From NCBI RefSeq assembly GCF_019931755.1, contig NZ_CP082918.1, forward strand, positions 1,902,001-1,966,000: DNA of 64,000 nucleotides, in the 5' to 3' direction. The DNA comes from Sutcliffiella horikoshii (GTDB taxonomy: Bacteria; Bacillota; Bacilli; Bacillales; Bacillaceae_I). A program made the position numbers and the translations under genes. Below the pieces are notes generated by a model. The model did not search any database and was not told the DNA's origin. It was given only the letters and a program-made list of their open reading frames with translations. The number at the start of each line of letters is the position of its first letter. Within the stretch, counting starts at the first letter, position 1. Below, piece after piece: positions 1 through 64,000 of this stretch.

Positions 1-447
1 CAAACAGGCATACAGAGTCCCATCATGGGCCAATTCTTCTATACATTCGCCTTACTGCTTCTTTTAGCTGTTAACGGGCACCACTTAATGATGGATGGTA
101 TTTTTTACAGCTACGAACTGATAGCGGTCACTCAAGCTTGGATACCACTTGGGGAAGCACAAGTATTTGAGTTTGTGCTAAGGACAATCAACACCATGTT
201 TGTCATAGCACTGCAACTTGCCATCCCGATAGTCGGGGTACTATTTTTAGTTGATGTGGCATTGGGGATCGTCGCTAGGACGGTTCCGCAGCTTAATGTT
301 TTTGTGGTTGGTCTTCCATTGAAGATAGGGGTTAGTTTTATTACGATCATATTTTCTCTCACCATCCTTTTCACACTGTTTTATAAACTCTTTGAACTCA
401 TGCTTTATACCATGAGAGGCTTAATGGAATTGCTTGGAGGTATCTAG
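1..447 (+). CDS. fliR: Flagellar export protein FliR, 3' part (cut by window edge)
   Basis: The frame is open from base 1 (Q-T-G-I-Q-S-P-I) to the stop at 445-447, so this is the C-terminal part of a longer gene beginning outside the window. About 148 residues remain, very hydrophobic, with several predicted membrane segments and the conserved stretch with 'NGHH' at the end of a helix. FliR is an inner-membrane component of the flagellar type III export gate. The stop is directly followed by the flhB ATG, as expected for the fla/che operon. An ATG at 25 is internal, not the true start. Identification rests on sequence character plus the flhB neighbour. Confidence 0.93.
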   Translation, partial: QTGIQSPIMGQFFYTFALLLLLAVNGHHLMMDGIFYSYELIAVTQAWIPLGEAQVFEFVLRTINTMFVIALQLAIPIVGVLFLVDVALGIVARTVPQLNVFVVGLPLKIGVSFITIIFSLTILFTLFYKLFELMLYTMRGLMELLGGI

Positions 448-1536
448 ATGACAAATTGGGTTAGGTTAGACCTGCAGTATTTCAGTGGTGAAAAGACGGA
501 GAAAGCTACACCGAAAAAGAAGCAGGATACAAGGAAAAAAGGACAGGTTGCCAAAAGCGCAGATGTGAACACTTCCTTTGTATTAATTGCAGTTTTCTTA
601 TGTCTGTTTGCTATCGGCCCTTGGATGAAGGTAGAGATCTTAAAGCTGTTTGAGCATTCCTTCCGCGTTTATCTGCTCGAGGAAGTGACTGTCCAAAAAG
701 TTCATATGATATTTCTGGAGTTGATCATGCAATTGATCTGGATCGTCGGACCAATTATGCTTGCTGCTGTCCTTGGAGCAGTCATAGCAAATTATCTCCA
801 AGTAGGTCCATTATTCTCGACAGAAGCGATACATATGAAACTCAATAAGCTAGATCCAATACAAGGATTCAAACGGATTTATTCCGTTCGAGCCATAGTC
901 GAATTTGTTAAGTCCATGCTTAAAATTGTTTTTGTAGGGGTTATCACTTTTTCTATTTTGTGGATGAGTTTAGAGGAAGTGCTGATTCTATCGCAAAAGA
1001 ATTTACATGAAGCGTTTGCCTTCTTAGGGACCTTGACAGTGAGAATGGGGCTATTTGCAGGAGGAGCATTACTGTTTTTATCCATTTTCGATTATTTATA
1101 TCAAAAGTATGATTATGAAAAAAACATCCGAATGTCCAAGCATGATGTAAAGGATGAGTACAAGAAAGCGGAAGGTGATCCGCTGATTAAATCAAAAATC
1201 AAGCAAAAACAAAGGGAAATGGCGATGCAGAGGATGATGCAGGACGTTCCTCAGGCAGATGTCATCATTACAAATCCAACCCATTATGCGATTGCATTGA
1301 AATACGATGAATCAAAAGGTGATGCGCCGATCGTGCTTGCTAAAGGCGTGGATTATGTCGCTAAGAAGATTAAAGAGAAAGCAAAAGAGCATAACATTGT
1401 TACAGTGGAAAATAAACCGCTGGCAAGGTCTCTTTATAGCCAGGCCGAAATAGGAGATGCCATTCCCGAAGAGTTCTTTCAAGCGGTTGCGGAGATTCTG
1501 GCATATGTTTACCGGTTACAAAATCAAGTGAAATGA
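448..1536 (+). CDS. flhB: Flagellar export switch protein FlhB
   Basis: Membrane component of the flagellar type III export apparatus that switches substrate class from rod/hook to filament. 362 residues, near the usual family length. It has the N-terminal basic 'GEKTEKATPKKK' segment, four hydrophobic helices, and a cytoplasmic domain with the autocleavage motif N276-P277-T278-H279, where the family cleaves between Asn and Pro. The ATG follows the fliR stop with no gap. The upstream sequence GCTTGGAGGTATCTAG supplies a GGAGG ribosome site inside the fliR end, which points to translational coupling. Confidence 0.97.
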   Translation: MTNWVRLDLQYFSGEKTEKATPKKKQDTRKKGQVAKSADVNTSFVLIAVFLCLFAIGPWMKVEILKLFEHSFRVYLLEEVTVQKVHMIFLELIMQLIWIVGPIMLAAVLGAVIANYLQVGPLFSTEAIHMKLNKLDPIQGFKRIYSVRAIVEFVKSMLKIVFVGVITFSILWMSLEEVLILSQKNLHEAFAFLGTLTVRMGLFAGGALLFLSIFDYLYQKYDYEKNIRMSKHDVKDEYKKAEGDPLIKSKIKQKQREMAMQRMMQDVPQADVIITNPTHYAIALKYDESKGDAPIVLAKGVDYVAKKIKEKAKEHNIVTVENKPLARSLYSQAEIGDAIPEEFFQAVAEILAYVYRLQNQVK

Positions 1537-1566
1537 TGGTCGAAAGAAAAGGAGAGATAGAAGTCT

Positions 1567-3606
1567 ATGTCAGCTAGAGATTTATCCGTATTACTTAGTG
1601 TCATTCTGATTATTGCCATGTTAATTATTCCTTTTTACCCATGGATGCTAAGTATTTTTATCATTATTAATATCTCCCTTGCTCTGATCGTTCTATTAAC
1701 AACCATGAATATACAAGAGCCTTTGCAATTCTCCATATTTCCGTCCTTGCTTTTATTACTAACACTGTACAGGTTAGGTCTAAACGTTTCTACGACAAGA
1801 TCCATTCTGAGTGAAGGTACTGCGGGTACTGTTGTAGAAACGTTTGGAACATTTGTGGTAGGTGGCAATGTGGTCGTTGGACTTGTTGTATTTATCATTT
1901 TGGTGGTTATACAGTTTGTTGTTATTACGAAAGGTGCAGAACGTGTCTCAGAGGTGGCTGCACGTTTTACATTGGATGCAATGCCAGGGAAACAAATGAG
2001 TATTGATGCAGACTTAAACGCAGGAATGATTTCTGAACAGGTTGCAAAAGAGAGACGTGAAAAAATAGCAAAAGAAGCGGACTTTTACGGAGCGATGGAC
2101 GGAGCCAGTAAGTTTGTGAAAGGTGACGCCATAGCAGGGATTATCATCGTGTTCATCAATGTTATCTTCGGTATTGTTATCGGGATGGCACAAATGGGAT
2201 TGAGTTTTGCTGAATCTGCTCAGAAGTTTACGCTTCTAACGGTTGGGGATGGAATTGTATCGCAGATTCCTGCTCTGCTGATAGCAACTGCTACAGGTAT
2301 CGTTGTTACAAGGGCGGCATCAGAGGGGAATCTTGGTGGAGATATTACGAGACAGTTGTTTGCCTATCCGCAGATGCTTTATGTGGCTGGAATTACCATT
2401 CTACTTCTTGGAATTGCCACTCCGATTGGTCCATTGTTAACGGCACCAATTGCATCTCTTATCATTGTAGGTGGATATATGATAAGCAAAAAGCAAAAAG
2501 CAGACATTGTCGTGGAAGAGGAAACGGAAGAGGAAGTAGTGACAGATGAATTAAGGAGTCCAGACAGTGTGGTCAACCTTTTATCTGTCGACCCGGTTGA
2601 ATTTGAATTCGGCTATGGACTGATTCCATTGGCAGACTCCAAGCAAGGGGGAGACTTGCTGGATAGGATAGTCATGATAAGACGCCAACTAGCACTTGAA
2701 CTTGGATTAGTCATACCAGTTGTTCGCATCAGGGATAATATTCAGCTGCAACCCAACGAATACCGTTTGAAAATAAAAGGAAATGAAGTCGCAAAAGGCG
2801 AGCTGTTGCTTGATCATTATCTTGCAATGAGCCCGGGAATGGATGAGGACAGCATTGAAGGTATTGATACGATAGAACCTTCCTTTGGTCTTCCTGCAAA
2901 ATGGATAAGCGAGGATATGAAGGATGAAGCAGAAATGTATGGCTATACCGTTGTAGATCCTCCTTCTGTTGTGTCAACACATATTACAGAAAAAATGAAA
3001 CAACATGCCTACGAGCTTCTTGGTAGGCAAGAAACAAAACAGCTTGTCGATCATTTGAAAGAAAGCACGCCGATATTAGTGGAAGAGGTAACACCATCGC
3101 CACTTTCCATTGGGGATGTTCAAAAAGTCCTTGCCAAACTTCTAAAAGAAAACGTGTCGATTAGGAATCTGCCTATTATTTTTGAAACATTGGCAGACTA
3201 CGGGAAGATGTCAGCAGACACCGACCTTCTGACAGAGTATGTAAGACAAGCACTAAGTAAACAGATAACCAATCAATATGCAGTTGGAAATGAGACGTTT
3301 AAGGTCGTTACATTGGCAGGCAGGGTGGAAAAACTGATTGCTGATCACATTCAACAAACAGAACATGGAAACTTTTTATCCCTTGATCCAAATGTATCGA
3401 TGGAAATTGTCCAAAAAGTGGGCGAGCAGATGGAACAGTTTTCTGTTTACGAGCAATCACCGATCCTTTTATGCTCCCCGGCTGTCAGGATGTATGTGAA
3501 ACAAATGTTAGATCGATATTTACCGCAAGTACCTGTTCTTTCTTATAACGAATTGGAAGCAAGCATTGAAGTACAAAGTATCGGGGTGGTGAATGTGGAA
3601 GGATGA
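1567..3606 (+). CDS. flhA: Flagellar export protein FlhA
   Basis: 679 residues, typical length. The N-terminal half carries about eight membrane segments with the conserved cytoplasmic loop containing 'DAMPGKQMSIDADLNAG' near residues 137-155. The C-terminal half is the soluble domain that docks export chaperones and substrates. Starts at ATG 1567 after an AAGGAGAGATAG site. Its last four bases (ATGA) overlap the flhF start, so the two are probably translationally coupled. Confidence 0.97.
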   Translation: MSARDLSVLLSVILIIAMLIIPFYPWMLSIFIIINISLALIVLLTTMNIQEPLQFSIFPSLLLLLTLYRLGLNVSTTRSILSEGTAGTVVETFGTFVVGGNVVVGLVVFIILVVIQFVVITKGAERVSEVAARFTLDAMPGKQMSIDADLNAGMISEQVAKERREKIAKEADFYGAMDGASKFVKGDAIAGIIIVFINVIFGIVIGMAQMGLSFAESAQKFTLLTVGDGIVSQIPALLIATATGIVVTRAASEGNLGGDITRQLFAYPQMLYVAGITILLLGIATPIGPLLTAPIASLIIVGGYMISKKQKADIVVEEETEEEVVTDELRSPDSVVNLLSVDPVEFEFGYGLIPLADSKQGGDLLDRIVMIRRQLALELGLVIPVVRIRDNIQLQPNEYRLKIKGNEVAKGELLLDHYLAMSPGMDEDSIEGIDTIEPSFGLPAKWISEDMKDEAEMYGYTVVDPPSVVSTHITEKMKQHAYELLGRQETKQLVDHLKESTPILVEEVTPSPLSIGDVQKVLAKLLKENVSIRNLPIIFETLADYGKMSADTDLLTEYVRQALSKQITNQYAVGNETFKVVTLAGRVEKLIADHIQQTEHGNFLSLDPNVSMEIVQKVGEQMEQFSVYEQSPILLCSPAVRMYVKQMLDRYLPQVPVLSYNELEASIEVQSIGVVNVEG

Positions 3607-4748
3607 AAGTGAAAAAATATAAGGCCGAGAATATGCAACAGGCTATGCAACTGGTCCGACTTGAATTGGGAGATGATGCGGTCATCCTTAATTCCAAAGC
3701 AGTTAAAACATCAAGATTTTTCGGACTCCTTTCCAAAAAGGGAGTGGAAGTGATAGCAGCAGTGGATGAAGACCCGTCTAACCAAACGCTGAAAACAAAA
3801 AATCCCCCTATTCAACCTGAGGGGATTGAAGATTTCAAGCAAACACTCTCTACTCCAGCAGTATCAAGGGTAGAGAAAGATAAACTTTTTGACAGTATAC
3901 AAGAAATGAAGAAAATGATGAAAAGCCTAACGCAAGAAAAGCAGAGGGACCCATTGCTGCCGGATTTCTTCTTCCATTTGGAAGAAAGGCTCTTACAAAG
4001 TGAAATTAGCTCCCTCCATGTGGAAGAATTGATGGAAACCATTTATGAAAAATGGTTGGAAAACAAAACAATGACCGATAAATCTTTGTTGAAGCTTTTG
4101 GAAACGGAAGTGCTTCAGTCTTTGGAAGAGGTATCTTTTGATCAAGATCCTTACAAAAAAAAGTTTATCTGTCTAGTAGGCCCAACAGGAGTCGGTAAAA
4201 CAACAACATTGGCCAAGCTTGCTGCCAATGCCTCCCTTAAAAAAGGCAAATCTATCGGTTTCATTACTACAGATACTTATCGTATCGCAGCAATTGAACA
4301 ATTAAAAACATACGCTAGCATTCTAGAAGCGCCCATTGAGGTGTGTTATTCTGCCGAGGACTTTTTAGCAGCTAAAACCAAGCTATCCCATTTGGATGTC
4401 GTCTTCATCGATACAGCTGGAAGAAATTTTTTAAACGAGCGTTTTGTCGAAGAATTGAAAGAAGTACTGGATTTTAAAGAAGAAATGACGACATTCTTGG
4501 TTTTATCCCTTACTTCCAAAATGTCTGATATGAAGAAAATAGCGGATCAGTTTTGGAATGTGGGGATCCATCAATTTATTTTTACTAAAAAAGATGAAAC
4601 AACCTCGATTAGTTCGATGTATGAGATATCCAGAACATATCAAAAAGGTGCTGCGTTTGTAACAGATGGCCAAAATGTTCCTGAGGACCTTATCCCGTTC
4701 ACGAAAGAACTGATGGTTCGCACGATCATGGAGGAAATTGGGGAATGA
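3603..4748 (+). CDS. flhF: Flagellar SRP-type GTPase FlhF
   Basis: 381 residues. An N-terminal variable and acidic region is followed by an SRP-family NG GTPase domain with P-loop G193-PTGVGKT, 'DTYRIAAIEQLKTYA', and 'DTAGR' around residue 270. FlhF marks the site and number of flagella and works with the MinD-like FlhG encoded next. It overlaps flhA and flhG by four bases each (ATGA), so three consecutive genes are coupled. Confidence 0.96.
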   Translation: MKVKKYKAENMQQAMQLVRLELGDDAVILNSKAVKTSRFFGLLSKKGVEVIAAVDEDPSNQTLKTKNPPIQPEGIEDFKQTLSTPAVSRVEKDKLFDSIQEMKKMMKSLTQEKQRDPLLPDFFFHLEERLLQSEISSLHVEELMETIYEKWLENKTMTDKSLLKLLETEVLQSLEEVSFDQDPYKKKFICLVGPTGVGKTTTLAKLAANASLKKGKSIGFITTDTYRIAAIEQLKTYASILEAPIEVCYSAEDFLAAKTKLSHLDVVFIDTAGRNFLNERFVEELKEVLDFKEEMTTFLVLSLTSKMSDMKKIADQFWNVGIHQFIFTKKDETTSISSMYEISRTYQKGAAFVTDGQNVPEDLIPFTKELMVRTIMEEIGE

Positions 4749-5626
4749 ATGATCAGGCAAGAGCTTTAAGGGAACAAGTGAAAAAATCAAAGGAAAGTTC
4801 GCAAGAAGACGCCACTTTAAGACAAGAAGCAAGGGCCGTTGCGGTGATGAGCGGAAAAGGTGGGGTCGGCAAGTCGAATTTCTCATTGAACTTCTCCTTA
4901 TCCCTGCAAAAAAAAGGCTATAATGTTTTACTTTTTGATATGGATATAGGGATGGCCAATATTGACATTCTACTGGGAGTTACTCAAAGATACAGCATTC
5001 TGCACCTTTTTGAACGGAACTTATCTTTAGAAGAGATTGTTCAAAAAGGTCCAGAAGGATTATCTTATATTGCCGGCGGTTCCGGCTTAAAAGATATTTT
5101 TCATTTTGATGAACAAAAAAGAAATCATTTTCTCTCTCAGCTTCAACGGTTGTCCATTCAATATGATTACATTATTTTTGATATGGGAGCAGGCATTACA
5201 AGTGAAAGTTTACAATTGATTTTATCCTGTAACGAAATAATCCTGATTTCAACATGCGAACCTACCGCCATGACAGATGCTTACTCTGCCATGAAATTTA
5301 TCCACAACCACGATCAAAAAATACCTTTTCAATTGGTTGTCAATCGTGCAATAAGTGCAAAACATGCCATGAATACTGCTGTAAGGCTACAATCTGTTTC
5401 TCAAAAATTCTTGAACAGAAGCCTTTCTCACTTGGGGTCGTTGCCTGACGATAAGAATGTGACGTTAGCTGTAATGGAACAAACTCCATTTGTTTTAAGG
5501 TTTCCCAACAGTCATGTAAGTCGTGCTGTCCAAGACATTGCTTCAAACTATTTACTTGGACATGACACTACCGCCACCAAGAAAACGAACTCATTTATAC
5601 ATAAGCTTCGACGACTGTTCGGTTAG
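4745..5626 (+). CDS. flhG: MinD/ParA-like ATPase FlhG (YlxH)
   Basis: 293 residues. The deviant Walker A 'SGKGGVGKSNFSLN' lies near residues 35-48, and a switch region 'DMDIGMANIDILLG' follows. The C-terminal end is basic and amphipathic, compatible with membrane binding. FlhG controls flagellar number and placement, stimulates FlhF GTPase, and lies between flhF and cheB in Bacillus as here. The coding end precedes the cheB ATG by 25 bases. Confidence 0.95.
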   Translation: MNDQARALREQVKKSKESSQEDATLRQEARAVAVMSGKGGVGKSNFSLNFSLSLQKKGYNVLLFDMDIGMANIDILLGVTQRYSILHLFERNLSLEEIVQKGPEGLSYIAGGSGLKDIFHFDEQKRNHFLSQLQRLSIQYDYIIFDMGAGITSESLQLILSCNEIILISTCEPTAMTDAYSAMKFIHNHDQKIPFQLVVNRAISAKHAMNTAVRLQSVSQKFLNRSLSHLGSLPDDKNVTLAVMEQTPFVLRFPNSHVSRAVQDIASNYLLGHDTTATKKTNSFIHKLRRLFG

Positions 5627-5651
5627 CATTATGGGAAGGAAGGCTTGTGCC

Positions 5652-6734
5652 ATGAACAAAGTGAAAGTACTTATTACGGATGACTCCATTTTTATGCGAA
5701 AGCTGTTATCCGACCTATTGGAAAAACATCCTGAGATAGAGGTAATTGCCACTGCTAAAAACGGAAAAGAAGCTATTGAGAAAATAAAAGAATACTCTCC
5801 TGATGTTGTCACTTTGGATGTAGAGATGCCACAAATGAATGGCTTGCAGGCACTAGAGGTCATTATGAGGGAACATCCGGTTCCTACTATTATGCTATCA
5901 AGTACAACAACAGAGGGTTCCTTAAATACTATCATTGCAATGGAACAAGGCGCAGTAGATTTTGTTGCCAAACCCTCAGGTGCCATTTCACTTGACATAC
6001 ATAAGGTGAAAGAGGAACTAATCACCAAAATTCTGCTTGCATCCAGATCAAACATCAATCTTTTCAAGCAACCTATTAAAAAAGAGAAGGAAATACTTTC
6101 CTCTCAGACTTTTTATAGTAAAATAGACCTATTGGAAAAGCAGGGTAAGCATGTGGATGCATTGGTTTGTATCGGAACATCCACTGGAGGACCGCGTGCG
6201 TTGCAAACACTCCTTTCGGCGCTTCCTAAATCTTTTCCTGCACCACTATTTATTGTTCAGCATATGCCAAAACATTTTACCAAATCACTTGCAGATAGAC
6301 TTAACTCCATTTGCGATATAACAGTACTAGAGGCTGTCCATAATCAAAAAGTGGAAAAGGGGACCGCATATATCGCACCGGGGGATTTTCATATGGAAGT
6401 GATTAAGCGTGCAGGAAGCCTCTTTATCCATCTTCATGAAGCTCCTCCAATAAGAGGCCACCGTCCTTCTGTAGACACATTATTCCGTTCTATTGGGAAT
6501 CTTGAAACCTATCAAAAAATCGCTGTGATCCTAACAGGAATGGGGAATGATGGAACAGACGGATTAAAGCATTTAAAGGGAAAAGGAAAAACGAAAACAG
6601 TGGCACTTGCTGAGTCAGAAGAATCATGCATCGTGTATGGCATGCCAAGGGCCGCCATACACTCAGGTTTGGTAGATGAAGTACATCATCTAAAAGATAT
6701 GTCAAAGAGAATTAACCAATACATTTTGTCTTAG
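5652..6734 (+). CDS. cheB: Chemotaxis protein-glutamate methylesterase CheB
   Basis: Response-regulator-controlled methylesterase/deamidase of chemoreceptors. The N-terminal receiver has the acidic pair in 'ITDDS' and phospho-acceptor D56 in 'TLDVEMP'. The C-terminal hydrolase has Ser177 in 'GTSTGGP', His in 'VQHMP' and Asp in 'GMGNDGTDG', the expected Ser-His-Asp triad. The ATG at 5652 follows an AAGGAAGG site and gives 360 residues. The open frame extends further upstream, but only by overlapping flhG. Confidence 0.95.
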   Translation: MNKVKVLITDDSIFMRKLLSDLLEKHPEIEVIATAKNGKEAIEKIKEYSPDVVTLDVEMPQMNGLQALEVIMREHPVPTIMLSSTTTEGSLNTIIAMEQGAVDFVAKPSGAISLDIHKVKEELITKILLASRSNINLFKQPIKKEKEILSSQTFYSKIDLLEKQGKHVDALVCIGTSTGGPRALQTLLSALPKSFPAPLFIVQHMPKHFTKSLADRLNSICDITVLEAVHNQKVEKGTAYIAPGDFHMEVIKRAGSLFIHLHEAPPIRGHRPSVDTLFRSIGNLETYQKIAVILTGMGNDGTDGLKHLKGKGKTKTVALAESEESCIVYGMPRAAIHSGLVDEVHHLKDMSKRINQYILS

Positions 6735-6745
6735 GGGTGCAATGA

Positions 6746-8779
6746 ATGGACTTAAACCAATATTTAGATATTTTTCTTGAAGAGAGCAAAGAACATTTGC
6801 AAACGATCAATAATCAGCTATTAGAGTTGGAGAAACACCCTGCCAACATTGAGATTGTTAACGAGATTTTCCGGTCTGCGCACACCCTCAAAGGTATGTC
6901 TGCCACAATGGGGTATGAAGATCTGGCCAGCCTTACTCATCAGATGGAAAACGTTCTTGATCTTATTCGCAACGAAAAATTAAATGTTACCACCAACCTG
7001 TTAGATATTGTATTTCGTTCTGTGGAATACCTGGAAGAAATGGTGCTTTCTATTTCAGAAGGTGGAGATGGAAAGAAAGACGTCAAAGAAGTGGTTTCCC
7101 TGCTTATTAAAATTGAGAAGGGGGAGGAATATTCCTTGCCCACAAACTCTGAGGAACAAAAATCTCCGGAGCATACATATGATTCCTATGAGATTACGAT
7201 ATTGCAACAATCAGAGGAACAGGGATATACACCGTATGAAGTAAATATCACACTTAGACAAGACTGTCTTTTAAAAGCAGCAAGAGTGTTTATGGTATTT
7301 GAAGTGGTAGAGGGGATGGGAGAAGTAATTAAATCAAACCCGTCTGTTGATCTACTAGAAGAAGAGAAGTTTGATAATAGTTTCCAAATTACGATGGTTT
7401 CAAAAGAAGATGTAAGTAGTATCAAAGAAAAGATAATGAAGGTATCTGAGCTTGAAAAGGTAAGTGTTAATAAGCTGGATACACAACTTCTTGCAGATTT
7501 TCAGGGTGAAAGTTCCGTAGAGGTAGCTGTAGAAGAAATAACTGCAGCACAAGTAGAAGCAGCTCCAACAACGGCAGTATTGGAAAAAAACGAAGAGAAA
7601 ACAACTCCGGTCAAAGGGACGCCGGGATCCAATAAAACGATCCGGGTCAGCATTGATCGATTAGACGGATTAATGAACTTGTTTGAAGAGCTAGTAATAG
7701 ACAGAGGCAGATTAGAACAAATCTCTAAGGATTTGAATGAGCCGGAATTAATTGAAACGGTGGAAAGAATGTCCCGAATCTCTAATGATTTACAAAATAT
7801 AATCTTAAACATGCGTATGGTCCCAATTGAAACAGTCTTTAACCGCTTCCCTAGAATGGTAAGGCAATTGGCCAGAGACCTTGGGAAAAAGGTGGACATT
7901 GAAATTATCGGGGCGGAAACAGAGCTTGATAGAACCGTGATGGATGAAATAGGAGATCCACTTGTTCATTTATTGCGCAACGCCATAGACCATGGCATTG
8001 AAATCCCAGAGATTAGAAGTCGTAATGGAAAGCCGGAAGAAGGCAAAATAACGCTAAAAGCTTATCATAGCGGAAATCATGTTTTTATTGAGATCATGGA
8101 TAATGGTGCCGGTATCTCGAAAGAAAAGGTTCTTAACAAAGCCATCAGTAAGGGTGTCATTTCTCAACAAGAAGGGGAAAGATTAAGTGAACAAGAAGTG
8201 TATCAACTTATCCTTTCTTCCGGTTTTTCCACTGCAGAAGTAATTTCTGATATATCCGGCCGCGGCGTTGGACTTGATGTGGTGAAAAACACTATAGAGT
8301 CACTGGGCGGAAAAATCACGATTGATTCTCTAGAAGGAGCAGGTACAACATTTTCCATCCAGCTACCGTTGACACTTTCCATCATCTCCGTTTTATTAAC
8401 GGAAATAGAGAACGAAAAATACGCGATACCTTTATCTTCTATTATAGAGACTGCCATTATTAAAAAAGAGGAAATCCTGACAGCACATAACCAGGAAGTC
8501 ATTGATTTCAGGGGGAAAATCGTACCTGTAGTCTACTTGGAAAAAGTATTCGATGTGCAAAAGCAACAAGTAGAACCGCCAGACTTTTATTCCCTTGTCT
8601 TGGTGAAAAAAGGTGAAAAAATTGCCGCACTAGTGGTAGATTCCTTCATAGGACAACAAGAAGTAGTACTGAAGGGGCTTGGACAATACCTGAACTCTAC
8701 CTTTGCAATCAGCGGAGCAACCATCCTCGGAGACGGCCAAGTAGCCCTAATCGTAGACTGTAACGCTTTAATTAAATAA
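6746..8779 (+). CDS. cheA: Chemotaxis histidine kinase CheA
   Basis: 677 residues in the usual five-domain order: P1 phosphotransfer domain with His46 in 'SAHTLKG', P2 response-regulator docking, P3 dimerisation, P4 ATPase ('LLRNAIDHG' N box, 'DNGAGI' and 'GRGVGLDVV' G boxes), and P5 CheW-like coupling domain. It phosphorylates CheB here and CheY elsewhere. The last ~40 codons are unusually rich in A- or C-ending codons (28 of 38 counted), a feature shared with genes next to the intergenic palindromes. Element R1 begins eight bases after the stop. Confidence 0.97.
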   Translation: MDLNQYLDIFLEESKEHLQTINNQLLELEKHPANIEIVNEIFRSAHTLKGMSATMGYEDLASLTHQMENVLDLIRNEKLNVTTNLLDIVFRSVEYLEEMVLSISEGGDGKKDVKEVVSLLIKIEKGEEYSLPTNSEEQKSPEHTYDSYEITILQQSEEQGYTPYEVNITLRQDCLLKAARVFMVFEVVEGMGEVIKSNPSVDLLEEEKFDNSFQITMVSKEDVSSIKEKIMKVSELEKVSVNKLDTQLLADFQGESSVEVAVEEITAAQVEAAPTTAVLEKNEEKTTPVKGTPGSNKTIRVSIDRLDGLMNLFEELVIDRGRLEQISKDLNEPELIETVERMSRISNDLQNIILNMRMVPIETVFNRFPRMVRQLARDLGKKVDIEIIGAETELDRTVMDEIGDPLVHLLRNAIDHGIEIPEIRSRNGKPEEGKITLKAYHSGNHVFIEIMDNGAGISKEKVLNKAISKGVISQQEGERLSEQEVYQLILSSGFSTAEVISDISGRGVGLDVVKNTIESLGGKITIDSLEGAGTTFSIQLPLTLSIISVLLTEIENEKYAIPLSSIIETAIIKKEEILTAHNQEVIDFRGKIVPVVYLEKVFDVQKQQVEPPDFYSLVLVKKGEKIAALVVDSFIGQQEVVLKGLGQYLNSTFAISGATILGDGQVALIVDCNALIK

Positions 8780-8787
8780 AGACCCTA

Positions 8788-8973
8788 GCTGTTGATTGGA
8801 GCAAAAGGCGAAGACTCCTCGAAAATGCTACGCATTTTCTTCGTGCGATGTTTCGCTGCCGAAGCCTTCCTTGTCCTGAGGGAGATAGCGCTAGGTGGAG
8901 ACCCCGCAGGCGTAGCCGAGGAGGCTCCAGCAGCGCCCCTAGGAAAGCGAAGCTATTTGCGGAAATCAACAGC
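8788..8973. repeat. Intergenic palindromic repeat R1 with nested 58 bp insertion (cheA-cheW)
   Basis: Outer arms are a perfect 10 bp inverted repeat, GCTGTTGATT / AATCAACAGC. Without an insertion at 8820-8877 it is 128 bp and nearly identical to R2 at 13919-14046. The body folds back on itself imperfectly (TGGAG against CTCCA, GCG-rich segments). It lies inside the che operon, so it is presumably transcribed. A short open frame across it is not a credible gene. MITE- or REP-like; origin unknown. Confidence 0.9.
8820..8877. repeat. 58 bp double-hairpin insertion within R1
   Basis: Absent from R2, whose flanking bases are otherwise collinear. The segment ends in TCCT, repeating the TCCT directly before it, as a short target duplication would. 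It contains a perfect hairpin GAAAATGC-tac-GCATTTTC and a second nested one, CTTCG...CGAAG enclosing GCGA-tgtt-TCGC. The boundaries are inferred from comparing R1 with R2. Confidence 0.75.
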
Positions 8974-9020
8974 GGTATCAAACGATACCATTTATTAAAT
9001 ATGAACAGGAGGTAACATTT

Positions 9021-9470
9021 ATGGAGGCAACAGAAAAGAAATTAAAGCTAATAGTATTCGAACTTCAAAAAGAAGAATACGCGATACCAGTCCAACAAGT
9101 ACGTTCCATAGAAAAACTACTGCCGATCACACGTGTTCCCAATGTCCCTCCCCATATAAAAGGAGTCATCAACCTAAGAGGAGTCATCACTCCAATCGTG
9201 GACTTGCGAACAAGATTCAACCTTGAAGAAAAAGTAAAAACAGACGCTTCCCGTATCATCATCACCGTAGTGGACGAACAGGAAGTAGGTTTTATTGTAG
9301 ATGCTGCCAATGACGTCGTCGATATCACAGAGGACCAAATAGAACCTGCTCCGGAAGTTGTAGGCTCTGTAGAGAATAAATATGTCCAAGGTGTAGTGAA
9401 AATCGACAAAAGGCTTTTCGTATGTCTAGACCTAAATGAAATCCTGCAGCTAGATCAATCCAAAGATTGA
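9021..9470 (+). CDS. cheW: Chemotaxis coupling protein CheW
   Basis: 149 residues forming one CheW domain ('VFELQKEEYAIPVQQV' at the N terminus, 'GVINLRGVITPIVDLR' in the centre). It links CheA to the receptors. Starts at ATG 9021 after AACAGGAGGTAACATTT. Of the first 50 codons, 36 end in A or C, above the window background. It follows R1 rather than abutting cheA. Confidence 0.96.
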   Translation: MEATEKKLKLIVFELQKEEYAIPVQQVRSIEKLLPITRVPNVPPHIKGVINLRGVITPIVDLRTRFNLEEKVKTDASRIIITVVDEQEVGFIVDAANDVVDITEDQIEPAPEVVGSVENKYVQGVVKIDKRLFVCLDLNEILQLDQSKD

Positions 9471-9480
9471 GGCCGTACAG

Positions 9481-10107
9481 ATGAATAATGAAGATAAATT
9501 AAACGAGTTAGATCTATTAAAAGAGTTGGGAAACATAGGGGCTGGCAATGCAGCAACCGCATTATCCCAGCTTCTTAATAAAGAGATACACATGAATGTT
9601 CCGTTAGCCAAGATTGTGTCTTTTAACGAGATGATGGACTTGATGGGAGGCTCAGACAGACCTGTCGCAGCTGTTTTTCTTAGAATGGAGGGCGAATTAT
9701 CCGGAAGCTTATTCTTTGTCCTATCACTGGATGATGCAACGAAGCTGATTAACCAACTCATTCCTGATAAGAAAATAAGTGTAGAGGAACTTCCTTCACA
9801 TGAACTAGGACTTTCCGCTTTACAAGAGCTGGGAAATATAATTTCTGCACACTATTTAACAGCACTATCTGAATGTATAGGACTTGCGGTGACACCTTCT
9901 GTACCGCAAGTCACCATTGATATGGTTGGTGCGATAGTCGTAACAGGACTTTTGGAAATCTGCCAAGTAAGCGATCACTCCATTTTCATCGACACAGAAT
10001 TGACAGAAACAACTGATAACCAGATAGAGAAGACGAAAGGCCATTTTTTCCTGATCCCCTATCCAGATTCATTTGAAAAAATATTGGCAGCGTTGGGTGA
10101 AAAATAA
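9481..10107 (+). CDS. cheC: CheY-P phosphatase CheC
   Basis: 208 residues with two copies of the CheC/CheX/FliY phosphatase signature: 'ELGNIGAGNAATAL' near residue 15 and 'ELGNIISAHYLTAL' near residue 120, each with the Glu and Asn of the active site. It dephosphorylates CheY-P and is stimulated by CheD, encoded next. Stop and start share a base with cheD (TAATG), so the two are coupled. Confidence 0.95.
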   Translation: MNNEDKLNELDLLKELGNIGAGNAATALSQLLNKEIHMNVPLAKIVSFNEMMDLMGGSDRPVAAVFLRMEGELSGSLFFVLSLDDATKLINQLIPDKKISVEELPSHELGLSALQELGNIISAHYLTALSECIGLAVTPSVPQVTIDMVGAIVVTGLLEICQVSDHSIFIDTELTETTDNQIEKTKGHFFLIPYPDSFEKILAALGEK

Positions 10108-10607
10108 TGACGAGTGTAGAATCAGTCGTTAAAGTCGGTATTGCGGAAATGGGTATAGTGAAATCTCCTCAACTGATTCGAACTGCCGGGCTTGGTTCAT
10201 GTGTAGGGGTTGTTATTTATGACACTTCTACCAAGATTGCCGGAATGGTCCATATTATGCTTCCAGATTCGAATCTGACGAGACAGGCTCCTGTCAATGC
10301 AGATAAATATGCAGATACAGGAATTCTGCATCTAGTTGACAATCTTCTTTTAAAAGGAATCAAGTCATACAGCATGAAAGCCAAAATTGCCGGCGGAGCG
10401 CAGATGTTTCAGTTCAGCAGTTCTGGAACTGACATGATGAGGATCGGACCAAGAAATGTAGAAGCGGTAAAGGAGAAGCTTGCCGCCTTACATATTCCAT
10501 TGATCAGTGAGGACTGTGGAGGAAACAATGGAAGAACCATTGAATTTAATCCTGAAAACGGGAAATTAATGATAAAAACCGTTAATAAAGGAGTATGTTA
10601 CATTTAA
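10107..10607 (+). CDS. cheD: Chemoreceptor glutamine deamidase CheD
   Basis: 166 residues. The active-site cysteine is in 'GLGSCVGVVIYD' and the conserved His in 'VHIMLPDS'. CheD deamidates receptor glutamines and binds CheC in the Bacillus adaptation system. Directly coupled to cheC. The sigD gene follows after 37 bases. Confidence 0.95.
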   Translation: MTSVESVVKVGIAEMGIVKSPQLIRTAGLGSCVGVVIYDTSTKIAGMVHIMLPDSNLTRQAPVNADKYADTGILHLVDNLLLKGIKSYSMKAKIAGGAQMFQFSSSGTDMMRIGPRNVEAVKEKLAALHIPLISEDCGGNNGRTIEFNPENGKLMIKTVNKGVCYI

Positions 10608-10644
10608 CCGCTTTCGGTCTTAGGAGTATATAAGGAGGAAAGCC

Positions 10645-11409
10645 ATGACTACTTCAACTTCAAACAAAGATTCCGCCTATTGGGATCTCTGGAAAACAAA
10701 AAAAGATCCTGACGCTGGGGACTTTCTAGTAAAAAAATATATGCCTCTAGTACATTACCATGTCCAGCGAATTGCAACCGGCCTGCCTAAAAGTGTGAAA
10801 AGGGAAGAATTGAAAAGCCTGGCATTTGTGGGACTGTTTGATGCAATTGAAAAATTTGACCCGTCACGGGATTTGAAGTTTGATACATATGCTTCTTTCA
10901 GAATAAGAGGGTCAATTATAGATGGGTTGCGAAAAGAGGACTGGCTCCCAAGAAGTGTAAGAGAAAAGGCAAAGAGAATCGAGTCCACTTTAGAAAAATT
11001 AGAACAGAAACTGATGAGGAATGCTACCCTGGAGGAAGTTGCAGCACACCTTGATATGCCGGAGGATGAAGTCTCCACCGTCATGCATGAAGTCTTTTAT
11101 TCAAACATACTGTCCATGGATGAGATGCCAAAAGAAAATGATGAACAATCGCATGGTGCATATGTTCTTAAAGATGAAAAGGTTATTTCTCCAGAAGAAG
11201 AATTAGTAAAGTCAGAACTCATTCAACTTCTAGGTGAACAGATTGAGAATCTGACGGAAAACGAACAAATTGTTATCAGCTTGTTTTATAAAGAGGAGCT
11301 TACTTTGACAGAGATTGGGCAAGTATTGGGACTTACAACATCCCGCATTTCCCAAATACATTCCAAAGCTATTTTCAAACTAAGAAAACAATTAAATCCT
11401 ATGCTGTAA
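10645..11409 (+). CDS. sigD: RNA polymerase sigma factor SigD (flagellin/motility)
   Basis: 254 residues, sigma-28 family. Region 2 includes 'LKFDTYASFRIRGSIIDGLRKEDW', and region 4 ends in a helix-turn-helix with 'LTLTEIGQVLGLTTSRISQIHSKA'. It drives late flagellar, chemotaxis and autolysin genes. The ATG follows AAGGAGGAAAGCC. Position near the end of the fla/che operon matches B. subtilis. Confidence 0.97.
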   Translation: MTTSTSNKDSAYWDLWKTKKDPDAGDFLVKKYMPLVHYHVQRIATGLPKSVKREELKSLAFVGLFDAIEKFDPSRDLKFDTYASFRIRGSIIDGLRKEDWLPRSVREKAKRIESTLEKLEQKLMRNATLEEVAAHLDMPEDEVSTVMHEVFYSNILSMDEMPKENDEQSHGAYVLKDEKVISPEEELVKSELIQLLGEQIENLTENEQIVISLFYKEELTLTEIGQVLGLTTSRISQIHSKAIFKLRKQLNPML

Positions 11410-11424
11410 CACGCTTGTATGGCC

Positions 11425-11451
11425 GCCTGCTTTCCAACCTGGACAGCAGGC
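11425..11451 (+). other. Hairpin between sigD and swrB
   Basis: Perfect 7 bp arms GCCTGCT (11425-11431) and AGCAGGC (11445-11451), with inner TCC/GGA pairing possible. There is no following T-run, so it does not look like a terminator. It may be an mRNA stability or processing structure at the 3' side of sigD. Confidence 0.5.
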
Positions 11452-11475
11452 AAATGATAAAAGGGTTGTGAAGAC

Positions 11476-11952
11476 ATGTTAATAATTTTTACTATTATAA
11501 ATTTCGCACTCATTCTTCTTGCGATTTTTTTTATTATTTTACTTTTCATCAAACTTTCCAAAGTTCAACAACTGGAACAAGAATATCGTACTTTGATTCA
11601 AGAAGCAGAGGATACCATCACAAGCTATGTATTGGAACTAAAAGAAGAAAACAGTTCCTTTTTGCAAAAACTGTCCAATGCAAATCCTGGCATCGCTCAT
11701 TTAGACAAACAAGAAAGCTTTGATACAAGGGAAGAGGAGCTTACAGAGGCAGATCTAAAGGACTTATTAATGCAAGAAAACGTCAGGGAAGATCACATAG
11801 AAACGGTGATTGCAGAGAAACCATTTGAGGAATGGAATATCAAAGATCAGGTAATGCATCTAAGTGAAAAGGGGCTTACTTCTTCTGAAATTGCCAAAAA
11901 ACTTAACAAAGGTAAAACAGAAATAGAATTGCTGTTGAAATTTCGACAATGA
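11476..11952 (+). CDS. swrB: Swarming motility protein SwrB (YlxL)
   Basis: 158 residues. One N-terminal membrane helix (residues ~2-25), an acidic coiled middle, and a C-terminal HTH-like end ('LTSSEIAKKLNKGKTEIELLLKFR'). In B. subtilis SwrB follows sigD and helps activate the flagellar export apparatus. The assignment rests on position, size and topology, since the family is weakly conserved. It is the last gene before a new promoter for rpsB. Confidence 0.8.
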   Translation: MLIIFTIINFALILLAIFFIILLFIKLSKVQQLEQEYRTLIQEAEDTITSYVLELKEENSSFLQKLSNANPGIAHLDKQESFDTREEELTEADLKDLLMQENVREDHIETVIAEKPFEEWNIKDQVMHLSEKGLTSSEIAKKLNKGKTEIELLLKFRQ

Positions 11953-11966
11953 AACCTATTTAAAAC

Positions 11967-11995
11967 TTGATTGTCAAAAGTGATTATGATATATT
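11967..11995 (+). promoter_or_regulatory. Sigma-A promoter for rpsB
   Basis: TTGATT (11967-11972), 17 bp spacer, TATATT (11990-11995). It leaves a leader of about 110 nt before rpsB, which may hold an S2-responsive structure as reported for rpsB leaders in other bacteria. I could not define the fold by eye. Confidence 0.7.
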
Positions 11996-12098
11996 TATTT
12001 TCGGTGTTATAAATTCACACGTTTGCCGATCTGAGCATTGGTGCTGATTCGTCAGTTTTGCTTGGAAATGACGTTGACGGAGGAAAAAAAACCATTAG

Positions 12099-12818
<720 letters not shown>

Positions 12819-12835
12819 TTTGATTTAAGAAAAAG

Positions 12836-12871
12836 GTGATAAGAGGGGAAAGCCTTTTATCACTTTTTTTT
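12836..12871 (+). terminator. Rho-independent terminator/attenuator after rpsB
   Basis: Stem GTGATAA...TTATCAC with inner AGG/CCT pairing, followed by eight T. It lies between rpsB and tsf and probably lowers tsf transcription relative to rpsB. Confidence 0.85.
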
Positions 12872-12928
12872 GGAAAATATGACATTCTTAATAAAAAATA
12901 CTTACATATCCTAAGGAGGAAATGAACA

Positions 12929-13810
12929 ATGGCTGTAACTGCTCAAATGGTAAAAGAATTACGTGAAAAAACTGGCGCTGGCATGATGGATTGCAAAAAA
13001 GCGTTAACGGAAACAAACGGAGACATGGAAAAAGCAATCGATTTCTTGCGTGAAAAAGGGATCGCTAAAGCTGCAAAGAAAACAGATCGTATCGCTGCTG
13101 AAGGTCTAACTGCTATCGTAACTAAAGGAAACGAAGCGGTTATCCTTGAAGTGAACTCCGAGACTGACTTCGTTGCTAAAAACGAAGGCTTCAAAACGCT
13201 TGTAAACGAATTAGGTGAATTCCTTATCTCCAACAAGCCTGAGTCTGTAGAAGCTGCTCTTGAAGCAAAAATGGACAACGGTGTTGCAGTTTCTGAGCAC
13301 ATCAACTCTGCAATTGCTAAAATCGGTGAGAAATTGACTCTTCGTCGCTACACAATCGTTACTAAAACTGACGCAGACGCATTCGGTGCATACTTGCACA
13401 TGGGCGGACGCATTGGAGTACTAACTCTTCTTGAAGGTACTACAGATGAAGCTACTGCAAAAGACGTTGCTATGCACATCGCTGCAATCAACCCTAAATA
13501 CATCTCTCGTGACGAAGTTTCTCAAGAAGAAGCAGACCGCGAGCGTAAAGTACTTACTGAACAAGCTCTAAACGAAGGCAAGCCAGAAAACATCGTAGCT
13601 AAAATGGTAGAAGGCCGTCTTGGAAAATACTTTGAAGATATCTGCCTACTAGACCAAACTTTCGTTAAGAACCCTGACATGAAAGTACGTCAATTCGTAG
13701 AAAGCAAAGGCGCTACTGTAAAATCCTTCATCCGTTACGAAGTTGGAGAAGGAATCGAAAAACGCCAAGACAACTTTGCTGAAGAAGTAATGAGCCAAGT
13801 TAAAAAATAA
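12929..13810 (+). CDS. tsf: Translation elongation factor Ts
   Basis: 293 residues. An N-terminal UBA-like domain begins '[23 protein letters not shown]', and the core contains the '[12 protein letters not shown]' region that contacts EF-Tu. It exchanges GDP for GTP on EF-Tu. Highly expressed codon pattern. ATG 12929 follows AAGGAGG. Confidence 0.98.
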
Positions 13811-13827
13811 GAGGAACAACATATATA

Positions 13828-13858
13828 AGAGGGGAACACAATTTGTGTTCCTCTTTTT
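13828..13858 (+). terminator. Rho-independent terminator after tsf
   Basis: AGAGGGGAACAC-aatt-GTGTTCCTCT followed by TTTT. A strong stem close to the tsf stop that ends the rpsB-tsf unit before R2. Confidence 0.88.
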
Positions 13859-13918
13859 AGGAAAAATATTTTATAATGATTCTGTTAAAGTTTATGTATT
13901 ATCTTTTTAAATATCCTA

Positions 13919-14046
13919 GCTGTTGATTGGAGCAAAAGGCGAAGACTCCTGAGGGAGATAGCGTTAGGTGGAGACCCCGCAGGCATAGCCGAGGAGGCTC
14001 CAGCAACGCCCCTAGGAAAGCGAAGCCGTTTGCGGAAATCAACAGC
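13919..14046. repeat. Intergenic palindromic repeat R2 (tsf-pyrH)
   Basis: 128 bp with the same perfect outer arms as R1 (GCTGTTGATT / AATCAACAGC) and an internal body differing from R1 at only a few positions apart from the R1 insertion. It lies between the tsf terminator and pyrH in the same orientation as R1. Confidence 0.92.
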
Positions 14047-14094
14047 GGAGTTTAACAGATTCGCAATCAAACCCTTTTATTAATGGAGGTTACT

Positions 14095-14817
14095 ATGGCT
14101 CAAGCTAAATATCAACGTATCGTACTAAAACTAAGCGGAGAAGCACTTGCAGGTGAACAAGGCTTCGGAATCAACCCAACTGTCATCAAATCCGTATCTC
14201 AACAAGTAAAAGAACTAACCGAACTAGGCGTAGAAGTAGCAGTTGTCGTAGGCGGCGGAAACATCTGGAGAGGTAAAGTCGGCAGTGAAATGGGTATGGA
14301 CCGTGCATCAGCAGATTACATGGGCATGCTTGCAACTGTCATGAACTCCTTAGCACTTCAAGACAGCTTGGAAAATTCCGGTGTTCAAACACGAGTTCAA
14401 ACATCTATTGAAATGCGTCAGGTTGCTGAACCTTACATTAGAAGAAAAGCGATTCGCCACTTAGAGAAAAAACGTGTAGTCATCTTCGCAGCAGGAACAG
14501 GAAACCCATACTTCTCCACAGATACTACTGCAGCATTGCGTGCAGCGGAAATCGAAGCAGACGTCATCTTGATGGCAAAGAACAATGTGGATGGAGTTTA
14601 CAGTGCAGATCCAACTATCGATGCTACTGCAACTAAGTATGATACATTATCTTATCTAGATGTATTGCGTGAAGGACTAGCTGTTATGGACTCTACTGCG
14701 TCTTCATTATGTATGGACAATGATATTCCTATCATCGTCTTCTCCATCATGGAAGAAGGGAACATTAAGCGAGTAGTATTAGGTGAAAATATCGGAACGA
14801 TTGTGAGGGGGAAATAA
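14095..14817 (+). CDS. pyrH: Uridylate kinase (UMP kinase)
   Basis: 240 residues, amino-acid-kinase fold, phosphorylates UMP to UDP. It has an N-terminal '[11 protein letters not shown]', a '[10 protein letters not shown]' glycine loop and '[15 protein letters not shown]'. The start at 14095 (MAQAKYQR) is chosen because GGAGGT lies five bases upstream; the ATG at 14083 has no site. Of the first 50 codons 40 end in A or C, against 20 of the last 38, so codon usage shifts with distance from R2. Confidence 0.96.
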
Positions 14818-14819
14818 TT

Positions 14820-15377
14820 ATGGCAAATCAAGTTATTACTCAAACAAAAGACAGAATGGAAAAAGCTGTACAAGCTTACTCCCGTGAATTGGCAACAATT
14901 CGTGCTGGACGTGCAAGTGCGGCATTACTAGATAAAGTAACAGTTGACTACTACGGGGCACCGACTCCAGTCAATCAATTGGCTTCTTTAAATGTACCTG
15001 AAGCAAGACTTCTTGTGGTACAACCTTATGATAAAACATCATTAGGTGATATTGAAAAAGCGATCATCAAAGCAGACCTCGGATTAAACCCATCCAATGA
15101 TGGTACAGTAATCCGTATTTCTATCCCTGCATTGACAGAAGAGCGCCGTAAAGATCTAGTAAAACAAATCAAGAAAATTTCTGAAGAAGCGAAAGTGGGT
15201 ATCCGCAATATTCGCCGTGATGGAAATGATGATTTGAAGAAACTAGAAAAGAACGGAGAAATCACGGAAGACGAGTTGCGCGGCTATACTGATGACATTC
15301 AGAAGCAGACTGATTCGTTCATCGCGAAGGTTGATTCCGTTACAAAAGAAAAAGAAAAAGAAATCATGGAAGTATAA
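14820..15377 (+). CDS. frr: Ribosome recycling factor
   Basis: 185 residues, full length. It has '[22 protein letters not shown]' near the N terminus and the charged coiled-coil arm. It splits post-termination ribosomes with EF-G. It starts two bases after the pyrH stop with GAGGGGGAAATAATT as ribosome site. Confidence 0.97.
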
Positions 15378-15409
15378 GCGATTTACATGTAAAATAGAAA
15401 GATGGAAAG

Positions 15410-15438
15410 ACCCTCTAATGTTTACAGGGGGTTTTTTT
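15410..15438 (+). terminator. Rho-independent terminator after frr
   Basis: ACCCTCT...AGGGGGT (one G-U) followed by seven T. Confidence 0.8.
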
Positions 15439-15507
15439 GTTAATACTGTTACTATAAATGGATAGACCCCTATAGGTACGTCTGTTTATTTTTAATGGAG
15501 GATTTTT

Positions 15508-16281
15508 ATGCTGAAGAAAATACAAGAGTGGAGAGGCAAAGAAACCTCTAAATCGCTTAGCTTAAAAGAAGAAATAATGAATCATCCCATCCCAGAGCAT
15601 ATCGCCATCATCATGGATGGTAATGGAAGATGGGCCAAAAAGCGTGCAATGCCGAGAATAGCCGGACATCATGAAGGAATGAAAACGGTAAGAAAAATCA
15701 CCAAGGCTGCCAATAGCCTGGGAGTAAAAGTTCTGACGATGTATGCTTTCTCAACAGAAAATTGGAAAAGACCGAAACTGGAAGTCGATTTCCTGATGAA
15801 ATTGCCAGAAGAGTTCCTCGGTACATTTCTCCCTGAATTAATGGAAGAGAATGTACAAGTTCGCCTTATGGGGAATAAGTCTGATCTACCAGAACATACA
15901 CTTAGAGCTGTTAACAATGCAATGGAGAAGACGAAGGATAACACTGGACTTATTCTTAACTTTGCATTAAATTATGGGGGGCGCGATGAAATCCTCCGTG
16001 CTGTAAAGAATGTAGCTGCCGATATCAAGGAAAACGCACTTACAACCGATCAATTAACAGAAGAGATGTTCTCAGAATATCTTTTCAGCAATTTATTACC
16101 AGATCCAGATCTTTTAATACGTACAAGCGGTGAAATACGATTAAGCAATTTTATGCTGTGGCAATTGGCGTATGCAGAATTTTATTTTACAGATGTACTA
16201 TGGCCTGACTTTGAAGAAAACGATTTATATGAGGCTATCAATAGTTTTCAAATGCGCGGGAGAAGATTTGGTGGTATATAA
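15508..16281 (+). CDS. uppS: Undecaprenyl diphosphate synthase (cis-prenyltransferase)
   Basis: 257 residues. The catalytic Asp37 is in 'IIMDGNGRWAKKR', with 'STENWKRP' and the C-terminal 'RTSGEIRLSNFMLWQ' signature. It builds the C55 lipid carrier for cell-wall synthesis from FPP and IPP. ATG 15508 follows AATGGAGGATTTTT. It opens a lipid-precursor cluster with cdsA and dxr. Confidence 0.97.
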   Translation: MLKKIQEWRGKETSKSLSLKEEIMNHPIPEHIAIIMDGNGRWAKKRAMPRIAGHHEGMKTVRKITKAANSLGVKVLTMYAFSTENWKRPKLEVDFLMKLPEEFLGTFLPELMEENVQVRLMGNKSDLPEHTLRAVNNAMEKTKDNTGLILNFALNYGGRDEILRAVKNVAADIKENALTTDQLTEEMFSEYLFSNLLPDPDLLIRTSGEIRLSNFMLWQLAYAEFYFTDVLWPDFEENDLYEAINSFQMRGRRFGGI

Positions 16282-16299
16282 GAAGGTGTTGGACATACA

Positions 16300-17091
16300 A
16301 TGAAACAAAGAATTATAACAGCTGTTATTGCAGCCGCAGTTTTTTTACCAATCGTTATTTACGGAAAGCTCCCATTTGTTGCCTTTATCTATTTTCTGGC
16401 AACAGTCGGACTATTTGAAGCTATGAGAATGAAGCGAATGTCTATGGCAAGTGTACCTGGGGTGTTGTCATTGTTACTTCTATGGTTTTTGATGATACCT
16501 TCAAACATGTTTGAGGCAGATTCGCTGATACTCTCAAAAATGGATTTCATCCTGCTTATCGCCCTTTTGCTATTATCGTACACGGTTCTTTCTAAGAATA
16601 GGTTCACATTCGATGATGTCGGATTTTTATTAATTTCAACCATCTATGTTGGATTAGGCTTTTATTATTTCATTGAAATTAGAGAACTGGCACTGGCGTT
16701 CGTGTTTTTTGCATTATTCGTAATTTGGACGACAGATTCCGGAGCATATTTTATTGGAAAATCAATGGGCAAAACCAAATTGTGGCCAGAGATCAGTCCT
16801 AATAAAACAGTGGAAGGATCACTTGGTGGGGTTATTTGTGCAATTGTTGTGGCATTAATTTTCCACTTTGTTGTTGATTTCGACCACTCGCTTTTCATCA
16901 CCATTATTATTGCCAGCCTTTTATCCGTTTTTGGACAAATTGGCGATTTGGTGGAATCTGCTCTGAAAAGACATTACAAAATTAAAGATTCAGGTTCAAT
17001 TTTACCTGGACATGGTGGGATATTAGATCGCTTTGACAGCCTTCTTTTTGTATTACCGCTATTGCATTTTATACATATCTTTCTTTTCTGA
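16300..17091 (+). CDS. cdsA: Phosphatidate cytidylyltransferase (CDP-diacylglycerol synthase)
   Basis: 263 residues with about seven membrane helices and the C-terminal family signature around 'SALKRHYKIKDSGSILPGHGGILDRFDS'. It makes CDP-diacylglycerol for phospholipid synthesis, supplying PgsA (57344-57922). Starts 18 bases after uppS with AGAAGGTG. Confidence 0.97.
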   Translation: MKQRIITAVIAAAVFLPIVIYGKLPFVAFIYFLATVGLFEAMRMKRMSMASVPGVLSLLLLWFLMIPSNMFEADSLILSKMDFILLIALLLLSYTVLSKNRFTFDDVGFLLISTIYVGLGFYYFIEIRELALAFVFFALFVIWTTDSGAYFIGKSMGKTKLWPEISPNKTVEGSLGGVICAIVVALIFHFVVDFDHSLFITIIIASLLSVFGQIGDLVESALKRHYKIKDSGSILPGHGGILDRFDSLLFVLPLLHFIHIFLF

Positions 17092-17131
17092 CACATTGTA
17101 GTAGGAGAAGGTTTTGGAGAGGTGAGTGTTG

Positions 17132-18283
17132 GTGAGGAAAATAAGTTTATTGGGAGCATCAGGCTCAATAGGAATACAGACGATAGAAGTAATAAGACAG
17201 CATAGTGATCAATTTCAGTTACTGGCTTTTAGTGTAGGCGGTAATGTCAAAGTCGCACAAGAATTGATTCAAGAATTCTCACCGCTTGTCGTTTCCGTAC
17301 AAACAAAAGAAGATTGTGAAACGCTGAAGAGTCAATTCGCTTCGACAGATATCCGCTTTGTTTATGGAGAAGAAGGCTTGATTGAAGTGGCAACCCTCCA
17401 CGAAGCAGATGTGTTGGTTAATGCAGTGATGGGAAGCGTTGGGCTTGTTCCCACCTTGCATGCCATCGAACATAAAAAGGTGATTGCACTCGCTAACAAG
17501 GAAACCCTTGTGACAGCTGGTCATATCGTGATGGAGGCAGCCAGAAAACATCAAGTGCCTATCCTTCCTGTCGACAGTGAGCATTCTGCGATCTACCAGT
17601 GTCTTCAAGGAGAAAAGGAAAAAAACATCGAAACCATCATTCTCACAGCATCAGGAGGAAGCTTTCGCGACCGTACGAGACAACAGCTAGAAGGTGTAAC
17701 AAGGGAAGATGCACTCAATCATCCAAACTGGTCCATGGGTGCAAAAATAACCATTGATTCTGCTACCATGATGAACAAAGGATTGGAAGTAATTGAAGCT
17801 CATTGGCTGTTTGATATACCTTATGAAGATATACAAGTGGTTTTGCACAGGGAAAGTGTCATCCATTCGATGGTGGAGTTTCATGATACCAGTATCATTG
17901 CTCAGCTTGGAACACCAGATATGAGGGTTCCCATCCAGTATGCACTAACCTATCCGGATAGATTGCCACATCCAACAGGTAAAAGATTGAACTTTATGGA
18001 AATGGGTAAGCTGCATTTTGAAAAAATGGATTTTGACCGTTTCCGCTGTTTACAGTATGCCTTTGATGCAGGAAAAGCAGGAGGTACCATGCCAACTGTG
18101 TTAAACGCAGCAAATGAGATTGCTGTCGATGCTTTTCTTAACGGCAAAATAGAATTCCTTGCAATTGAAACATTTATTGAAAAGGCTATGTCCAAGCATT
18201 CCATACAGTTAAATCCTGATCTAGAGACGATCAGGGAAGTGGATTTGGAAACTAGAAACTATGTTCGTTCACTAATAGATTAG
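17132..18283 (+). CDS. dxr: 1-deoxy-D-xylulose 5-phosphate reductoisomerase
   Basis: 383 residues from GTG 17132. The NADPH loop is '[12 protein letters not shown]', with '[10 protein letters not shown]' and 'SMVEFHDTS' in the metal and substrate region. It is the second step of the non-mevalonate isoprenoid pathway, feeding UppS. Three in-frame starts lie close together (GTG 17126, TTG 17129, GTG 17132). The last is preferred for spacing from GGAGAGG and for family length. Confidence 0.95.
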
Positions 18284-18296
18284 AGGTGGAAATCTA

Positions 18297-19556
18297 GTGA
18301 ATACTGTTATCGCGTTTATTATCATTTTTGGAGTACTTGTTTTTGTCCATGAACTTGGGCATCTAGTATTCGCCAAAAGAGCCGGTATACTTTGTAGAGA
18401 ATTTGCAATTGGGTTTGGTCCGAAAGTGTTTTCTTTCAAGAAAAATGAAACAGTCTATACGATAAGGCTTCTTCCTATTGGCGGTTTTGTACGTATGGCC
18501 GGGGAAGATCCTGAAACCATTGAAATCAAACCAGGCTATCATATTGGCCTCCTGTTCAACGCTAAAGGAGAAGTCAACAAAGTAGTAGTCAATAATAAAG
18601 ACAAACACCCTGATGCAAAAGTTATCGAGGTTGAATATGCAGACCTTGAGAAGGAACTTGTCATCAGAGGATATGAATTGAATGAAGAGGAAGTCTTAAA
18701 GGAATATAAGGTAAGCGAGGAATCCTATTTTGTCATGGATGGGCAGGAAGTTCAAAACGCCCCTTATAACAGACAATTTGGATCAAAGACATTAGGTCAA
18801 CGTACGATGGCAATATTTGCTGGACCTATGATGAACTTTGTCCTGGCCTTTTTCATCTTCACATTCCTTGGGATGGTACAAGGTTATCCTATCAACGAAT
18901 CTGTTATCGGTGAATTGACTCCAGATGGAGCTGCACAGGCTGCCGGTCTGCAACAAGGTGACAAAGTGGTAGCAATTAATGATACAGATGTTTCGACCTG
19001 GGAAGAGGTAGTGAAAATCATTCAGGTAAACCCTGGCGAGGAACTTGATTTCTTGATTGAAAGAAACGGGCAATCCGAAACGATCGCAATTACGCCTAAA
19101 GCAGAAACCATTGAAGGTGAAACTCGCGGAATTATCGGAGTGTACATGCCGATGGAACAGTCCTTCTGGGGTTCTTTCCCTAAGGCTGCCTCTGAAACCT
19201 ATAACTGGTCAAAAGAGATAGTGGTAGGGTTAGGTAAATTGATCACAGGTCAATTCTCTCTAGACATGCTATCTGGTCCTGTCGGGATTTATAAATCAAC
19301 GGAAGTCGTCGCTGAATCCGGCGTATTCCTATTGATGAGATGGGCTGCGGTCCTTAGTATCAACTTAGGTATTATCAACCTTCTGCCAATTCCGGCACTG
19401 GACGGTGGAAGACTGATGTTCTTCGCAGCAGAAGCAGTCAGAGGAAAACCTGTTGACCGTCATAAAGAAGGGCTTGTCCACTTTATCGGCTTTGCGTTGT
19501 TAATGCTGTTGATGCTTGTTGTAACATGGAATGACATTCAGAAATTCTTCCTGTAA
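18297..19556 (+). CDS. rseP: Site-2 intramembrane metalloprotease RseP/RasP
   Basis: 419 residues. The zinc motif is H18-E-L-G-H22 in the first membrane helix, followed by a periplasmic-type PDZ domain (~residues 195-280) and the second metal motif 'NLLPIPALDGG' in the third helix. It cleaves membrane anti-sigma factors and leftover signal peptides. GTG start at 18297 after AGAGGTGG, 13 bases from dxr. Confidence 0.96.
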   Translation: MNTVIAFIIIFGVLVFVHELGHLVFAKRAGILCREFAIGFGPKVFSFKKNETVYTIRLLPIGGFVRMAGEDPETIEIKPGYHIGLLFNAKGEVNKVVVNNKDKHPDAKVIEVEYADLEKELVIRGYELNEEEVLKEYKVSEESYFVMDGQEVQNAPYNRQFGSKTLGQRTMAIFAGPMMNFVLAFFIFTFLGMVQGYPINESVIGELTPDGAAQAAGLQQGDKVVAINDTDVSTWEEVVKIIQVNPGEELDFLIERNGQSETIAITPKAETIEGETRGIIGVYMPMEQSFWGSFPKAASETYNWSKEIVVGLGKLITGQFSLDMLSGPVGIYKSTEVVAESGVFLLMRWAAVLSINLGIINLLPIPALDGGRLMFFAAEAVRGKPVDRHKEGLVHFIGFALLMLLMLVVTWNDIQKFFL

Positions 19557-19577
19557 AATAGAAACATAAGCACATGG

Positions 19578-19617
19578 ACTTGCATCATGAAATGTGGTGC
19601 AAGTTTTCTTTCTTTTT
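19578..19617 (+). terminator. Rho-independent terminator after rseP
   Basis: ACTTGCA-tCA...TG-gTGCAAGT stem followed by TTTTCTTTCTTTTT. Confidence 0.8.
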
Positions 19618-19646
19618 AAGTGACTCAATAATGTAATTAGAGTTTA

Positions 19647-19776
19647 CCCTGTTGACTGGAGTGCAAGGTGAGAGACTCCTGCGGGTGATAACGGTTGGTT
19701 GAGACCCCGCAACGAAGTGAGGAGGCTCAAGCATCGTCCCGCGGAAAGCGAACACCTGGAACGGAAGGAAACGGGG
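19647..19776. repeat. Intergenic palindromic repeat R3 (rseP-proS)
   Basis: 130 bp, second subfamily (begins CCCTGTTGACTGGAG). Shares the body 'GAGACTCCTG', 'TTGAGACCCCGC', 'GAGGAGGCTCAAGC' with R4 and R5. The ends pair as CCCTGTT... / ...AACGGGG. Confidence 0.9.
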
Positions 19777-19796
19777 AGTTTAATGTAAATACATAG

Positions 19797-21503
<1,707 letters not shown>

Positions 21504-21533
21504 AATATAGTACAATAGAAATGCATATTAAAA

Positions 21534-21561
21534 GAAGGTACCCCATCATGGCGGTACCTTC
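21534..21561 (+). other. Hairpin between proS and polC
   Basis: Perfect 9 bp arms GAAGGTACC / GGTACCTTC around a 10 nt loop, with no T-run. TACAAT 24 bases upstream could be a -10 element. It could be a processing or stability element in the proS-polC transcript. Confidence 0.45.
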
Positions 21562-21623
21562 CATTATGTCGAAAATAGATTAAACATCGATGATCAACTA
21601 TGCAAGGGAAAGGGGACAGAACT

Positions 21624-24600
21624 TTGCTTGACCAGATGTCTCAAGAAAAAAAAGATAGATTGCGGTTATTGCTTCAACAGCTTGAATTGACAAGTGATGA
21701 TATTTTTCCTTACTTTGCAGAAGCTGGAATTGAAAAACTCACAGTTGAAAAAACAACAAAACGATGGCACTTTCATTTTGTTTTGGAAAAAATCCTCCCA
21801 GCAAAAGTGTATATGCTCTTTTATGAAAAACTGACTAAAAGCTTTGCACACATCGCAAATGTATCCTTCACTGTAGCGGTTCAGAACCGTTCATTTGAAG
21901 ATTCCTATATTGCCGACTATTGGCCGATCTGCTTAAAGGAGTTACAAGGTGGTTCTCCACCGCTCATGATGCTGCTAAACGGGCAAACACCTTCCCTGCA
22001 GGGTAATAAGCTTATGCTTAAAGCAAGAAATGAAGCGGAAGCCATTGCTGTTAAGAAAAAGTTGAGTACAACCATTTGCTCTATTTATGAAGGTTTTGGC
22101 TTTCCTACCTTCATCTTAGACACAACCCTTTCTCATTCTGAGGAAGAATATCAGCAGTTTGTGGAACAAAAACAACAAGAGGATAAACAAAAAGCATTGG
22201 CTGCTGTAACAGAAATGCAGAAAAAAGAATCCTCTAAAGATGAAGGTTCCGTAAGTGGGCCGGTGATGATCGGTTATACCATTAAAGACGATGCAGAAAT
22301 TAAAACCTTGGCGGAAATCGTGGAAGAGGAAAGACGTGTTGCCGTTCAAGGCTATGTATTCGATGCGGAGACAAAAGAGCTGCGCAGTGGAAGAACATTA
22401 TTGACTTTTAAAATTACTGACTACACTAATTCCATCATGGTGAAGATGTTCTCCCGTGATAAAGAAGATGTACCTCTATTACAAGCAGTCAAAAAAGGTA
22501 TGTGGCTGAAAGTAAGAGGAAGCATCCAGAATGATACATTTGTACGTGACCTTGTCATGATGGCTAATGATATCAATGAATTTCATGGAAAAGAAGTGCT
22601 GGATACCGCACCAGAAGGGGAAAAAAGGGTGGAATTACACCTGCATACCCCGATGAGTACGATGGATGCCGTAAGTTCCATTTCCTCTTTAGTGGCGCAA
22701 GCGAAAAAATGGGGGCATGAAGCCATCGCAGTTACAGACCACGCTGTTGCCCAAGCATATCCGGAAGCATATGCAGCAGGTAAAAAGAACGGTGTGAAAA
22801 TTTTGTACGGGCTTGAAGTCAACCTTGTGGACGATGGTGTGCCAATTGCCTATAACCCTACACATCGAAACCTTGCAGAAGAAACCTACGTGGTGTTTGA
22901 CGTGGAAACTACAGGGTTGTCTGCTATGTATGATACGATAATCGAGCTTGCGGCAGTGAAGGTGAGGGGCGGCGAGATTATTGATAGATTTGAATCTTTT
23001 GCCAATCCGCACCACGCACTCTCTGCTACTACTATCAATTTGACAGGCATTACCGATGATATGGTACAGGACGCACCTGAAGTTGGAGATGTGTTGAAAC
23101 GATTTTCCGATTGGATGCAGGATGATATTTTAGTAGCACATAATGCAAGCTTTGATATGGGCTTTTTGAATATCGGTTTCCAGCGCATAGGGTTAGGAAA
23201 GGCAAAGAATCCTGTCATTGATACATTGGAATTGGGTCGTCTCCTATTTCCAACGTTAAAAAATCACCGTTTAAATACATTATGTAAGAAGTTTGATATT
23301 GAATTAACACAGCATCACCGTGCAATATATGATGCAGAGGCAACAGGTTATTTACTGGTAAAGATGCTAAAAGATGCATTGGAAAAAGGGATAACATTTC
23401 ATGACGAATTAAATGAGCATTCCGGTACAACGGATGCTTATAAACGGGCGAGACCTTCTCATGTCACACTGCTAGCCGTTAATGAAATAGGTTTGAAAAA
23501 CATCTTTAAAATAGTTTCCATTTCACATATGAATTACTTCTTCCGTGTTCCCCGTATCCCAAGATCACAGTTGCAAAAGCTGCGTGAAGGCATAATTGTC
23601 GGGACAGCTTGTGACAAGGGCGAAGTTTTTGAGGGTATGATGCAAAAATCCCCAGATGAAGTGGAAGGGATTGCCGAATTCTATGACTATATCGAGGTTC
23701 AGCCACCAAGCAACTATGCACATTTGTTGGAGCTGGAATTAGTCCGAGATGAAAAAGCGCTAAAAGAGATTATCACCAACATTGTCAAACTTGGTGAAAA
23801 ACTTGAAAAACCTGTGGTGGCAACAGGTAATGTACATTATTTAAAAGAAACTGATAAAATTCACCGAGAGATTTTGGTTCGTTCTCAATCAGGTGCCAAT
23901 CCGTTGAACAGGCATCAATTGCCGGATGTTCACTTTAAAACAACAGATGAAATGCTTGCGGCCTTCTCTTTCCTTGGAGAAGAAAAAGCAAAAGAAATCG
24001 TTGTATCCAACACCCAAAAGGTTGCAGGAATGATTGAAGAAATCAAACCAATCAAAGATGACCTTTATACTCCGAAAATCGAAGGTGCAGATGAAGAAAT
24101 CCGGGAGATGAGTTATTCCAGGGCAAGAAGCATCTACGGCGACGACCTACCAGAGATTGTTGAGAAGCGGATTGAAAAGGAATTAAAAAGTATTATCGGT
24201 CACGGCTTTGCAGTTATCTACTTGATTTCCCAAAAGCTTGTGAAAAAGTCATTGGATGATGGATACCTCGTAGGTTCACGTGGTTCTGTTGGATCGTCCT
24301 TTGTGGCAACCATGACAGAAATCACTGAGGTAAACCCATTGCCTCCTCACTATGTGTGCCCAAGTTGTAAAAAATCAGAGTTCTTTGATGACGGATCAGT
24401 AGGCTCTGGATTTGACCTGCCAGACAAAGATTGCCCGGATTGCGGCGAGGCATTCACGAAGGACGGCCATGATATCCCATTCGAAACTTTCCTTGGTTTT
24501 AAAGGGGATAAGGTACCAGATATCGATTTGAACTTCTCAGGTGAATATCAGCCGAGAGCCCACAACTATACAAAGGTGCTGTTTGGAGAAGATTATGTAT

Positions 24601-25937
24601 TCAGGGCGGGAACCATTGGTACAGTTGCTGACAAAACCGCTTATGGTTATGTAAAAGGATATGCAAATGACCGCAATTTAATATTGCGTGGAGCTGAAGT
24701 GGACAGACTTTCAGCAGGATGTACAGGGGTAAGAAGATCGACTGGACAGCATCCAGGCGGAATTATCGTTGTTCCGGATTATATGGATATTTTTGATTTC
24801 TCCCCGATCCAGTATCCAGCAGATGATCAGTCATCAGAATGGAAAACGACACATTTTGACTTCCATTCTATTCACGATAACTTGCTTAAGCTTGATATCC
24901 TTGGACACGATGACCCGACCGTAATCAGGATGCTTCAGGACCTTAGTGGGATTGACCCAAAGACCATTCCTACAGATGATCCGTATGTGATGAAGATCTT
25001 CAGCGGAACGGAATCGCTTGGCGTTACAGAAGAACAAATCATGTGTAAAACAGGAACTCTCGGGATTCCTGAGTTTGGTACTAGGTTTGTTAGACAGATG
25101 CTTGAAGATACAAAACCGTCGACATTCTCTGAATTAGTGCAAATATCCGGATTATCTCATGGTACCGATGTTTGGCTTGGCAATGCACAAGAGCTTATCC
25201 ACAATAAGACTTGTACATTAAGTGAAGTTATCGGTTGCCGTGATGACATCATGGTATATCTAATCTATAAAGGACTTGACCCTTCCATGGCCTTTAAGAT
25301 CATGGAATCGGTTCGTAAAGGAAAAGGTCTATCCGATGAGTTTAAAGAGGAAATGATCAAAAACGATGTGCCGGCATGGTATATCGACTCCTGTTTGAAA
25401 ATAAAATACATGTTCCCGAAAGCCCATGCAGCAGCATATGTGCTTATGGCAGTTCGTATTGCATATTTCAAAGTGCACTTCCCATTAATGTACTATGCAG
25501 CGTATTTTACCGTTCGCGCCGATGACTTTGATATCGATACAATGGTTAAAGGTTCTGCAGCCATCCGTAAAGTTGTAGAAGAAATCAATGCAAAAGGCTT
25601 GGAAGCCTCACCAAAAGAAAAATCCTTACTTACAGTAATGGAACTTGCATTAGAAATGAGTGAACGAGGGTTCTCTTTCAAAAAGGTGGACTTATACAAA
25701 TCCAGCGCAACTGATTTCTTAATCGAAGGCGATTCCCTGATTCCGCCATTCAATTCCATTCCGGGACTTGGAACAAACGCAGCGATCAACATCGTGAACT
25801 CAAGAGCCGATGGAGAGTTCTTGTCCAAAGAAGACTTACAACAAAGAGGCAGAATCTCCAAAACAATCTTGGAATACCTCGACAACCACGGCTGCCTAAC
25901 AGGCCTGCCAGACCAAAACCAACTATCACTATTCTAA
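21624..25937 (+). CDS. polC: DNA polymerase III alpha subunit, Gram-positive PolC type
   Basis: Replicative polymerase. Order: N-terminal domain, OB fold (~230-330), PHP domain beginning '[15 protein letters not shown]', inserted DEDDh proofreading exonuclease ('[21 protein letters not shown]'), a zinc-type cysteine cluster ('CPSCKKSEF...CPDCGEAF'), the polymerase core with '[15 protein letters not shown]', and a C-terminal region. TTG 21624 is chosen since AAAGGGGA lies eight bases upstream and it gives 1437 residues. ATG 21600 overlaps that site, and ATG 21636 is an alternative. The last 41 codons are 90 % A/C-ending (37 counted). Confidence 0.96.
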
Positions 25938-25970
25938 TGTTTATGGGACACGACTGGTTTATTCAATCCA

Positions 25971-26100
25971 CCCTGTTGACTGAAGTGGAAGATGTGAGAC
26001 TCCTGAGGGAGATAGCGGTAGCTTGAGACCCCGCAGCGCAGCGAGGAGGCTCAAGCACCGCCCCTAGGAAAGCGAACATCTGCAACGAAAGGAAACAGGG
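25971..26100. repeat. Intergenic palindromic repeat R4 (polC-rimP)
   Basis: 130 bp of the R3 subfamily. Ends CCCTGTTGACT and AGGAAACAGGG pair except at one or two positions. It begins 33 bases after the polC stop. Confidence 0.9.
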
Positions 26101-26150
26101 AGTATTTCTGGATCTAAAAAGCCGTGAACCCCTGAAAACACTAGAAAGAT

Positions 26151-26179
26151 TTGCATATTTCATACGGATATGATATATT
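26151..26179 (+). promoter_or_regulatory. Sigma-A promoter for the rimP-nusA-infB operon
   Basis: TTGCAT (26151-26156), 17 bp spacer, TATATT (26174-26179). It gives a leader of about 230 nt before rimP containing two hairpins. Confidence 0.8.
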
Positions 26180-26213
26180 TACATTGGAAATGCTATATAC
26201 AGGTAATTAGCAG

Positions 26214-26233
26214 AGAGTGGGGAAACCCACTCT
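26214..26233 (+). ncRNA. Leader hairpin with GAAA tetraloop upstream of rimP
   Basis: Perfect 8 bp stem AGAGTGGG/CCCACTCT closed by GAAA, starting near +28 of the predicted transcript. No strong T-run follows. Likely a structured element of the operon leader. Confidence 0.6.
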
Positions 26234-26344
26234 TTCGTATTGTATTCCCATTTTTTCTGGCAACCTTGTTTTTTCATGACAATGAGAAAAAAGGGAACGT
26301 TAGATTTTCGTATCAGCTTTACATAAGCTTGCTTGTTTATGATT

Positions 26345-26371
26345 CCCTGCTTATTGGCAGGGTCTTTTGTT
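26345..26371 (+). promoter_or_regulatory. Weak terminator-like attenuator in the rimP-nusA leader
   Basis: Stem CCCTGC/GCAGGG with a six-base loop followed by an interrupted U-tract TCTTTTGTT. Weak-U intrinsic terminators are the kind made efficient by NusA. Since nusA is the second gene of this operon, feedback attenuation is plausible, but it is not shown by sequence alone. Confidence 0.55.
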
Positions 26372-26415
26372 CAGATTTTAAACACATCGTCTCGCGCTTG
26401 CGAAGGAGGAAAATG

Positions 26416-26886
26416 ATGAGCAAAAATGTTACAGAAACGGTGGAAGAACTAGCTCTTCCAATCGTAAAAGAAATGAATGTAGAATTAGTGGATATTGAAT
26501 ATGTAAAAGAAGGGTCCTCTTGGTTTTTACGTGTATTCGTCGATAAAGAAGGCGGTATCGACATCGAGGATTGCGGGACAGTAAGTGAAAAGTTAAGTGA
26601 AAAGCTTGATGAACTAGATCCGATTCCTCATAACTATTTCCTGGAAGTTTCCTCTCCTGGTGCTGAGCGCCCTCTAAAGAAGAAGGAAGACATCGAGAAA
26701 TCGGTCGGTAAATATGTCAACATTAAAACGTATGAACCTATCGACGGCTTGAAGTCCTTTGAAGGTGATCTTCTGGATTTCGATGGAGAAACAATCAAAC
26801 TCTCCATGACTATAAAAACACGTAAAAAGGAAGTTTCCATTCCATATCCAAAAGTAGCGAAAGCACGTTTGGCTGTCAGGTTCTAA
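26416..26886 (+). CDS. rimP: Ribosome maturation factor RimP (YlxS)
   Basis: 156 residues; helps 30S assembly. It has '[28 protein letters not shown]' and '[13 protein letters not shown]'. ATG 26416 is preferred over the adjacent ATG 26413 because AGGAGG lies six bases upstream. The open frame runs back to 26170, but that part is leader with promoter and hairpins. Confidence 0.95.
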
Positions 26887-26972
26887 AACGAACCAGACAA
26901 ATCAATTACACTTTGTTTAAGTAATTGGTAAAAAATTATGAATCATAGGTATTTTAAGGGGGACATGGTTGT

Positions 26973-28097
26973 ATGAGCAGCGAGTTATTTGATGCTTTAA
27001 CCCTGATGGAAAAGGAAAAGGGCATTAGCAAAGATGTAATTATTGAAGCGATAGAGGCTGCACTTATATCTGCTTACAAAAGAAACTTTAATCAAGCACA
27101 AAATGTACGAGTGGATATGAACCTGGAAACAGGTACAATGCGTGTATTTGCAAGAAAAGACGTAGTAGACGAGGTATTTGATTCCCGTCTGGAAATCTCC
27201 ATTCAGGAAGCACGTCAAATCGATCCGAACTATCAAGAAAATGATGTGGTTGAGATTGAAGTCACACCAAAGGACTTCGGTCGTATTGCAGCGCAAACAG
27301 CAAAACAAGTAGTAACTCAGAGAGTAAGAGAAGCAGAACGAGGAGTCATCTACTCTGAATATATCGAACGTGAAGAAGATATTATGACAGGGATCGTTCA
27401 ACGTTTAGACTCTAAATTCATTTATGTGAGCCTTGGTAAAATTGAGGCATTGTTGCCAGTTAATGAGCAAATGCCTAATGAACATTACAAGCCTCATGAT
27501 AGAATTAAAGTGTTCCTTACAAAAGTGGAAAAAACCACAAAAGGCCCACAAATTTTTGTTTCGCGTTCTCATCCAGGACTTTTAAAGCGCCTTTTTGAAC
27601 TTGAAGTTCCAGAAATTTATGATGGCACCGTTGAAATTAAGTCCGTTGCGCGTGAAGCTGGAGACCGTTCAAAGATTTCCGTTCACTGTGACAATCCTGA
27701 AGTAGATCCGGTAGGAGCTTGTGTTGGACCAAAAGGCCAAAGGGTGCAAGCAATTGTTAATGAATTAAAAGGAGAGAAAATTGACATCGTTCGATGGTCA
27801 AAAGATCCTGTTGAGTTCGTTGCAAATGCATTAAGTCCTTCTAAAGTACTGGAAGTTCAAGTTAATGAAGAAGAAAAGGCAACAACAGTCATCGTACCTG
27901 ATTATCAACTTTCTTTAGCAATTGGTAAACGTGGACAAAATGCGAGACTAGCTGCTAAGTTAACAGGTTGGAAAATTGACATCAAGAGTGAATCTGAAGC
28001 AGAAGAACTAGGGATTTACCCAAGTCTTTCTCTATCCAAAAACGATACAGAAGATTTGGATGATGAATTCTACGATGACGACAATTTTGAAGACTGA
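26973..28097 (+). CDS. nusA: Transcription termination/antitermination factor NusA
   Basis: 374 residues in the short Firmicutes form: N-terminal RNAP-binding domain, S1 domain (~135-200), and two KH domains ('[15 protein letters not shown]' and '[15 protein letters not shown]'). An acidic C-terminal tail replaces the AR repeats of enterobacteria. It promotes pausing and intrinsic termination. A/C-ending codons in its first 49 codons number 24, a background value used for comparison. Confidence 0.97.
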
Positions 28098-28119
28098 TTT
28101 TTAAAAGAAGGTGAATCAG

Positions 28120-28407
28120 GTGAACAATCGCAAAAAGGTCCCAATGCGCAAATGTGTGGCAAGTCAAGAACTGAAGCCGAAAAAGGAATTGATTCGTATC
28201 GTCCGTTCTAAAGAAGGCGAAGTTTCGATTGACCCTACAGGGAAAAAGTCAGGACGAGGGGCATATCTTGCAAGTAACAAGGAGAGCATCCTCCTTGCAA
28301 AAAAGAAAAACATCTTAGCCCGTCACCTGGAAGTAGCGATTGATGATTCATTGTATGATGAATTACTTCAGCTGGTAGAAACGGAGAATAACTCAACACA
28401 TGAATAA
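28120..28407 (+). CDS. rnpM: YlxR/RnpM family RNA-binding protein
   Basis: 95 residues from GTG 28120, basic, with '[24 protein letters not shown]' and '[12 protein letters not shown]' typical of the YlxR fold. In B. subtilis this protein has been described as an RNase P modulator. GTG 28120 sits about eight bases from AAGAAGGTG; GTG 28111 is part of that site. It overlaps ylxQ by eight bases. Confidence 0.9.
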
Positions 28408-28699
28408 TCAATGGCTATCCATTGTCGGTCTTGCTACAAGAGCAAGAAAGACCATAACAGGGGAAGAACTTGTCATTAAAGAAGTGAGAGCAGGAAAGGC
28501 GAAGTTGGTGCTATTGGCAAGCGACGCTTCTGCTAACACGATGAAAAAATTACAAGATAAATGTACGTACTATAACGTGCCGATCAGAACGGTTGACGAT
28601 CGGTATGAGTTAGGTCGAGCGATAGGAAAAGATGCGAGAGTTTCGGTCGCCATTCTTGATGAAGGGTTCGCCAAAAAACTACTCACCATGCTCGATTAA
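28400..28699 (+). CDS. ylxQ: YlxQ, L7Ae-family RNA-binding protein
   Basis: 99 residues with the L7Ae/L30e/S12e fold signature ('[35 protein letters not shown]'). L7Ae proteins bind kink-turn RNA; this paralogue's exact target is not certain. It starts within the end of rnpM and lies 17 bases before infB. Confidence 0.92.
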
Positions 28700-28716
28700 T
28701 CTTTGGGGGTGAATGT

Positions 28717-30873
28717 ATGACGAAATTACGCGTGTACGAATACGCAAAGCAAAAGAACGTATCAAGTAAAGATGTCATTACAAAACTAAAAGAAATGAAT
28801 ATTGAGGTATCAAACCATATGGCAACATTAGACGACGACACGATCCAAAAATTGAACGGCACAAATAAAACAGAAGCACCAAAGAAAGCAGCGCCACAAA
28901 ACACTGCTTCTGCACCTAAGAAACAAAATAATAATCAATCTCAAGGTGGCGGCCAAGGCGGAAAAGGTAAAAACACTTCTTCACCTAAAAAGCCATTTAA
29001 TAATAACAACAGCAATAACAATCATTCCTCTAAAGGGAAAAAGAAACAAAACAATAAACAAAACCAAAACCGCGGACAACAACAAGCTCCGCCACAACCT
29101 GTGAAGAAAAAAGAAACTCCTTCTAAAATCACATTCACTGGTTCCCTGACAGTTGGTGAATTGGCAAACAAGCTAAACAAAGAGCCTTCTGAAATCATCA
29201 AAAAGCTCTTGATGCTTGGTGTCATGGCGACTATCAACCAGGATCTTGATAAAGATTCCATCGAGTTGATCGCTGGCGAGTACAACGTGGAAGTGGAAGA
29301 GGAAATTATCTTCGAAGTAACCGATTTTGAAGGATACGATTCCGAAGATACAGAAGAAGTAATGGAAGAGCGTCCACCAGTTGTTACAATCATGGGTCAC
29401 GTTGACCACGGTAAAACAACACTTCTTGACTCTATCCGTAACACAAAGGTTACTGCAGGTGAAGCTGGTGGTATCACACAGCATATCGGTGCGTACCAAG
29501 TAGAAGTGGATCAAGGCAAGAAAATCACTTTTCTTGATACTCCTGGACATGCTGCGTTTACAACGATGCGTTCCCGCGGAGCACAAGTTACAGACATTAC
29601 CATTCTTGTTGTTGCAGCAGATGACGGTGTTATGCCTCAAACAGTGGAAGCAATCAACCATGCCAAAGCTGCAGAAGTACCAATCATTGTTGCGGTAAAC
29701 AAAATGGATAAAGAAGGTGCCAATCCTGACCGTGTTATGCAAGAATTAACAGAACACGGATTAGTGTCAGAAGCTTGGGGTGGAGATACTATCTTTGTAC
29801 CAATTTCTGCAATCAATGGAGAAGGCATCGATACACTTCTTGAAATGATCCTACTTGTATCTGAAGTGGAAGAATACAAAGCGAACTCTAAACGTGCGGC
29901 ATCAGGTACGGTTATTGAGGCCCAGCTTGATAAAGGCAGAGGTTCCGTTGCGACCCTTCTGGTACAAAAAGGGACGCTTCGTGTTGGAGACCCAATCGTA
30001 GTTGGTAACACATTCGGTCGTGTTCGTGCAATGGTCAACGATCTTGGACGCCGCGTGAAAGAAGCTGGTCCATCCACACCAGTTGAAATAACTGGTCTAA
30101 ATGAAGTGCCACAAGCTGGAGACAACTTCATGGTATTCTCTGATGAGAAAACGGCTCGTAACGTCGGAGAAGCCCGTGCTCAAAAGCAACTTCAAGAACA
30201 ACGCAGTGAAAAAACACGTGTAACGCTTGATGACTTGTTCGAACAAATCAAGCAGGGTGAAATGAAAGAAATCAACCTTATTGTGAAAGCAGACGTTCAA
30301 GGTTCTGTAGAAGCGATGGCTGCTTCCCTTCAGAAAATTGATGTTGAAGGCGCGAAAGTGAAAATCATTCACACTGGCGTTGGGGCTATCACAGAATCTG
30401 ATATTATCCTTGCTTCTGCATCCAATGCGATTGTTATTGGTTTCAACGTTCGCCCAGATGCTGGTGCGAAACGTACAGCAGATGTTGAAAATGTTGATAT
30501 TCGCCTTCACCGTATCATCTATAAAGCGATTGAAGAAATTGAAGCGGCAATGAAAGGTATGCTTGACCCTGAATTTGAAGAAAAAGTAATCGGTCAAGTA
30601 GAAGTTCGCCAGACATTCAAAGTTTCTAAAGTTGGTACCATTGCAGGTGCATACGTAACAGAAGGGAAAATCACTCGTGATTCCAGCATTCGTCTAATTC
30701 GTGACGGAATCGTTATTTTTGAAGGAGAACTTGATACACTCAAGCGTTTCAAAGATGATGTAAAAGAAGTGGCGACAAACTACGAATGTGGTGTAACAAT
30801 CAAGAACTTTAACGATATTAAAGAAGGCGACATCATCGAAGCTTACGTAATGCAAGAAATCGAAAGAAAATGA
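28717..30873 (+). CDS. infB: Translation initiation factor IF-2
   Basis: 718 residues. An N-terminal IF2N domain (~1-50), then a low-complexity linker rich in Asn, Gln and Lys (~50-135), a second IF2N, the GTPase domain with G227-HVDHGKT, 'DTPGH' and 'NKMD', and the C-terminal fMet-tRNA binding domains. It positions initiator tRNA. It overlaps ylxP by four bases. The Asn/Gln-rich linker differs in composition from its surroundings but is usual for IF-2. Confidence 0.98.
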
Positions 30874-31148
30874 TCGGATATTTAGAGTGTGACTGTATGA
30901 TCTATGATGCTCAATCTTTGAAGGAAAAAAGGGCAGTTCTTCAGCGCGTTATTACAAGGCTGAAACAGAGGTTCAATATTTCCATCTCAGAGATTGATCA
31001 TCAAGACGTATGGCAACGGACGAAGATTGGAATTGTATCCATCTCTTCATCCAAATCCATCACCGAGAAAGAATTGCAAAAAGTGCTCGACTATCTGGAT
31101 TCCTTTCCAGAGATAGAGCGGGCAGAAACTTCGCTTGATTGGCTTTAA
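30870..31148 (+). CDS. ylxP: YlxP, DUF503 family protein
   Basis: 92 residues with '[28 protein letters not shown]', the DUF503 signature. It is always between infB and rbfA in Bacilli, so a role around ribosome maturation is inferred; no enzymatic motif is visible. Start overlaps the infB stop (ATGA). Confidence 0.88.
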
Positions 31149-31161
31149 AGGGGTGAAAGGT

Positions 31162-31527
31162 ATGACACTCAGATCAAACAGAGTTGGAGAGCAAATGAAA
31201 AAAGAGCTTTCCGATATCATTGGTCGTAAAATCAAAGACCCTCGTGTAGGCTTTGTAACAGTAACGGATGTACAGGTTACTGGAGATCTTCAACAAGCCA
31301 AGGTTTTCATCTCTGTGCTTGGAGACGATGAGAAAAGACAAGACACTTTGATTGGTTTGGCAAAAGCTAAAGGCTTCATCCGCAGTGAAATTGGACGAAG
31401 AATTCGCTTAAGAAAAACTCCAGAGCTTTTCTTTGAATTTGACGAATCCATCGCTTACGGTAATCACATCGAGAGCCTGATTCATGAATTGAATAAAAAA
31501 GACTCTGATTCTGATGATGAAGAGTAA
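31162..31527 (+). CDS. rbfA: Ribosome-binding factor A
   Basis: 121 residues, KH-like fold, needed for 16S 5' end maturation and cold growth. Begins '[35 protein letters not shown]'. ATG 31162 follows AAAGGGGTGAAAGG; the upstream extension to 31135 overlaps ylxP and lacks a site. Confidence 0.95.
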
Positions 31528-31530
31528 AAG

Positions 31531-31566
31531 AAAAGGATAGGCAGCACTTGTCTATCCTTTTTGTTG
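31531..31566 (+). terminator. Rho-independent terminator after rbfA
   Basis: AAAAGGATAG...CTATCCTTTTTGTT. Separates rbfA from R5 and truB. Confidence 0.85.
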
Positions 31567-31591
31567 ACTCTAATGATTGCTCGCATTAACT

Positions 31592-31721
31592 CCCTGTTGA
31601 TTTGCGTTCCAGGCGTTCGCTTTCCGCGGGACGATGCTTGAGCCTCCTCACTTCGTTGCGGGGTCTCAACCAACCGTTACCCCCCGCAGGAGTCTCACAC
31701 CTTGCACTCCAATCTACAGGG
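31592..31721. repeat. Intergenic palindromic repeat R5, inverted copy (rbfA-truB)
   Basis: 130 bp. Its reverse complement aligns along its length with R3 and R4, so it lies in the opposite orientation to R1-R4. Arms CCCTGTTGATT and AATCTACAGGG pair at 10 of 11 positions. Follows the rbfA terminator and ends 33 bases before truB. Confidence 0.9.
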
Positions 31722-31754
31722 GAATACTTATTAATAATGAAAGGGGTGGCCTAA

Positions 31755-32666
31755 ATGGATGGCATTCTTATTTTAAACAAACCAAAAGGCTTCACTTCAC
31801 ATGACTGCGTATTTAAAGTGAGAAAAATACTAAAAACAAAAAAAGTCGGCCACACCGGGACACTAGATCCAGAAGTAACCGGAGTCCTTCCTATCTGCAT
31901 CGGCAGAGCTACAAAAGTCGTAGAATTCCTCACAGCAGAACAAAAAACATACGTGGCTGAAGTCACCATCGGCACCGCAACCACGACAGAAGATCAAACA
32001 GGGGAAGTAGTAGAAGAAAAACGGGTGGACAACCCCATAGCAAAAGAAAAAATACTTTCCGTCCTTCAAGAGCTTACAGGAGAAATTGACCAAACGCCGC
32101 CAATGTACTCCGCTGTTAAAATTAAAGGGAAAAAGCTTTATGAATACGCAAGAGAAGGGAAGGTAATCGACAGACCTTCAAGAAAAGTGACCATCCATGA
32201 TATTTTCCTAACAAGTGATATTACATATGAAGAACAAAAAGGCCAAGTCAAATTTTCCTTTCAAGTAAACTGCAGTAAAGGTACATATGTAAGAACCCTT
32301 GCTGTACAAATAGGCGAATTGCTTGGTTATCCTGCCCACATGTCCTATTTGACCAGAATTTCCTCTGGAGACTTTACCATCGATCAAGCAATCACTTTAG
32401 AACAATTAAGTGAGCTTGCAGAACAAGGCGGGGTCGAAGAGAAACTATTGCCGATGGAAAAAGCACTAAGTTCATTGCCTAAGTTGGAGATTAGTGATAA
32501 AGTAGCAGAGAAAGTGTATAATGGTGCGGTTTTGCCGTACCCGGAAAATATTGAAGAATCTATTGAATACTTTAGTGTATTCCATAATGATAAATGCTTG
32601 GCCATCTATATGAAACATCCATCAAAGCCAGGCCTCATGAAACCAAAGAAAGTTTTTCATGAATAA
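31755..32666 (+). CDS. truB: tRNA pseudouridine-55 synthase TruB
   Basis: 303 residues. It has 'GILILNKPKGFTSHD', the catalytic Asp in 'GHTGTLDPEVTGVLP', and a C-terminal PUA-like end. It modifies U55 of the T loop of tRNAs. Of its first 50 codons 37 end in A or C, but only 22 of the last 50. ATG 31755 follows AAAGGGGTGGCCTAA. Confidence 0.96.
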   Translation: MDGILILNKPKGFTSHDCVFKVRKILKTKKVGHTGTLDPEVTGVLPICIGRATKVVEFLTAEQKTYVAEVTIGTATTTEDQTGEVVEEKRVDNPIAKEKILSVLQELTGEIDQTPPMYSAVKIKGKKLYEYAREGKVIDRPSRKVTIHDIFLTSDITYEEQKGQVKFSFQVNCSKGTYVRTLAVQIGELLGYPAHMSYLTRISSGDFTIDQAITLEQLSELAEQGGVEEKLLPMEKALSSLPKLEISDKVAEKVYNGAVLPYPENIEESIEYFSVFHNDKCLAIYMKHPSKPGLMKPKKVFHE

Positions 32667-32715
32667 TTGGTGTGTGAAGGACCTGCATGATTAATTAAGA
32701 TTTAGGTGATAAATG

Positions 32716-33687
32716 ATGAAAGTTGTGTATTTGGAGCATCCGCATTCCCTTACAAAAGAAGAATGTATCCCTGCTGCAGTGGCTCTCGGTTTTTTCGATG
32801 GCATCCATTTGGGGCATCAAAAAGTGATTAAAAGTGCACTGTCTAAGGCGAAAGACCTTGGGGTGGCAAGTGCCGTAATGACATTGGATCCGCATCCTTC
32901 CGTCGTATTGAGAAAGACTGTTCAACATGTCCGCTACATAACTCCACTTTCCGAAAAGATAAGGCTGCTTTCATCTTTAGGGGTGGACATTCTTTATGTG
33001 GTCAAGTTTGACATGTCTTTTGCGTCGCTTGTACCCCAGGACTTTGTGGATCAATATATCATTGGACTGAATATCCAACATGTAGTAGCTGGATTCGATT
33101 ATTCCTATGGCAGTCTCGGCAAAGGGACAATGGAGACACTGCCATTTCATTCTAGACAGCAATTTGATCAGACTGTTGTGGAGAAATACACGACAAATGA
33201 TCTTAAAGTAAGTTCGACTTTCATTAGAGAGCAGCTGAAAGATGGTAAAGTTTCCGAACTGCCGAATACTTTGGGCCGTTATTATCAAATACGGGGAAAA
33301 GTCGGGCATGGAGAAAAGAGGGGCCGTACAATCGGATTTCCCACCGCCAATGTGGTGCTTGGCGATGACTATGTGATTCCTAAAACTGGTGTCTACACGG
33401 TACGTATGCACGTGAATGACAGATGGATCAATGGAGTATGCAATGTCGGCTATAAACCGACTTTCCACAAGCAGGATAAAGAAAACTTACCGTCCATAGA
33501 AGTACACCTTTTGGATTTTGATCAGCAAATCTATGGAGCTGAGGTAATAATAGAATGGCATAATTGTATAAGGGAAGAAAAGAAGTTTTCGGGTATTGAT
33601 GCGCTTGTTGCTCAGATTAGAAAAGACAAGGGAATTGCGGAAGACTATTTTCAAAAAAACCTGCACGATACTTGCTTTTTGACGTAA
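32716..33687 (+). CDS. ribF: Bifunctional riboflavin kinase / FAD synthetase
   Basis: 323 residues (RibC in B. subtilis). The N-terminal FMN adenylyltransferase nucleotide site is 'ALGFFDGIHLGHQKVI'. The C-terminal riboflavin kinase has 'GRTIGFPTANV' near residue 200. It converts riboflavin to FMN and FAD. ATG 32716 is favoured over ATG 32713 by spacing from AGGTGAT. The rpsO promoter overlaps its 3' end. Confidence 0.94.
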   Translation: MKVVYLEHPHSLTKEECIPAAVALGFFDGIHLGHQKVIKSALSKAKDLGVASAVMTLDPHPSVVLRKTVQHVRYITPLSEKIRLLSSLGVDILYVVKFDMSFASLVPQDFVDQYIIGLNIQHVVAGFDYSYGSLGKGTMETLPFHSRQQFDQTVVEKYTTNDLKVSSTFIREQLKDGKVSELPNTLGRYYQIRGKVGHGEKRGRTIGFPTANVVLGDDYVIPKTGVYTVRMHVNDRWINGVCNVGYKPTFHKQDKENLPSIEVHLLDFDQQIYGAEVIIEWHNCIREEKKFSGIDALVAQIRKDKGIAEDYFQKNLHDTCFLT

Positions 33688-33700
33688 AAAGAGGTATGCT
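33672..33700 (+). promoter_or_regulatory. Sigma-A promoter for rpsO
   Basis: TTGCTT (33672-33677), 17 bp spacer, TATGCT (33695-33700), overlapping the ribF end. An alternative -35, TTGACG, lies at 33679. Confidence 0.6.
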
Positions 33701-33705
33701 ATTAA

Positions 33706-34059
<354 letters not shown>

Positions 34060-34068
34060 GTTTGTCAG

Positions 34069-34096
34069 AAAAAGCGGGAGAATTCCCGCTTTTTTA
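34069..34096 (+). terminator. Rho-independent terminator after rpsO
   Basis: AAAGCGGGA-gaa-TTCCCGCTTT followed by TTT. Confidence 0.9.
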
Positions 34097-34336
34097 TTAG
34101 TATTTTAGAAGTTATTTTTCAAAAATTGCTTATAGAACACCAAAAAAGCGATTTTTTTCCTATACATGCTGGAATTCTATTGATATGTAGTAGTTATTTC
34201 GTTCATACTATACATAATACTAAAACTTATTTTCACATAGACTGTTCTACTAATTAAGCTGCAGTCCGTTGATCGGATGCAGGCATTGAGAAGAAGGTCA
34301 ATACATATGAAAGCTAGAGAGGGGTTAAACGAACTC

Positions 34337-36454
34337 ATGGGACAAGATAAACAAGTCTTTTCTATCGACTGGGCTGGAAGAAACCTGACGGTAGAAGTAG
34401 GACAATTAGCGAAGCAAGCAAACGGAGCTGTTATGGTCCGCTACGGAGATACGGCTGTGCTCAGCACTGCAACCGCTTCAAAAGAACCGAAGAAATTAGA
34501 TTTCTTCCCATTAACAGTTAACTATGAAGAAAGATTATACGCAGTAGGTAAAATTCCAGGTGGATTCATTAAGAGAGAAGGACGTCCAAGTGAGAAGGCT
34601 GTATTGGCTAGCCGCTTGATTGACCGTCCAATCCGTCCACTATTTGCTGATGGTTTCCGTAACGAAGTACAAGTTATCAGCATCGTGATGAGTGTGGATC
34701 AAAACTGTTCATCTGAGATGGCAGCGATGTTCGGTTCTTCATTGGCGCTTTCTGTTTCCGATATTCCTTTCCAAGGACCAATCGCAGGTGTAACAGTAGG
34801 AAGAATTAACGACGAGTTCGTTATTAATCCTAATGTTGAACAGCTTGAAAAGAGTGATATCAACTTGGTTGTAGCTGGAACAAAGGATGCAATCAACATG
34901 GTTGAAGCTGGTGCTGATGAAGTTCCGGAAGAAATAATGTTAGAAGCAATCATGTTTGGTCATAACGAAATCAAACGTTTAATTGCTTTCCAAGAAGAAA
35001 TTGTCCAAGCAGTAGGTAAAGAGAAAACAGAAGTTACTCTTTATGAAGTAGACAAAAACCTTGAACATGAAATCCGTGCACTTGCTGAAGAGAAAATGAC
35101 AAAAGCTGTTCAAGTCTTTGAAAAGCACGCTCGTGAAGCTGCTATCAAAGAAGTGAAGACAGAGGTTCTTGCGCGCTATGAAGAGCAAGAAGTAGAAGCT
35201 GATGTGTTGAAGCAAGTCAACGAAATTTTAAGCATGCTAGTGAAAGAAGAAGTAAGACGCCTCATTACAGAAGATAAAGTACGCCCTGATGGACGTAAGA
35301 GTGACGAGATTCGTCCGCTGGCTTCTGAAGTCGGCCTATTGCCTCGTACTCACGGTTCCGGTCTGTTTACACGTGGACAAACTCAAGCATTAAGCATCTG
35401 TACTTTAGGTGCACTGGGTGACGTACAGATCCTTGACGGATTAGGTATTGAAGAAGAAAAACGTTTCATGCATCACTATAACTTCCCATTATTCAGTGTT
35501 GGGGAAACTGGTCCGATGAGAGGTCCTGGACGTCGCGAAATCGGACATGGTGCTCTTGGAGAGCGTGCCCTTGATCCGGTTATTCCTTCCGAGAAAGACT
35601 TCCCATACACAGTTCGTCTAGTATCAGAAGTTCTAGAGTCCAACGGTTCCACTTCCCAAGCAAGTATCTGTGCAAGCACACTTGCCATGATGGATGCGGG
35701 TGTACCTATTAAAGCTCCTGTAGCAGGTATTGCAATGGGATTAATTAAAAAGGGCGAGCATTATACAGTTCTTTCCGATATCCAAGGAATGGAAGATCAC
35801 CTTGGAGATATGGACTTTAAAGTTGCTGGTACAGCCAAAGGTGTTACAGCACTTCAAATGGATATAAAAATTGAAGGTCTTTCCCGTGCTATCTTAGAAG
35901 AAGCACTTCAACAGGCTAAAATTGGACGTATGCATATTCTTGATTCTATGCTTGCTACAATTGATGAGTCTCGTAAAGAGCTATCTCCTTATGCACCGAA
36001 GATCTTGATGATGAGCATCAACCCTGATAAGATCCGTGATGTAATTGGACCTAGCGGTAAACAAATCAATAAGATTATTGAAGAAACCGGAGTTAAAATT
36101 GACATCGAACAAGATGGAACGGTATTTATTTCTTCCATTAATATGGAGATGAATGACAAAGCGAAGAAAATCATCGAAGATATCGTACGTGAAGTCCAAG
36201 TGGGCGAAATTTACATGGGTAAAGTAAAACGTATTGAAAAGTTCGGTGCATTTGTTGAGCTATTCAGTGGTAAAGACGGACTTGTCCATATTTCTGAACT
36301 TGCAGAAGAACGCGTGAAACAAGTGGAAGATGTTGTGAAACTTGGAGAAGAAGTTCTTGTAAAAGTAATGGAAATCGACAAGCAAGGAAGAGTGAATCTT
36401 TCTAGAAAAGTACTACTTAAAGAGAAAAAAGAAAAAAACGAACAAATGTCCTAA
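34337..36454 (+). CDS. pnp: Polynucleotide phosphorylase
   Basis: 705 residues. Two RNase PH domains separated by a helical domain, then KH ('[17 protein letters not shown]') and S1 ('[33 protein letters not shown]') domains. It is a phosphorolytic 3'-5' exonuclease. ATG 34337 (MGQDKQVF) matches the family start; ATG 34307 with AGAAGG nine bases upstream would add ten residues and cannot be excluded. The 277 bp upstream after the rpsO terminator is AT-rich with no promoter I could call firmly. Confidence 0.95.
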
Positions 36455-36460
36455 TATAGG

Positions 36461-36486
36461 AGCCTGGTTTGACCGCCGGGCTTTTT
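36461..36486 (+). terminator. Rho-independent terminator after pnp
   Basis: AGCCTGG...CCGGGCT followed by TTTTT. Confidence 0.85.
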
Positions 36487-36556
36487 GCGGTACCTCCCCA
36501 TAGAAAATGGCCTTGTGGGGTGGTGTCTTTCCGCTTTATTCTTTGTTCTACCTTGT

Positions 36557-36592
36557 CCACTTCCTACATAAATTTTAAGTAGGAAGGAGTGG
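36557..36592 (+). promoter_or_regulatory. Hairpin masking the ylxY ribosome-binding site
   Basis: CCACTTCCTAC (36557-36567) pairs with GTAGGAAG (36579-36586) and GTGG (36589-36592), leaving a two-base bulge. The Shine-Dalgarno GGAAGGAG (36582-36589) lies within the right arm, so it would be hidden in this fold. Confidence 0.55.
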
Positions 36593-36597
36593 GTGGA

Positions 36598-37563
36598 ATG
36601 AAAAGAAGTACGTTTCAGTTGTTGGCATTTGTTATTATTGCATTTTTTACATATAACACGGTGAGTCATCCATTTCAGGGAGATATAGCAGCTATACTTT
36701 CTAAAGATATAGCAGAAGTGGCCCAGAAAAAGGATGCACTTTATGTGGAGATTGAACAAAAGGCGACTGCTTATGAAGTGGCACCTCAAGACGCGAAGAT
36801 AGATAAAGTCTGGAAGGCTCAGCCGGGTCTTAATGGTTTGAAAGTGGATCTTGAAGCTTCTTATAAAAATATGAAGAAGAGCGGTGAATTTGACGAGAAA
36901 AAGCTTGTAATGGAGCAAATATCGCCTAAGATTCATCTTTCTGACTTGCCACCTTCACCAATTTACCGCGGGCACCCTGAAAAGCCAATGGTATCGTTTT
37001 TGATAAATGTGGCATGGGGAAATGAGCATATTCCAGGGATGTTAGAAACATTGAAAAATCATGGAGTGCAAGCAACCTTTTTTCTTGAAGGAAGATGGGT
37101 TAAAGAAAACCCTTCGATGGCTAAAATGATAATAGATGCAGGACATGAAGTGGGGAATCATTCTTACACACACCCTAATATGAAAACATTGGGAAGTACT
37201 GCGGTCAGGGAACAGCTTTTAAAGACAAATGAAGTCATTGAGGCAATCTCCGGCAGTAAAGTCACCTGGTTTGCCCCTCCAAGCGGTAGCTACCGTGACG
37301 AGGTCGTAAACATCGCCCACGAAATGAAATTAGGGACGATTATGTGGAGTGTTGATACCATTGATTGGCAGAAGCCGTCACCTGATGTTCTTGTTAATAG
37401 AGTAATGGGGAAGATTCATCCTGGTGCAATGGTTCTTATGCATCCTACGCCATCAACAGCTAACAGTTTGGAAACTCTTATTACATCCATTAAAGATAAA
37501 GGGCTCGAACTAGGAACGGTTTCTTCTCTTTTAAGTGAAGAAAGGATCGTTCATCACAACTAG
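36598..37563 (+). CDS. ylxY: YlxY, sporulation-type polysaccharide deacetylase family protein
   Basis: 321 residues. An N-terminal membrane or signal segment (residues ~5-22), then a NodB-type domain from ~residue 120. The usual catalytic 'TFDDG' motif is replaced by 'SFLINVAWGNE', while the metal-binding H-x3-H in 'GNHSYTHPNM' is kept, so deacetylase activity is doubtful. ATG 36598 lies eight bases from AAGGAG. It sits between pnp and mlpA, as in B. subtilis. Confidence 0.88.
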   Translation: MKRSTFQLLAFVIIAFFTYNTVSHPFQGDIAAILSKDIAEVAQKKDALYVEIEQKATAYEVAPQDAKIDKVWKAQPGLNGLKVDLEASYKNMKKSGEFDEKKLVMEQISPKIHLSDLPPSPIYRGHPEKPMVSFLINVAWGNEHIPGMLETLKNHGVQATFFLEGRWVKENPSMAKMIIDAGHEVGNHSYTHPNMKTLGSTAVREQLLKTNEVIEAISGSKVTWFAPPSGSYRDEVVNIAHEMKLGTIMWSVDTIDWQKPSPDVLVNRVMGKIHPGAMVLMHPTPSTANSLETLITSIKDKGLELGTVSSLLSEERIVHHN

Positions 37564-37593
37564 ATTTGGCAAACTTGAATAGGAGGATTATCG

Positions 37594-38838
37594 TTGCTTA
37601 CTAAACATACATGTTCAAACGGAGTAAGAATCGTATTAGAAAATATTCCACATGTCCGCTCGGTTGCGATTGGCGTATGGATTGGAACAGGTTCACGAAA
37701 TGAAGATAATCTCAATAATGGAGTATCTCATTTCCTTGAGCATATGTTCTTCAAAGGAACAGAAACAAAAAATGCACGTGAAATTGCCGAGGCTTTCGAT
37801 TCTATCGGAGGGCAGGTAAATGCATTCACTTCTAAGGAATACACTTGTTATTATGCAAAAGTTATGGATGAACACTCTTCCTATGCACTTGGAGTATTAG
37901 CAGATATGTTTTTCCACTCAATCTTCGATGAAGAAGAATTGAAAAAGGAAAAAAATGTTGTATACGAGGAAATCAAAATGTATGAAGATGCTCCAGACGA
38001 TATCGTCCATGACGTTTTGGCAAGAGCATCCTATGGTAACCATCCTTTAGGTTATCCGATACTGGGAACAGAAGAAACTTTATCTGCTTTTAACGGTAAT
38101 ACATTGCGTGAATATATGAAGGAAACTTATACTCCTGACAATGTGGTTATCTCCGTAGCTGGTAATATTGATGAGTCATTTGTGAAAGAGATTGAAAACC
38201 TATTTGGAAGTTATGAAACTGGTCACTCAAAGCGTGAGTATGTAAAACCTTCCTTTGAAACTGGACGAATTGCAAAAAAGAAAACGACCGAACAGGCTCA
38301 TCTCTGCATAGGTTACGACGGGCTTCAAATCGGCGACAAAGATATTTACAACCTGATTGTATTGAATAATGTGCTTGGCGGCAGCATGAGCAGTCGTCTA
38401 TTCCAGGATGTCAGAGAGGAACGCGGACTGGCGTATTCAGTCTATTCCTATCACTCCACCTTCCAAGATAACGGTATGCTTACCATTTATGGTGGAACTG
38501 GCAGCAACCAATTAGATCTTCTGTTTGAAACCATTCAACAGACGCTTAACACACTGAAGCGCGACGGAATAACTAAAAAAGAGCTTGTCAACAGTAAGGA
38601 GCAAATAAAGGGTAGCCTTATGTTGAGTCTTGAGAGCACAAACAGTCGTATGAGCAGAAACGGAAAGAACGAGCTTCTTCTCGGAAGACATCGCTCCCTT
38701 GATGATATTTTAGAAAGAATCAATAGTATCACAGAGGAATCTGTAAATAACCTGGCAACCAAGATTTTTACAGATGAATATTCGGTTGCTTTAATCAGTC
38801 CAAGCGGTGAGATGCCTAAATCAATTCAAGAAAAATAA
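37594..38838 (+). CDS. mlpA: M16 family zinc peptidase MlpA (YmxG)
   Basis: 414 residues. Inverted zinc motif H46-F-L-E-H50 followed by the usual downstream Glu ('NVVYEEIKMYED'). Resembles the mitochondrial processing peptidase beta subunit. TTG start at 37594 after AGGAGGATTATCG. Distinct from the ymfF/ymfH pair further on. Confidence 0.94.
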   Translation: MLTKHTCSNGVRIVLENIPHVRSVAIGVWIGTGSRNEDNLNNGVSHFLEHMFFKGTETKNAREIAEAFDSIGGQVNAFTSKEYTCYYAKVMDEHSSYALGVLADMFFHSIFDEEELKKEKNVVYEEIKMYEDAPDDIVHDVLARASYGNHPLGYPILGTEETLSAFNGNTLREYMKETYTPDNVVISVAGNIDESFVKEIENLFGSYETGHSKREYVKPSFETGRIAKKKTTEQAHLCIGYDGLQIGDKDIYNLIVLNNVLGGSMSSRLFQDVREERGLAYSVYSYHSTFQDNGMLTIYGGTGSNQLDLLFETIQQTLNTLKRDGITKKELVNSKEQIKGSLMLSLESTNSRMSRNGKNELLLGRHRSLDDILERINSITEESVNNLATKIFTDEYSVALISPSGEMPKSIQEK

Positions 38839-38843
38839 TAACA

Positions 38844-38877
38844 TGCCTGCCATTTTCTAATGGCAGGTTTTTTTTTG
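38844..38877 (+). terminator. Rho-independent terminator after mlpA
   Basis: CCTGCCATT-ttct-AATGGCAGG followed by nine T. Confidence 0.92.
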
Positions 38878-38916
38878 GACGCCTTCTAATATAGATAATA
38901 TAGGAGGTGATTTCTT

Positions 38917-39162
38917 ATGAGATTAAGTGAAATGAGCGGAAAGGAAATTGTTGATGTGAAACGGGCAGAACGGCTCGGCATACTTGGTCATACAGATCTT
39001 GAAATCAACGAAAGTACAGGTGAGATACGTTCACTTATCATTCCTTCCTTGAAATGGTTTGGGTTGAAGAAGGAAGGCAGCGACATTCGTGTACCGTGGA
39101 ATCATATTAAAAAGATTGGAACAGATATGATTATTATTGACATACCGGAAGAGGAAGAATGA
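38917..39162 (+). CDS. ymxH: YlmC/YmxH family sporulation protein
   Basis: 81 residues with the PRC-barrel-like YlmC/YmxH sequence ('MRLSEMSGKEIVDVKRAERLGILGHTDLEIN'). Small protein conserved in spore formers; molecular role not known. Starts at ATG 38917 after ATAGGAGGTG. Its stop overlaps the following terminator stem. Confidence 0.9.
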   Translation: MRLSEMSGKEIVDVKRAERLGILGHTDLEINESTGEIRSLIIPSLKWFGLKKEGSDIRVPWNHIKKIGTDMIIIDIPEEEE

Positions 39163-39187
39163 CTCAGCGCTAGCTGGGTCTTTTTTT
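39161..39187 (+). terminator. Rho-independent terminator after ymxH
   Basis: GACTCAGC-gcta-GCTGGGTC followed by seven T. The tandem array begins 10 bases later. Confidence 0.9.
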
Positions 39188-39196
39188 GTCTATAAG

Positions 39197-39545
39197 GCTC
39201 TATATGCCCGAACGGAAGGGATTACATGGCTTTCGGTAGTATAGAAGTGCTCTATATGCCCGAACGGCAGGGATCACACGGCCTTCGGTAGTATAGAAGC
39301 GCTCTATATGCCCGAACGGAAGGGATCACTCAGGTTTCGGTAGTATAGAAGCGCTCTATATGCCCGAACGGAAGGGATCACTCAGGTTTCGGTAGTATAG
39401 AAGCGTTCTATATGCCCGAACTGTAGAGATCACAGAACCTTCGGTAGTATAGAACCGCTCTATACGCCCGAACGGCAGAGATCACAAGACCTTCGGTAGT
39501 ATAGAAGCCTTCTATATGCCCGGAAGATAGAAATCATCCAGTCTT
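39197..39545. repeat. Tandem array A: 52 bp hairpin units (6 full + degenerate 7th)
   Basis: Unit starts at 39197, 39249, 39301, 39353, 39405 and 39457, exactly 52 bp apart; a diverged partial unit begins at 39509. Units 3 and 4 are identical. Each unit folds from end to end: GCT-CTATA pairs with TATAG-(A)-AGC and CCGAA with TTCGG across a 3-base internal loop, leaving a ~19-base apical loop that holds most of the variation between units. Lies between the ymxH terminator and dpaA. No ORF of note. Confidence 0.97.
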
Positions 39546-39650
39546 CGGGCTAAAAGTTCAAAAACCTTTCATTCAAACTATCTAAATACTTTTAAATATC
39601 ATCCACTTGCAAACTCTTCCCTTTCTCCTTTGATTCAAGCACAGATTTTC

Positions 39651-39659
39651 CATAGGTTA
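39651..39659 (+). promoter_or_regulatory. Possible sigma-K -10 element upstream of dpaA
   Basis: CATAGGTTA matches the CATANNNTA -10 pattern of sigma-K, which drives the orthologous operon in B. subtilis mother cells. I could not find a convincing AC -35 at the right spacing, so this is weak. Confidence 0.35.
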
Positions 39660-39733
39660 CATAAGATGTGGAAGTAAGAAAAACTTGAGCCAGATTTACA
39701 AACTTTCACGAAGTAGAAGAAGGTGAACGATAT

Positions 39734-40630
39734 ATGCTGACCGGTTTGCACATAGCTGTCATTGGCGGTGATGCAAGGCAGCTGGAAGTGATACGTAAGC
39801 TTATTGAGCTAGACGCGAAGCTTTCGCTTGTAGGATTTGACCAATTAGATCACGGCTTTACAGGTGCTTCAAAGGAGCAGATGAATGAAGTAGATTTTAC
39901 GACTGTCAATGCCATTATCCTTCCTGTTCCCGGCACTAATTTAGAGGGGCAGGTTGATACTATTTTCTCAAATGAAAAAATTGTCTTAACAGAGGAAATA
40001 GTCAAGAACACACCAGACCACTGTACCATTTATTCAGGTATCACTAACCCCTATTTGAATCAATTGGTGGCAAGTACAAACAGGAAGTTAGTTCAATTGT
40101 TTGATCGTGATGATGTTGCCATCTATAATGCAATTCCGACGGTGGAAGGTACCATTATGATGGTTATTCAACATACAGATATTACGATCCATAACTCCAA
40201 AGTAGCGGTTCTAGGTTTAGGAAGAGTCGGTATGAGTGTAGCACGTACTTTTGCCGCACTCGGTGCAAATGTGCGTGTAGGCGCCAGAAAATCAGAACAT
40301 ATTGCCCGTATCTTTGAGATGGGCGTAACTCCATTTCATCTAAACGAATTGGCTGAGAATGTTGCAGACGTAGATGTCTGTATCAATACTATTCCACACC
40401 TTATCGTAACATCGGATGTAATCTCCAAAATGCCTGCTCATACTCTCATTATTGATCTGGCATCAAAACCAGGGGGAACTGATTTCCGATATGCCGAAAA
40501 AAGAGGAATTAAAGCATTATTAGCTCCAGGACTTCCAGGAATTGTTGCTCCAAAAACTGCGGGGCAGATAGTGGCAAATGTCTTGGCACAATTACTTAAA
40601 GAAGAAATGGAAGGGAGAAAGGGGAATTAA
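39734..40630 (+). CDS. dpaA: Dipicolinate synthase subunit A
   Basis: 298 residues. Central Rossmann motif 'VAVLGLGRVGMSVARTFAALGANV' (~residues 157-180). With DpaB it converts dihydrodipicolinate-derived intermediate into dipicolinic acid for the spore core, in the mother cell. ATG 39734 follows AGAAGAAGGTGAACGATAT. The stop is two bases before the dpaB start. Confidence 0.95.
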   Translation: MLTGLHIAVIGGDARQLEVIRKLIELDAKLSLVGFDQLDHGFTGASKEQMNEVDFTTVNAIILPVPGTNLEGQVDTIFSNEKIVLTEEIVKNTPDHCTIYSGITNPYLNQLVASTNRKLVQLFDRDDVAIYNAIPTVEGTIMMVIQHTDITIHNSKVAVLGLGRVGMSVARTFAALGANVRVGARKSEHIARIFEMGVTPFHLNELAENVADVDVCINTIPHLIVTSDVISKMPAHTLIIDLASKPGGTDFRYAEKRGIKALLAPGLPGIVAPKTAGQIVANVLAQLLKEEMEGRKGN

Positions 40631-40632
40631 CC

Positions 40633-41232
40633 ATGCAATTAAAAGGTAAACGGCTAGGTTTTGGTTTAACGGGATCTCATTGTACGTATGATGCAGTTAT
40701 TCCTGAAATACAAAAGCTACTTGATGCTGGTGCAGAAGTGAGGCCAGTAGTTACTTCGACCGTTCAACATACAAATACCAGATTCGGTCAAGGGGAAGAT
40801 TGGATTAAACTGATTGAAGATATGACAGGGTTTAAAGTGATAGATTCCATTGTAAAAGCAGAGCCGCTTGGGCCGAAAATTCCATTGGATTGTATGATCA
40901 TTGCCCCTTTAACTGGGAACTCCATGAGTAAATTGGCCAATGCGCTTACAGATTCACCTGTATTAATGGCTGCAAAGGCAACACTCCGGAATCATAACCC
41001 GGTGGTTTTAGGGATATCTACAAATGATGCCCTTGGATTAAACGGATTGAACTTAATGAGATTAATGGCTACCAAAAATATATACTTTATTCCTTACGGG
41101 CAAGATGCACCAGACAAAAAACCAAATTCCATGGTTGCGAGAATGAGTATGCTCATGCCTACTGTGGAGCATGCATTGGAGCATAAGCAAATACAACCAG
41201 TCATCGTGGAAAGATATAAAGACGATTTATAA
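40633..41232 (+). CDS. dpaB: Dipicolinate synthase subunit B (flavoprotein)
   Basis: 199 residues of the flavin-binding Dfp/UbiX-like fold ('GFGLTGSHCTYD' at the N terminus, 'PLTGNSMSKLANALTDSPVLMAAKA'). Works with DpaA in spore dipicolinate synthesis. Coupled to dpaA. Followed by a strong hairpin before asd. Confidence 0.95.
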   Translation: MQLKGKRLGFGLTGSHCTYDAVIPEIQKLLDAGAEVRPVVTSTVQHTNTRFGQGEDWIKLIEDMTGFKVIDSIVKAEPLGPKIPLDCMIIAPLTGNSMSKLANALTDSPVLMAAKATLRNHNPVVLGISTNDALGLNGLNLMRLMATKNIYFIPYGQDAPDKKPNSMVARMSMLMPTVEHALEHKQIQPVIVERYKDDL

Positions 41233-41244
41233 TAAAATTTGCTT

Positions 41245-41285
41245 AGAAGAGAAGAAAAGTAAGAATTTCTTCTCTTCTTTATTTC
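41245..41285 (+). terminator. Strong hairpin/terminator between dpaB and asd
   Basis: Perfect 13 bp arms AGAAGAGAAGAAA (41245-41257) and TTTCTTCTCTTCT (41266-41278) with 8 nt loop, followed by TTATTTC. AT-rich stem and short U-tract; could partially separate the dpa pair from the lysine-pathway genes. Confidence 0.6.
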
Positions 41286-41383
41286 AGTAATATGATAAAA
41301 TAAAAAACTATATATGAATATTTATTCTGAAAGCTCAGATAAACATTAATGAGCTATTTTTAAAATGGAGAGGTGCTTAATAG

Positions 41384-42427
41384 ATGAGTGGTTTACATGT
41401 AGCAGTAGTAGGCGCAACAGGAGCAGTAGGACAGCAGATGCTTCATACATTAGAAGAAAGAAATTTTCCTATCAAGAAGCTTACGCTATTATCTTCGGAG
41501 CGCTCTGCAGGTAAAAAAGTATTATTTAAAGGGGAAGAAGTTACAATTGAAGTTGCAACACCTGATAAATTTGAAGGTGTTCATATAGCATTATTCAGTG
41601 CAGGAGGAAGTGTTTCCAAGGAGCTAGCGCCTGAAGCGGCAAAGCGAGGAGCAATAGTAGTGGATAACACTAGCTTCTTCCGTATGGATCCTAATGTGCC
41701 ACTTGTAGTACCAGAAGTTAATGAGGAAGACATCAAATCCCATAATGGAATCATTGCAAACCCGAATTGCTCGACTATTCAAATGGTAGTAGCATTAGAG
41801 CCGATTCGTAAATCATATGGTCTTACTAAGGTCATAGTCAGCACCTATCAAGCTGTTTCAGGAGCAGGTGCGGCGGCAATTGATGAGCTTGAGTCCCAAT
41901 CACAGGCCATTTTAAACAAAGAAGCCTTCACACCAAGTATTCTACCTGTTAAAGGTGACAAGAAACATTATCAAATTGCATTCAATGCCATTCCACAGAT
42001 TGATAAGTTTGAAGAGAACGGTTTTACTTTTGAAGAATTAAAAATGATCAACGAAACAAAAAAGATCATGCATGACCAAACCCTACAGGTTGCTGCGACA
42101 TGTGTACGCCTTCCGGTTGTAACAGGACATTCCGAGTCTGTATATATTGAAGTAGAAGACGAAAATGTGACTGTTCAAGATATGAAAGCGTTGCTTGAAA
42201 AAGCTCCTGGCGTTGTGTTGCAAGACAATCCGGCAGAACAGGTCTACCCGATGCCAGCTGATTGTGTGGGCTCTAACGACGTGTTTGTCGGTAGAATCAG
42301 AAAGGACCTGGATAACAAGAAAGGTTTCCATTTATGGATTGTATCTGACAACTTGCTAAAAGGTGCGGCCTGGAATTCCGTGCAAATTGCTGAGAGCTTA
42401 GTGAAACTTGGTGTCATCAACCGATAA
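41384..42427 (+). CDS. asd: Aspartate-semialdehyde dehydrogenase
   Basis: 347 residues. NADP loop '[15 protein letters not shown]' and catalytic Cys129 in 'NPNCSTIQ'. Makes the common precursor of lysine/diaminopimelate, threonine and methionine, and feeds DapA for dipicolinate in sporulation. Start follows GAGAGGTGCTTAATAG. Confidence 0.97.
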
Positions 42428-42434
42428 AAAGATA

Positions 42435-42466
42435 GAGAAAAGGTCTTTGTAAGACCTTTTCTTTTC
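42435..42466 (+). terminator. Terminator-like hairpin after asd
   Basis: AGAAAAGGTCTT-tgt-AAGACCTTTTCT followed by TTT. Lies inside what is an operon in B. subtilis, so it may be a partial terminator. Confidence 0.75.
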
Positions 42467-42592
42467 GGAAGAAAGACCGGTTTCATACCAATGCCATTCT
42501 TGAACAGGGAGTCCCTTTTACAAGGGTACTATTTTCATCACATCTTTCGTATGTATTAAGGATGTTTCTAAACCGCGATGAGGTGTCAATAT

Positions 42593-43864
42593 ATGAAAAT
42601 AATTGTTCAAAAGTTTGGCGGAACGTCAGTAAGGGATGAAACCAGTAGACATGCTGCAGTCAAACATATAAAAAAGGCCGTTAATGATGGATACAAAGTG
42701 GTCGTTGTGGTATCCGCCATGGGGAGAAAAGGGGAGCCATACGCAACAGACACCCTATTGAACCTTGTGGAATCAGGTAAGTACAACGTATCTAAGCGTG
42801 AAATAGATATGCTGTTATCTTGTGGAGAAATTATCTCTTCCATTGTTTTCAGTAGCCTGTTGCAAAAAGAAGGAATTTCCTCAACAGCATTAAATGGCCC
42901 ACAGGCTGGATTTCGAACCAATAATGACCACACAAATGCCCGTATCATTGAAATGAAATGTGAAAGACTTCTTGAAATGCTAGAATTGCATCAAGTAGTG
43001 GTTGTAGCAGGATTTCAAGGGGAAACGAAGAACGGGGATATTTCCACCATTGGGCGTGGAGGAAGTGATACTTCAGCTGCCGCTTTAGGTGCAGCCCTTC
43101 ATGCAGAATGGATTGATATTTTTACAGATGTGGAAGGGGTCATGACTGCTGATCCACGGATTGTCAAAGATGCCTCTCCATTACCTGTTGTCACCTATAA
43201 CGAAATATGTAACATGGCATATCAGGGTGCAAAAGTAATTCATCCACGGGCCGTGGAAGTTGCGATGCAGGCAAAGATACCAATCCGTATCAGGTCGACT
43301 TACTCCAACTCAACGGGGACATTAGTCACCTCCCTTGATAGAATGGGAAAGGGTGCTGATGTAAAGGACCGCTTGATTACGGGGATAGCCCATGTACCGA
43401 ATGTCACACAAATAAAGGTTTTTGCAAAAGAAGGAAATTATGGCATCCAAACCGAAGTCTTTCGAGCGATGGCCAATGAACAGATAAGTGTAGACTTTTT
43501 CAATATCTCTCCTACAAGTGTGGTTTATACCGTCACAGATGAGATGAGTGAAAAAGCGATAAATGTATTGCGGAAATTGGGATATGAGCCGAAAGTCAAC
43601 CGCCACTGTGCAAAAGTTGCAACAGTTGGAGCAGGAATGACAGGCGTACCCGGGGTAACTTCGAAAATAGTGACGGCACTGTCGGAACTAGGCATACAAA
43701 TTCTTCAATCCGCAGATAGTCATACTACAATCTGGGTACTTGTAAAACAAGAGGATATGATTAAAGCGGTGAATGCTTTACACAAGGCTTTCAATCTTGC
43801 AAGAAAACAAATAACAATCATACACCCAACCGCAGAAGAAGGAGAGAAAACAGTTCATGATTAA
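42593..43864 (+). CDS. dapG: Aspartokinase (DapG type, diaminopimelate-sensitive family)
   Basis: 423 residues. N-terminal kinase domain with 'IIVQKFGGTSVRDE' and 'GRGGSDTSAAALGAAL', then two ACT regulatory domains. First step of the aspartate pathway. ATG 42593 lies seven bases from GAGGTG, which excludes the in-frame ATG at 42578. Overlaps dapA by eight bases. Confidence 0.94.
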   Translation: MKIIVQKFGGTSVRDETSRHAAVKHIKKAVNDGYKVVVVVSAMGRKGEPYATDTLLNLVESGKYNVSKREIDMLLSCGEIISSIVFSSLLQKEGISSTALNGPQAGFRTNNDHTNARIIEMKCERLLEMLELHQVVVVAGFQGETKNGDISTIGRGGSDTSAAALGAALHAEWIDIFTDVEGVMTADPRIVKDASPLPVVTYNEICNMAYQGAKVIHPRAVEVAMQAKIPIRIRSTYSNSTGTLVTSLDRMGKGADVKDRLITGIAHVPNVTQIKVFAKEGNYGIQTEVFRAMANEQISVDFFNISPTSVVYTVTDEMSEKAINVLRKLGYEPKVNRHCAKVATVGAGMTGVPGVTSKIVTALSELGIQILQSADSHTTIWVLVKQEDMIKAVNALHKAFNLARKQITIIHPTAEEGEKTVHD

Positions 43865-44729
43865 CTTTGGTAAAGTATCAACAGCTATGGTGACACCTTT
43901 TGATAATAAAGGAAACATAGACTTCGAAAAAACAACACAATTGATCAACTATCTTATTAATAACGGTACGGATTCCGTTGTTGTAGCCGGAACAACGGGA
44001 GAATCTCCAACCCTATCAACAGAAGAAAAGCTTGCCCTGTTCTCTCATGTAGTTAAGGTTGTTGATGGTAGAATTCCTGTGATTGCAGGAACGGGTAGCA
44101 ATAATACCCGAGCATCTATTGATCTGACCAAAAAAGCGGAGGCGGCAGGTGTGGATGCTATCATGTTAGTGGCACCGTACTACAATAAGCCTAGTCAAGA
44201 AGGACTTTATCAGCACTTTAGTACAATCGCATCTGAAACATCCCTGCCTGTTATGCTGTACAATATTCCTGGCAGATCTGTTGTTAATATGTCAGTTGAA
44301 ACAATTGTACGCCTTTCTGCTATTGATAATATCGTTGCAGTCAAAGAAGCAAGCGGGAACCTGGATGCCATGACGGAAATCATCGCAAATACACCGAATG
44401 AATTTGTCCTATACAGTGGGGATGACGGGTTAACCTTGCCTGTACTTTCTATAGGAGGAAATGGTGTGGTTTCCGTAGCCTCACACGTTCTAGGAAATCA
44501 AATGCAAGAAATGATTCGTTCTTTTGAGACAGGAGAGTATGCAAGTGCTGCTAAACAGCACCAATCGTTACTGCCTGTCATGAAGGGACTATTCAGTGCA
44601 CCAAGCCCTTCACCAGTCAAGACAGCCCTGCAATTAAAAGGTATGGATGTCGGCGGTGTCAGATTACCATTGGTGCCGTTAACAGAAGACGAAAGAAATA
44701 CGTTAACGCAACTTATAGAAACAGTTTAA
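43857..44729 (+). CDS. dapA: 4-hydroxy-tetrahydrodipicolinate synthase
   Basis: 290 residues, TIM barrel. Schiff-base Lys163 in 'VAVKEASGN', Tyr in 'YNIPGRS', and 'GTTGESPTL'. Condenses aspartate semialdehyde with pyruvate, giving the precursor shared by lysine and dipicolinate; with dpaAB and asd it forms a functional spore dipicolinate unit. Confidence 0.97.
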   Translation: MINFGKVSTAMVTPFDNKGNIDFEKTTQLINYLINNGTDSVVVAGTTGESPTLSTEEKLALFSHVVKVVDGRIPVIAGTGSNNTRASIDLTKKAEAAGVDAIMLVAPYYNKPSQEGLYQHFSTIASETSLPVMLYNIPGRSVVNMSVETIVRLSAIDNIVAVKEASGNLDAMTEIIANTPNEFVLYSGDDGLTLPVLSIGGNGVVSVASHVLGNQMQEMIRSFETGEYASAAKQHQSLLPVMKGLFSAPSPSPVKTALQLKGMDVGGVRLPLVPLTEDERNTLTQLIETV

Positions 44730-44742
44730 TATTCGAAAAGAG

Positions 44743-44772
44743 CCAAAGCTTGTTAGGAAGCTTTGGTTTTTT
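44743..44772 (+). terminator. Rho-independent terminator after dapA
   Basis: CCAAAGCTT...AAGCTTTGG followed by six T. Array B begins 46 bases later. Confidence 0.92.
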
Positions 44773-44818
44773 AATTGATTAAGGAACTATAAAATAATGG
44801 AATGCTGGATTCGTTGGG

Positions 44819-45050
44819 ATGAAGACCTCAGTGACGAGGAAAAAGGAGGAGAGAGGTCCTCATCACCGTTATGAAGACCTCAGTGACGAGGAATCAGGAG
44901 GAGAAAGGTCCTCATCACCGTTATGAAGACCTCAGTGACGAGGAATCAGGAGGAGAGAGGTCCTCATCACCGTTATGAAGACCTCAGTGACAAGAAATCT
45001 GGATGAGAGAAGTCCTCATCGCCAATATGAAGCCATTGGAGACAAGGGAT
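44819..45050. repeat. Tandem array B: 52 bp hairpin units (4 full + partial 5th)
   Basis: Unit starts at 44819, 44871, 44923 and 44975, exactly 52 bp apart, with a degenerate unit from 45027. Each unit has GTGACGAGGA facing TCCTCATCAC (one C-A mismatch) around a 16-base purine-rich loop, and an alternative GACCTC/GAGGTC pairing. Sequence is unrelated to array A, but period and hairpin design are the same. No gene visible. Confidence 0.97.
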
Positions 45051-45150
45051 TTTTAAGTAAGAATAAAAACTGTTGACTTCATTCACCTTAGGGTCCAAGA
45101 AGAGGTTTTTCTTTTATATACCCATTAAATTCCAGTTATTATAATATTTC

Positions 45151-45180
45151 TTGTATTCCAATTCTTTCATACGTTATAAT
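45151..45180 (+). promoter_or_regulatory. Sigma-A promoter for rnjB
   Basis: TTGTAT (45151-45156), 18 bp spacer, TATAAT (45175-45180). Leader to the GTG start is about 120 nt. Confidence 0.6.
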
Positions 45181-45304
45181 AATTTCAAATGACATGGAGC
45201 GGATATTGATTTGGCACTAGGTAGCTGAAAATTTAATAGATCTCTTGATGCAAAGCGTGCATTATCGTCATAATTCGTTGTACAGATATATAGGAGGTAA
45301 AAAA

Positions 45305-46969
45305 GTGAATACACCACAGATAGAGAAACTTAAAGTGTTTGCCCTCGGGGGGATCGGGGAAATCGGCAAAAATATGTACGTATTAGAGATGGAAGATTCC
45401 ATTTATATCATGGATACAGGTGTCATGATCCCAGAAGACGGGATGCTTGGTATAGATATGGTAATACCAGATACCACCTACCTTGAGGATAATAAAGACA
45501 AGATTAAGGGGATTTTCCTCACACATGGTCATGAAGAGCATATGGGCGGACTTGCATACATCCTTAGGAAATTAAAAGCACCTGTATATGGTACGAAGTT
45601 TACTTTGGCACTTGCAAAAGAACTTGTGAACGGGCTTGGATCTAAAGGACAGGTCGAGTTTATGGAGGTAGATGATAGCACTGTCCTAGAATTGCCTCAA
45701 ACGACGGTTACCTTTTTTAGAACAAACCATAGCATTCCCGATTCAGTCGGCATTTGCTTTCACACTCCACAAGGCGCAATCGTTCATACAGGTGACTTCA
45801 AATTTGATCAATCCCAGTTATCTAAGAATGCCGATATAGGGAAAATTGCAGAAATCGGAAACAAGGGTGTACTATGTGTCCTTTCAGATAGCACCAATGC
45901 AGAAAAACCGGGATATACTATTTCCGAATCTGTTGTCAGACAAGAGATTGCAGATGTAACGTATAATGCAAAGGGCCGCGTTTTTGCTGCGTGCCTATCT
46001 ACAAATGTCGGACGAATTCAACAAATCGTTCAAGCTGCCGTAGATAGCAACAGAAAGCTTGTAGTCGTTTCTCATCCAACTGATCGAAACTTCACAATTG
46101 CTACAGAATTGGAATATTTACAAATCCCGGATGACCTGCTTGTACCTGTAAATGAACTTGGCAACCTAAAAGATGATAATGTAGTTGTCCTTACAATTGG
46201 GACGCACTCTCAACTTATGTCATCCCTATTGAAAATGGCCAAAGGTACTCATAAACATGCTCAAATCAAAAAACAAGACATCGTTATGATTGCAGCCTCT
46301 CCTTCACCTGGAACAGAATTAACCGTAGCTAAAGTGATAGACAAGCTATACAGGGCCGGAGCTGTTGTCATTTATGGTCAAAAGAAAATTCATTCTTCAG
46401 GGCACGGTTGTCAGGAAGAACTTAAGTTAATGTTGAACTTACTTAAGCCAAAGTATGTTATCCCTATACAAGGGGAATTCAAAATGCAAAGAGCGCTTTC
46501 CAAAGTGGCAGAGAGCGTCGGAATTGATAAGGATAATATTTTCTTATTAAATAAAGGTGAAGTAGTTGAGTTTAACAAAGGAACTGGAAAATATGCCGGC
46601 AAGGTTTATGCCGGAAATGTGCTAATCGATGGTCTCGGAGTTGGGGATATCGGAAATATTGTGTTACGAGACCGCAGGCTATTGTCCCAAGACGGCATTA
46701 TGGTGGTGGTTGTTTCCATCAGTAAGAGCCAGAAAAGAATTATTGCAGGTCCAGAGATCCTTTCAAGAGGTTTTGTTTATGTGCGGGAGTCCGAAGAGCT
46801 TTTAGACAGAGCAAATGCCATCGTGACAGAAATTCTAGATAATGCCGTTAAAGAACAGATTCTCGAGTGGTCAAGCTTAAAGCTTAAAATACGAGAATCC
46901 CTAAACCAGCACTTATATGAAAAGACTAGACGTCGACCAATGATTCTTCCTATCATCATGGAAGTGTAA
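45305..46969 (+). CDS. rnjB: Ribonuclease J2
   Basis: 554 residues from GTG 45305 (AGGAGG seven bases upstream); metallo-beta-lactamase/beta-CASP ribonuclease partnering RNase J1. The metal motif is H74-G-H76-E-E78-H79, where the usual HxHxDH Asp is Glu. B. subtilis RnjB has lost both the Asp and the last His, so this copy keeps more of the site. The positions of 'TGDFKFD' and 'SGHGCQEE' are retained. Called J2 rather than J1 by context next to dapA and tepA. Confidence 0.9.
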   Translation: MNTPQIEKLKVFALGGIGEIGKNMYVLEMEDSIYIMDTGVMIPEDGMLGIDMVIPDTTYLEDNKDKIKGIFLTHGHEEHMGGLAYILRKLKAPVYGTKFTLALAKELVNGLGSKGQVEFMEVDDSTVLELPQTTVTFFRTNHSIPDSVGICFHTPQGAIVHTGDFKFDQSQLSKNADIGKIAEIGNKGVLCVLSDSTNAEKPGYTISESVVRQEIADVTYNAKGRVFAACLSTNVGRIQQIVQAAVDSNRKLVVVSHPTDRNFTIATELEYLQIPDDLLVPVNELGNLKDDNVVVLTIGTHSQLMSSLLKMAKGTHKHAQIKKQDIVMIAASPSPGTELTVAKVIDKLYRAGAVVIYGQKKIHSSGHGCQEELKLMLNLLKPKYVIPIQGEFKMQRALSKVAESVGIDKDNIFLLNKGEVVEFNKGTGKYAGKVYAGNVLIDGLGVGDIGNIVLRDRRLLSQDGIMVVVVSISKSQKRIIAGPEILSRGFVYVRESEELLDRANAIVTEILDNAVKEQILEWSSLKLKIRESLNQHLYEKTRRRPMILPIIMEV

Positions 46970-46980
46970 TATCGTATCTT

Positions 46981-47026
46981 ACCCGCAATGTGGCAGTTAA
47001 TGTCATGTTGCGGGTTTTGTTTTTCT
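46981..47026 (+). terminator. Rho-independent terminator after rnjB
   Basis: ACCCGCAA (46981-46988) pairs with TTGCGGGT (47008-47015), then TTTGTTTTTC. Confidence 0.8.
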
Positions 47027-47109
47027 TATGATTGCGAATGAAAAATTGCATCGCGTCAATACTATATTAGAGAAAACTAATTTAGTAAGGGACGGAAGGA
47101 GATTGTCGC

Positions 47110-47868
47110 ATGTCTGATTTTACATACCAGTCATCGGATCAACCACAAGGAGAGCCTAACAAGCAGGATGCAGGGAAGGATTCCTTAGTAAATAAAATTC
47201 AGCAGCTTGGTCAAACAAATGTCGCACAAATGCCACCTGACTCCAAAATACATTGTCTTACCATAGTGGGTCAAATTGAGGGGCACGTCCAATTACCTCC
47301 TCAAAATAAAACAACCAAATATGAACATGTCATTCCTCAAATTGTTGCCATTGAGCAAAATCCGAATATCGAAGGCCTGTTAGTGATTTTAAATACGGTA
47401 GGTGGAGATGTTGAAGCGGGATTGGCTATTTCTGAAATGCTAGCTTCCTTGTCAAAGCCAACTGTCTCCCTTGTCCTTGGTGGCGGACATTCAATTGGTG
47501 TACCTATTGCGGTTTCTTGTGATTATTCCTTTATTGCGGAAACGGCCACAATGACTATTCACCCTGTTCGTTTGACAGGTTTGGTGATTGGAGTACCCCA
47601 AACCTTTGAGTACCTCGATAAAATGCAAGATAGAGTCATTAATTTTGTAACCAAGAACTCAGGCATTCCTGAAGAGAAGTTCAAGGAATTGATGCTCTCC
47701 AAAGGTAATCTCACCCGAGATATTGGTACCAATGTAGTTGGGGCAGATGCAGTGGAGTACGGATTGATTGATCAAGTAGGTGGAGTAGGAGAAGCAATCC
47801 GCAAGCTGAACGAGATGGTAGAGGCGAATAATCAAGATAAACCGCAAGAAGGGAAGATGCTGCAATGA
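47110..47868 (+). CDS. tepA: TepA, ClpP-like serine protease family
   Basis: 252 residues with a ClpP-type fold. Ser lies in '[12 protein letters not shown]' and His in '[11 protein letters not shown]' at the expected positions. An N-terminal ~50-residue polar extension precedes the core. In Bacillus associated with protein translocation and, in other work, with spore protein processing. ATG 47110 follows GGAAGGAGATTGTCGC; overlaps ylzJ by four bases. Confidence 0.9.
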
Positions 47869-48077
47869 TTCTCTATACGACCATGCCTCAGGAATTAATT
47901 TTTCCAGTGGAAAATGGAGAATATGAAAAGCAACGTGTAATAGATTTCAACGGCGTTTCCTTGGTTGTTCAGCAAACAGACATGAACGCCTATCAAATTG
48001 TCCGGAACTTAAGTACAGATCCCGCACATTATCTTAATAGCGAGTATTCTCCTGGACAAACGATTAATTTTCTTTAA
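47865..48077 (+). CDS. ylzJ: YlzJ-like small protein
   Basis: 70 residues. Conserved small protein of Bacilli following tepA. No catalytic motif is visible and the function is unknown. The four-base overlap (ATGA) with tepA suggests co-production. Confidence 0.85.
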
Positions 48078-48082
48078 CACCG

Positions 48083-48110
48083 TTTCAAGAGTAAGGCCTT
48101 ATGATATAAT
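48083..48110 (+). promoter_or_regulatory. Candidate sigma-A promoter for spoIIIE
   Basis: TATAAT at 48105-48110 with TTTCAA 16 bp upstream (48083-48088); the -35 is weak. A hairpin follows immediately after the predicted start site. Confidence 0.5.
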
Positions 48111-48126
48111 ACAAGCATCAGAGGAA

Positions 48127-48154
48127 AAAGCAGCCAGTATATGTTGGCTGCTTT
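48127..48154 (+). other. Hairpin in the spoIIIE leader
   Basis: Perfect 10 bp arms AAAGCAGCCA (48127-48136) and TGGCTGCTTT (48145-48154), then CGTCTTCTC rather than a clean T-run. It falls at roughly +10 to +37, so it may stabilise or attenuate the transcript. Confidence 0.55.
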
Positions 48155-48189
48155 CGTCTTCTCATTATGGTCAGATAGGTGAGAATTAT

Positions 48190-50535
48190 ATGTCAAAACG
48201 AAAAAAGAGACAAAGAAAAACCAAAAACCGGGATGAATGGAAACGCACAGTCACCTTCGAAGTAATGGGGCTGCTGTTGTTGGCCATTACATGTATAGCG
48301 ATTGCCAAACTTGGTATGGTAGGACAAACCTTTGTTCTATTATTTCGTTTTTTTAGTGGAGAATGGTATATGCTCATGCTTCTTGGGCTATTGCTCTTAT
48401 CAGGATATATCATCTGGAAAAGAGAGTTGCCTACCTTCTTCTCAAGGCAATTGGTTGGTGTGTACGTTATTATGATGTCTGTTTTATTACTTAGCCATGT
48501 TACTCTGTTTAGAATGTTGTCACGCGGAGGCTCATTTGCTGATCCTTCTGTTATCGGCAATACATGGGAGCTTTTCTGGCTGGAAGTCAACGGAGAAACA
48601 AGCACAACAGACCTTGGCGGCGGAATGATGGGAGCAATACTATTTGCCCTGTTCCATCTGCTATTTGATGCAAGAGGTGCACAGTGGATTGCCATGATAT
48701 TCATCGTAATTGGTATCATATTAGTCACTGGAAAATCCCTCAATGACACGGTAATCAAAGTTGCTGCAGGCTTATTCGGATTCGCGAAAAACCAATGGCT
48801 TGCATTTATGGAAGATATGAAAGGTTGGAAAGAGGATAGCAATAAACGTAAAAAAGAGAAACAAGTAGAAGAGAAAAAGCAAAAAGCAGAGAAAAAAGAA
48901 AAAACAGAAGAAGTCCATGTTGTGGAAGATACTTCAGAAGAAATCATCTCTCCGCCAATCATTTCTTCTTTTAACGACCGAGAGTCAGAAGTAAAACAGG
49001 TGGAGACGGAACCCGCAGCATCTACAAGTGGTGACAAAGACGCTGGCCAGGAAGAAGCCGGAGAACTCATAGCAGGTCCAATGGCCTTTACGGAAGTAGA
49101 AAATAAGGAATATGTTCTTCCATCGCTTGATCTTTTAAACAAGCCAATAGCGAATCATCAGACAACAGAGCATGAAAATATTTATCAGAACGCTAGAAAA
49201 TTAGAAAAGACGTTTGCTAGCTTTGGTGTAAAAGCAAAAGTAACGAAGGTTCATCTCGGCCCGGCAGTTACAAAATATGAAGTATATCCTGATGTCGGTG
49301 TTAAGGTCAGCAAAATTGTAAACTTGAGTGATGATTTGGCCCTTGCACTGGCTGCCAAAGATATCCGAATTGAAGCTCCGATACCGGGTAAGTCGGCTAT
49401 AGGAATTGAAGTGCCTAATAATGAAGTCGCAATGGTATCCTTAAGAGAAGTTTTAGATACCAAACAGGCCGAAAAGCCGGATGCGAAGTTATTAATAGGC
49501 TTAGGTCGTGATATTTCTGGAGATTCCGTCGTGGCAGAGCTTAATAAAATGCCCCATCTTCTTGTGGCCGGAGCAACAGGAAGTGGTAAAAGTGTCTGTA
49601 TTAACGGAATCATCACTAGTATTTTAGTGCGTGCAAAGCCACATGAAGTGAAAATGATGATGATTGACCCGAAAATGGTAGAGTTGAACATGTATAACGG
49701 GGTACCTCATCTTTTGGCACCAGTTGTAACAGATCCTAAAAAGGCTTCTCAAGCACTGAAGAAAGTTGTAAATGAAATGGAACGTCGTTATGAGCTGTTT
49801 TCCCACACGGGTACAAGGAATATCGAGGGTTATAATGACTACATAAAAAGACACAACCAGGACGAAGAAGCCAAACAGCCATCCTTACCATACATTGTCG
49901 TAATCGTGGATGAGCTTGCCGACTTAATGATGGTCGCTTCCTCCGATGTGGAAGACTGTATTACAAGGCTTGCCCAGATGGCTCGTGCAGCAGGAATACA
50001 TCTGATTATTGCCACACAACGACCGTCTGTTGATGTTATCACAGGGGTAATCAAGGCGAATATCCCTTCTAGAATAGCCTTTAGCGTTTCATCTCAAACA
50101 GACTCTAGAACAATTCTGGATATGGGAGGAGCGGAAAAACTTCTTGGTAGAGGGGACATGCTGTTTCTGCCGGTTGGAGCTTCCAAACCTATAAGGGTAC
50201 AGGGGGCATTCTTATCCGATGAAGAGGTCGAGCGGATAGTAGACTTTGTCATCGATCAGCAGAAGGCACAATATCAAGAGGAAATGATTCCTCAAGATAT
50301 CAATGAAGAAGTGGAAGAAGTGGATGATGACCTTTATGATGATGCAGTGCAGCTTGTATTAGAGATGCAAACTGCCTCTGTATCTATGCTTCAACGTCGC
50401 TTCCGCATCGGTTACACAAGAGCTGCAAGACTTATCGACGCCATGGAAGTAAGAGGAGTAGTAGGTCCCTATGAGGGCAGTAAACCACGAACAGTTTTAG
50501 TATCTGGAAACCAAAGTGAAGATGTTGGTTCATAA
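48190..50535 (+). CDS. spoIIIE: DNA translocase SpoIIIE/FtsK
   Basis: 781 residues. Four N-terminal membrane helices (to ~190), a charged variable linker (~215-310), alpha/beta motor domains with Walker A G461-ATGSGKS and '[12 protein letters not shown]', and a C-terminal winged-helix gamma domain ('[21 protein letters not shown]') reading SRS/KOPS-type sequences. Pumps the chromosome into the forespore. Confidence 0.96.
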
Positions 50536-50548
50536 TAAGCGATCGAAA

Positions 50549-50580
50549 AAGGCGGCTATCAAAAGCCGTCTTTTATTTTT
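50549..50580 (+). terminator. Rho-independent terminator after spoIIIE
   Basis: AGGCGGCT-atcaa-AGCCGTCT (one G-U pair) followed by TTTATTTTT. Confidence 0.8.
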
Positions 50581-50725
50581 ATTAATGGAAAAATCTATAA
50601 AACGCTTACTTTTTCGACAAAAAACATTAATTTCTATTTATTTTACCCCCAAAAAGTGTTATATTATTTTGGATTAATAGGAAAACATGAAAAGTGTTTT
50701 GTAAACGGTTAATGGGGGATCAGTT

Positions 50726-51451
50726 ATGACGATTCGGTCAGACAGCAGACATTTGTATTTACTAGTTGTAGACAAATTAAAGCAAGATATTGAGAACAAG
50801 GTGTATAAAGAAAAAGAAAAACTACCTTCCGAATTCGAATTGTCTCGACGTCTAGGGGTTAGCAGAGCAACATTGAGAGAAGCTTTACGTGTATTGGAAG
50901 AAGAAAATATTGTCGTCAGAAGACACGGTGTCGGAACATTTGTTAATTCCAAACCGGTATTCTCATCAGGAATCGAACAGCTAAATTCTGTAACGGAAAT
51001 GATCTCACAAGCTGGAATGAAACCGGGGACGGTCTTTTTAACTTCCACCATCGAAGCACCAAGCGAGGAAGAGTTAATTAAATTCAATAATAAAGAAATC
51101 AGTGAAGTCCTTCACTTTGAGCGTGTACGAACAGCCAATGATCTTCCGGTTGTTTACTGTATTGATAAAATTCCTACCACGATTGTAGAAGACTATCAAT
51201 CCTATAAGAACGAGTCTCTCTTGAAACTTCTTGAAAAAGAAGCGGGAAGATATATTTCTTATGCTGTGACACATATCGAACCAATCGGTTATCATGATAA
51301 AATTTCACCGATTCTTGAATGCGAACCTGAGACGGCATTGCTCGTTTTAAAACAGATGCATTATGATCAAAATGACGAACCAATTCTCTACTCACTCAAC
51401 TACTTTAGAGCAGACAAATTCAGCTTCCATGTTTTAAGAAAGCGTCCATAG
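50726..51451 (+). CDS. ymfC: GntR-family transcriptional regulator (YmfC)
   Basis: 241 residues. N-terminal winged helix '[41 protein letters not shown]' (~30-75) and a C-terminal UTRA ligand domain, placing it in the HutC subfamily. Stands alone between two terminators, so its targets are not evident; in many relatives nucleoside or lipoprotein ABC transporter genes follow, but not here. Confidence 0.88.
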
Positions 51452-51460
51452 TGATTTCGG

Positions 51461-51489
51461 AACACCACAATTTGTGGTGTTTTTATTTT
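51461..51489 (+). terminator. Rho-independent terminator after ymfC
   Basis: AACACCACAA-TTTGTGGTGTT followed by TTTATTTT. Confidence 0.88.
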
Positions 51490-51659
51490 GAGCTTTCTCT
51501 GGGCTATCTGACTTGTAAATCTTTCTAATTTAACGTTATATTGGGTTTAGGACTATTTTTTGAACGTTATAGAAAGAATAGTACTGTCTATATTTTTATA
51601 CGATTAACTAACAGGATGAAAATTTGTTATGTCCGCATCAAAGTAAAGGAGGAGATTTC

Positions 51660-52940
51660 TTGAAACTAGTTGATGAAAGAACGTACACACTTAATGGAAT
51701 CAACGTTCACACTATTCCGACCAATAAATTCAAAACGAATACTATTGTATTGAAAGTAAAGGCTCCGTTATCAGAAGAGGATGTAACGGTTCGTGCTATA
51801 TTGCCGTATGTCCTTCAGAACGCGACAGAGTCCCATCCGCAACCTTCCCAATTCAGGGCATATCTTGATGAATTATATGGTGCCAGCCTTGCTGTGGACC
51901 TTAGCAAAAAAGGCGAAGATCACATCATATCCATAAGATTAGAGATTGCCAATGAAAAGTTTCTAAAAGATTCAACACCACTCCTTGAAAAAGGGATTGA
52001 ACTGTTAAGTGAAGTGCTATTAAAACCAGTAACGGAAGGAAATGGTTTTAAATCTGCCACAGTGGATAAAGAAAAAAGGGCATTAAAGCAAAGAATTCAA
52101 TCTGTATACGATGATAAAATGCGTTATGCAAGCCAGCGTCTTATCGAGGAAATGTGTGCAGCGGAACCTTACCGCCTGAGTGCTAATGGTGAAAAGGAAA
52201 AAGTAGATGCCATAACTTCAGAATCCCTTTACAGTTATTATCAAAACATGTTAAAAACAAATGATATACATCTTTATTTCGTTGGAGATATAAAAGAGGA
52301 AGAAGTAGACGAATATGTCAAAAAGTACTTTGTATTGCCTGATCAGGACAACAAAGTAACCTCTTCCATCACTCAGCCTAATAAAGAAATGAAAGAACCG
52401 AACGAAGTCATAGAGCGCCAGGATATTAAACAAGGTAAACTAAATATCGGATACAGAACAAATGTTACATTCAAAGACGACCTATACTATGCTTTGCAAG
52501 TTTTTAATGGCATCTTTGGCGGCTTTTCTCATTCTAAACTCTTTATTAATGTGAGGGAAAAGGAAAGCTTAGCCTATTATGCTGCGTCACGAGTGGAAAG
52601 TCATAAAGGTTTGTTACTTGTCATGTCCGGCATCGACTTTTCCAATTACGAAAAAGCGGTAACCATCATTAATCAGCAGATTGAAGCGATGAAGCAAGGG
52701 GAATATACAGAAGGGGAAATTTCCCAGACGAAAGCCGTCATTAAAAATCAAATTCTTGAAACAATTGATACAGCAAGAGGATTGATTGAAGTCCTGTACA
52801 ATAATGAAGTGTCAGAAGCTGATAAACCAATTGAAGCATTTCTTGAAGGTGTAGAGAATGTTACAAAAGAGGAAATCCAGGAAGTTGCGCAGATGATTGA
52901 ACTTGATACCACCTACTTTTTGACTGGGAAGGAGGCGTGA
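51660..52940 (+). CDS. ymfF: M16-family peptidase-like subunit lacking the zinc motif (YmfF)
   Basis: 426 residues with the M16 two-lobe layout and conserved 'NVREKESLAYYAASRVESHKGLLLVMSGI'. The region that should hold HxxEH reads 'LPYVLQNATES', so it cannot bind zinc in the standard way. It pairs with the zinc-carrying YmfH encoded three bases later, as in alpha/beta processing peptidases. TTG 51660 is chosen from AAAGGAGGAG just upstream. Confidence 0.9.
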   Translation: MKLVDERTYTLNGINVHTIPTNKFKTNTIVLKVKAPLSEEDVTVRAILPYVLQNATESHPQPSQFRAYLDELYGASLAVDLSKKGEDHIISIRLEIANEKFLKDSTPLLEKGIELLSEVLLKPVTEGNGFKSATVDKEKRALKQRIQSVYDDKMRYASQRLIEEMCAAEPYRLSANGEKEKVDAITSESLYSYYQNMLKTNDIHLYFVGDIKEEEVDEYVKKYFVLPDQDNKVTSSITQPNKEMKEPNEVIERQDIKQGKLNIGYRTNVTFKDDLYYALQVFNGIFGGFSHSKLFINVREKESLAYYAASRVESHKGLLLVMSGIDFSNYEKAVTIINQQIEAMKQGEYTEGEISQTKAVIKNQILETIDTARGLIEVLYNNEVSEADKPIEAFLEGVENVTKEEIQEVAQMIELDTTYFLTGKEA

Positions 52941-52943
52941 AAG

Positions 52944-54227
52944 ATGGAAAAAATCGAATTTAAACAACTGGAAGAAAACTTATATCACGAAACGCTAGAC
53001 AACGGATTAGAAGTATACCTTTTACCGAAATCTGGTTTTCATAAAACATATGCTACTTTTACGACCAAGTACGGCTCGATAGATAATAAATTCGTACCAC
53101 TTGGTGAGGACAATTATGTATCAGTACCTGATGGAATCGCTCATTTTTTAGAGCATAAGCTTTTTGAAAAAGAGCATGGGGACGTTTTCCAAGATTTCAG
53201 TAAACAGGGTGCTTCTGCCAATGCCTTTACATCTTTTACTAGAACGGCCTATCTATTCTCAAGTACATCAAATGTAGAAAAAAATCTTGAAACCTTGATG
53301 GACTTTGTTCAAGCTCCGTATTTTACGGAAAAAACAGTGGAGAAAGAAAAAGGAATTATCGGGCAGGAGATAACGATGTATGAGGATAATGCCGATTGGC
53401 GTGCCTACTTCGGATTGATTGAAAGCATGTTCCATACTCATCCTGTTAAAATAGATATTGCAGGCACCATTGATTCCATCTCAAAGATTACAAAAGATCT
53501 TTTATACACTTGCTATGAGACCTTTTACCATCCGAGCAACATGCTCTTATTCGTGGTTGGACCAATGGATACCTCAGAGATGATGCAATTTATCAAAGAT
53601 AATCAAGCAAAGAAAACATTTAAAGAGAAAGAAGAAATAAAACGTCAATTTGATGAAGAACCAACATCTGTGAACGAAAAGAAGAAAGTATTAAAAATGA
53701 ATGTCCATACATCTAAGTGTATGGTTGGGATAAAAGAGTCTAATCCAACGAAACAAGGACCGGAACTTCTCAAGCATGAACTGACAGTGAACATACTCCT
53801 CGACCTTCTGTTCGGGAAAAGTTCCGATCACTACCAAAAGCTTTATGATGACGGTCTGATTGATGAAACTTTTGCTTATGATTATACTGGAGAAAATGGA
53901 TTTGGCTTTGCGATGCTTGGCGGAGATACTGCAGAACCAGACAAATTAGCTGAAAGAGTACAAAAAATACTGCTTCAATTTGATCCGAATTCCATTGAAG
54001 AACAAGAACTGGAACGAATTAAAAAGAAAAAAATCGGTTCTTTCCTGAGAGCACTTAACTCACCTGAGTTTATTGCTAACCAATTTACCAGGTATGCTTT
54101 TAATAACATGGACCTTTTTGAGGTCACACCTCAACTTGAGAAAATAACACTTGAAGACCTAAAAGCCGTTGCTAAGGACTTTATCAAAGAAGAAGCATTT
54201 ACAACGTGCCAAGTTGTGCCAAAATAA
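52944..54227 (+). CDS. ymfH: M16-family zinc peptidase, catalytic subunit (YmfH)
   Basis: 427 residues. Zinc motif H67-F-L-E-H71 and distal Glu in 'EKGIIGQEITMYED'. Likely forms a heterodimer with YmfF. Starts three bases after ymfF with GGAAGGAGGCGTGAAAG. Substrate unknown; related pairs process peptides or signal peptides. Confidence 0.92.
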   Translation: MEKIEFKQLEENLYHETLDNGLEVYLLPKSGFHKTYATFTTKYGSIDNKFVPLGEDNYVSVPDGIAHFLEHKLFEKEHGDVFQDFSKQGASANAFTSFTRTAYLFSSTSNVEKNLETLMDFVQAPYFTEKTVEKEKGIIGQEITMYEDNADWRAYFGLIESMFHTHPVKIDIAGTIDSISKITKDLLYTCYETFYHPSNMLLFVVGPMDTSEMMQFIKDNQAKKTFKEKEEIKRQFDEEPTSVNEKKKVLKMNVHTSKCMVGIKESNPTKQGPELLKHELTVNILLDLLFGKSSDHYQKLYDDGLIDETFAYDYTGENGFGFAMLGGDTAEPDKLAERVQKILLQFDPNSIEEQELERIKKKKIGSFLRALNSPEFIANQFTRYAFNNMDLFEVTPQLEKITLEDLKAVAKDFIKEEAFTTCQVVPK

Positions 54228-54236
54228 AGATACAAC

Positions 54237-54277
54237 GAAGTCCGGTTCGAGGCTATTCGAACCGGCTTCTTTTTATA
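54237..54277 (+). terminator. Rho-independent terminator after ymfH
   Basis: GAAG-t-CCGGTTCG paired with CGAACCGG-c-TTC, followed by TTTTTAT. Confidence 0.85.
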
Positions 54278-54290
54278 AAGGGTGATATAA

Positions 54291-55007
54291 ATGAACAGAA
54301 CAGCACTATTAATAGGAGCGAGTGGAGATATCGGAAGAGAAATAGCAAGAACTCTACTGAAGGAAGGTTACACAACCTACCTCCACTATTACCGGGATAA
54401 ACAATCTATACATAAGCTGCAGAATGAATTTGGCGATGAAAAGGTTATTCCCATACAATCAGACTTGACCACCGATGATGGAGTGCAAAAGCTCAAAAAC
54501 AGCACTTATACATTTGTTGATACCATTATCTATAATGCAGGTACTACCTTTTATGGATTGATGACAGACATCGATGAACAAACAAAGCAACAAATGATAC
54601 AACTTAACATAACATCATTATATTCAACCATCCAAGCTTTTCTTCCGGAAATGGTGAAAAAGAGAAATGGCAATATTGTCGTGGTATCTTCGATCTGGGG
54701 GGAGATAGGGGCTTCATGTGAAGTGCTTTATTCGATGGCAAAAGGTGCACAAATTTCTTTTGTAAAGGCGTTGGCCAAAGAAGTAGCCTTGAATGGCATT
54801 AGAGTAAATGCAATAGCACCAGGAGCGGTATCAACAAAAATGCTCAATAATCTATCCGAAGAAGAAAAACAGGAGATTAGTGAGGATATTCCAATGGGTA
54901 GATTAGCTCAACCGTATGAAATTGCCGATTCTGTAAGCTTTTTGCTTTCAGATAGGTCCTCTTATATTACCGGGCAAGTACTGGGTGTAAATGGCGGATG
55001 GAATTAA
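54291..55007 (+). CDS. ymfI: Short-chain dehydrogenase/reductase, FabG-like (YmfI)
   Basis: 238 residues. Cofactor loop 'LIGASGDIGREIA' near the N terminus, 'NAGTT', Ser in 'VVVSSIWGE', and catalytic 'YSMAKGA' (Tyr-x3-Lys). 3-oxoacyl-ACP-reductase-like; true substrate not known. ATG 54291 lies after AAAGGGTGATATAA, just past the ymfH terminator. Confidence 0.92.
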   Translation: MNRTALLIGASGDIGREIARTLLKEGYTTYLHYYRDKQSIHKLQNEFGDEKVIPIQSDLTTDDGVQKLKNSTYTFVDTIIYNAGTTFYGLMTDIDEQTKQQMIQLNITSLYSTIQAFLPEMVKKRNGNIVVVSSIWGEIGASCEVLYSMAKGAQISFVKALAKEVALNGIRVNAIAPGAVSTKMLNNLSEEEKQEISEDIPMGRLAQPYEIADSVSFLLSDRSSYITGQVLGVNGGWN

Positions 55008-55077
55008 CAAACCATGAATAAATCAGGCAGGAGCATCGCATACTAACTCTTGAACAAATGTGGAAGGAGGAGTTAAT

Positions 55078-55335
55078 ATGTCAGTACTTGATAACTGGGA
55101 TCAATGGAAAGGTTTTTTAGGTGACCGTCTTAATCATGCAGAGCATGAAGGAATGGACAATGGTGCTATTTCTCAACTTGCTTATGAAATCGGTGACTAT
55201 CTTGCAAAAGAAGTAGAAGCGAAAAACCCTCAAGAGAGAGTTTTAGCTGACCTTTGGAAAGTTGCAAGTCCAGAAGAACAACATGCAATTGCCAATATGA
55301 TGGTAAAATTGGTTCAAAACGACTCAACGCATTAA
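55078..55335 (+). CDS. ymfJ: DUF3243 family protein (YmfJ)
   Basis: 85 residues, soluble and acidic ('LDNWDQWKGFLGDRLNHAEHEGMDNG'). Function unknown. ATG 55078 follows GGAAGGAGGAGTTAAT; the in-frame upstream ATG at 55060 lies before that site. Confidence 0.9.
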   Translation: MSVLDNWDQWKGFLGDRLNHAEHEGMDNGAISQLAYEIGDYLAKEVEAKNPQERVLADLWKVASPEEQHAIANMMVKLVQNDSTH

Positions 55336-55360
55336 GAGAGGCCTCTACCTCTCTTTTTTT
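55335..55360 (+). terminator. Rho-independent terminator after ymfJ
   Basis: AGAGAGG-cctctac-CTCTCT followed by T's; the stem starts at the stop codon. Confidence 0.85.
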
Positions 55361-55474
55361 GTTTGCCAAAATTCGAGATTATTCACAAGTAATTACTTTC
55401 TTATTAAAGAAATATTGGATATGATAGAAGTAACATACAGCAGAACGAATAGTTAGAGAGGGTGAAGGGGTTTG

Positions 55475-56266
55475 ATGGAGAAAAAAGAGTGGTATTTAGA
55501 ATATGAAATACATATCAATAGGCCAGGGCTACTTGGGGACATCGCATCCCTTTTAGGTATGCTGTCCATCAATATCGTAACAATCAACGGTGTGGATGAT
55601 GCAAGAAGGGGAATGTTATTGCTCAGTGATTCAAATGAGCAAATAGTCCGTCTTGAATCTATCTTGAATACAATGGATAATATAACTGTTACAAAGCTGC
55701 GTGAGCCTAAATTGCGCGATCGCTTGGCTGTGCGACATGGAAGATACATACAGAGGGATGCAGACGATAAAAAAACGTTCCGCTTTGTACGTGATGAATT
55801 AGGTTTATTGGTTGATTTCCTTGCCGAACTTTTCAAACAGGACGGTCACAAGCTAATTGGAATCAGGGGGATGCCGCGTGTAGGCAAAACGGAATCAATC
55901 GTTGCTTCTAGTGTATGTGCTAACAAAAGATGGTTATTTGTATCAAGTACGTTGCTAAAACAAACCATCCGAAGTCAATTGATTGAAGATGAATATAATG
56001 TGGACAACCTATTTATTATTGATGGTATTGTATCAACCAAAAGGGCAAATGAAAAACATTGGCAGCTTATTCGTGAAATAATGCGAATATCTGCTGTAAA
56101 AGTGGTTGAACATCCTGATATTTTCGTGCAAAATACAGAATATAAACTAGATGATTTCGATTATATTATTGAACTTAGAAATAATGAAGATGAAGAAATC
56201 ACCTACGATGTGGTGCAACCAAATAATATGTTTGATGAGAATCCTTTCGGGGGTTTTGATTTCTAA
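55475..56266 (+). CDS. ymfK: DUF3388 protein with N-terminal ACT-like region and P-loop (YmfK)
   Basis: 263 residues. The first ~75 residues ('YLEYEIHINRPGLLGDIASLLGMLSINIVTINGV') read like an ACT regulatory fold, and the second part has 'IRGMPRVGKTESIVA', a P-loop-like GxxxxGKT. No known substrate. Start ATG 55475 after AGAGGGTGAAGGGG; an in-frame TTG directly before it is less likely. Confidence 0.85.
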   Translation: MEKKEWYLEYEIHINRPGLLGDIASLLGMLSINIVTINGVDDARRGMLLLSDSNEQIVRLESILNTMDNITVTKLREPKLRDRLAVRHGRYIQRDADDKKTFRFVRDELGLLVDFLAELFKQDGHKLIGIRGMPRVGKTESIVASSVCANKRWLFVSSTLLKQTIRSQLIEDEYNVDNLFIIDGIVSTKRANEKHWQLIREIMRISAVKVVEHPDIFVQNTEYKLDDFDYIIELRNNEDEEITYDVVQPNNMFDENPFGGFDF

Positions 56267-56287
56267 AAATGTTGGAAGGTGTAATTG

Positions 56288-57190
56288 TTGACAGAACTAG
56301 GTAATAGATTGAAACAGGCAAGAGAAGAAAAAGGCTTGTCACTTGAAGATTTACAAACCATTACAAAAATTCAAAAAAGATACTTAATTGGAATAGAAGA
56401 AGGGAATTATTCCATCATGCCGGGTCAATTTTATGCCCGTGCGTTTATCAGACAATACTCTGAAGCAGTTGGGCTTGATCCGGAACTTATCTTTGAGGAA
56501 TACCAAAACGATATACCTGCTAATGACAAAGATGAAATCCCTCAGTTGTCGAGAGTGAAAACCCGAAAACAGGTACCAACGTCGTCCAAAAACACAAAGG
56601 TATTTAATTTTATCCCTAAAGTATTAATGTTTTTAGCATTTGTTGCAGTGGTTGCCATCATCTATGTGCTTTTTCAGAACTGGGGTGTAGGGAGCTCTTC
56701 TGACACTCAGCAGGATAACAAGAATGTAGTCTTTGAACCTGCAGAAACAGAAAATGAAGGCTCATCCGGAAACGAAACAGAAGAAGCTGATGAAGAAGAG
56801 CCAGAACAGACTGAGGAACCAGCGGAAGAAGAGCCTGTCGAAGAAAAACCGACAACAGGCACTTTGACAGAAGTAAGTTCAAACAGTCCGAATGCGATCT
56901 TGGAACTAAAAGATACGGATAAGTTTGAAGTGGAAATCGCTGCAGACGGTGGAAACACTTGGGTGGGAGTCGACAATGCATCGGGAGAGTACTTCCTTAA
57001 CAAAGAGCTAAAAGACGGAGAGTCGGAAACAATCGACTTATCATCAGAAAAAGAGATACTATTTAATGTAGGTTGGGTACCGGCTACCAAAATTAAGATT
57101 AACGGGGAAGCATTTGAATTCCCTTTCCCGGTTAAAGACGTAACAACACAGAAAGTCACTATTAAATTTGTATCAAATGGTCAACAATAA
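56288..57190 (+). CDS. rodZ: RodZ-like cytoskeletal/cell-shape protein (YmfM)
   Basis: About 300 residues. N-terminal helix-turn-helix ('LGNRLKQAREEKGLSLEDLQTITKIQKRYLIGIEEG'), one membrane helix (~residues 108-130), an acidic Glu/Pro-rich stretch (~150-195) and a C-terminal DUF4115-type domain. RodZ links MreB filaments to the elongasome. Two TTG codons at 56285 and 56288; the second is better spaced from GGAAGGTG. Confidence 0.88.
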   Translation: MTELGNRLKQAREEKGLSLEDLQTITKIQKRYLIGIEEGNYSIMPGQFYARAFIRQYSEAVGLDPELIFEEYQNDIPANDKDEIPQLSRVKTRKQVPTSSKNTKVFNFIPKVLMFLAFVAVVAIIYVLFQNWGVGSSSDTQQDNKNVVFEPAETENEGSSGNETEEADEEEPEQTEEPAEEEPVEEKPTTGTLTEVSSNSPNAILELKDTDKFEVEIAADGGNTWVGVDNASGEYFLNKELKDGESETIDLSSEKEILFNVGWVPATKIKINGEAFEFPFPVKDVTTQKVTIKFVSNGQQ

Positions 57191-57216
57191 AGTCATCAGG
57201 ATGATGGCTTTTTTTG
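57190..57216 (+). terminator. Rho-independent terminator after rodZ
   Basis: AAAGTCATC-agga-TGATGGCTTT followed by TTTT. Confidence 0.8.
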
Positions 57217-57280
57217 TACAGACCTTTAGGATGATGCTTTTAACAGAGCAAATAATCGACCTAAAACCCTTAAGCAAACA

Positions 57281-57310
57281 TTAGACAAACCTGTATATTT
57301 TATGTATAGT
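57281..57310 (+). promoter_or_regulatory. Sigma-A promoter for pgsA
   Basis: TTAGAC (57281-57286), 18 bp spacer, TATAGT (57305-57310), about 30 bases before the start codon. Confidence 0.65.
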
Positions 57311-57343
57311 GGAAAAGCAATATTGAATGCTGGAGGAATGAAC

Positions 57344-57922
57344 GTGAATTTACCTAACAAAATTACTGTTTCAAGAATTTTTATGATTCCTATCTTTATG
57401 ATTCTAATGCTTGCACCATTGAATTGGGGAGAACTTGCCATTGGAGATGAGTCCATCCCATACACACATCTTCTTGCTGCACTTATTTTTATCATAGCAT
57501 CCATCACCGACTGGGTAGATGGTTATTATGCAAGAAAACTGAACCTTGTTACCAACCTTGGAAAGTTCCTAGACCCACTTGCAGATAAGCTTTTGGTGTC
57601 GGCAGCATTGATTGCACTTGTCGAGTTGCAATTGGCTCCAGCATGGATTGTCATTGTCATCATCAGCAGAGAATTCGCTGTCACCGGTCTGCGTCTAGTG
57701 TTAGCTGGTGAAGGGGAAGTTGTTGCGGCGAACATGTTAGGCAAGATCAAAACATGGGCCCAAATTATTGCGGTATCCGCACTTCTATTACATAACTTGC
57801 CATTTGAATTAATTGGCTTCCCATTTGCTACTATTGCATTATGGATAGCAATGATTTTCACCATTTACTCAGGTTGGGATTATTTCTACAAAAACAGACA
57901 AGCATTTGTTAATTCTAAATAA
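57344..57922 (+). CDS. pgsA: Phosphatidylglycerophosphate synthase
   Basis: 192 residues from GTG 57344. CDP-alcohol phosphotransferase signature 'DWVDGYYARKLNLVTNLGKFLDPLADK' (DG-x2-AR-x8-G-x3-D-x3-D) and several membrane helices. Uses CDP-diacylglycerol from CdsA and glycerol-3-phosphate. The GTG lies seven bases from GGAGG; ATG 57338 is too near it. Confidence 0.96.
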   Translation: MNLPNKITVSRIFMIPIFMILMLAPLNWGELAIGDESIPYTHLLAALIFIIASITDWVDGYYARKLNLVTNLGKFLDPLADKLLVSAALIALVELQLAPAWIVIVIISREFAVTGLRLVLAGEGEVVAANMLGKIKTWAQIIAVSALLLHNLPFELIGFPFATIALWIAMIFTIYSGWDYFYKNRQAFVNSK

Positions 57923-57946
57923 CTTGCATTAAAAGGGGAGAGTACC

Positions 57947-59191
57947 ATGATCAGAAATGCAGAGATTATTGCCGTTGGCTCTGAATTACTGTTGGGACAA
58001 ATCTGTAATACAAATGCCCAGTTTCTTTCAAAGCAGCTTGCCGAGTTGGGAATCAACGTCTTTTATCATACGGTAGTCGGAGATAACCCTTCTAGACTTG
58101 AAGAAGTAATAACAACAGCAAAACAACGGTCAAATCTTCTAATATTCACCGGAGGACTTGGCCCGACTAAAGATGACCTGACAAAGGAAACAATTGCCAA
58201 GGTACTTGATAAACAATTGGTCATGGATGAAGAAGCTCTGACCAACATTCAGGATTATTATAAAAAATCACAACGTGTGATGAGTGAAAACAATAAAAAG
58301 CAAGCCCTTGTTTTAGAAGGCTCCTCTATTTTGGTAAACGAATTTGGAATGGCCCCGGGGATGGCGTTGACTGAAGGTTCACATACATACATGCTTTTAC
58401 CTGGTCCACCTAAAGAACTTCAACCAATGTTTTCAGTCCATGGCAGAGAATACCTGCTAGATAAGCTTGGAGCAAAAGAGCAGATCGTCTCCAAAGTCCT
58501 TCGCTTTTTTGGTATTGGCGAATCACAATTGGAAACAGATATTGAAGATATCATTGACAAACAGACAAATCCGACCATTGCTCCGCTAGCAGGGGACAAT
58601 GAGGTTACACTAAGATTAACCGCTAAGCACCAATCAATGGTCGAAGCAAATCGTTTAATAGATCAATACGAAAAAGAAATCTTGGATAGAGTGGGAGAAT
58701 TCTTTTTTGGATATGACGAAGACACCATTTACTCCGTACTATTTGAAAAAATCCAAAAGTCCCACTACACTCTGAGCAGTGCCGAGAGTCTTACCGGCGG
58801 TTTGTTCTCTGAGAAGATGACAAGCTTCACCGGTGCTTCCGAAGTGATTGAAGGTGCCATAGTCAGTTATACTAATAGCGTGAAGGAAAATGTTCTTGGA
58901 GTTAAAAAACAAACACTTGAAACAGATGGAGCAGTAAGTGAGCAGACTGCAAAAGAAATGGCAATCGGCGTGAAAAAATTGCTGCAAACAGATATCGGTA
59001 TCAGTTTTACAGGAGTTGCAGGTCCTGGAACGATGGATAATCAACCTGTTGGTACAGTGTTTATCGGAATTGCACTTCCGAACGGAGAAACTACCGTTCA
59101 TAAAATTCATCTAGCAGGAACGAGAGACGGCATAAGACATAGATCAGCAAAATATGGCTGCCACTATCTACTGAAAGAATTGTTTAAGTAG
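57947..59191 (+). CDS. cinA: CinA, nicotinamide-nucleotide amidase / competence-damage protein
   Basis: 414 residues. N-terminal molybdopterin-binding-like domain ('[29 protein letters not shown]', '[13 protein letters not shown]') and C-terminal CinA amidase domain ('[22 protein letters not shown]', '[21 protein letters not shown]'). Recycles pyridine nucleotides and precedes recA as in other Bacilli. ATG after AAAAGGGGAGAGTACC. Confidence 0.95.
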
Positions 59192-59230
59192 TTGAAGGAG
59201 ACTTCAGCTGCTTTTCTTTTTGGGTGTGGT

Positions 59231-59397
59231 CTACCTCCACCAGCTAGCAAACACCACCCATTCTTACCCCAAGCCCCAAACAAAAATTTAAACCAAAAAA
59301 CTAATTTTGTATTTTCGCCAAAATTCCACCCAGAAAATCCTCTTTTCCACTTAGAACAAATTCATTATTTTGCGCCAAAATCTAACTGTAAAAAAAC
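59231..59397. other. A/C-rich intergenic stretch upstream of recA
   Basis: Between cinA and the recA promoter. In 59231-59300, 57 of 70 bases are A or C on the + strand. An open frame runs through it (59192-59470) but has no ribosome site and a low-complexity product, so I do not call a gene. No palindrome of the R1-R5 family is recognisable. Confidence 0.7.
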
Positions 59398-59411
59398 CGA
59401 ATGGATGTTCG
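59398..59411. promoter_or_regulatory. LexA (DinR) operator of recA
   Basis: CGAATGGATGTTCG matches the Bacillus SOS box CGAAC-N4-GTTCG at nine of ten fixed positions (T for C). It sits directly upstream of the recA -35, as in B. subtilis. Confidence 0.8.
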
Positions 59412-59419
59412 TTTTTTGG

Positions 59420-59448
59420 TTGCCAAACGAATTGAAAAAGGGTATAGT
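59420..59448 (+). promoter_or_regulatory. Sigma-A promoter of recA
   Basis: TTGCCA (59420-59425), 17 bp spacer, TATAGT (59443-59448); LexA box nine bases upstream. Confidence 0.82.
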
Positions 59449-59504
59449 AAGAGTAGTTAAAAGATACTAATCATTTAGTTTAATAGATAAGAGGAGGAAA
59501 TTGT

Positions 59505-60545
59505 GTGAGTGATCGTAAAGCGGCTTTAGATATGGCGTTAAAACAGATAGAAAAGCAATTCGGAAAAGGTTCCATTATGAAATTAGGGGAACAAACAGAA
59601 CGTAAGATTTCCACTATTCCAAGTGGATCGTTGGCATTGGACGTTGCATTGGGTGCCGGCGGATATCCTCGAGGCAGAGTGGTAGAAATATATGGTCCGG
59701 AATCTTCCGGTAAAACAACTGTTGCCCTTCATGCTATCGCTGAAGTACAACAACAAGGCGGACAAGCTGCGTTTATCGATGCGGAGCATGCGTTGGATCC
59801 AGTATACGCGCAAAAACTTGGCGTAAACATTGATGAGCTTCTTCTTTCTCAACCAGATACTGGTGAGCAAGCATTAGAAATCGCAGAGGCTCTTGTAAGA
59901 AGTGGTGCGGTTGACATTATCGTTGTCGATTCTGTAGCTGCCCTAGTACCTAAAGCGGAAATCGAAGGGGAAATGGGAGACTCCCACGTTGGTCTTCAAG
60001 CTCGTTTAATGTCCCAAGCTCTTCGTAAACTTTCAGGTGCCATCAATAAATCAAAAACCATTGCTATTTTCATCAACCAGATTCGTGAAAAAGTCGGGGT
60101 AATGTTTGGTAACCCGGAAACGACTCCTGGTGGCCGTGCCTTGAAATTCTACTCTTCCGTACGTTTAGAAGTGCGTCGTGCAGAGCAGTTGAAACAAGGT
60201 CATGACATTGTCGGGAATAAAACAAAGATTAAAGTTGTGAAAAATAAAATAGCTCCTCCTTTCAAAGTAGCTGAAGTGGATATCATGTACGGTGAAGGTA
60301 TCTCAAGAGAAGGGGAAGTAATTGATATGGGCTCCGATTTGGATATTGTCCAAAAAAGTGGTTCATGGTATTCCTACAATGAAGAAAGACTAGGACAAGG
60401 ACGCGAAAATGCGAAGCAATTCCTAAAAGAAAACAAGGATGTCCTAAAAGAAATTCACCAGCAAATTCGTGATCACCACGGATTGGATAAAGATTTAACT
60501 GCACCAGCGGATGAAGAAATGGATCAAGAAGAACTAGATTTTTAA
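59505..60545 (+). CDS. recA: Recombinase RecA
   Basis: 346 residues. Walker A G64-PESSGKT, '[19 protein letters not shown]' and '[24 protein letters not shown]' (L2). Strand exchange and LexA self-cleavage coprotease. GTG 59505 (MSDRKAALD) follows AGAGGAGGAAATT. Confidence 0.98.
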
Positions 60546-60554
60546 TACCTAAAC

Positions 60555-60582
60555 TAGGCCCTGTACATTAATACAGGGCCTA
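60555..60582 (+). terminator. Hairpin after recA
   Basis: Perfect 11 bp arms TAGGCCCTGTA / TACAGGGCCTA with a six-base loop. It is followed by AAATTTTATAAAATTTC rather than a solid T-run, so termination may be partial. Confidence 0.65.
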
Positions 60583-60671
60583 AAATTTTATAAAATTTCA
60601 CTAAATTCCTAAAAAAATCATCAAAAACAGGATTAGTTTACCAAAAAGGTCATATCCTTAGCGGGACAGGC

Positions 60672-60700
60672 TTGACAATAATTTTTCACAGATTTACAAT
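60672..60700 (+). promoter_or_regulatory. Sigma-A promoter for rny
   Basis: TTGACA (60672-60677), 17 bp spacer, TACAAT (60695-60700); a very good match in the 303 bp recA-rny gap. A second TTGACA lies at 60770. Confidence 0.8.
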
Positions 60701-60769
60701 TAGTATGTATAATTTACATTTTGTTAGAATTTTAGAGCTATAAAAAAGCAAAAGCCCTTGAGCTGTATA

Positions 60770-60796
60770 TTGACACACATTGTTACAATGTACATG
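60770..60796 (+). promoter_or_regulatory. Second candidate rny promoter with internal palindrome
   Basis: TTGACA (60770-60775) followed by ACATTGT-T-ACAATGT (60777-60791), a perfect 7-1-7 inverted repeat; TACATG at 60791-60796 is a weak -10 at short spacing. Looks like an operator overlapping a promoter or the leader of the upstream one. Confidence 0.4.
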
Positions 60797-60848
60797 CCGA
60801 CAATGAAATCTAGCAAGAAAAAAGTTCATAGCAAGAGGAGGTGTAATG

Positions 60849-62411
60849 ATGGATTATATGCCAATTATTATCTCCGCTTTGCTTGCCCTAATCGTCGGTG
60901 TAGTTGTTGGCTTTTATGTTCGTAAATCCATTGCAGAACAGAAGATTGCTGGCGCAAGAAGTGTCGCTGATCAAATTGTGGAAGATTCAAGACGCGAAGC
61001 TGAATCGCTTAAAAAAGAAGCACTTTTGGAAGCAAAGGACGAAATTCACAAACTTCGAACTGAAGCTGAACGTGATATTCGAGACCGTAGAAGCGAACTG
61101 CAAAAACAAGAAAATCGTTTAATGCAAAAAGAAGAGAATCTGGATCGAAAAGATGAATCGCTTGATAAACGAGAAGTAGCATTAGAAAGGCGTGAAGATT
61201 CTTTAAACGATAGACAACAGCATATTGAAGAATTAGAAAGCAAAGTGGATGATATAGTGCGTAAACAGCAAGAAGAGCTTGAACGCATTTCAGCATTAAC
61301 ACGAGAAGAAGCCAAACATATCATTTTGGATCGTGTTGAGAACGAATTATCCCACGACATTGCTCTTATGGTCAAAGAAAGCGAAAACAGAGCAAAAGAA
61401 GACGCGGATAAAAAGGCAAAGGAGATTCTTTCTTTAGCCGTTCAACGTTGTGCCGCAGACCATGTGGCTGAGACAACAGTATCCGTCGTTAACTTACCTA
61501 ATGATGAAATGAAAGGCCGAATCATTGGTCGTGAAGGACGTAATATTCGTACTCTTGAAACACTTACTGGTATTGATTTAATTATTGATGATACGCCAGA
61601 GGCAGTTATTTTATCAGGTTTTGATCCAATCAGACGTGAAACTGCACGGATTGCTTTAGATAAGCTTGTCCAAGATGGACGTATTCACCCTGCACGTATT
61701 GAGGAAATGGTTGAAAAATCAAGACGTGAAGTAGATGAGTATATTCGTGAAATGGGCGAACAGACAACATTTGAAGTTGGTGTACATGGTCTACATCCTG
61801 ATTTAATCAAGATTCTGGGACGACTGAAATTCCGTACAAGCTACGGTCAAAATGTTCTGAAGCATTCCATGGAAGTAGCATTCCTAGCAGGTCTAATGGC
61901 TGCTGAGCTTGGTGAGGATGAGACACTTGCCCGCCGTGCTGGTTTACTACATGATATTGGAAAAGCTGTCGATCATGAAGTGGAAGGAAGCCATGTGGAA
62001 ATCGGAGTGGAATTGGCAACGAAGTATAAAGAACATCCAGTTGTCATTAACAGTATTGCTTCCCACCATGGTGATACAGAGCCAACTTCCATCATTGCAG
62101 TCTTGGTTGCTGCAGCAGATGCACTATCTGCGGCTAGACCAGGAGCGCGTAGTGAGACGTTGGAAAACTATATCCGCAGACTTGAAAAGTTGGAAGAGAT
62201 TTCCGAAAGCTATGAAGGTGTAGAAAAGTCCTTTGCGATTCAAGCAGGACGTGAGGTTCGTATCATGGTGAAACCTGATTCCATTGACGACCTTGAGGCT
62301 CATCGATTGGCACGGGATATCCGAAAACGCATTGAAGAAGAACTGGATTATCCAGGACATATTAAAGTGACGGTCATTCGTGAAACAAGAGCCGTTGAGT
62401 ATGCAAAATAA
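60849..62411 (+). CDS. rny: Ribonuclease Y
   Basis: 520 residues. N-terminal membrane helix (~5-25), long charged coiled coil (~30-205), KH domain ('[28 protein letters not shown]'), and HD phosphohydrolase domain with His368-Asp369 in '[12 protein letters not shown]'. Main endonuclease of mRNA decay, membrane-anchored. ATG 60849 is favoured over adjacent ATG 60846 by spacing from GAGGAGG. Confidence 0.97.
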
Positions 62412-62440
62412 AGTGGTGCTTGCACCGCTTTATTTTTTTT
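62410..62440 (+). terminator. Rho-independent terminator after rny
   Basis: AAAG-t-GGTGC-tt-GCACC-g-CTTT followed by ATTTTTTTT. Confidence 0.85.
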
Positions 62441-62513
62441 CGTTCATTTGCATACGGCGCCTACATATGTAAAACTAAAAAGAGAAATTGATTGTAAGAA
62501 GGGATTAGTGATT

Positions 62514-63308
62514 GTGAGAATTTTATTTATCGGAGATGTAGTAGGATCACCAGGACGAAAGATGGTAAGCGAATATCTACCAAAATTAAAAAGTAAATAT
62601 AGACCGGCTGTAACCATAGTAAATGGAGAAAACGCAGCGGGTGGAAAAGGAATCACCGAAAAAATCTACCAAGGGTTTTTAAAAGCTGGTGCAAACCTCG
62701 TGACCCTTGGAAATCATACATGGGACAACAGGGAGATTTTTGAATTTATTGAAGGTGCAAAGCATATGATCAGGCCGGCAAACTTTCCAAGTTCAAATCC
62801 TGGAAAAGGAATTGCCTATCTCCCATTTGAAGGAAAGGAGCTTGCGGTCATCAATCTTCAAGGCCGTACTTTTTTACCGCCAATAGATTGCCCTTTTAAT
62901 AAAGTAGATGAGCTTGTAGAAGAAGCAAAGAAGAGAACACCGTTTATCTTTGTGGATTTTCATGCTGAGGCAACGAGTGAAAAGCAAGCAATAGGTTGGT
63001 ATTTGGATGGAAGGGTTACGAGTGTCGTAGGAACACATACACATGTGCAAACAAATGATTATCGTATTCTTCCAGATGGCACGGCATATATTACTGATGT
63101 AGGCATGACAGGGCCTTATGACGGCATTTTAGGTGTGGATAGAGAGGCAGTGCTTAAACGATTCACGACTGCTCTGCCTGTAAGGTTTGAAGTGACAGAA
63201 GGAAGGGCCCAATTAAACGGGGTTCTAATAGACGTAGATATGAAGACAGGTAAGGCCAAGAAAATCCAGCCGCTGATGATTAATGAGGATCACCCTTTCT
63301 TTGACTAA
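62514..63308 (+). CDS. ymdB: YmdB metallophosphoesterase
   Basis: 264 residues from GTG 62514. Metal ligands in 'FIGDVVGS', 'NGENA', 'GNHTWDN', 'DFHAEATSE' and 'GTHTHVQT'. In B. subtilis a cyclic-nucleotide phosphodiesterase influencing motility versus biofilm. The frame continues upstream, but AGAAGGG and family length support this start. Follows rny as usual. Confidence 0.95.
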   Translation: MRILFIGDVVGSPGRKMVSEYLPKLKSKYRPAVTIVNGENAAGGKGITEKIYQGFLKAGANLVTLGNHTWDNREIFEFIEGAKHMIRPANFPSSNPGKGIAYLPFEGKELAVINLQGRTFLPPIDCPFNKVDELVEEAKKRTPFIFVDFHAEATSEKQAIGWYLDGRVTSVVGTHTHVQTNDYRILPDGTAYITDVGMTGPYDGILGVDREAVLKRFTTALPVRFEVTEGRAQLNGVLIDVDMKTGKAKKIQPLMINEDHPFFD

Positions 63309-63455
63309 ACTAGAAGATAGAATATTTTGACGATTAAACAGCAAGTTAAGGCATATACAGAGCTCTTCCCGAATATAGTAGGAATGAAATTATTAACAAT
63401 TCATTCATCTATGGATCTTTCACCATATACTGTAAATGTTAAGGAGGAGCTAGAA

Positions 63456-63716
63456 ATGGAAATATTAAAGGTTTCAGCTAAGTCAAACCCAAATTCGGTA
63501 GCAGGGGCTTTAGCAGGGGTTTTAAGAGAGCGTGGAGGTGCCGAAATCCAAGCGATTGGGGCAGGTGCGCTTAATCAAGCAGTGAAGGCAGTTGCCATTG
63601 CTCGGGGGTTTGTTGCACCAAGTGGAGTGGATTTAATCTGTATCCCGGCATTTACAGACATTCTGATTGACGGAGAAGAAAGAACGGCGATCAAGCTGAT
63701 AGTGGAGCCGAGATAA
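63456..63716 (+). CDS. spoVS: Stage V sporulation protein S
   Basis: 86 residues, Alba-like small protein ('MEILKVSAKSNPNSVAGALAGVLRERG'). Needed for coat assembly and septation timing; highly conserved. ATG 63456 follows AAGGAGGAGCTAGAA; the in-frame extension back to 63327 lacks a site. ATAGAATAT at 63317-63325 resembles a sigma-H -10, but no -35 is convincing. Confidence 0.97.
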   Translation: MEILKVSAKSNPNSVAGALAGVLRERGGAEIQAIGAGALNQAVKAVAIARGFVAPSGVDLICIPAFTDILIDGEERTAIKLIVEPR

Positions 63717-63732
63717 AAAATAATCGTTTACT

Positions 63733-63771
63733 AAACCTGTTTGCTTGTACTTGCAAACAGGTTTGTTTTAT
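63733..63771 (+). terminator. Rho-independent terminator after spoVS
   Basis: Perfect 12 bp stem AAACCTGTTTGC (63733-63744) / GCAAACAGGTTT (63753-63764), then GTTTTATT. Confidence 0.9.
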
Positions 63772-63823
63772 TCTAATTCAATAGTGCAGATACTTGCTGA
63801 TTCAGATAATGGAGGGGCTGTTC

Positions 63824-64000
63824 TTGAGAATTTTTGATGCACATTGTGATGTGCTTTGGAGAATGTGGGAAAATAGGGAGATTTCATTTAAAGATAGTGA
63901 AATTTTGCATGTGACATGGGACGGATTAAAGAAGTCAGCTGCCAAGGTGCAATGTTTCGCTGTATATGTTCCTGAAAAAGTAAGGAAAGAATCTGCTTTT
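63824..64000 (+). CDS. M19 (renal-type) membrane dipeptidase, 5' part
   Basis: TTG 63824 after GGAGGGG; 59 residues are visible before the window ends ('MRIFDAHCDVLWRMWENREISF'). The 'DAHCDVL' start is the HxD zinc motif of peptidase family M19. Cut by the right edge. Confidence 0.8.
   Translation, partial: MRIFDAHCDVLWRMWENREISFKDSEILHVTWDGLKKSAAKVQCFAVYVPEKVRKESAF

Follow-up and report, generated by a model that had tools for sequence, protein, structure and literature searches.

Strand-asymmetric substitution tracts centred on two families of hairpin repeats in Sutcliffiella horikoshii

Repeats and A/C tracts in the window

The window, a stretch of 64,000 nucleotides of Sutcliffiella horikoshii DNA, carries five copies of a repeat of ~130 nt. 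R2 (13918..14052, + strand, tsf/pyrH spacer), R3 (19644..19780, +, rseP/proS spacer), R4 (25969..26104, +, 3' of polC) and the inverted R5 (31588..31724, - strand, rbfA/truB spacer) were delimited by direct repeats, sequence and an HMM; R1 (8783..8979, +, cheA/cheW spacer), recognised from direct repeats D4/D7 and its sequence, has an insertion of ~54 nt and contains an HMM match at 8874-8975. Bacillaceae have REP/MITE-like intergenic palindromes, and the ~130-nt repeats resemble them in being imperfect palindromes, high in copy number and mostly intergenic; they differ in that nothing in the window reached an Rfam gathering score.

Most flanks of these repeats are rich in A and C on the + strand. 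At transition-synonymous sites 20-300 nt from the repeat, the A/C fraction is 0.685 at the 3' end of cheA (8480..8779) and 0.753 at the 5' end of cheW (9021..9280), left and right of R1; 0.754 at the 3' end of tsf (13610..13810) and 0.795 at the 5' end of pyrH (14083..14350), on the two sides of R2; 0.775 at the 5' end of proS (19818..20080), right of R3; 0.764 at the 3' end of polC (25670..25937), left of R4, the last 50 polC codons standing at 0.88; and 0.793 at the 5' end of truB (31755..32025), right of R5. The left sides of R3 and R5 have 0.53 and 0.532, and the right side of R4 has zero such sites. More than 1 kb from R1-R5 the fraction is 0.509 (n = 15140). Overlapping blocks of 70 sites away from elements (1474 in all) attain 0.70 in 0.14% of cases and 0.75 in none.

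An earlier sequence-only reading had counted an excess of A and C at third codon positions beside the palindromes. The excess is real: 13 of the 16 segments (all except asd, rimP and rnjB) were recounted, each agreeing within 3 codons, with 36/50 in cheW, 38/50 in proS, 37/50 in truB, 28 in the last 38 codons of cheA, 37 in the last 41 of polC, and 37/50 at the start of pyrH, previously given as 40. Six controls lie at 0.46-0.55, among them the last 38 codons of pyrH (21) and the upstream sides of R3 (rseP 26/49) and R5 (rbfA 13/28), which had been said to lack the excess. The start of infB, described as intermediate, gave the same count (33/50), but it is A/C-rich (0.66-0.70) in 11 of 11 genomes, with or without elements, so that its skew is gene-specific.

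The comparison with element-free orthologues proposed in that reading points the same way: two outgroup species (L131 and L132) have neither elements nor skew at R2, R4 and R5. Measured against both, the first 300 nt of pyrH have gained A/C 14 times and G/T 0 times in a six-member ingroup, and those of proS 14 and 2 times. Near proS itself, L132 has an 87.7-bit element at 279 nt, yet no skew there, and L131 a weak element at 149 nt, also unskewed.

What sets the skewed strand

Genome-wide, 224 copies of the repeat in 1.09 Mb have the same A/C profile as those of the window. In genes of the same orientation the fraction is 0.71-0.76 at 60-120 nt and ~0.50 beyond 700 nt (transition-synonymous sites), with a peak at ~60-200 nt and a skew that fades out by ~500-700 nt; in genes of opposite orientation it is reversed near the repeats. 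In this the earlier reading is borne out: the skew belongs to the DNA strand and weakens away from the palindromes. Ordinary codon usage, expression or gene-end effects, which the start of infB could be taken to illustrate, are hardly credible as the source: 282 ordinary gene spacers, 40 of them with an ordinary hairpin, are flat (0.43-0.53), and in antisense genes and intergenic DNA the skew keeps to the DNA strand. The flat spacers also answer the earlier reading's own refuting condition, an equal skew at ordinary gene starts and ends. A codon- or mRNA-level cause is ruled out by these same observations.

Across 90 clusters, element orientation is the largest predictor (0.114 ± 0.015), the directions of the two neighbouring genes contribute 0.025 ± 0.017 and 0.038 ± 0.014, and the replichore term is null (-0.013 ± 0.015), which rules out the replication strand as the cause. 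Read on one DNA strand, the skews of the left and right flanks are correlated (r = 0.75, n = 90), also at inverted pairs (r = 0.51, n = 31) and even where the neighbouring genes converge (r = 0.56, n = 24, permutation p = 0.0025); a strongly G/T-coding antisense gene is present in only 5 of 12 convergent clusters. Around the asymmetric ~130-nt repeat, the left and right tracts thus share one A/C-rich DNA strand, in most cases that of the element. The previous claim that the direction is independent of element orientation therefore fails; R5, on which it was built, is misleading because the R3 and R5 elements are oppositely oriented in different relatives (the R5-position element is in + orientation in L130, L133 and L138) while the skew persists. 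R5 is one of the exceptions to the orientation rule, together with L119, L124 and L064. Same-orientation genes in the genomes G001-G004 are skewed too (0.54-0.75 at 60-300 nt); in G009 both sense (0.56-0.64) and antisense genes (0.53-0.63) follow the element strand. The antisense genes of G001 and G004 have the contrary bias (0.28-0.48). In other genera the ~130-nt repeat has no A/C excess (10 clusters, mean -0.04 ± 0.017).

Selection could in principle prevent competing structures in the strand that has to fold into the hairpin, whether ssDNA or RNA: sequence rich in A and C does not pair with itself, so G-to-A and T-to-C would be favoured on that strand. We consider this unlikely. R2 and R3, the two copies folded as ssDNA, do fold better on the element strand (-35.1 on + vs -29.3 kcal/mol on - for R2; -23.9 vs -16.7 for R3), and at the elements the log-odds move by similar amounts for A/G (0.86) and C/T (0.74), both of which speak for it. 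It sits badly with the fact that some antisense genes turn G/T-rich (at L066 the element strand reaches 0.96 A/C) and with the weak effect in adjoining spacers (0.524-0.535, uncorrelated with how skewed the third positions at that locus are), and there is no evident reason for it at some hundred loci. A separate intergenic test of mid-spacers near the repeats found almost no effect (0.506-0.509 vs 0.494). A purine test at fourfold sites, opposing transitions-only to four-state selection, gave 0.532 at these elements, between 0.511 and 0.558, and 0.435 at the hairpins of the second family described below, a value that fits neither.

A second hairpin family and its Y1 transposase

The hairpin GGGTCAGACCC represents a second skewed family, in which the A/C-rich strand at 60-200 nt is the one that runs toward the hairpin. 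It is symmetric and folds equally well on both strands and, A/C running toward it from each side, the tract flips across it. The mirrored footprint of 37 clusters amounts to 0.67-0.81 at 60-200 nt (both gene directions pooled) and 0.54 at 200-300 nt, with 0.56-0.62 in intergenic DNA; it peaks at the same distances as that of the ~130-nt repeats and fades out by ~300 nt. Genes pointing away from 14 single '+' hairpins showed no effect (0.43-0.55), and no copy was found in 80 loci around polC (L127-L206). For the selective explanation such symmetry is awkward, since any one strand changes from A/C-rich to G/T-rich across the hairpin, a composition that would promote pairing between the flanks.

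Across 16 genomes, the copy number of GGGTCAGACCC tracks a cognate Y1 transposase, whose gene in G000 (C1:4030734-4031327) is the genome's only Y1_Tnp match (PF01797, 54.7 bits, cut-off 23). Its score against the NCBIfam equivalog NF047646, 77.5 bits, falls just under the cut-off of 80, and we therefore call the protein RAYT/TIRYT-like. The translation contains YIHLNP, an instance of the Y---NP motif that marks class 2 (PMC6006769), and a hairpin, GGGGTCAGACCCC, lies ~135 nt upstream of the gene and carries the GGGG[AT][CG]A[CG] reported for TIRYT repeats in the same paper. No flanking pair of TIRYT-type inverted repeats at both gene ends was found within 150 nt; beyond the opposite end of the gene, one has to go ~1.7 kb to reach an exact GGGTCAGACCC copy. 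A Y1_Tnp gene adjoining GGGGTCAGACCCC and a copy number tracking the transposase are likewise features of RAYT/TIRYT systems (TnpA-REP, Y1 HuH); these differ in that the available text on them does not mention a strand-asymmetric base footprint around their hairpins, and E. coli REPs have no A/C excess (11 clusters).

The ~130-nt repeat is not confined to genomes with the cognate transposase: 70 cores occur in G009, whose closest counterpart to the transposase is a 38% relative, 12 in G016, which has no match, and 14 in G018, where the cognate enzyme is likewise missing. A requirement of the transposase for the skew fails for these repeats, G009 being skewed with only that 38% relative.

Substitution rates and a proposed strand-specific turnover

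In ggt, beside the transposase gene, forward transitions (toward A/C) at the tips number 34/145, reverse ones 51/591 and transversions 28/736 (summed); with gene-middle rates of 0.096, 0.082 and 0.041 as reference, the forward class is raised ~2.4-fold and the reverse class unchanged. At the ~130-nt repeats, forward transitions are about unchanged (46/654 vs 441/6744 in gene-end controls), reverse ones are halved (55/1613 vs 495/7643) and transversion rates are 0.028 in both; the forward rate is 1.08x at the tips and ~1.3x since G003/G004. Under a stricter ancestral rule most rates near elements are lowered, in G004 the forward one more severely (0.045 vs 0.123 far) than the reverse one (0.104 vs 0.140).

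These rates bear on the earlier interpretation, namely that ssDNA of the opposite strand lies open near the hairpin and is deaminated (C to T, A to G) or miscopied, for which the mitochondrial heavy strand offers a parallel. The direction of change matches, and the forward excess with unchanged reverse rate at ggt fits; at the ~130-nt repeats, with a forward rate near normal and a reverse rate halved, simple deamination or hypermutation is unsupported. Cytosine deamination should moreover outweigh other deamination, whereas both transition classes shift equally at those elements. Around the hairpins, C/T is the leading class where genes point toward them (C/T +1.79, A/G +0.41) but not where genes point away (A/G -0.63 and C/T -0.87 on the coding strand), so that composition there is mixed evidence. 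Overall the model seems rather improbable to us; of the sequence-only reading, the observation is confirmed and the interpretation only partly supported.

An unchanged forward and halved reverse rate is the pattern of a fixation bias, as selection would produce, while the forward excess at ggt is not what selection predicts. Strand-biased gene conversion, in which frequent inter-strain recombination at polymorphic elements is followed by heteroduplex repair favouring A/C on one strand, would also resemble a fixation bias, and the R2 element and spacer alleles do depart from the PolC similarity order. Nevertheless, tree-incompatible transversion patterns are not enriched near elements (65/151 within 300 nt vs 612/1479 beyond 1 kb, p = 0.73), and this mechanism appears very unlikely. 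The same lack of a surplus argues against a recombination hotspot at the elements.

The best reading, which we hold with about even confidence, is strand-asymmetric DNA processing at folded hairpins, its enzyme and chemistry being inferred. Nicks or gaps would arise again and again in one strand of the folded hairpin; the Y1/HuH transposase would make them at its own hairpins, and a host hairpin nuclease may do so at the ~130-nt repeats. HuH enzymes cut single-stranded REPs and leave a 3'-OH able to prime synthesis (PMC8266576). Over the adjacent few hundred bases, resynthesis and mismatch correction would then treat the two strands differently, so that transitions arising via G.T mispairs persist on one of them and are erased from the other. 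G-to-A and T-to-C would result on the A/C strand, visible as suppression of the opposite change at the ~130-nt repeats and as an excess of the forward change at ggt. The forward excess was seen at ggt only; in the transposase gene itself it is the reverse rate that is lowered (forward 5/40, reverse 15/370, transversions 10/410, summed). Also counting against this reading are the rates under the stricter ancestral rule, the unskewed proS flanks of L131 and L132, the slight skew of spacers beside the ~130-nt repeats, the few strongly G/T-coding antisense genes in convergent clusters and the contrary ones of G001 and G004, the genes pointing away from single '+' hairpins, the skewed repeats of G009, the exceptions to the orientation rule, and the lack of an A/C excess at E. 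coli REPs and at the repeat in other genera.

Mitochondrial DNA has strand-asymmetric mutation gradients, one strand being enriched in G/T and the other in A/C. The tracts described here share this partition; unlike the gradients, they mostly span a few hundred bases, are centred on repeats and set by repeat orientation or symmetry, and involve hardly any rise in forward rate at the ~130-nt repeats. Substitution clusters associated with repeats and indels likewise involve altered substitution patterns near repeats; the title and opening abstract of PMC3114760, on these clusters, mention no strand-directed composition tract. Among the open-licence PMC papers listed, no title or abstract start describes such a footprint.

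We tentatively propose, a little short of even confidence, that folded mobile hairpins in this genus are fixed points of strand-specific DNA turnover, at which a strand recurrently opened by a nuclease leads to one-directional rewriting of a few hundred bases and a directional tract, shaped by hairpin symmetry, is imprinted on the neighbours, most actively at the transposase locus. If this is true, one could read from the tract which of the two DNA strands undergoes processing at hairpins in living bacteria, and RAYT/TIRYT or hairpin-nuclease activity could be assayed from genome sequence. The results suggest that mobile hairpins can bias the codon choice of neighbouring genes, and at the transposase locus apparently their protein composition too, with no selection acting on the genes themselves, which is relevant to models of codon usage and molecular clocks.

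A/C skew beside a 130-nt repeat family

The five repeats of the window (R1 to R5) belong to one family of imperfect palindromes of about 130 nt. The 4.5-Mb genome, to which strains of Sutcliffiella (Bacillus) horikoshii are among the nearest named relatives by PolC, contains 157 copies of the family's core pattern and no copy of the reversed control pattern. Having located 150 places of the repeat, we retrieved 95 stretches around them outside the window; the in-depth scan, made in this one genome over 1.09 Mb with the window included, gave at least 224 HMM matches in 158 clusters (106 of a single orientation and 52 inverted pairs). The inverted "-+" pairs are mostly spaced by about 215 nt, and the strand of skew agrees on their flanks despite the symmetry of the pair. 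Some repeats carry a palindromic insertion of about 54 nt, apparently at one internal position (8820-8873; also loci L123 and L165), and at locus L066 entire elements are nested within each other.

The sequence-only reading had hand-counted an excess of A and C at third codon positions beside the palindromes, and its counts were correct on recount. Expressed as the A or C fraction at third codon positions that can undergo a synonymous transition, with genes called by our own gene caller, genes in the element's orientation reach, genome-wide, 0.714 downstream (n=826) and 0.764 upstream (n=1173) of the element at 60-120 nt, against 0.50 at a distance of 3-5 kb; opposite-orientation genes near elements go down to 0.42. 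Purine and pyrimidine sites shift jointly (A up to 0.87 of purines, C up to 0.71 of pyrimidines), and extreme 50-site windows make up 27% (n=451) within 250 nt of an element versus 0.8% (n=4793) beyond 2 kb. The profile stays flat at ordinary gene spacers farther than 1.2 kb from the nearest repeat, whether they lack a hairpin (242) or have one (40). Independently of any element, every one of the 11 genomes has A/C-rich infB codons (28717-30873), both at the start of the gene (0.66-0.70) and at its end (0.63-0.73). Two 52-nt tandem-repeat arrays also lie between genes (39145-39560, 6 register copies; 44767-45078, 5), and the genes flanking these two show no clear A/C skew.

Element strand and persistence among relatives

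The same reading held that the skew follows the DNA or transcription strand and ignores element orientation. The latter claim fails: a regression restricted to the 90 clusters that have 30 or more sites on each side assigns 0.114±0.015 to element orientation (such simple standard errors are optimistic, sites being linked and ancestry shared), with small gene terms and no replichore term. The DNA-strand part stands, the flanks agreeing across the repeat (r=0.75) even in convergent contexts (0.56) and inverted pairs (0.51). Element-strand A/C is 0.65/0.67 in tandem same-sense contexts (49 clusters) and 0.59/0.62 in convergent ones (12 clusters, the antisense gene having 0.72-0.96 in five and 0.39-0.58 in the remainder); tandem antisense contexts give 0.54/0.56 (9 clusters, including R5 at 0.21/0.49), and for inverted pairs the + strand averages 0.43-0.53. 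Exceptions to the orientation rule are R5, L119 (3767892), L124 (4150367) and L064 (1429346). Among relatives, R3 and R5 occur in opposite element orientation, yet the skew of proS and truB is kept, and R2 alleles (element plus spacer) are shuffled among strains; from these comparisons, the A/C tract seems to outlive the individual element copy.

Two outgroup species (L131 and L132) are without elements at R2, R4 and R5, and their A/C is 0.50/0.44 in pyrH, 0.42/0.55 at the polC end and 0.54/0.53 in truB, versus 0.77, 0.88 and 0.75 in the window species. Polarised by both outgroups, changes to A/C and to G/T number 14 and 0 in pyrH 1-300 (13/13 in the rest), 14 and 2 in proS 1-300 (9/10 at 301-600, 26/24 beyond) and 8 and 4 in truB 1-300 (13/12 farther in); the last 250 positions of polC, polarised by the relatives L130 and L138, changed at 15 of 18 G/T sites and 11 of 30 A/C sites. 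The polC end stands at 0.59 (L130) and 0.60 (L138) without R4, and at 0.64 in L165 with it; the remaining genomes give 0.74-0.88. Three observations speak against element dependence: (i) L132 has an element match (87.7 bits) 279 nt upstream of an unskewed proS (0.43); (ii) L131 has one (34.7 bits) 149 nt upstream, again unskewed (0.58); (iii) L130 is skewed at R2 (0.73) without an element there. In four further genomes (G001-G004), same-orientation genes give 0.54-0.75 at 60-300 nt, in stretches that include window orthologues. Antisense genes run in the reverse direction in G001 and G004 (0.28-0.48), which we attribute to flipped element copies, and follow the element strand in G002 (0.49-0.78, few sites); G009 gives 0.56-0.64 for same-orientation and 0.53-0.63 for antisense genes.

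A hairpin family tracking a Y1 transposase

A symmetric hairpin, GGGGTCAGACCCC, adjoins the only gene of the genome that matches a Y1 transposase. The genome has 83 copies of GGGTCAGACCC and none of the reversed control; 22 of the 83 lie in the approximately 97 kb around the transposase gene (C1:4023034-4120089). Among 16 genomes of the genus, the 11 whose transposase is 89% identical or more (one of these genes is split) hold 80-100 hairpin copies, those at 64% and 61% hold 15 and 9, and those at 38%, 37% or with none hold 1, 0 and 0. A second Y1 transposase (36-37% identity to the first) lies at L208, L209 and L210 in G004, G007 and G002, the L210 copy being A/C-rich.

Of 48 clusters inspected we used 37, those outside the transposase locus (L207) with no 130-nt repeat closer than 1.2 kb. 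On the strand running toward the hairpin, genes that point toward it have A/C of 0.78/0.81/0.72 at 60-100, 100-150 and 150-200 nt, genes that point away have 0.70/0.73/0.67, and intergenic DNA has 0.62/0.61/0.56; in genes the value falls to 0.54 at 200-300 nt and to baseline beyond 400 nt, and the effect is weaker at 30-60 nt. The pattern fails in genes pointing away from 14 single "+" hairpins (0.43-0.55) but holds for those by 13 single "-" hairpins (0.71-0.86). L207 is not mirrored: the strand rich in A and C does not change across the transposase, and it is the coding strand over several kilobases, with 0.88 in the transposase gene. At the same locus, the minus strand of a gene that matches a lipoprotein model only weakly (L207:1682-2218) and of intergenic 1300-1660 is very A/C-rich (codons 0.80-0.96), about 640 nt from another GGGGTCAGACCCC copy. 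At fourfold sites near the 130-nt elements, the shift in log units is +0.86 for A/G and +0.74 for C/T. Genes pointing toward hairpins show +0.41 and +1.79, and those pointing away show -0.63 and -0.87 on their coding strand; the two transition classes thus contribute in proportions that differ from place to place. As single strands, the two of 224 element matches folded are more stable on the element strand (R3, -23.9 versus -16.7 kcal/mol; R2, -35.1 versus -29.3), and for the transposase hairpin the two strands are equally stable (-18.0, -18.3 kcal/mol).

Substitution rates and a possible process

Rates come from 85 aligned genes, tip counts drawing on a given site as many as three times, with gene ends more than 1 kb from elements as controls for the repeats. 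On the tips G000-G002 near the repeats, forward changes (to A/C) are 46/654 = 0.070 versus 0.065 in controls, reverse changes (to G/T) 55/1613 = 0.034 versus 0.065, and transversions 0.028 in both; since the G003/G004 split, forward is 0.374 (control 0.295) and reverse 0.133 (control 0.278). A stricter ancestral rule lowered most tip rates in both directions, and G004 forward more than reverse, which we provisionally attribute to conditioning and element turnover. In ggt, beside the transposase gene, forward changes are 34/145 = 0.234 versus 0.096 in gene middles, reverse 51/591 = 0.086 versus 0.082 and transversions 28/736 = 0.038 versus 0.041; the transposase gene (5/40, 15/370 and 10/410, respectively) is nearer to the repeats' pattern. 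Set against controls and gene middles, the tip rates thus show reverse changes lost at the repeats and forward changes gained at ggt only.

Selection for an unstructured hairpin-forming strand accounts for the repeat data about as well as the process proposed below, but leaves unexplained both the mirrored hairpin pattern and ggt. Single-stranded REPs are described in PMC8266576 as cut by HuH enzymes to leave a 5'-phosphotyrosine and a 3'-OH able to prime synthesis. At a symmetric hairpin, we infer, nicks would lead to outward synthesis with G.T mispairs kept in the new strand, and so to a mirrored pattern; at an asymmetric repeat, a one-strand gap spanning it would give a same-strand pattern, and nick-directed mismatch repair may lower the reverse rate. 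No A/C excess was found at 32 REPs in 11 clusters of E. coli K-12 (five 50-kb stretches) or at other Bacillaceae loci (mean -0.04±0.017, ten one-orientation clusters), so the footprint seems to depend on something that this genus has. Set beside the folding energies, the two footprint shapes are suggestive of a process on the folded strand, which could yield a same-strand footprint where the hairpin is asymmetric and a mirrored one where it is symmetric.
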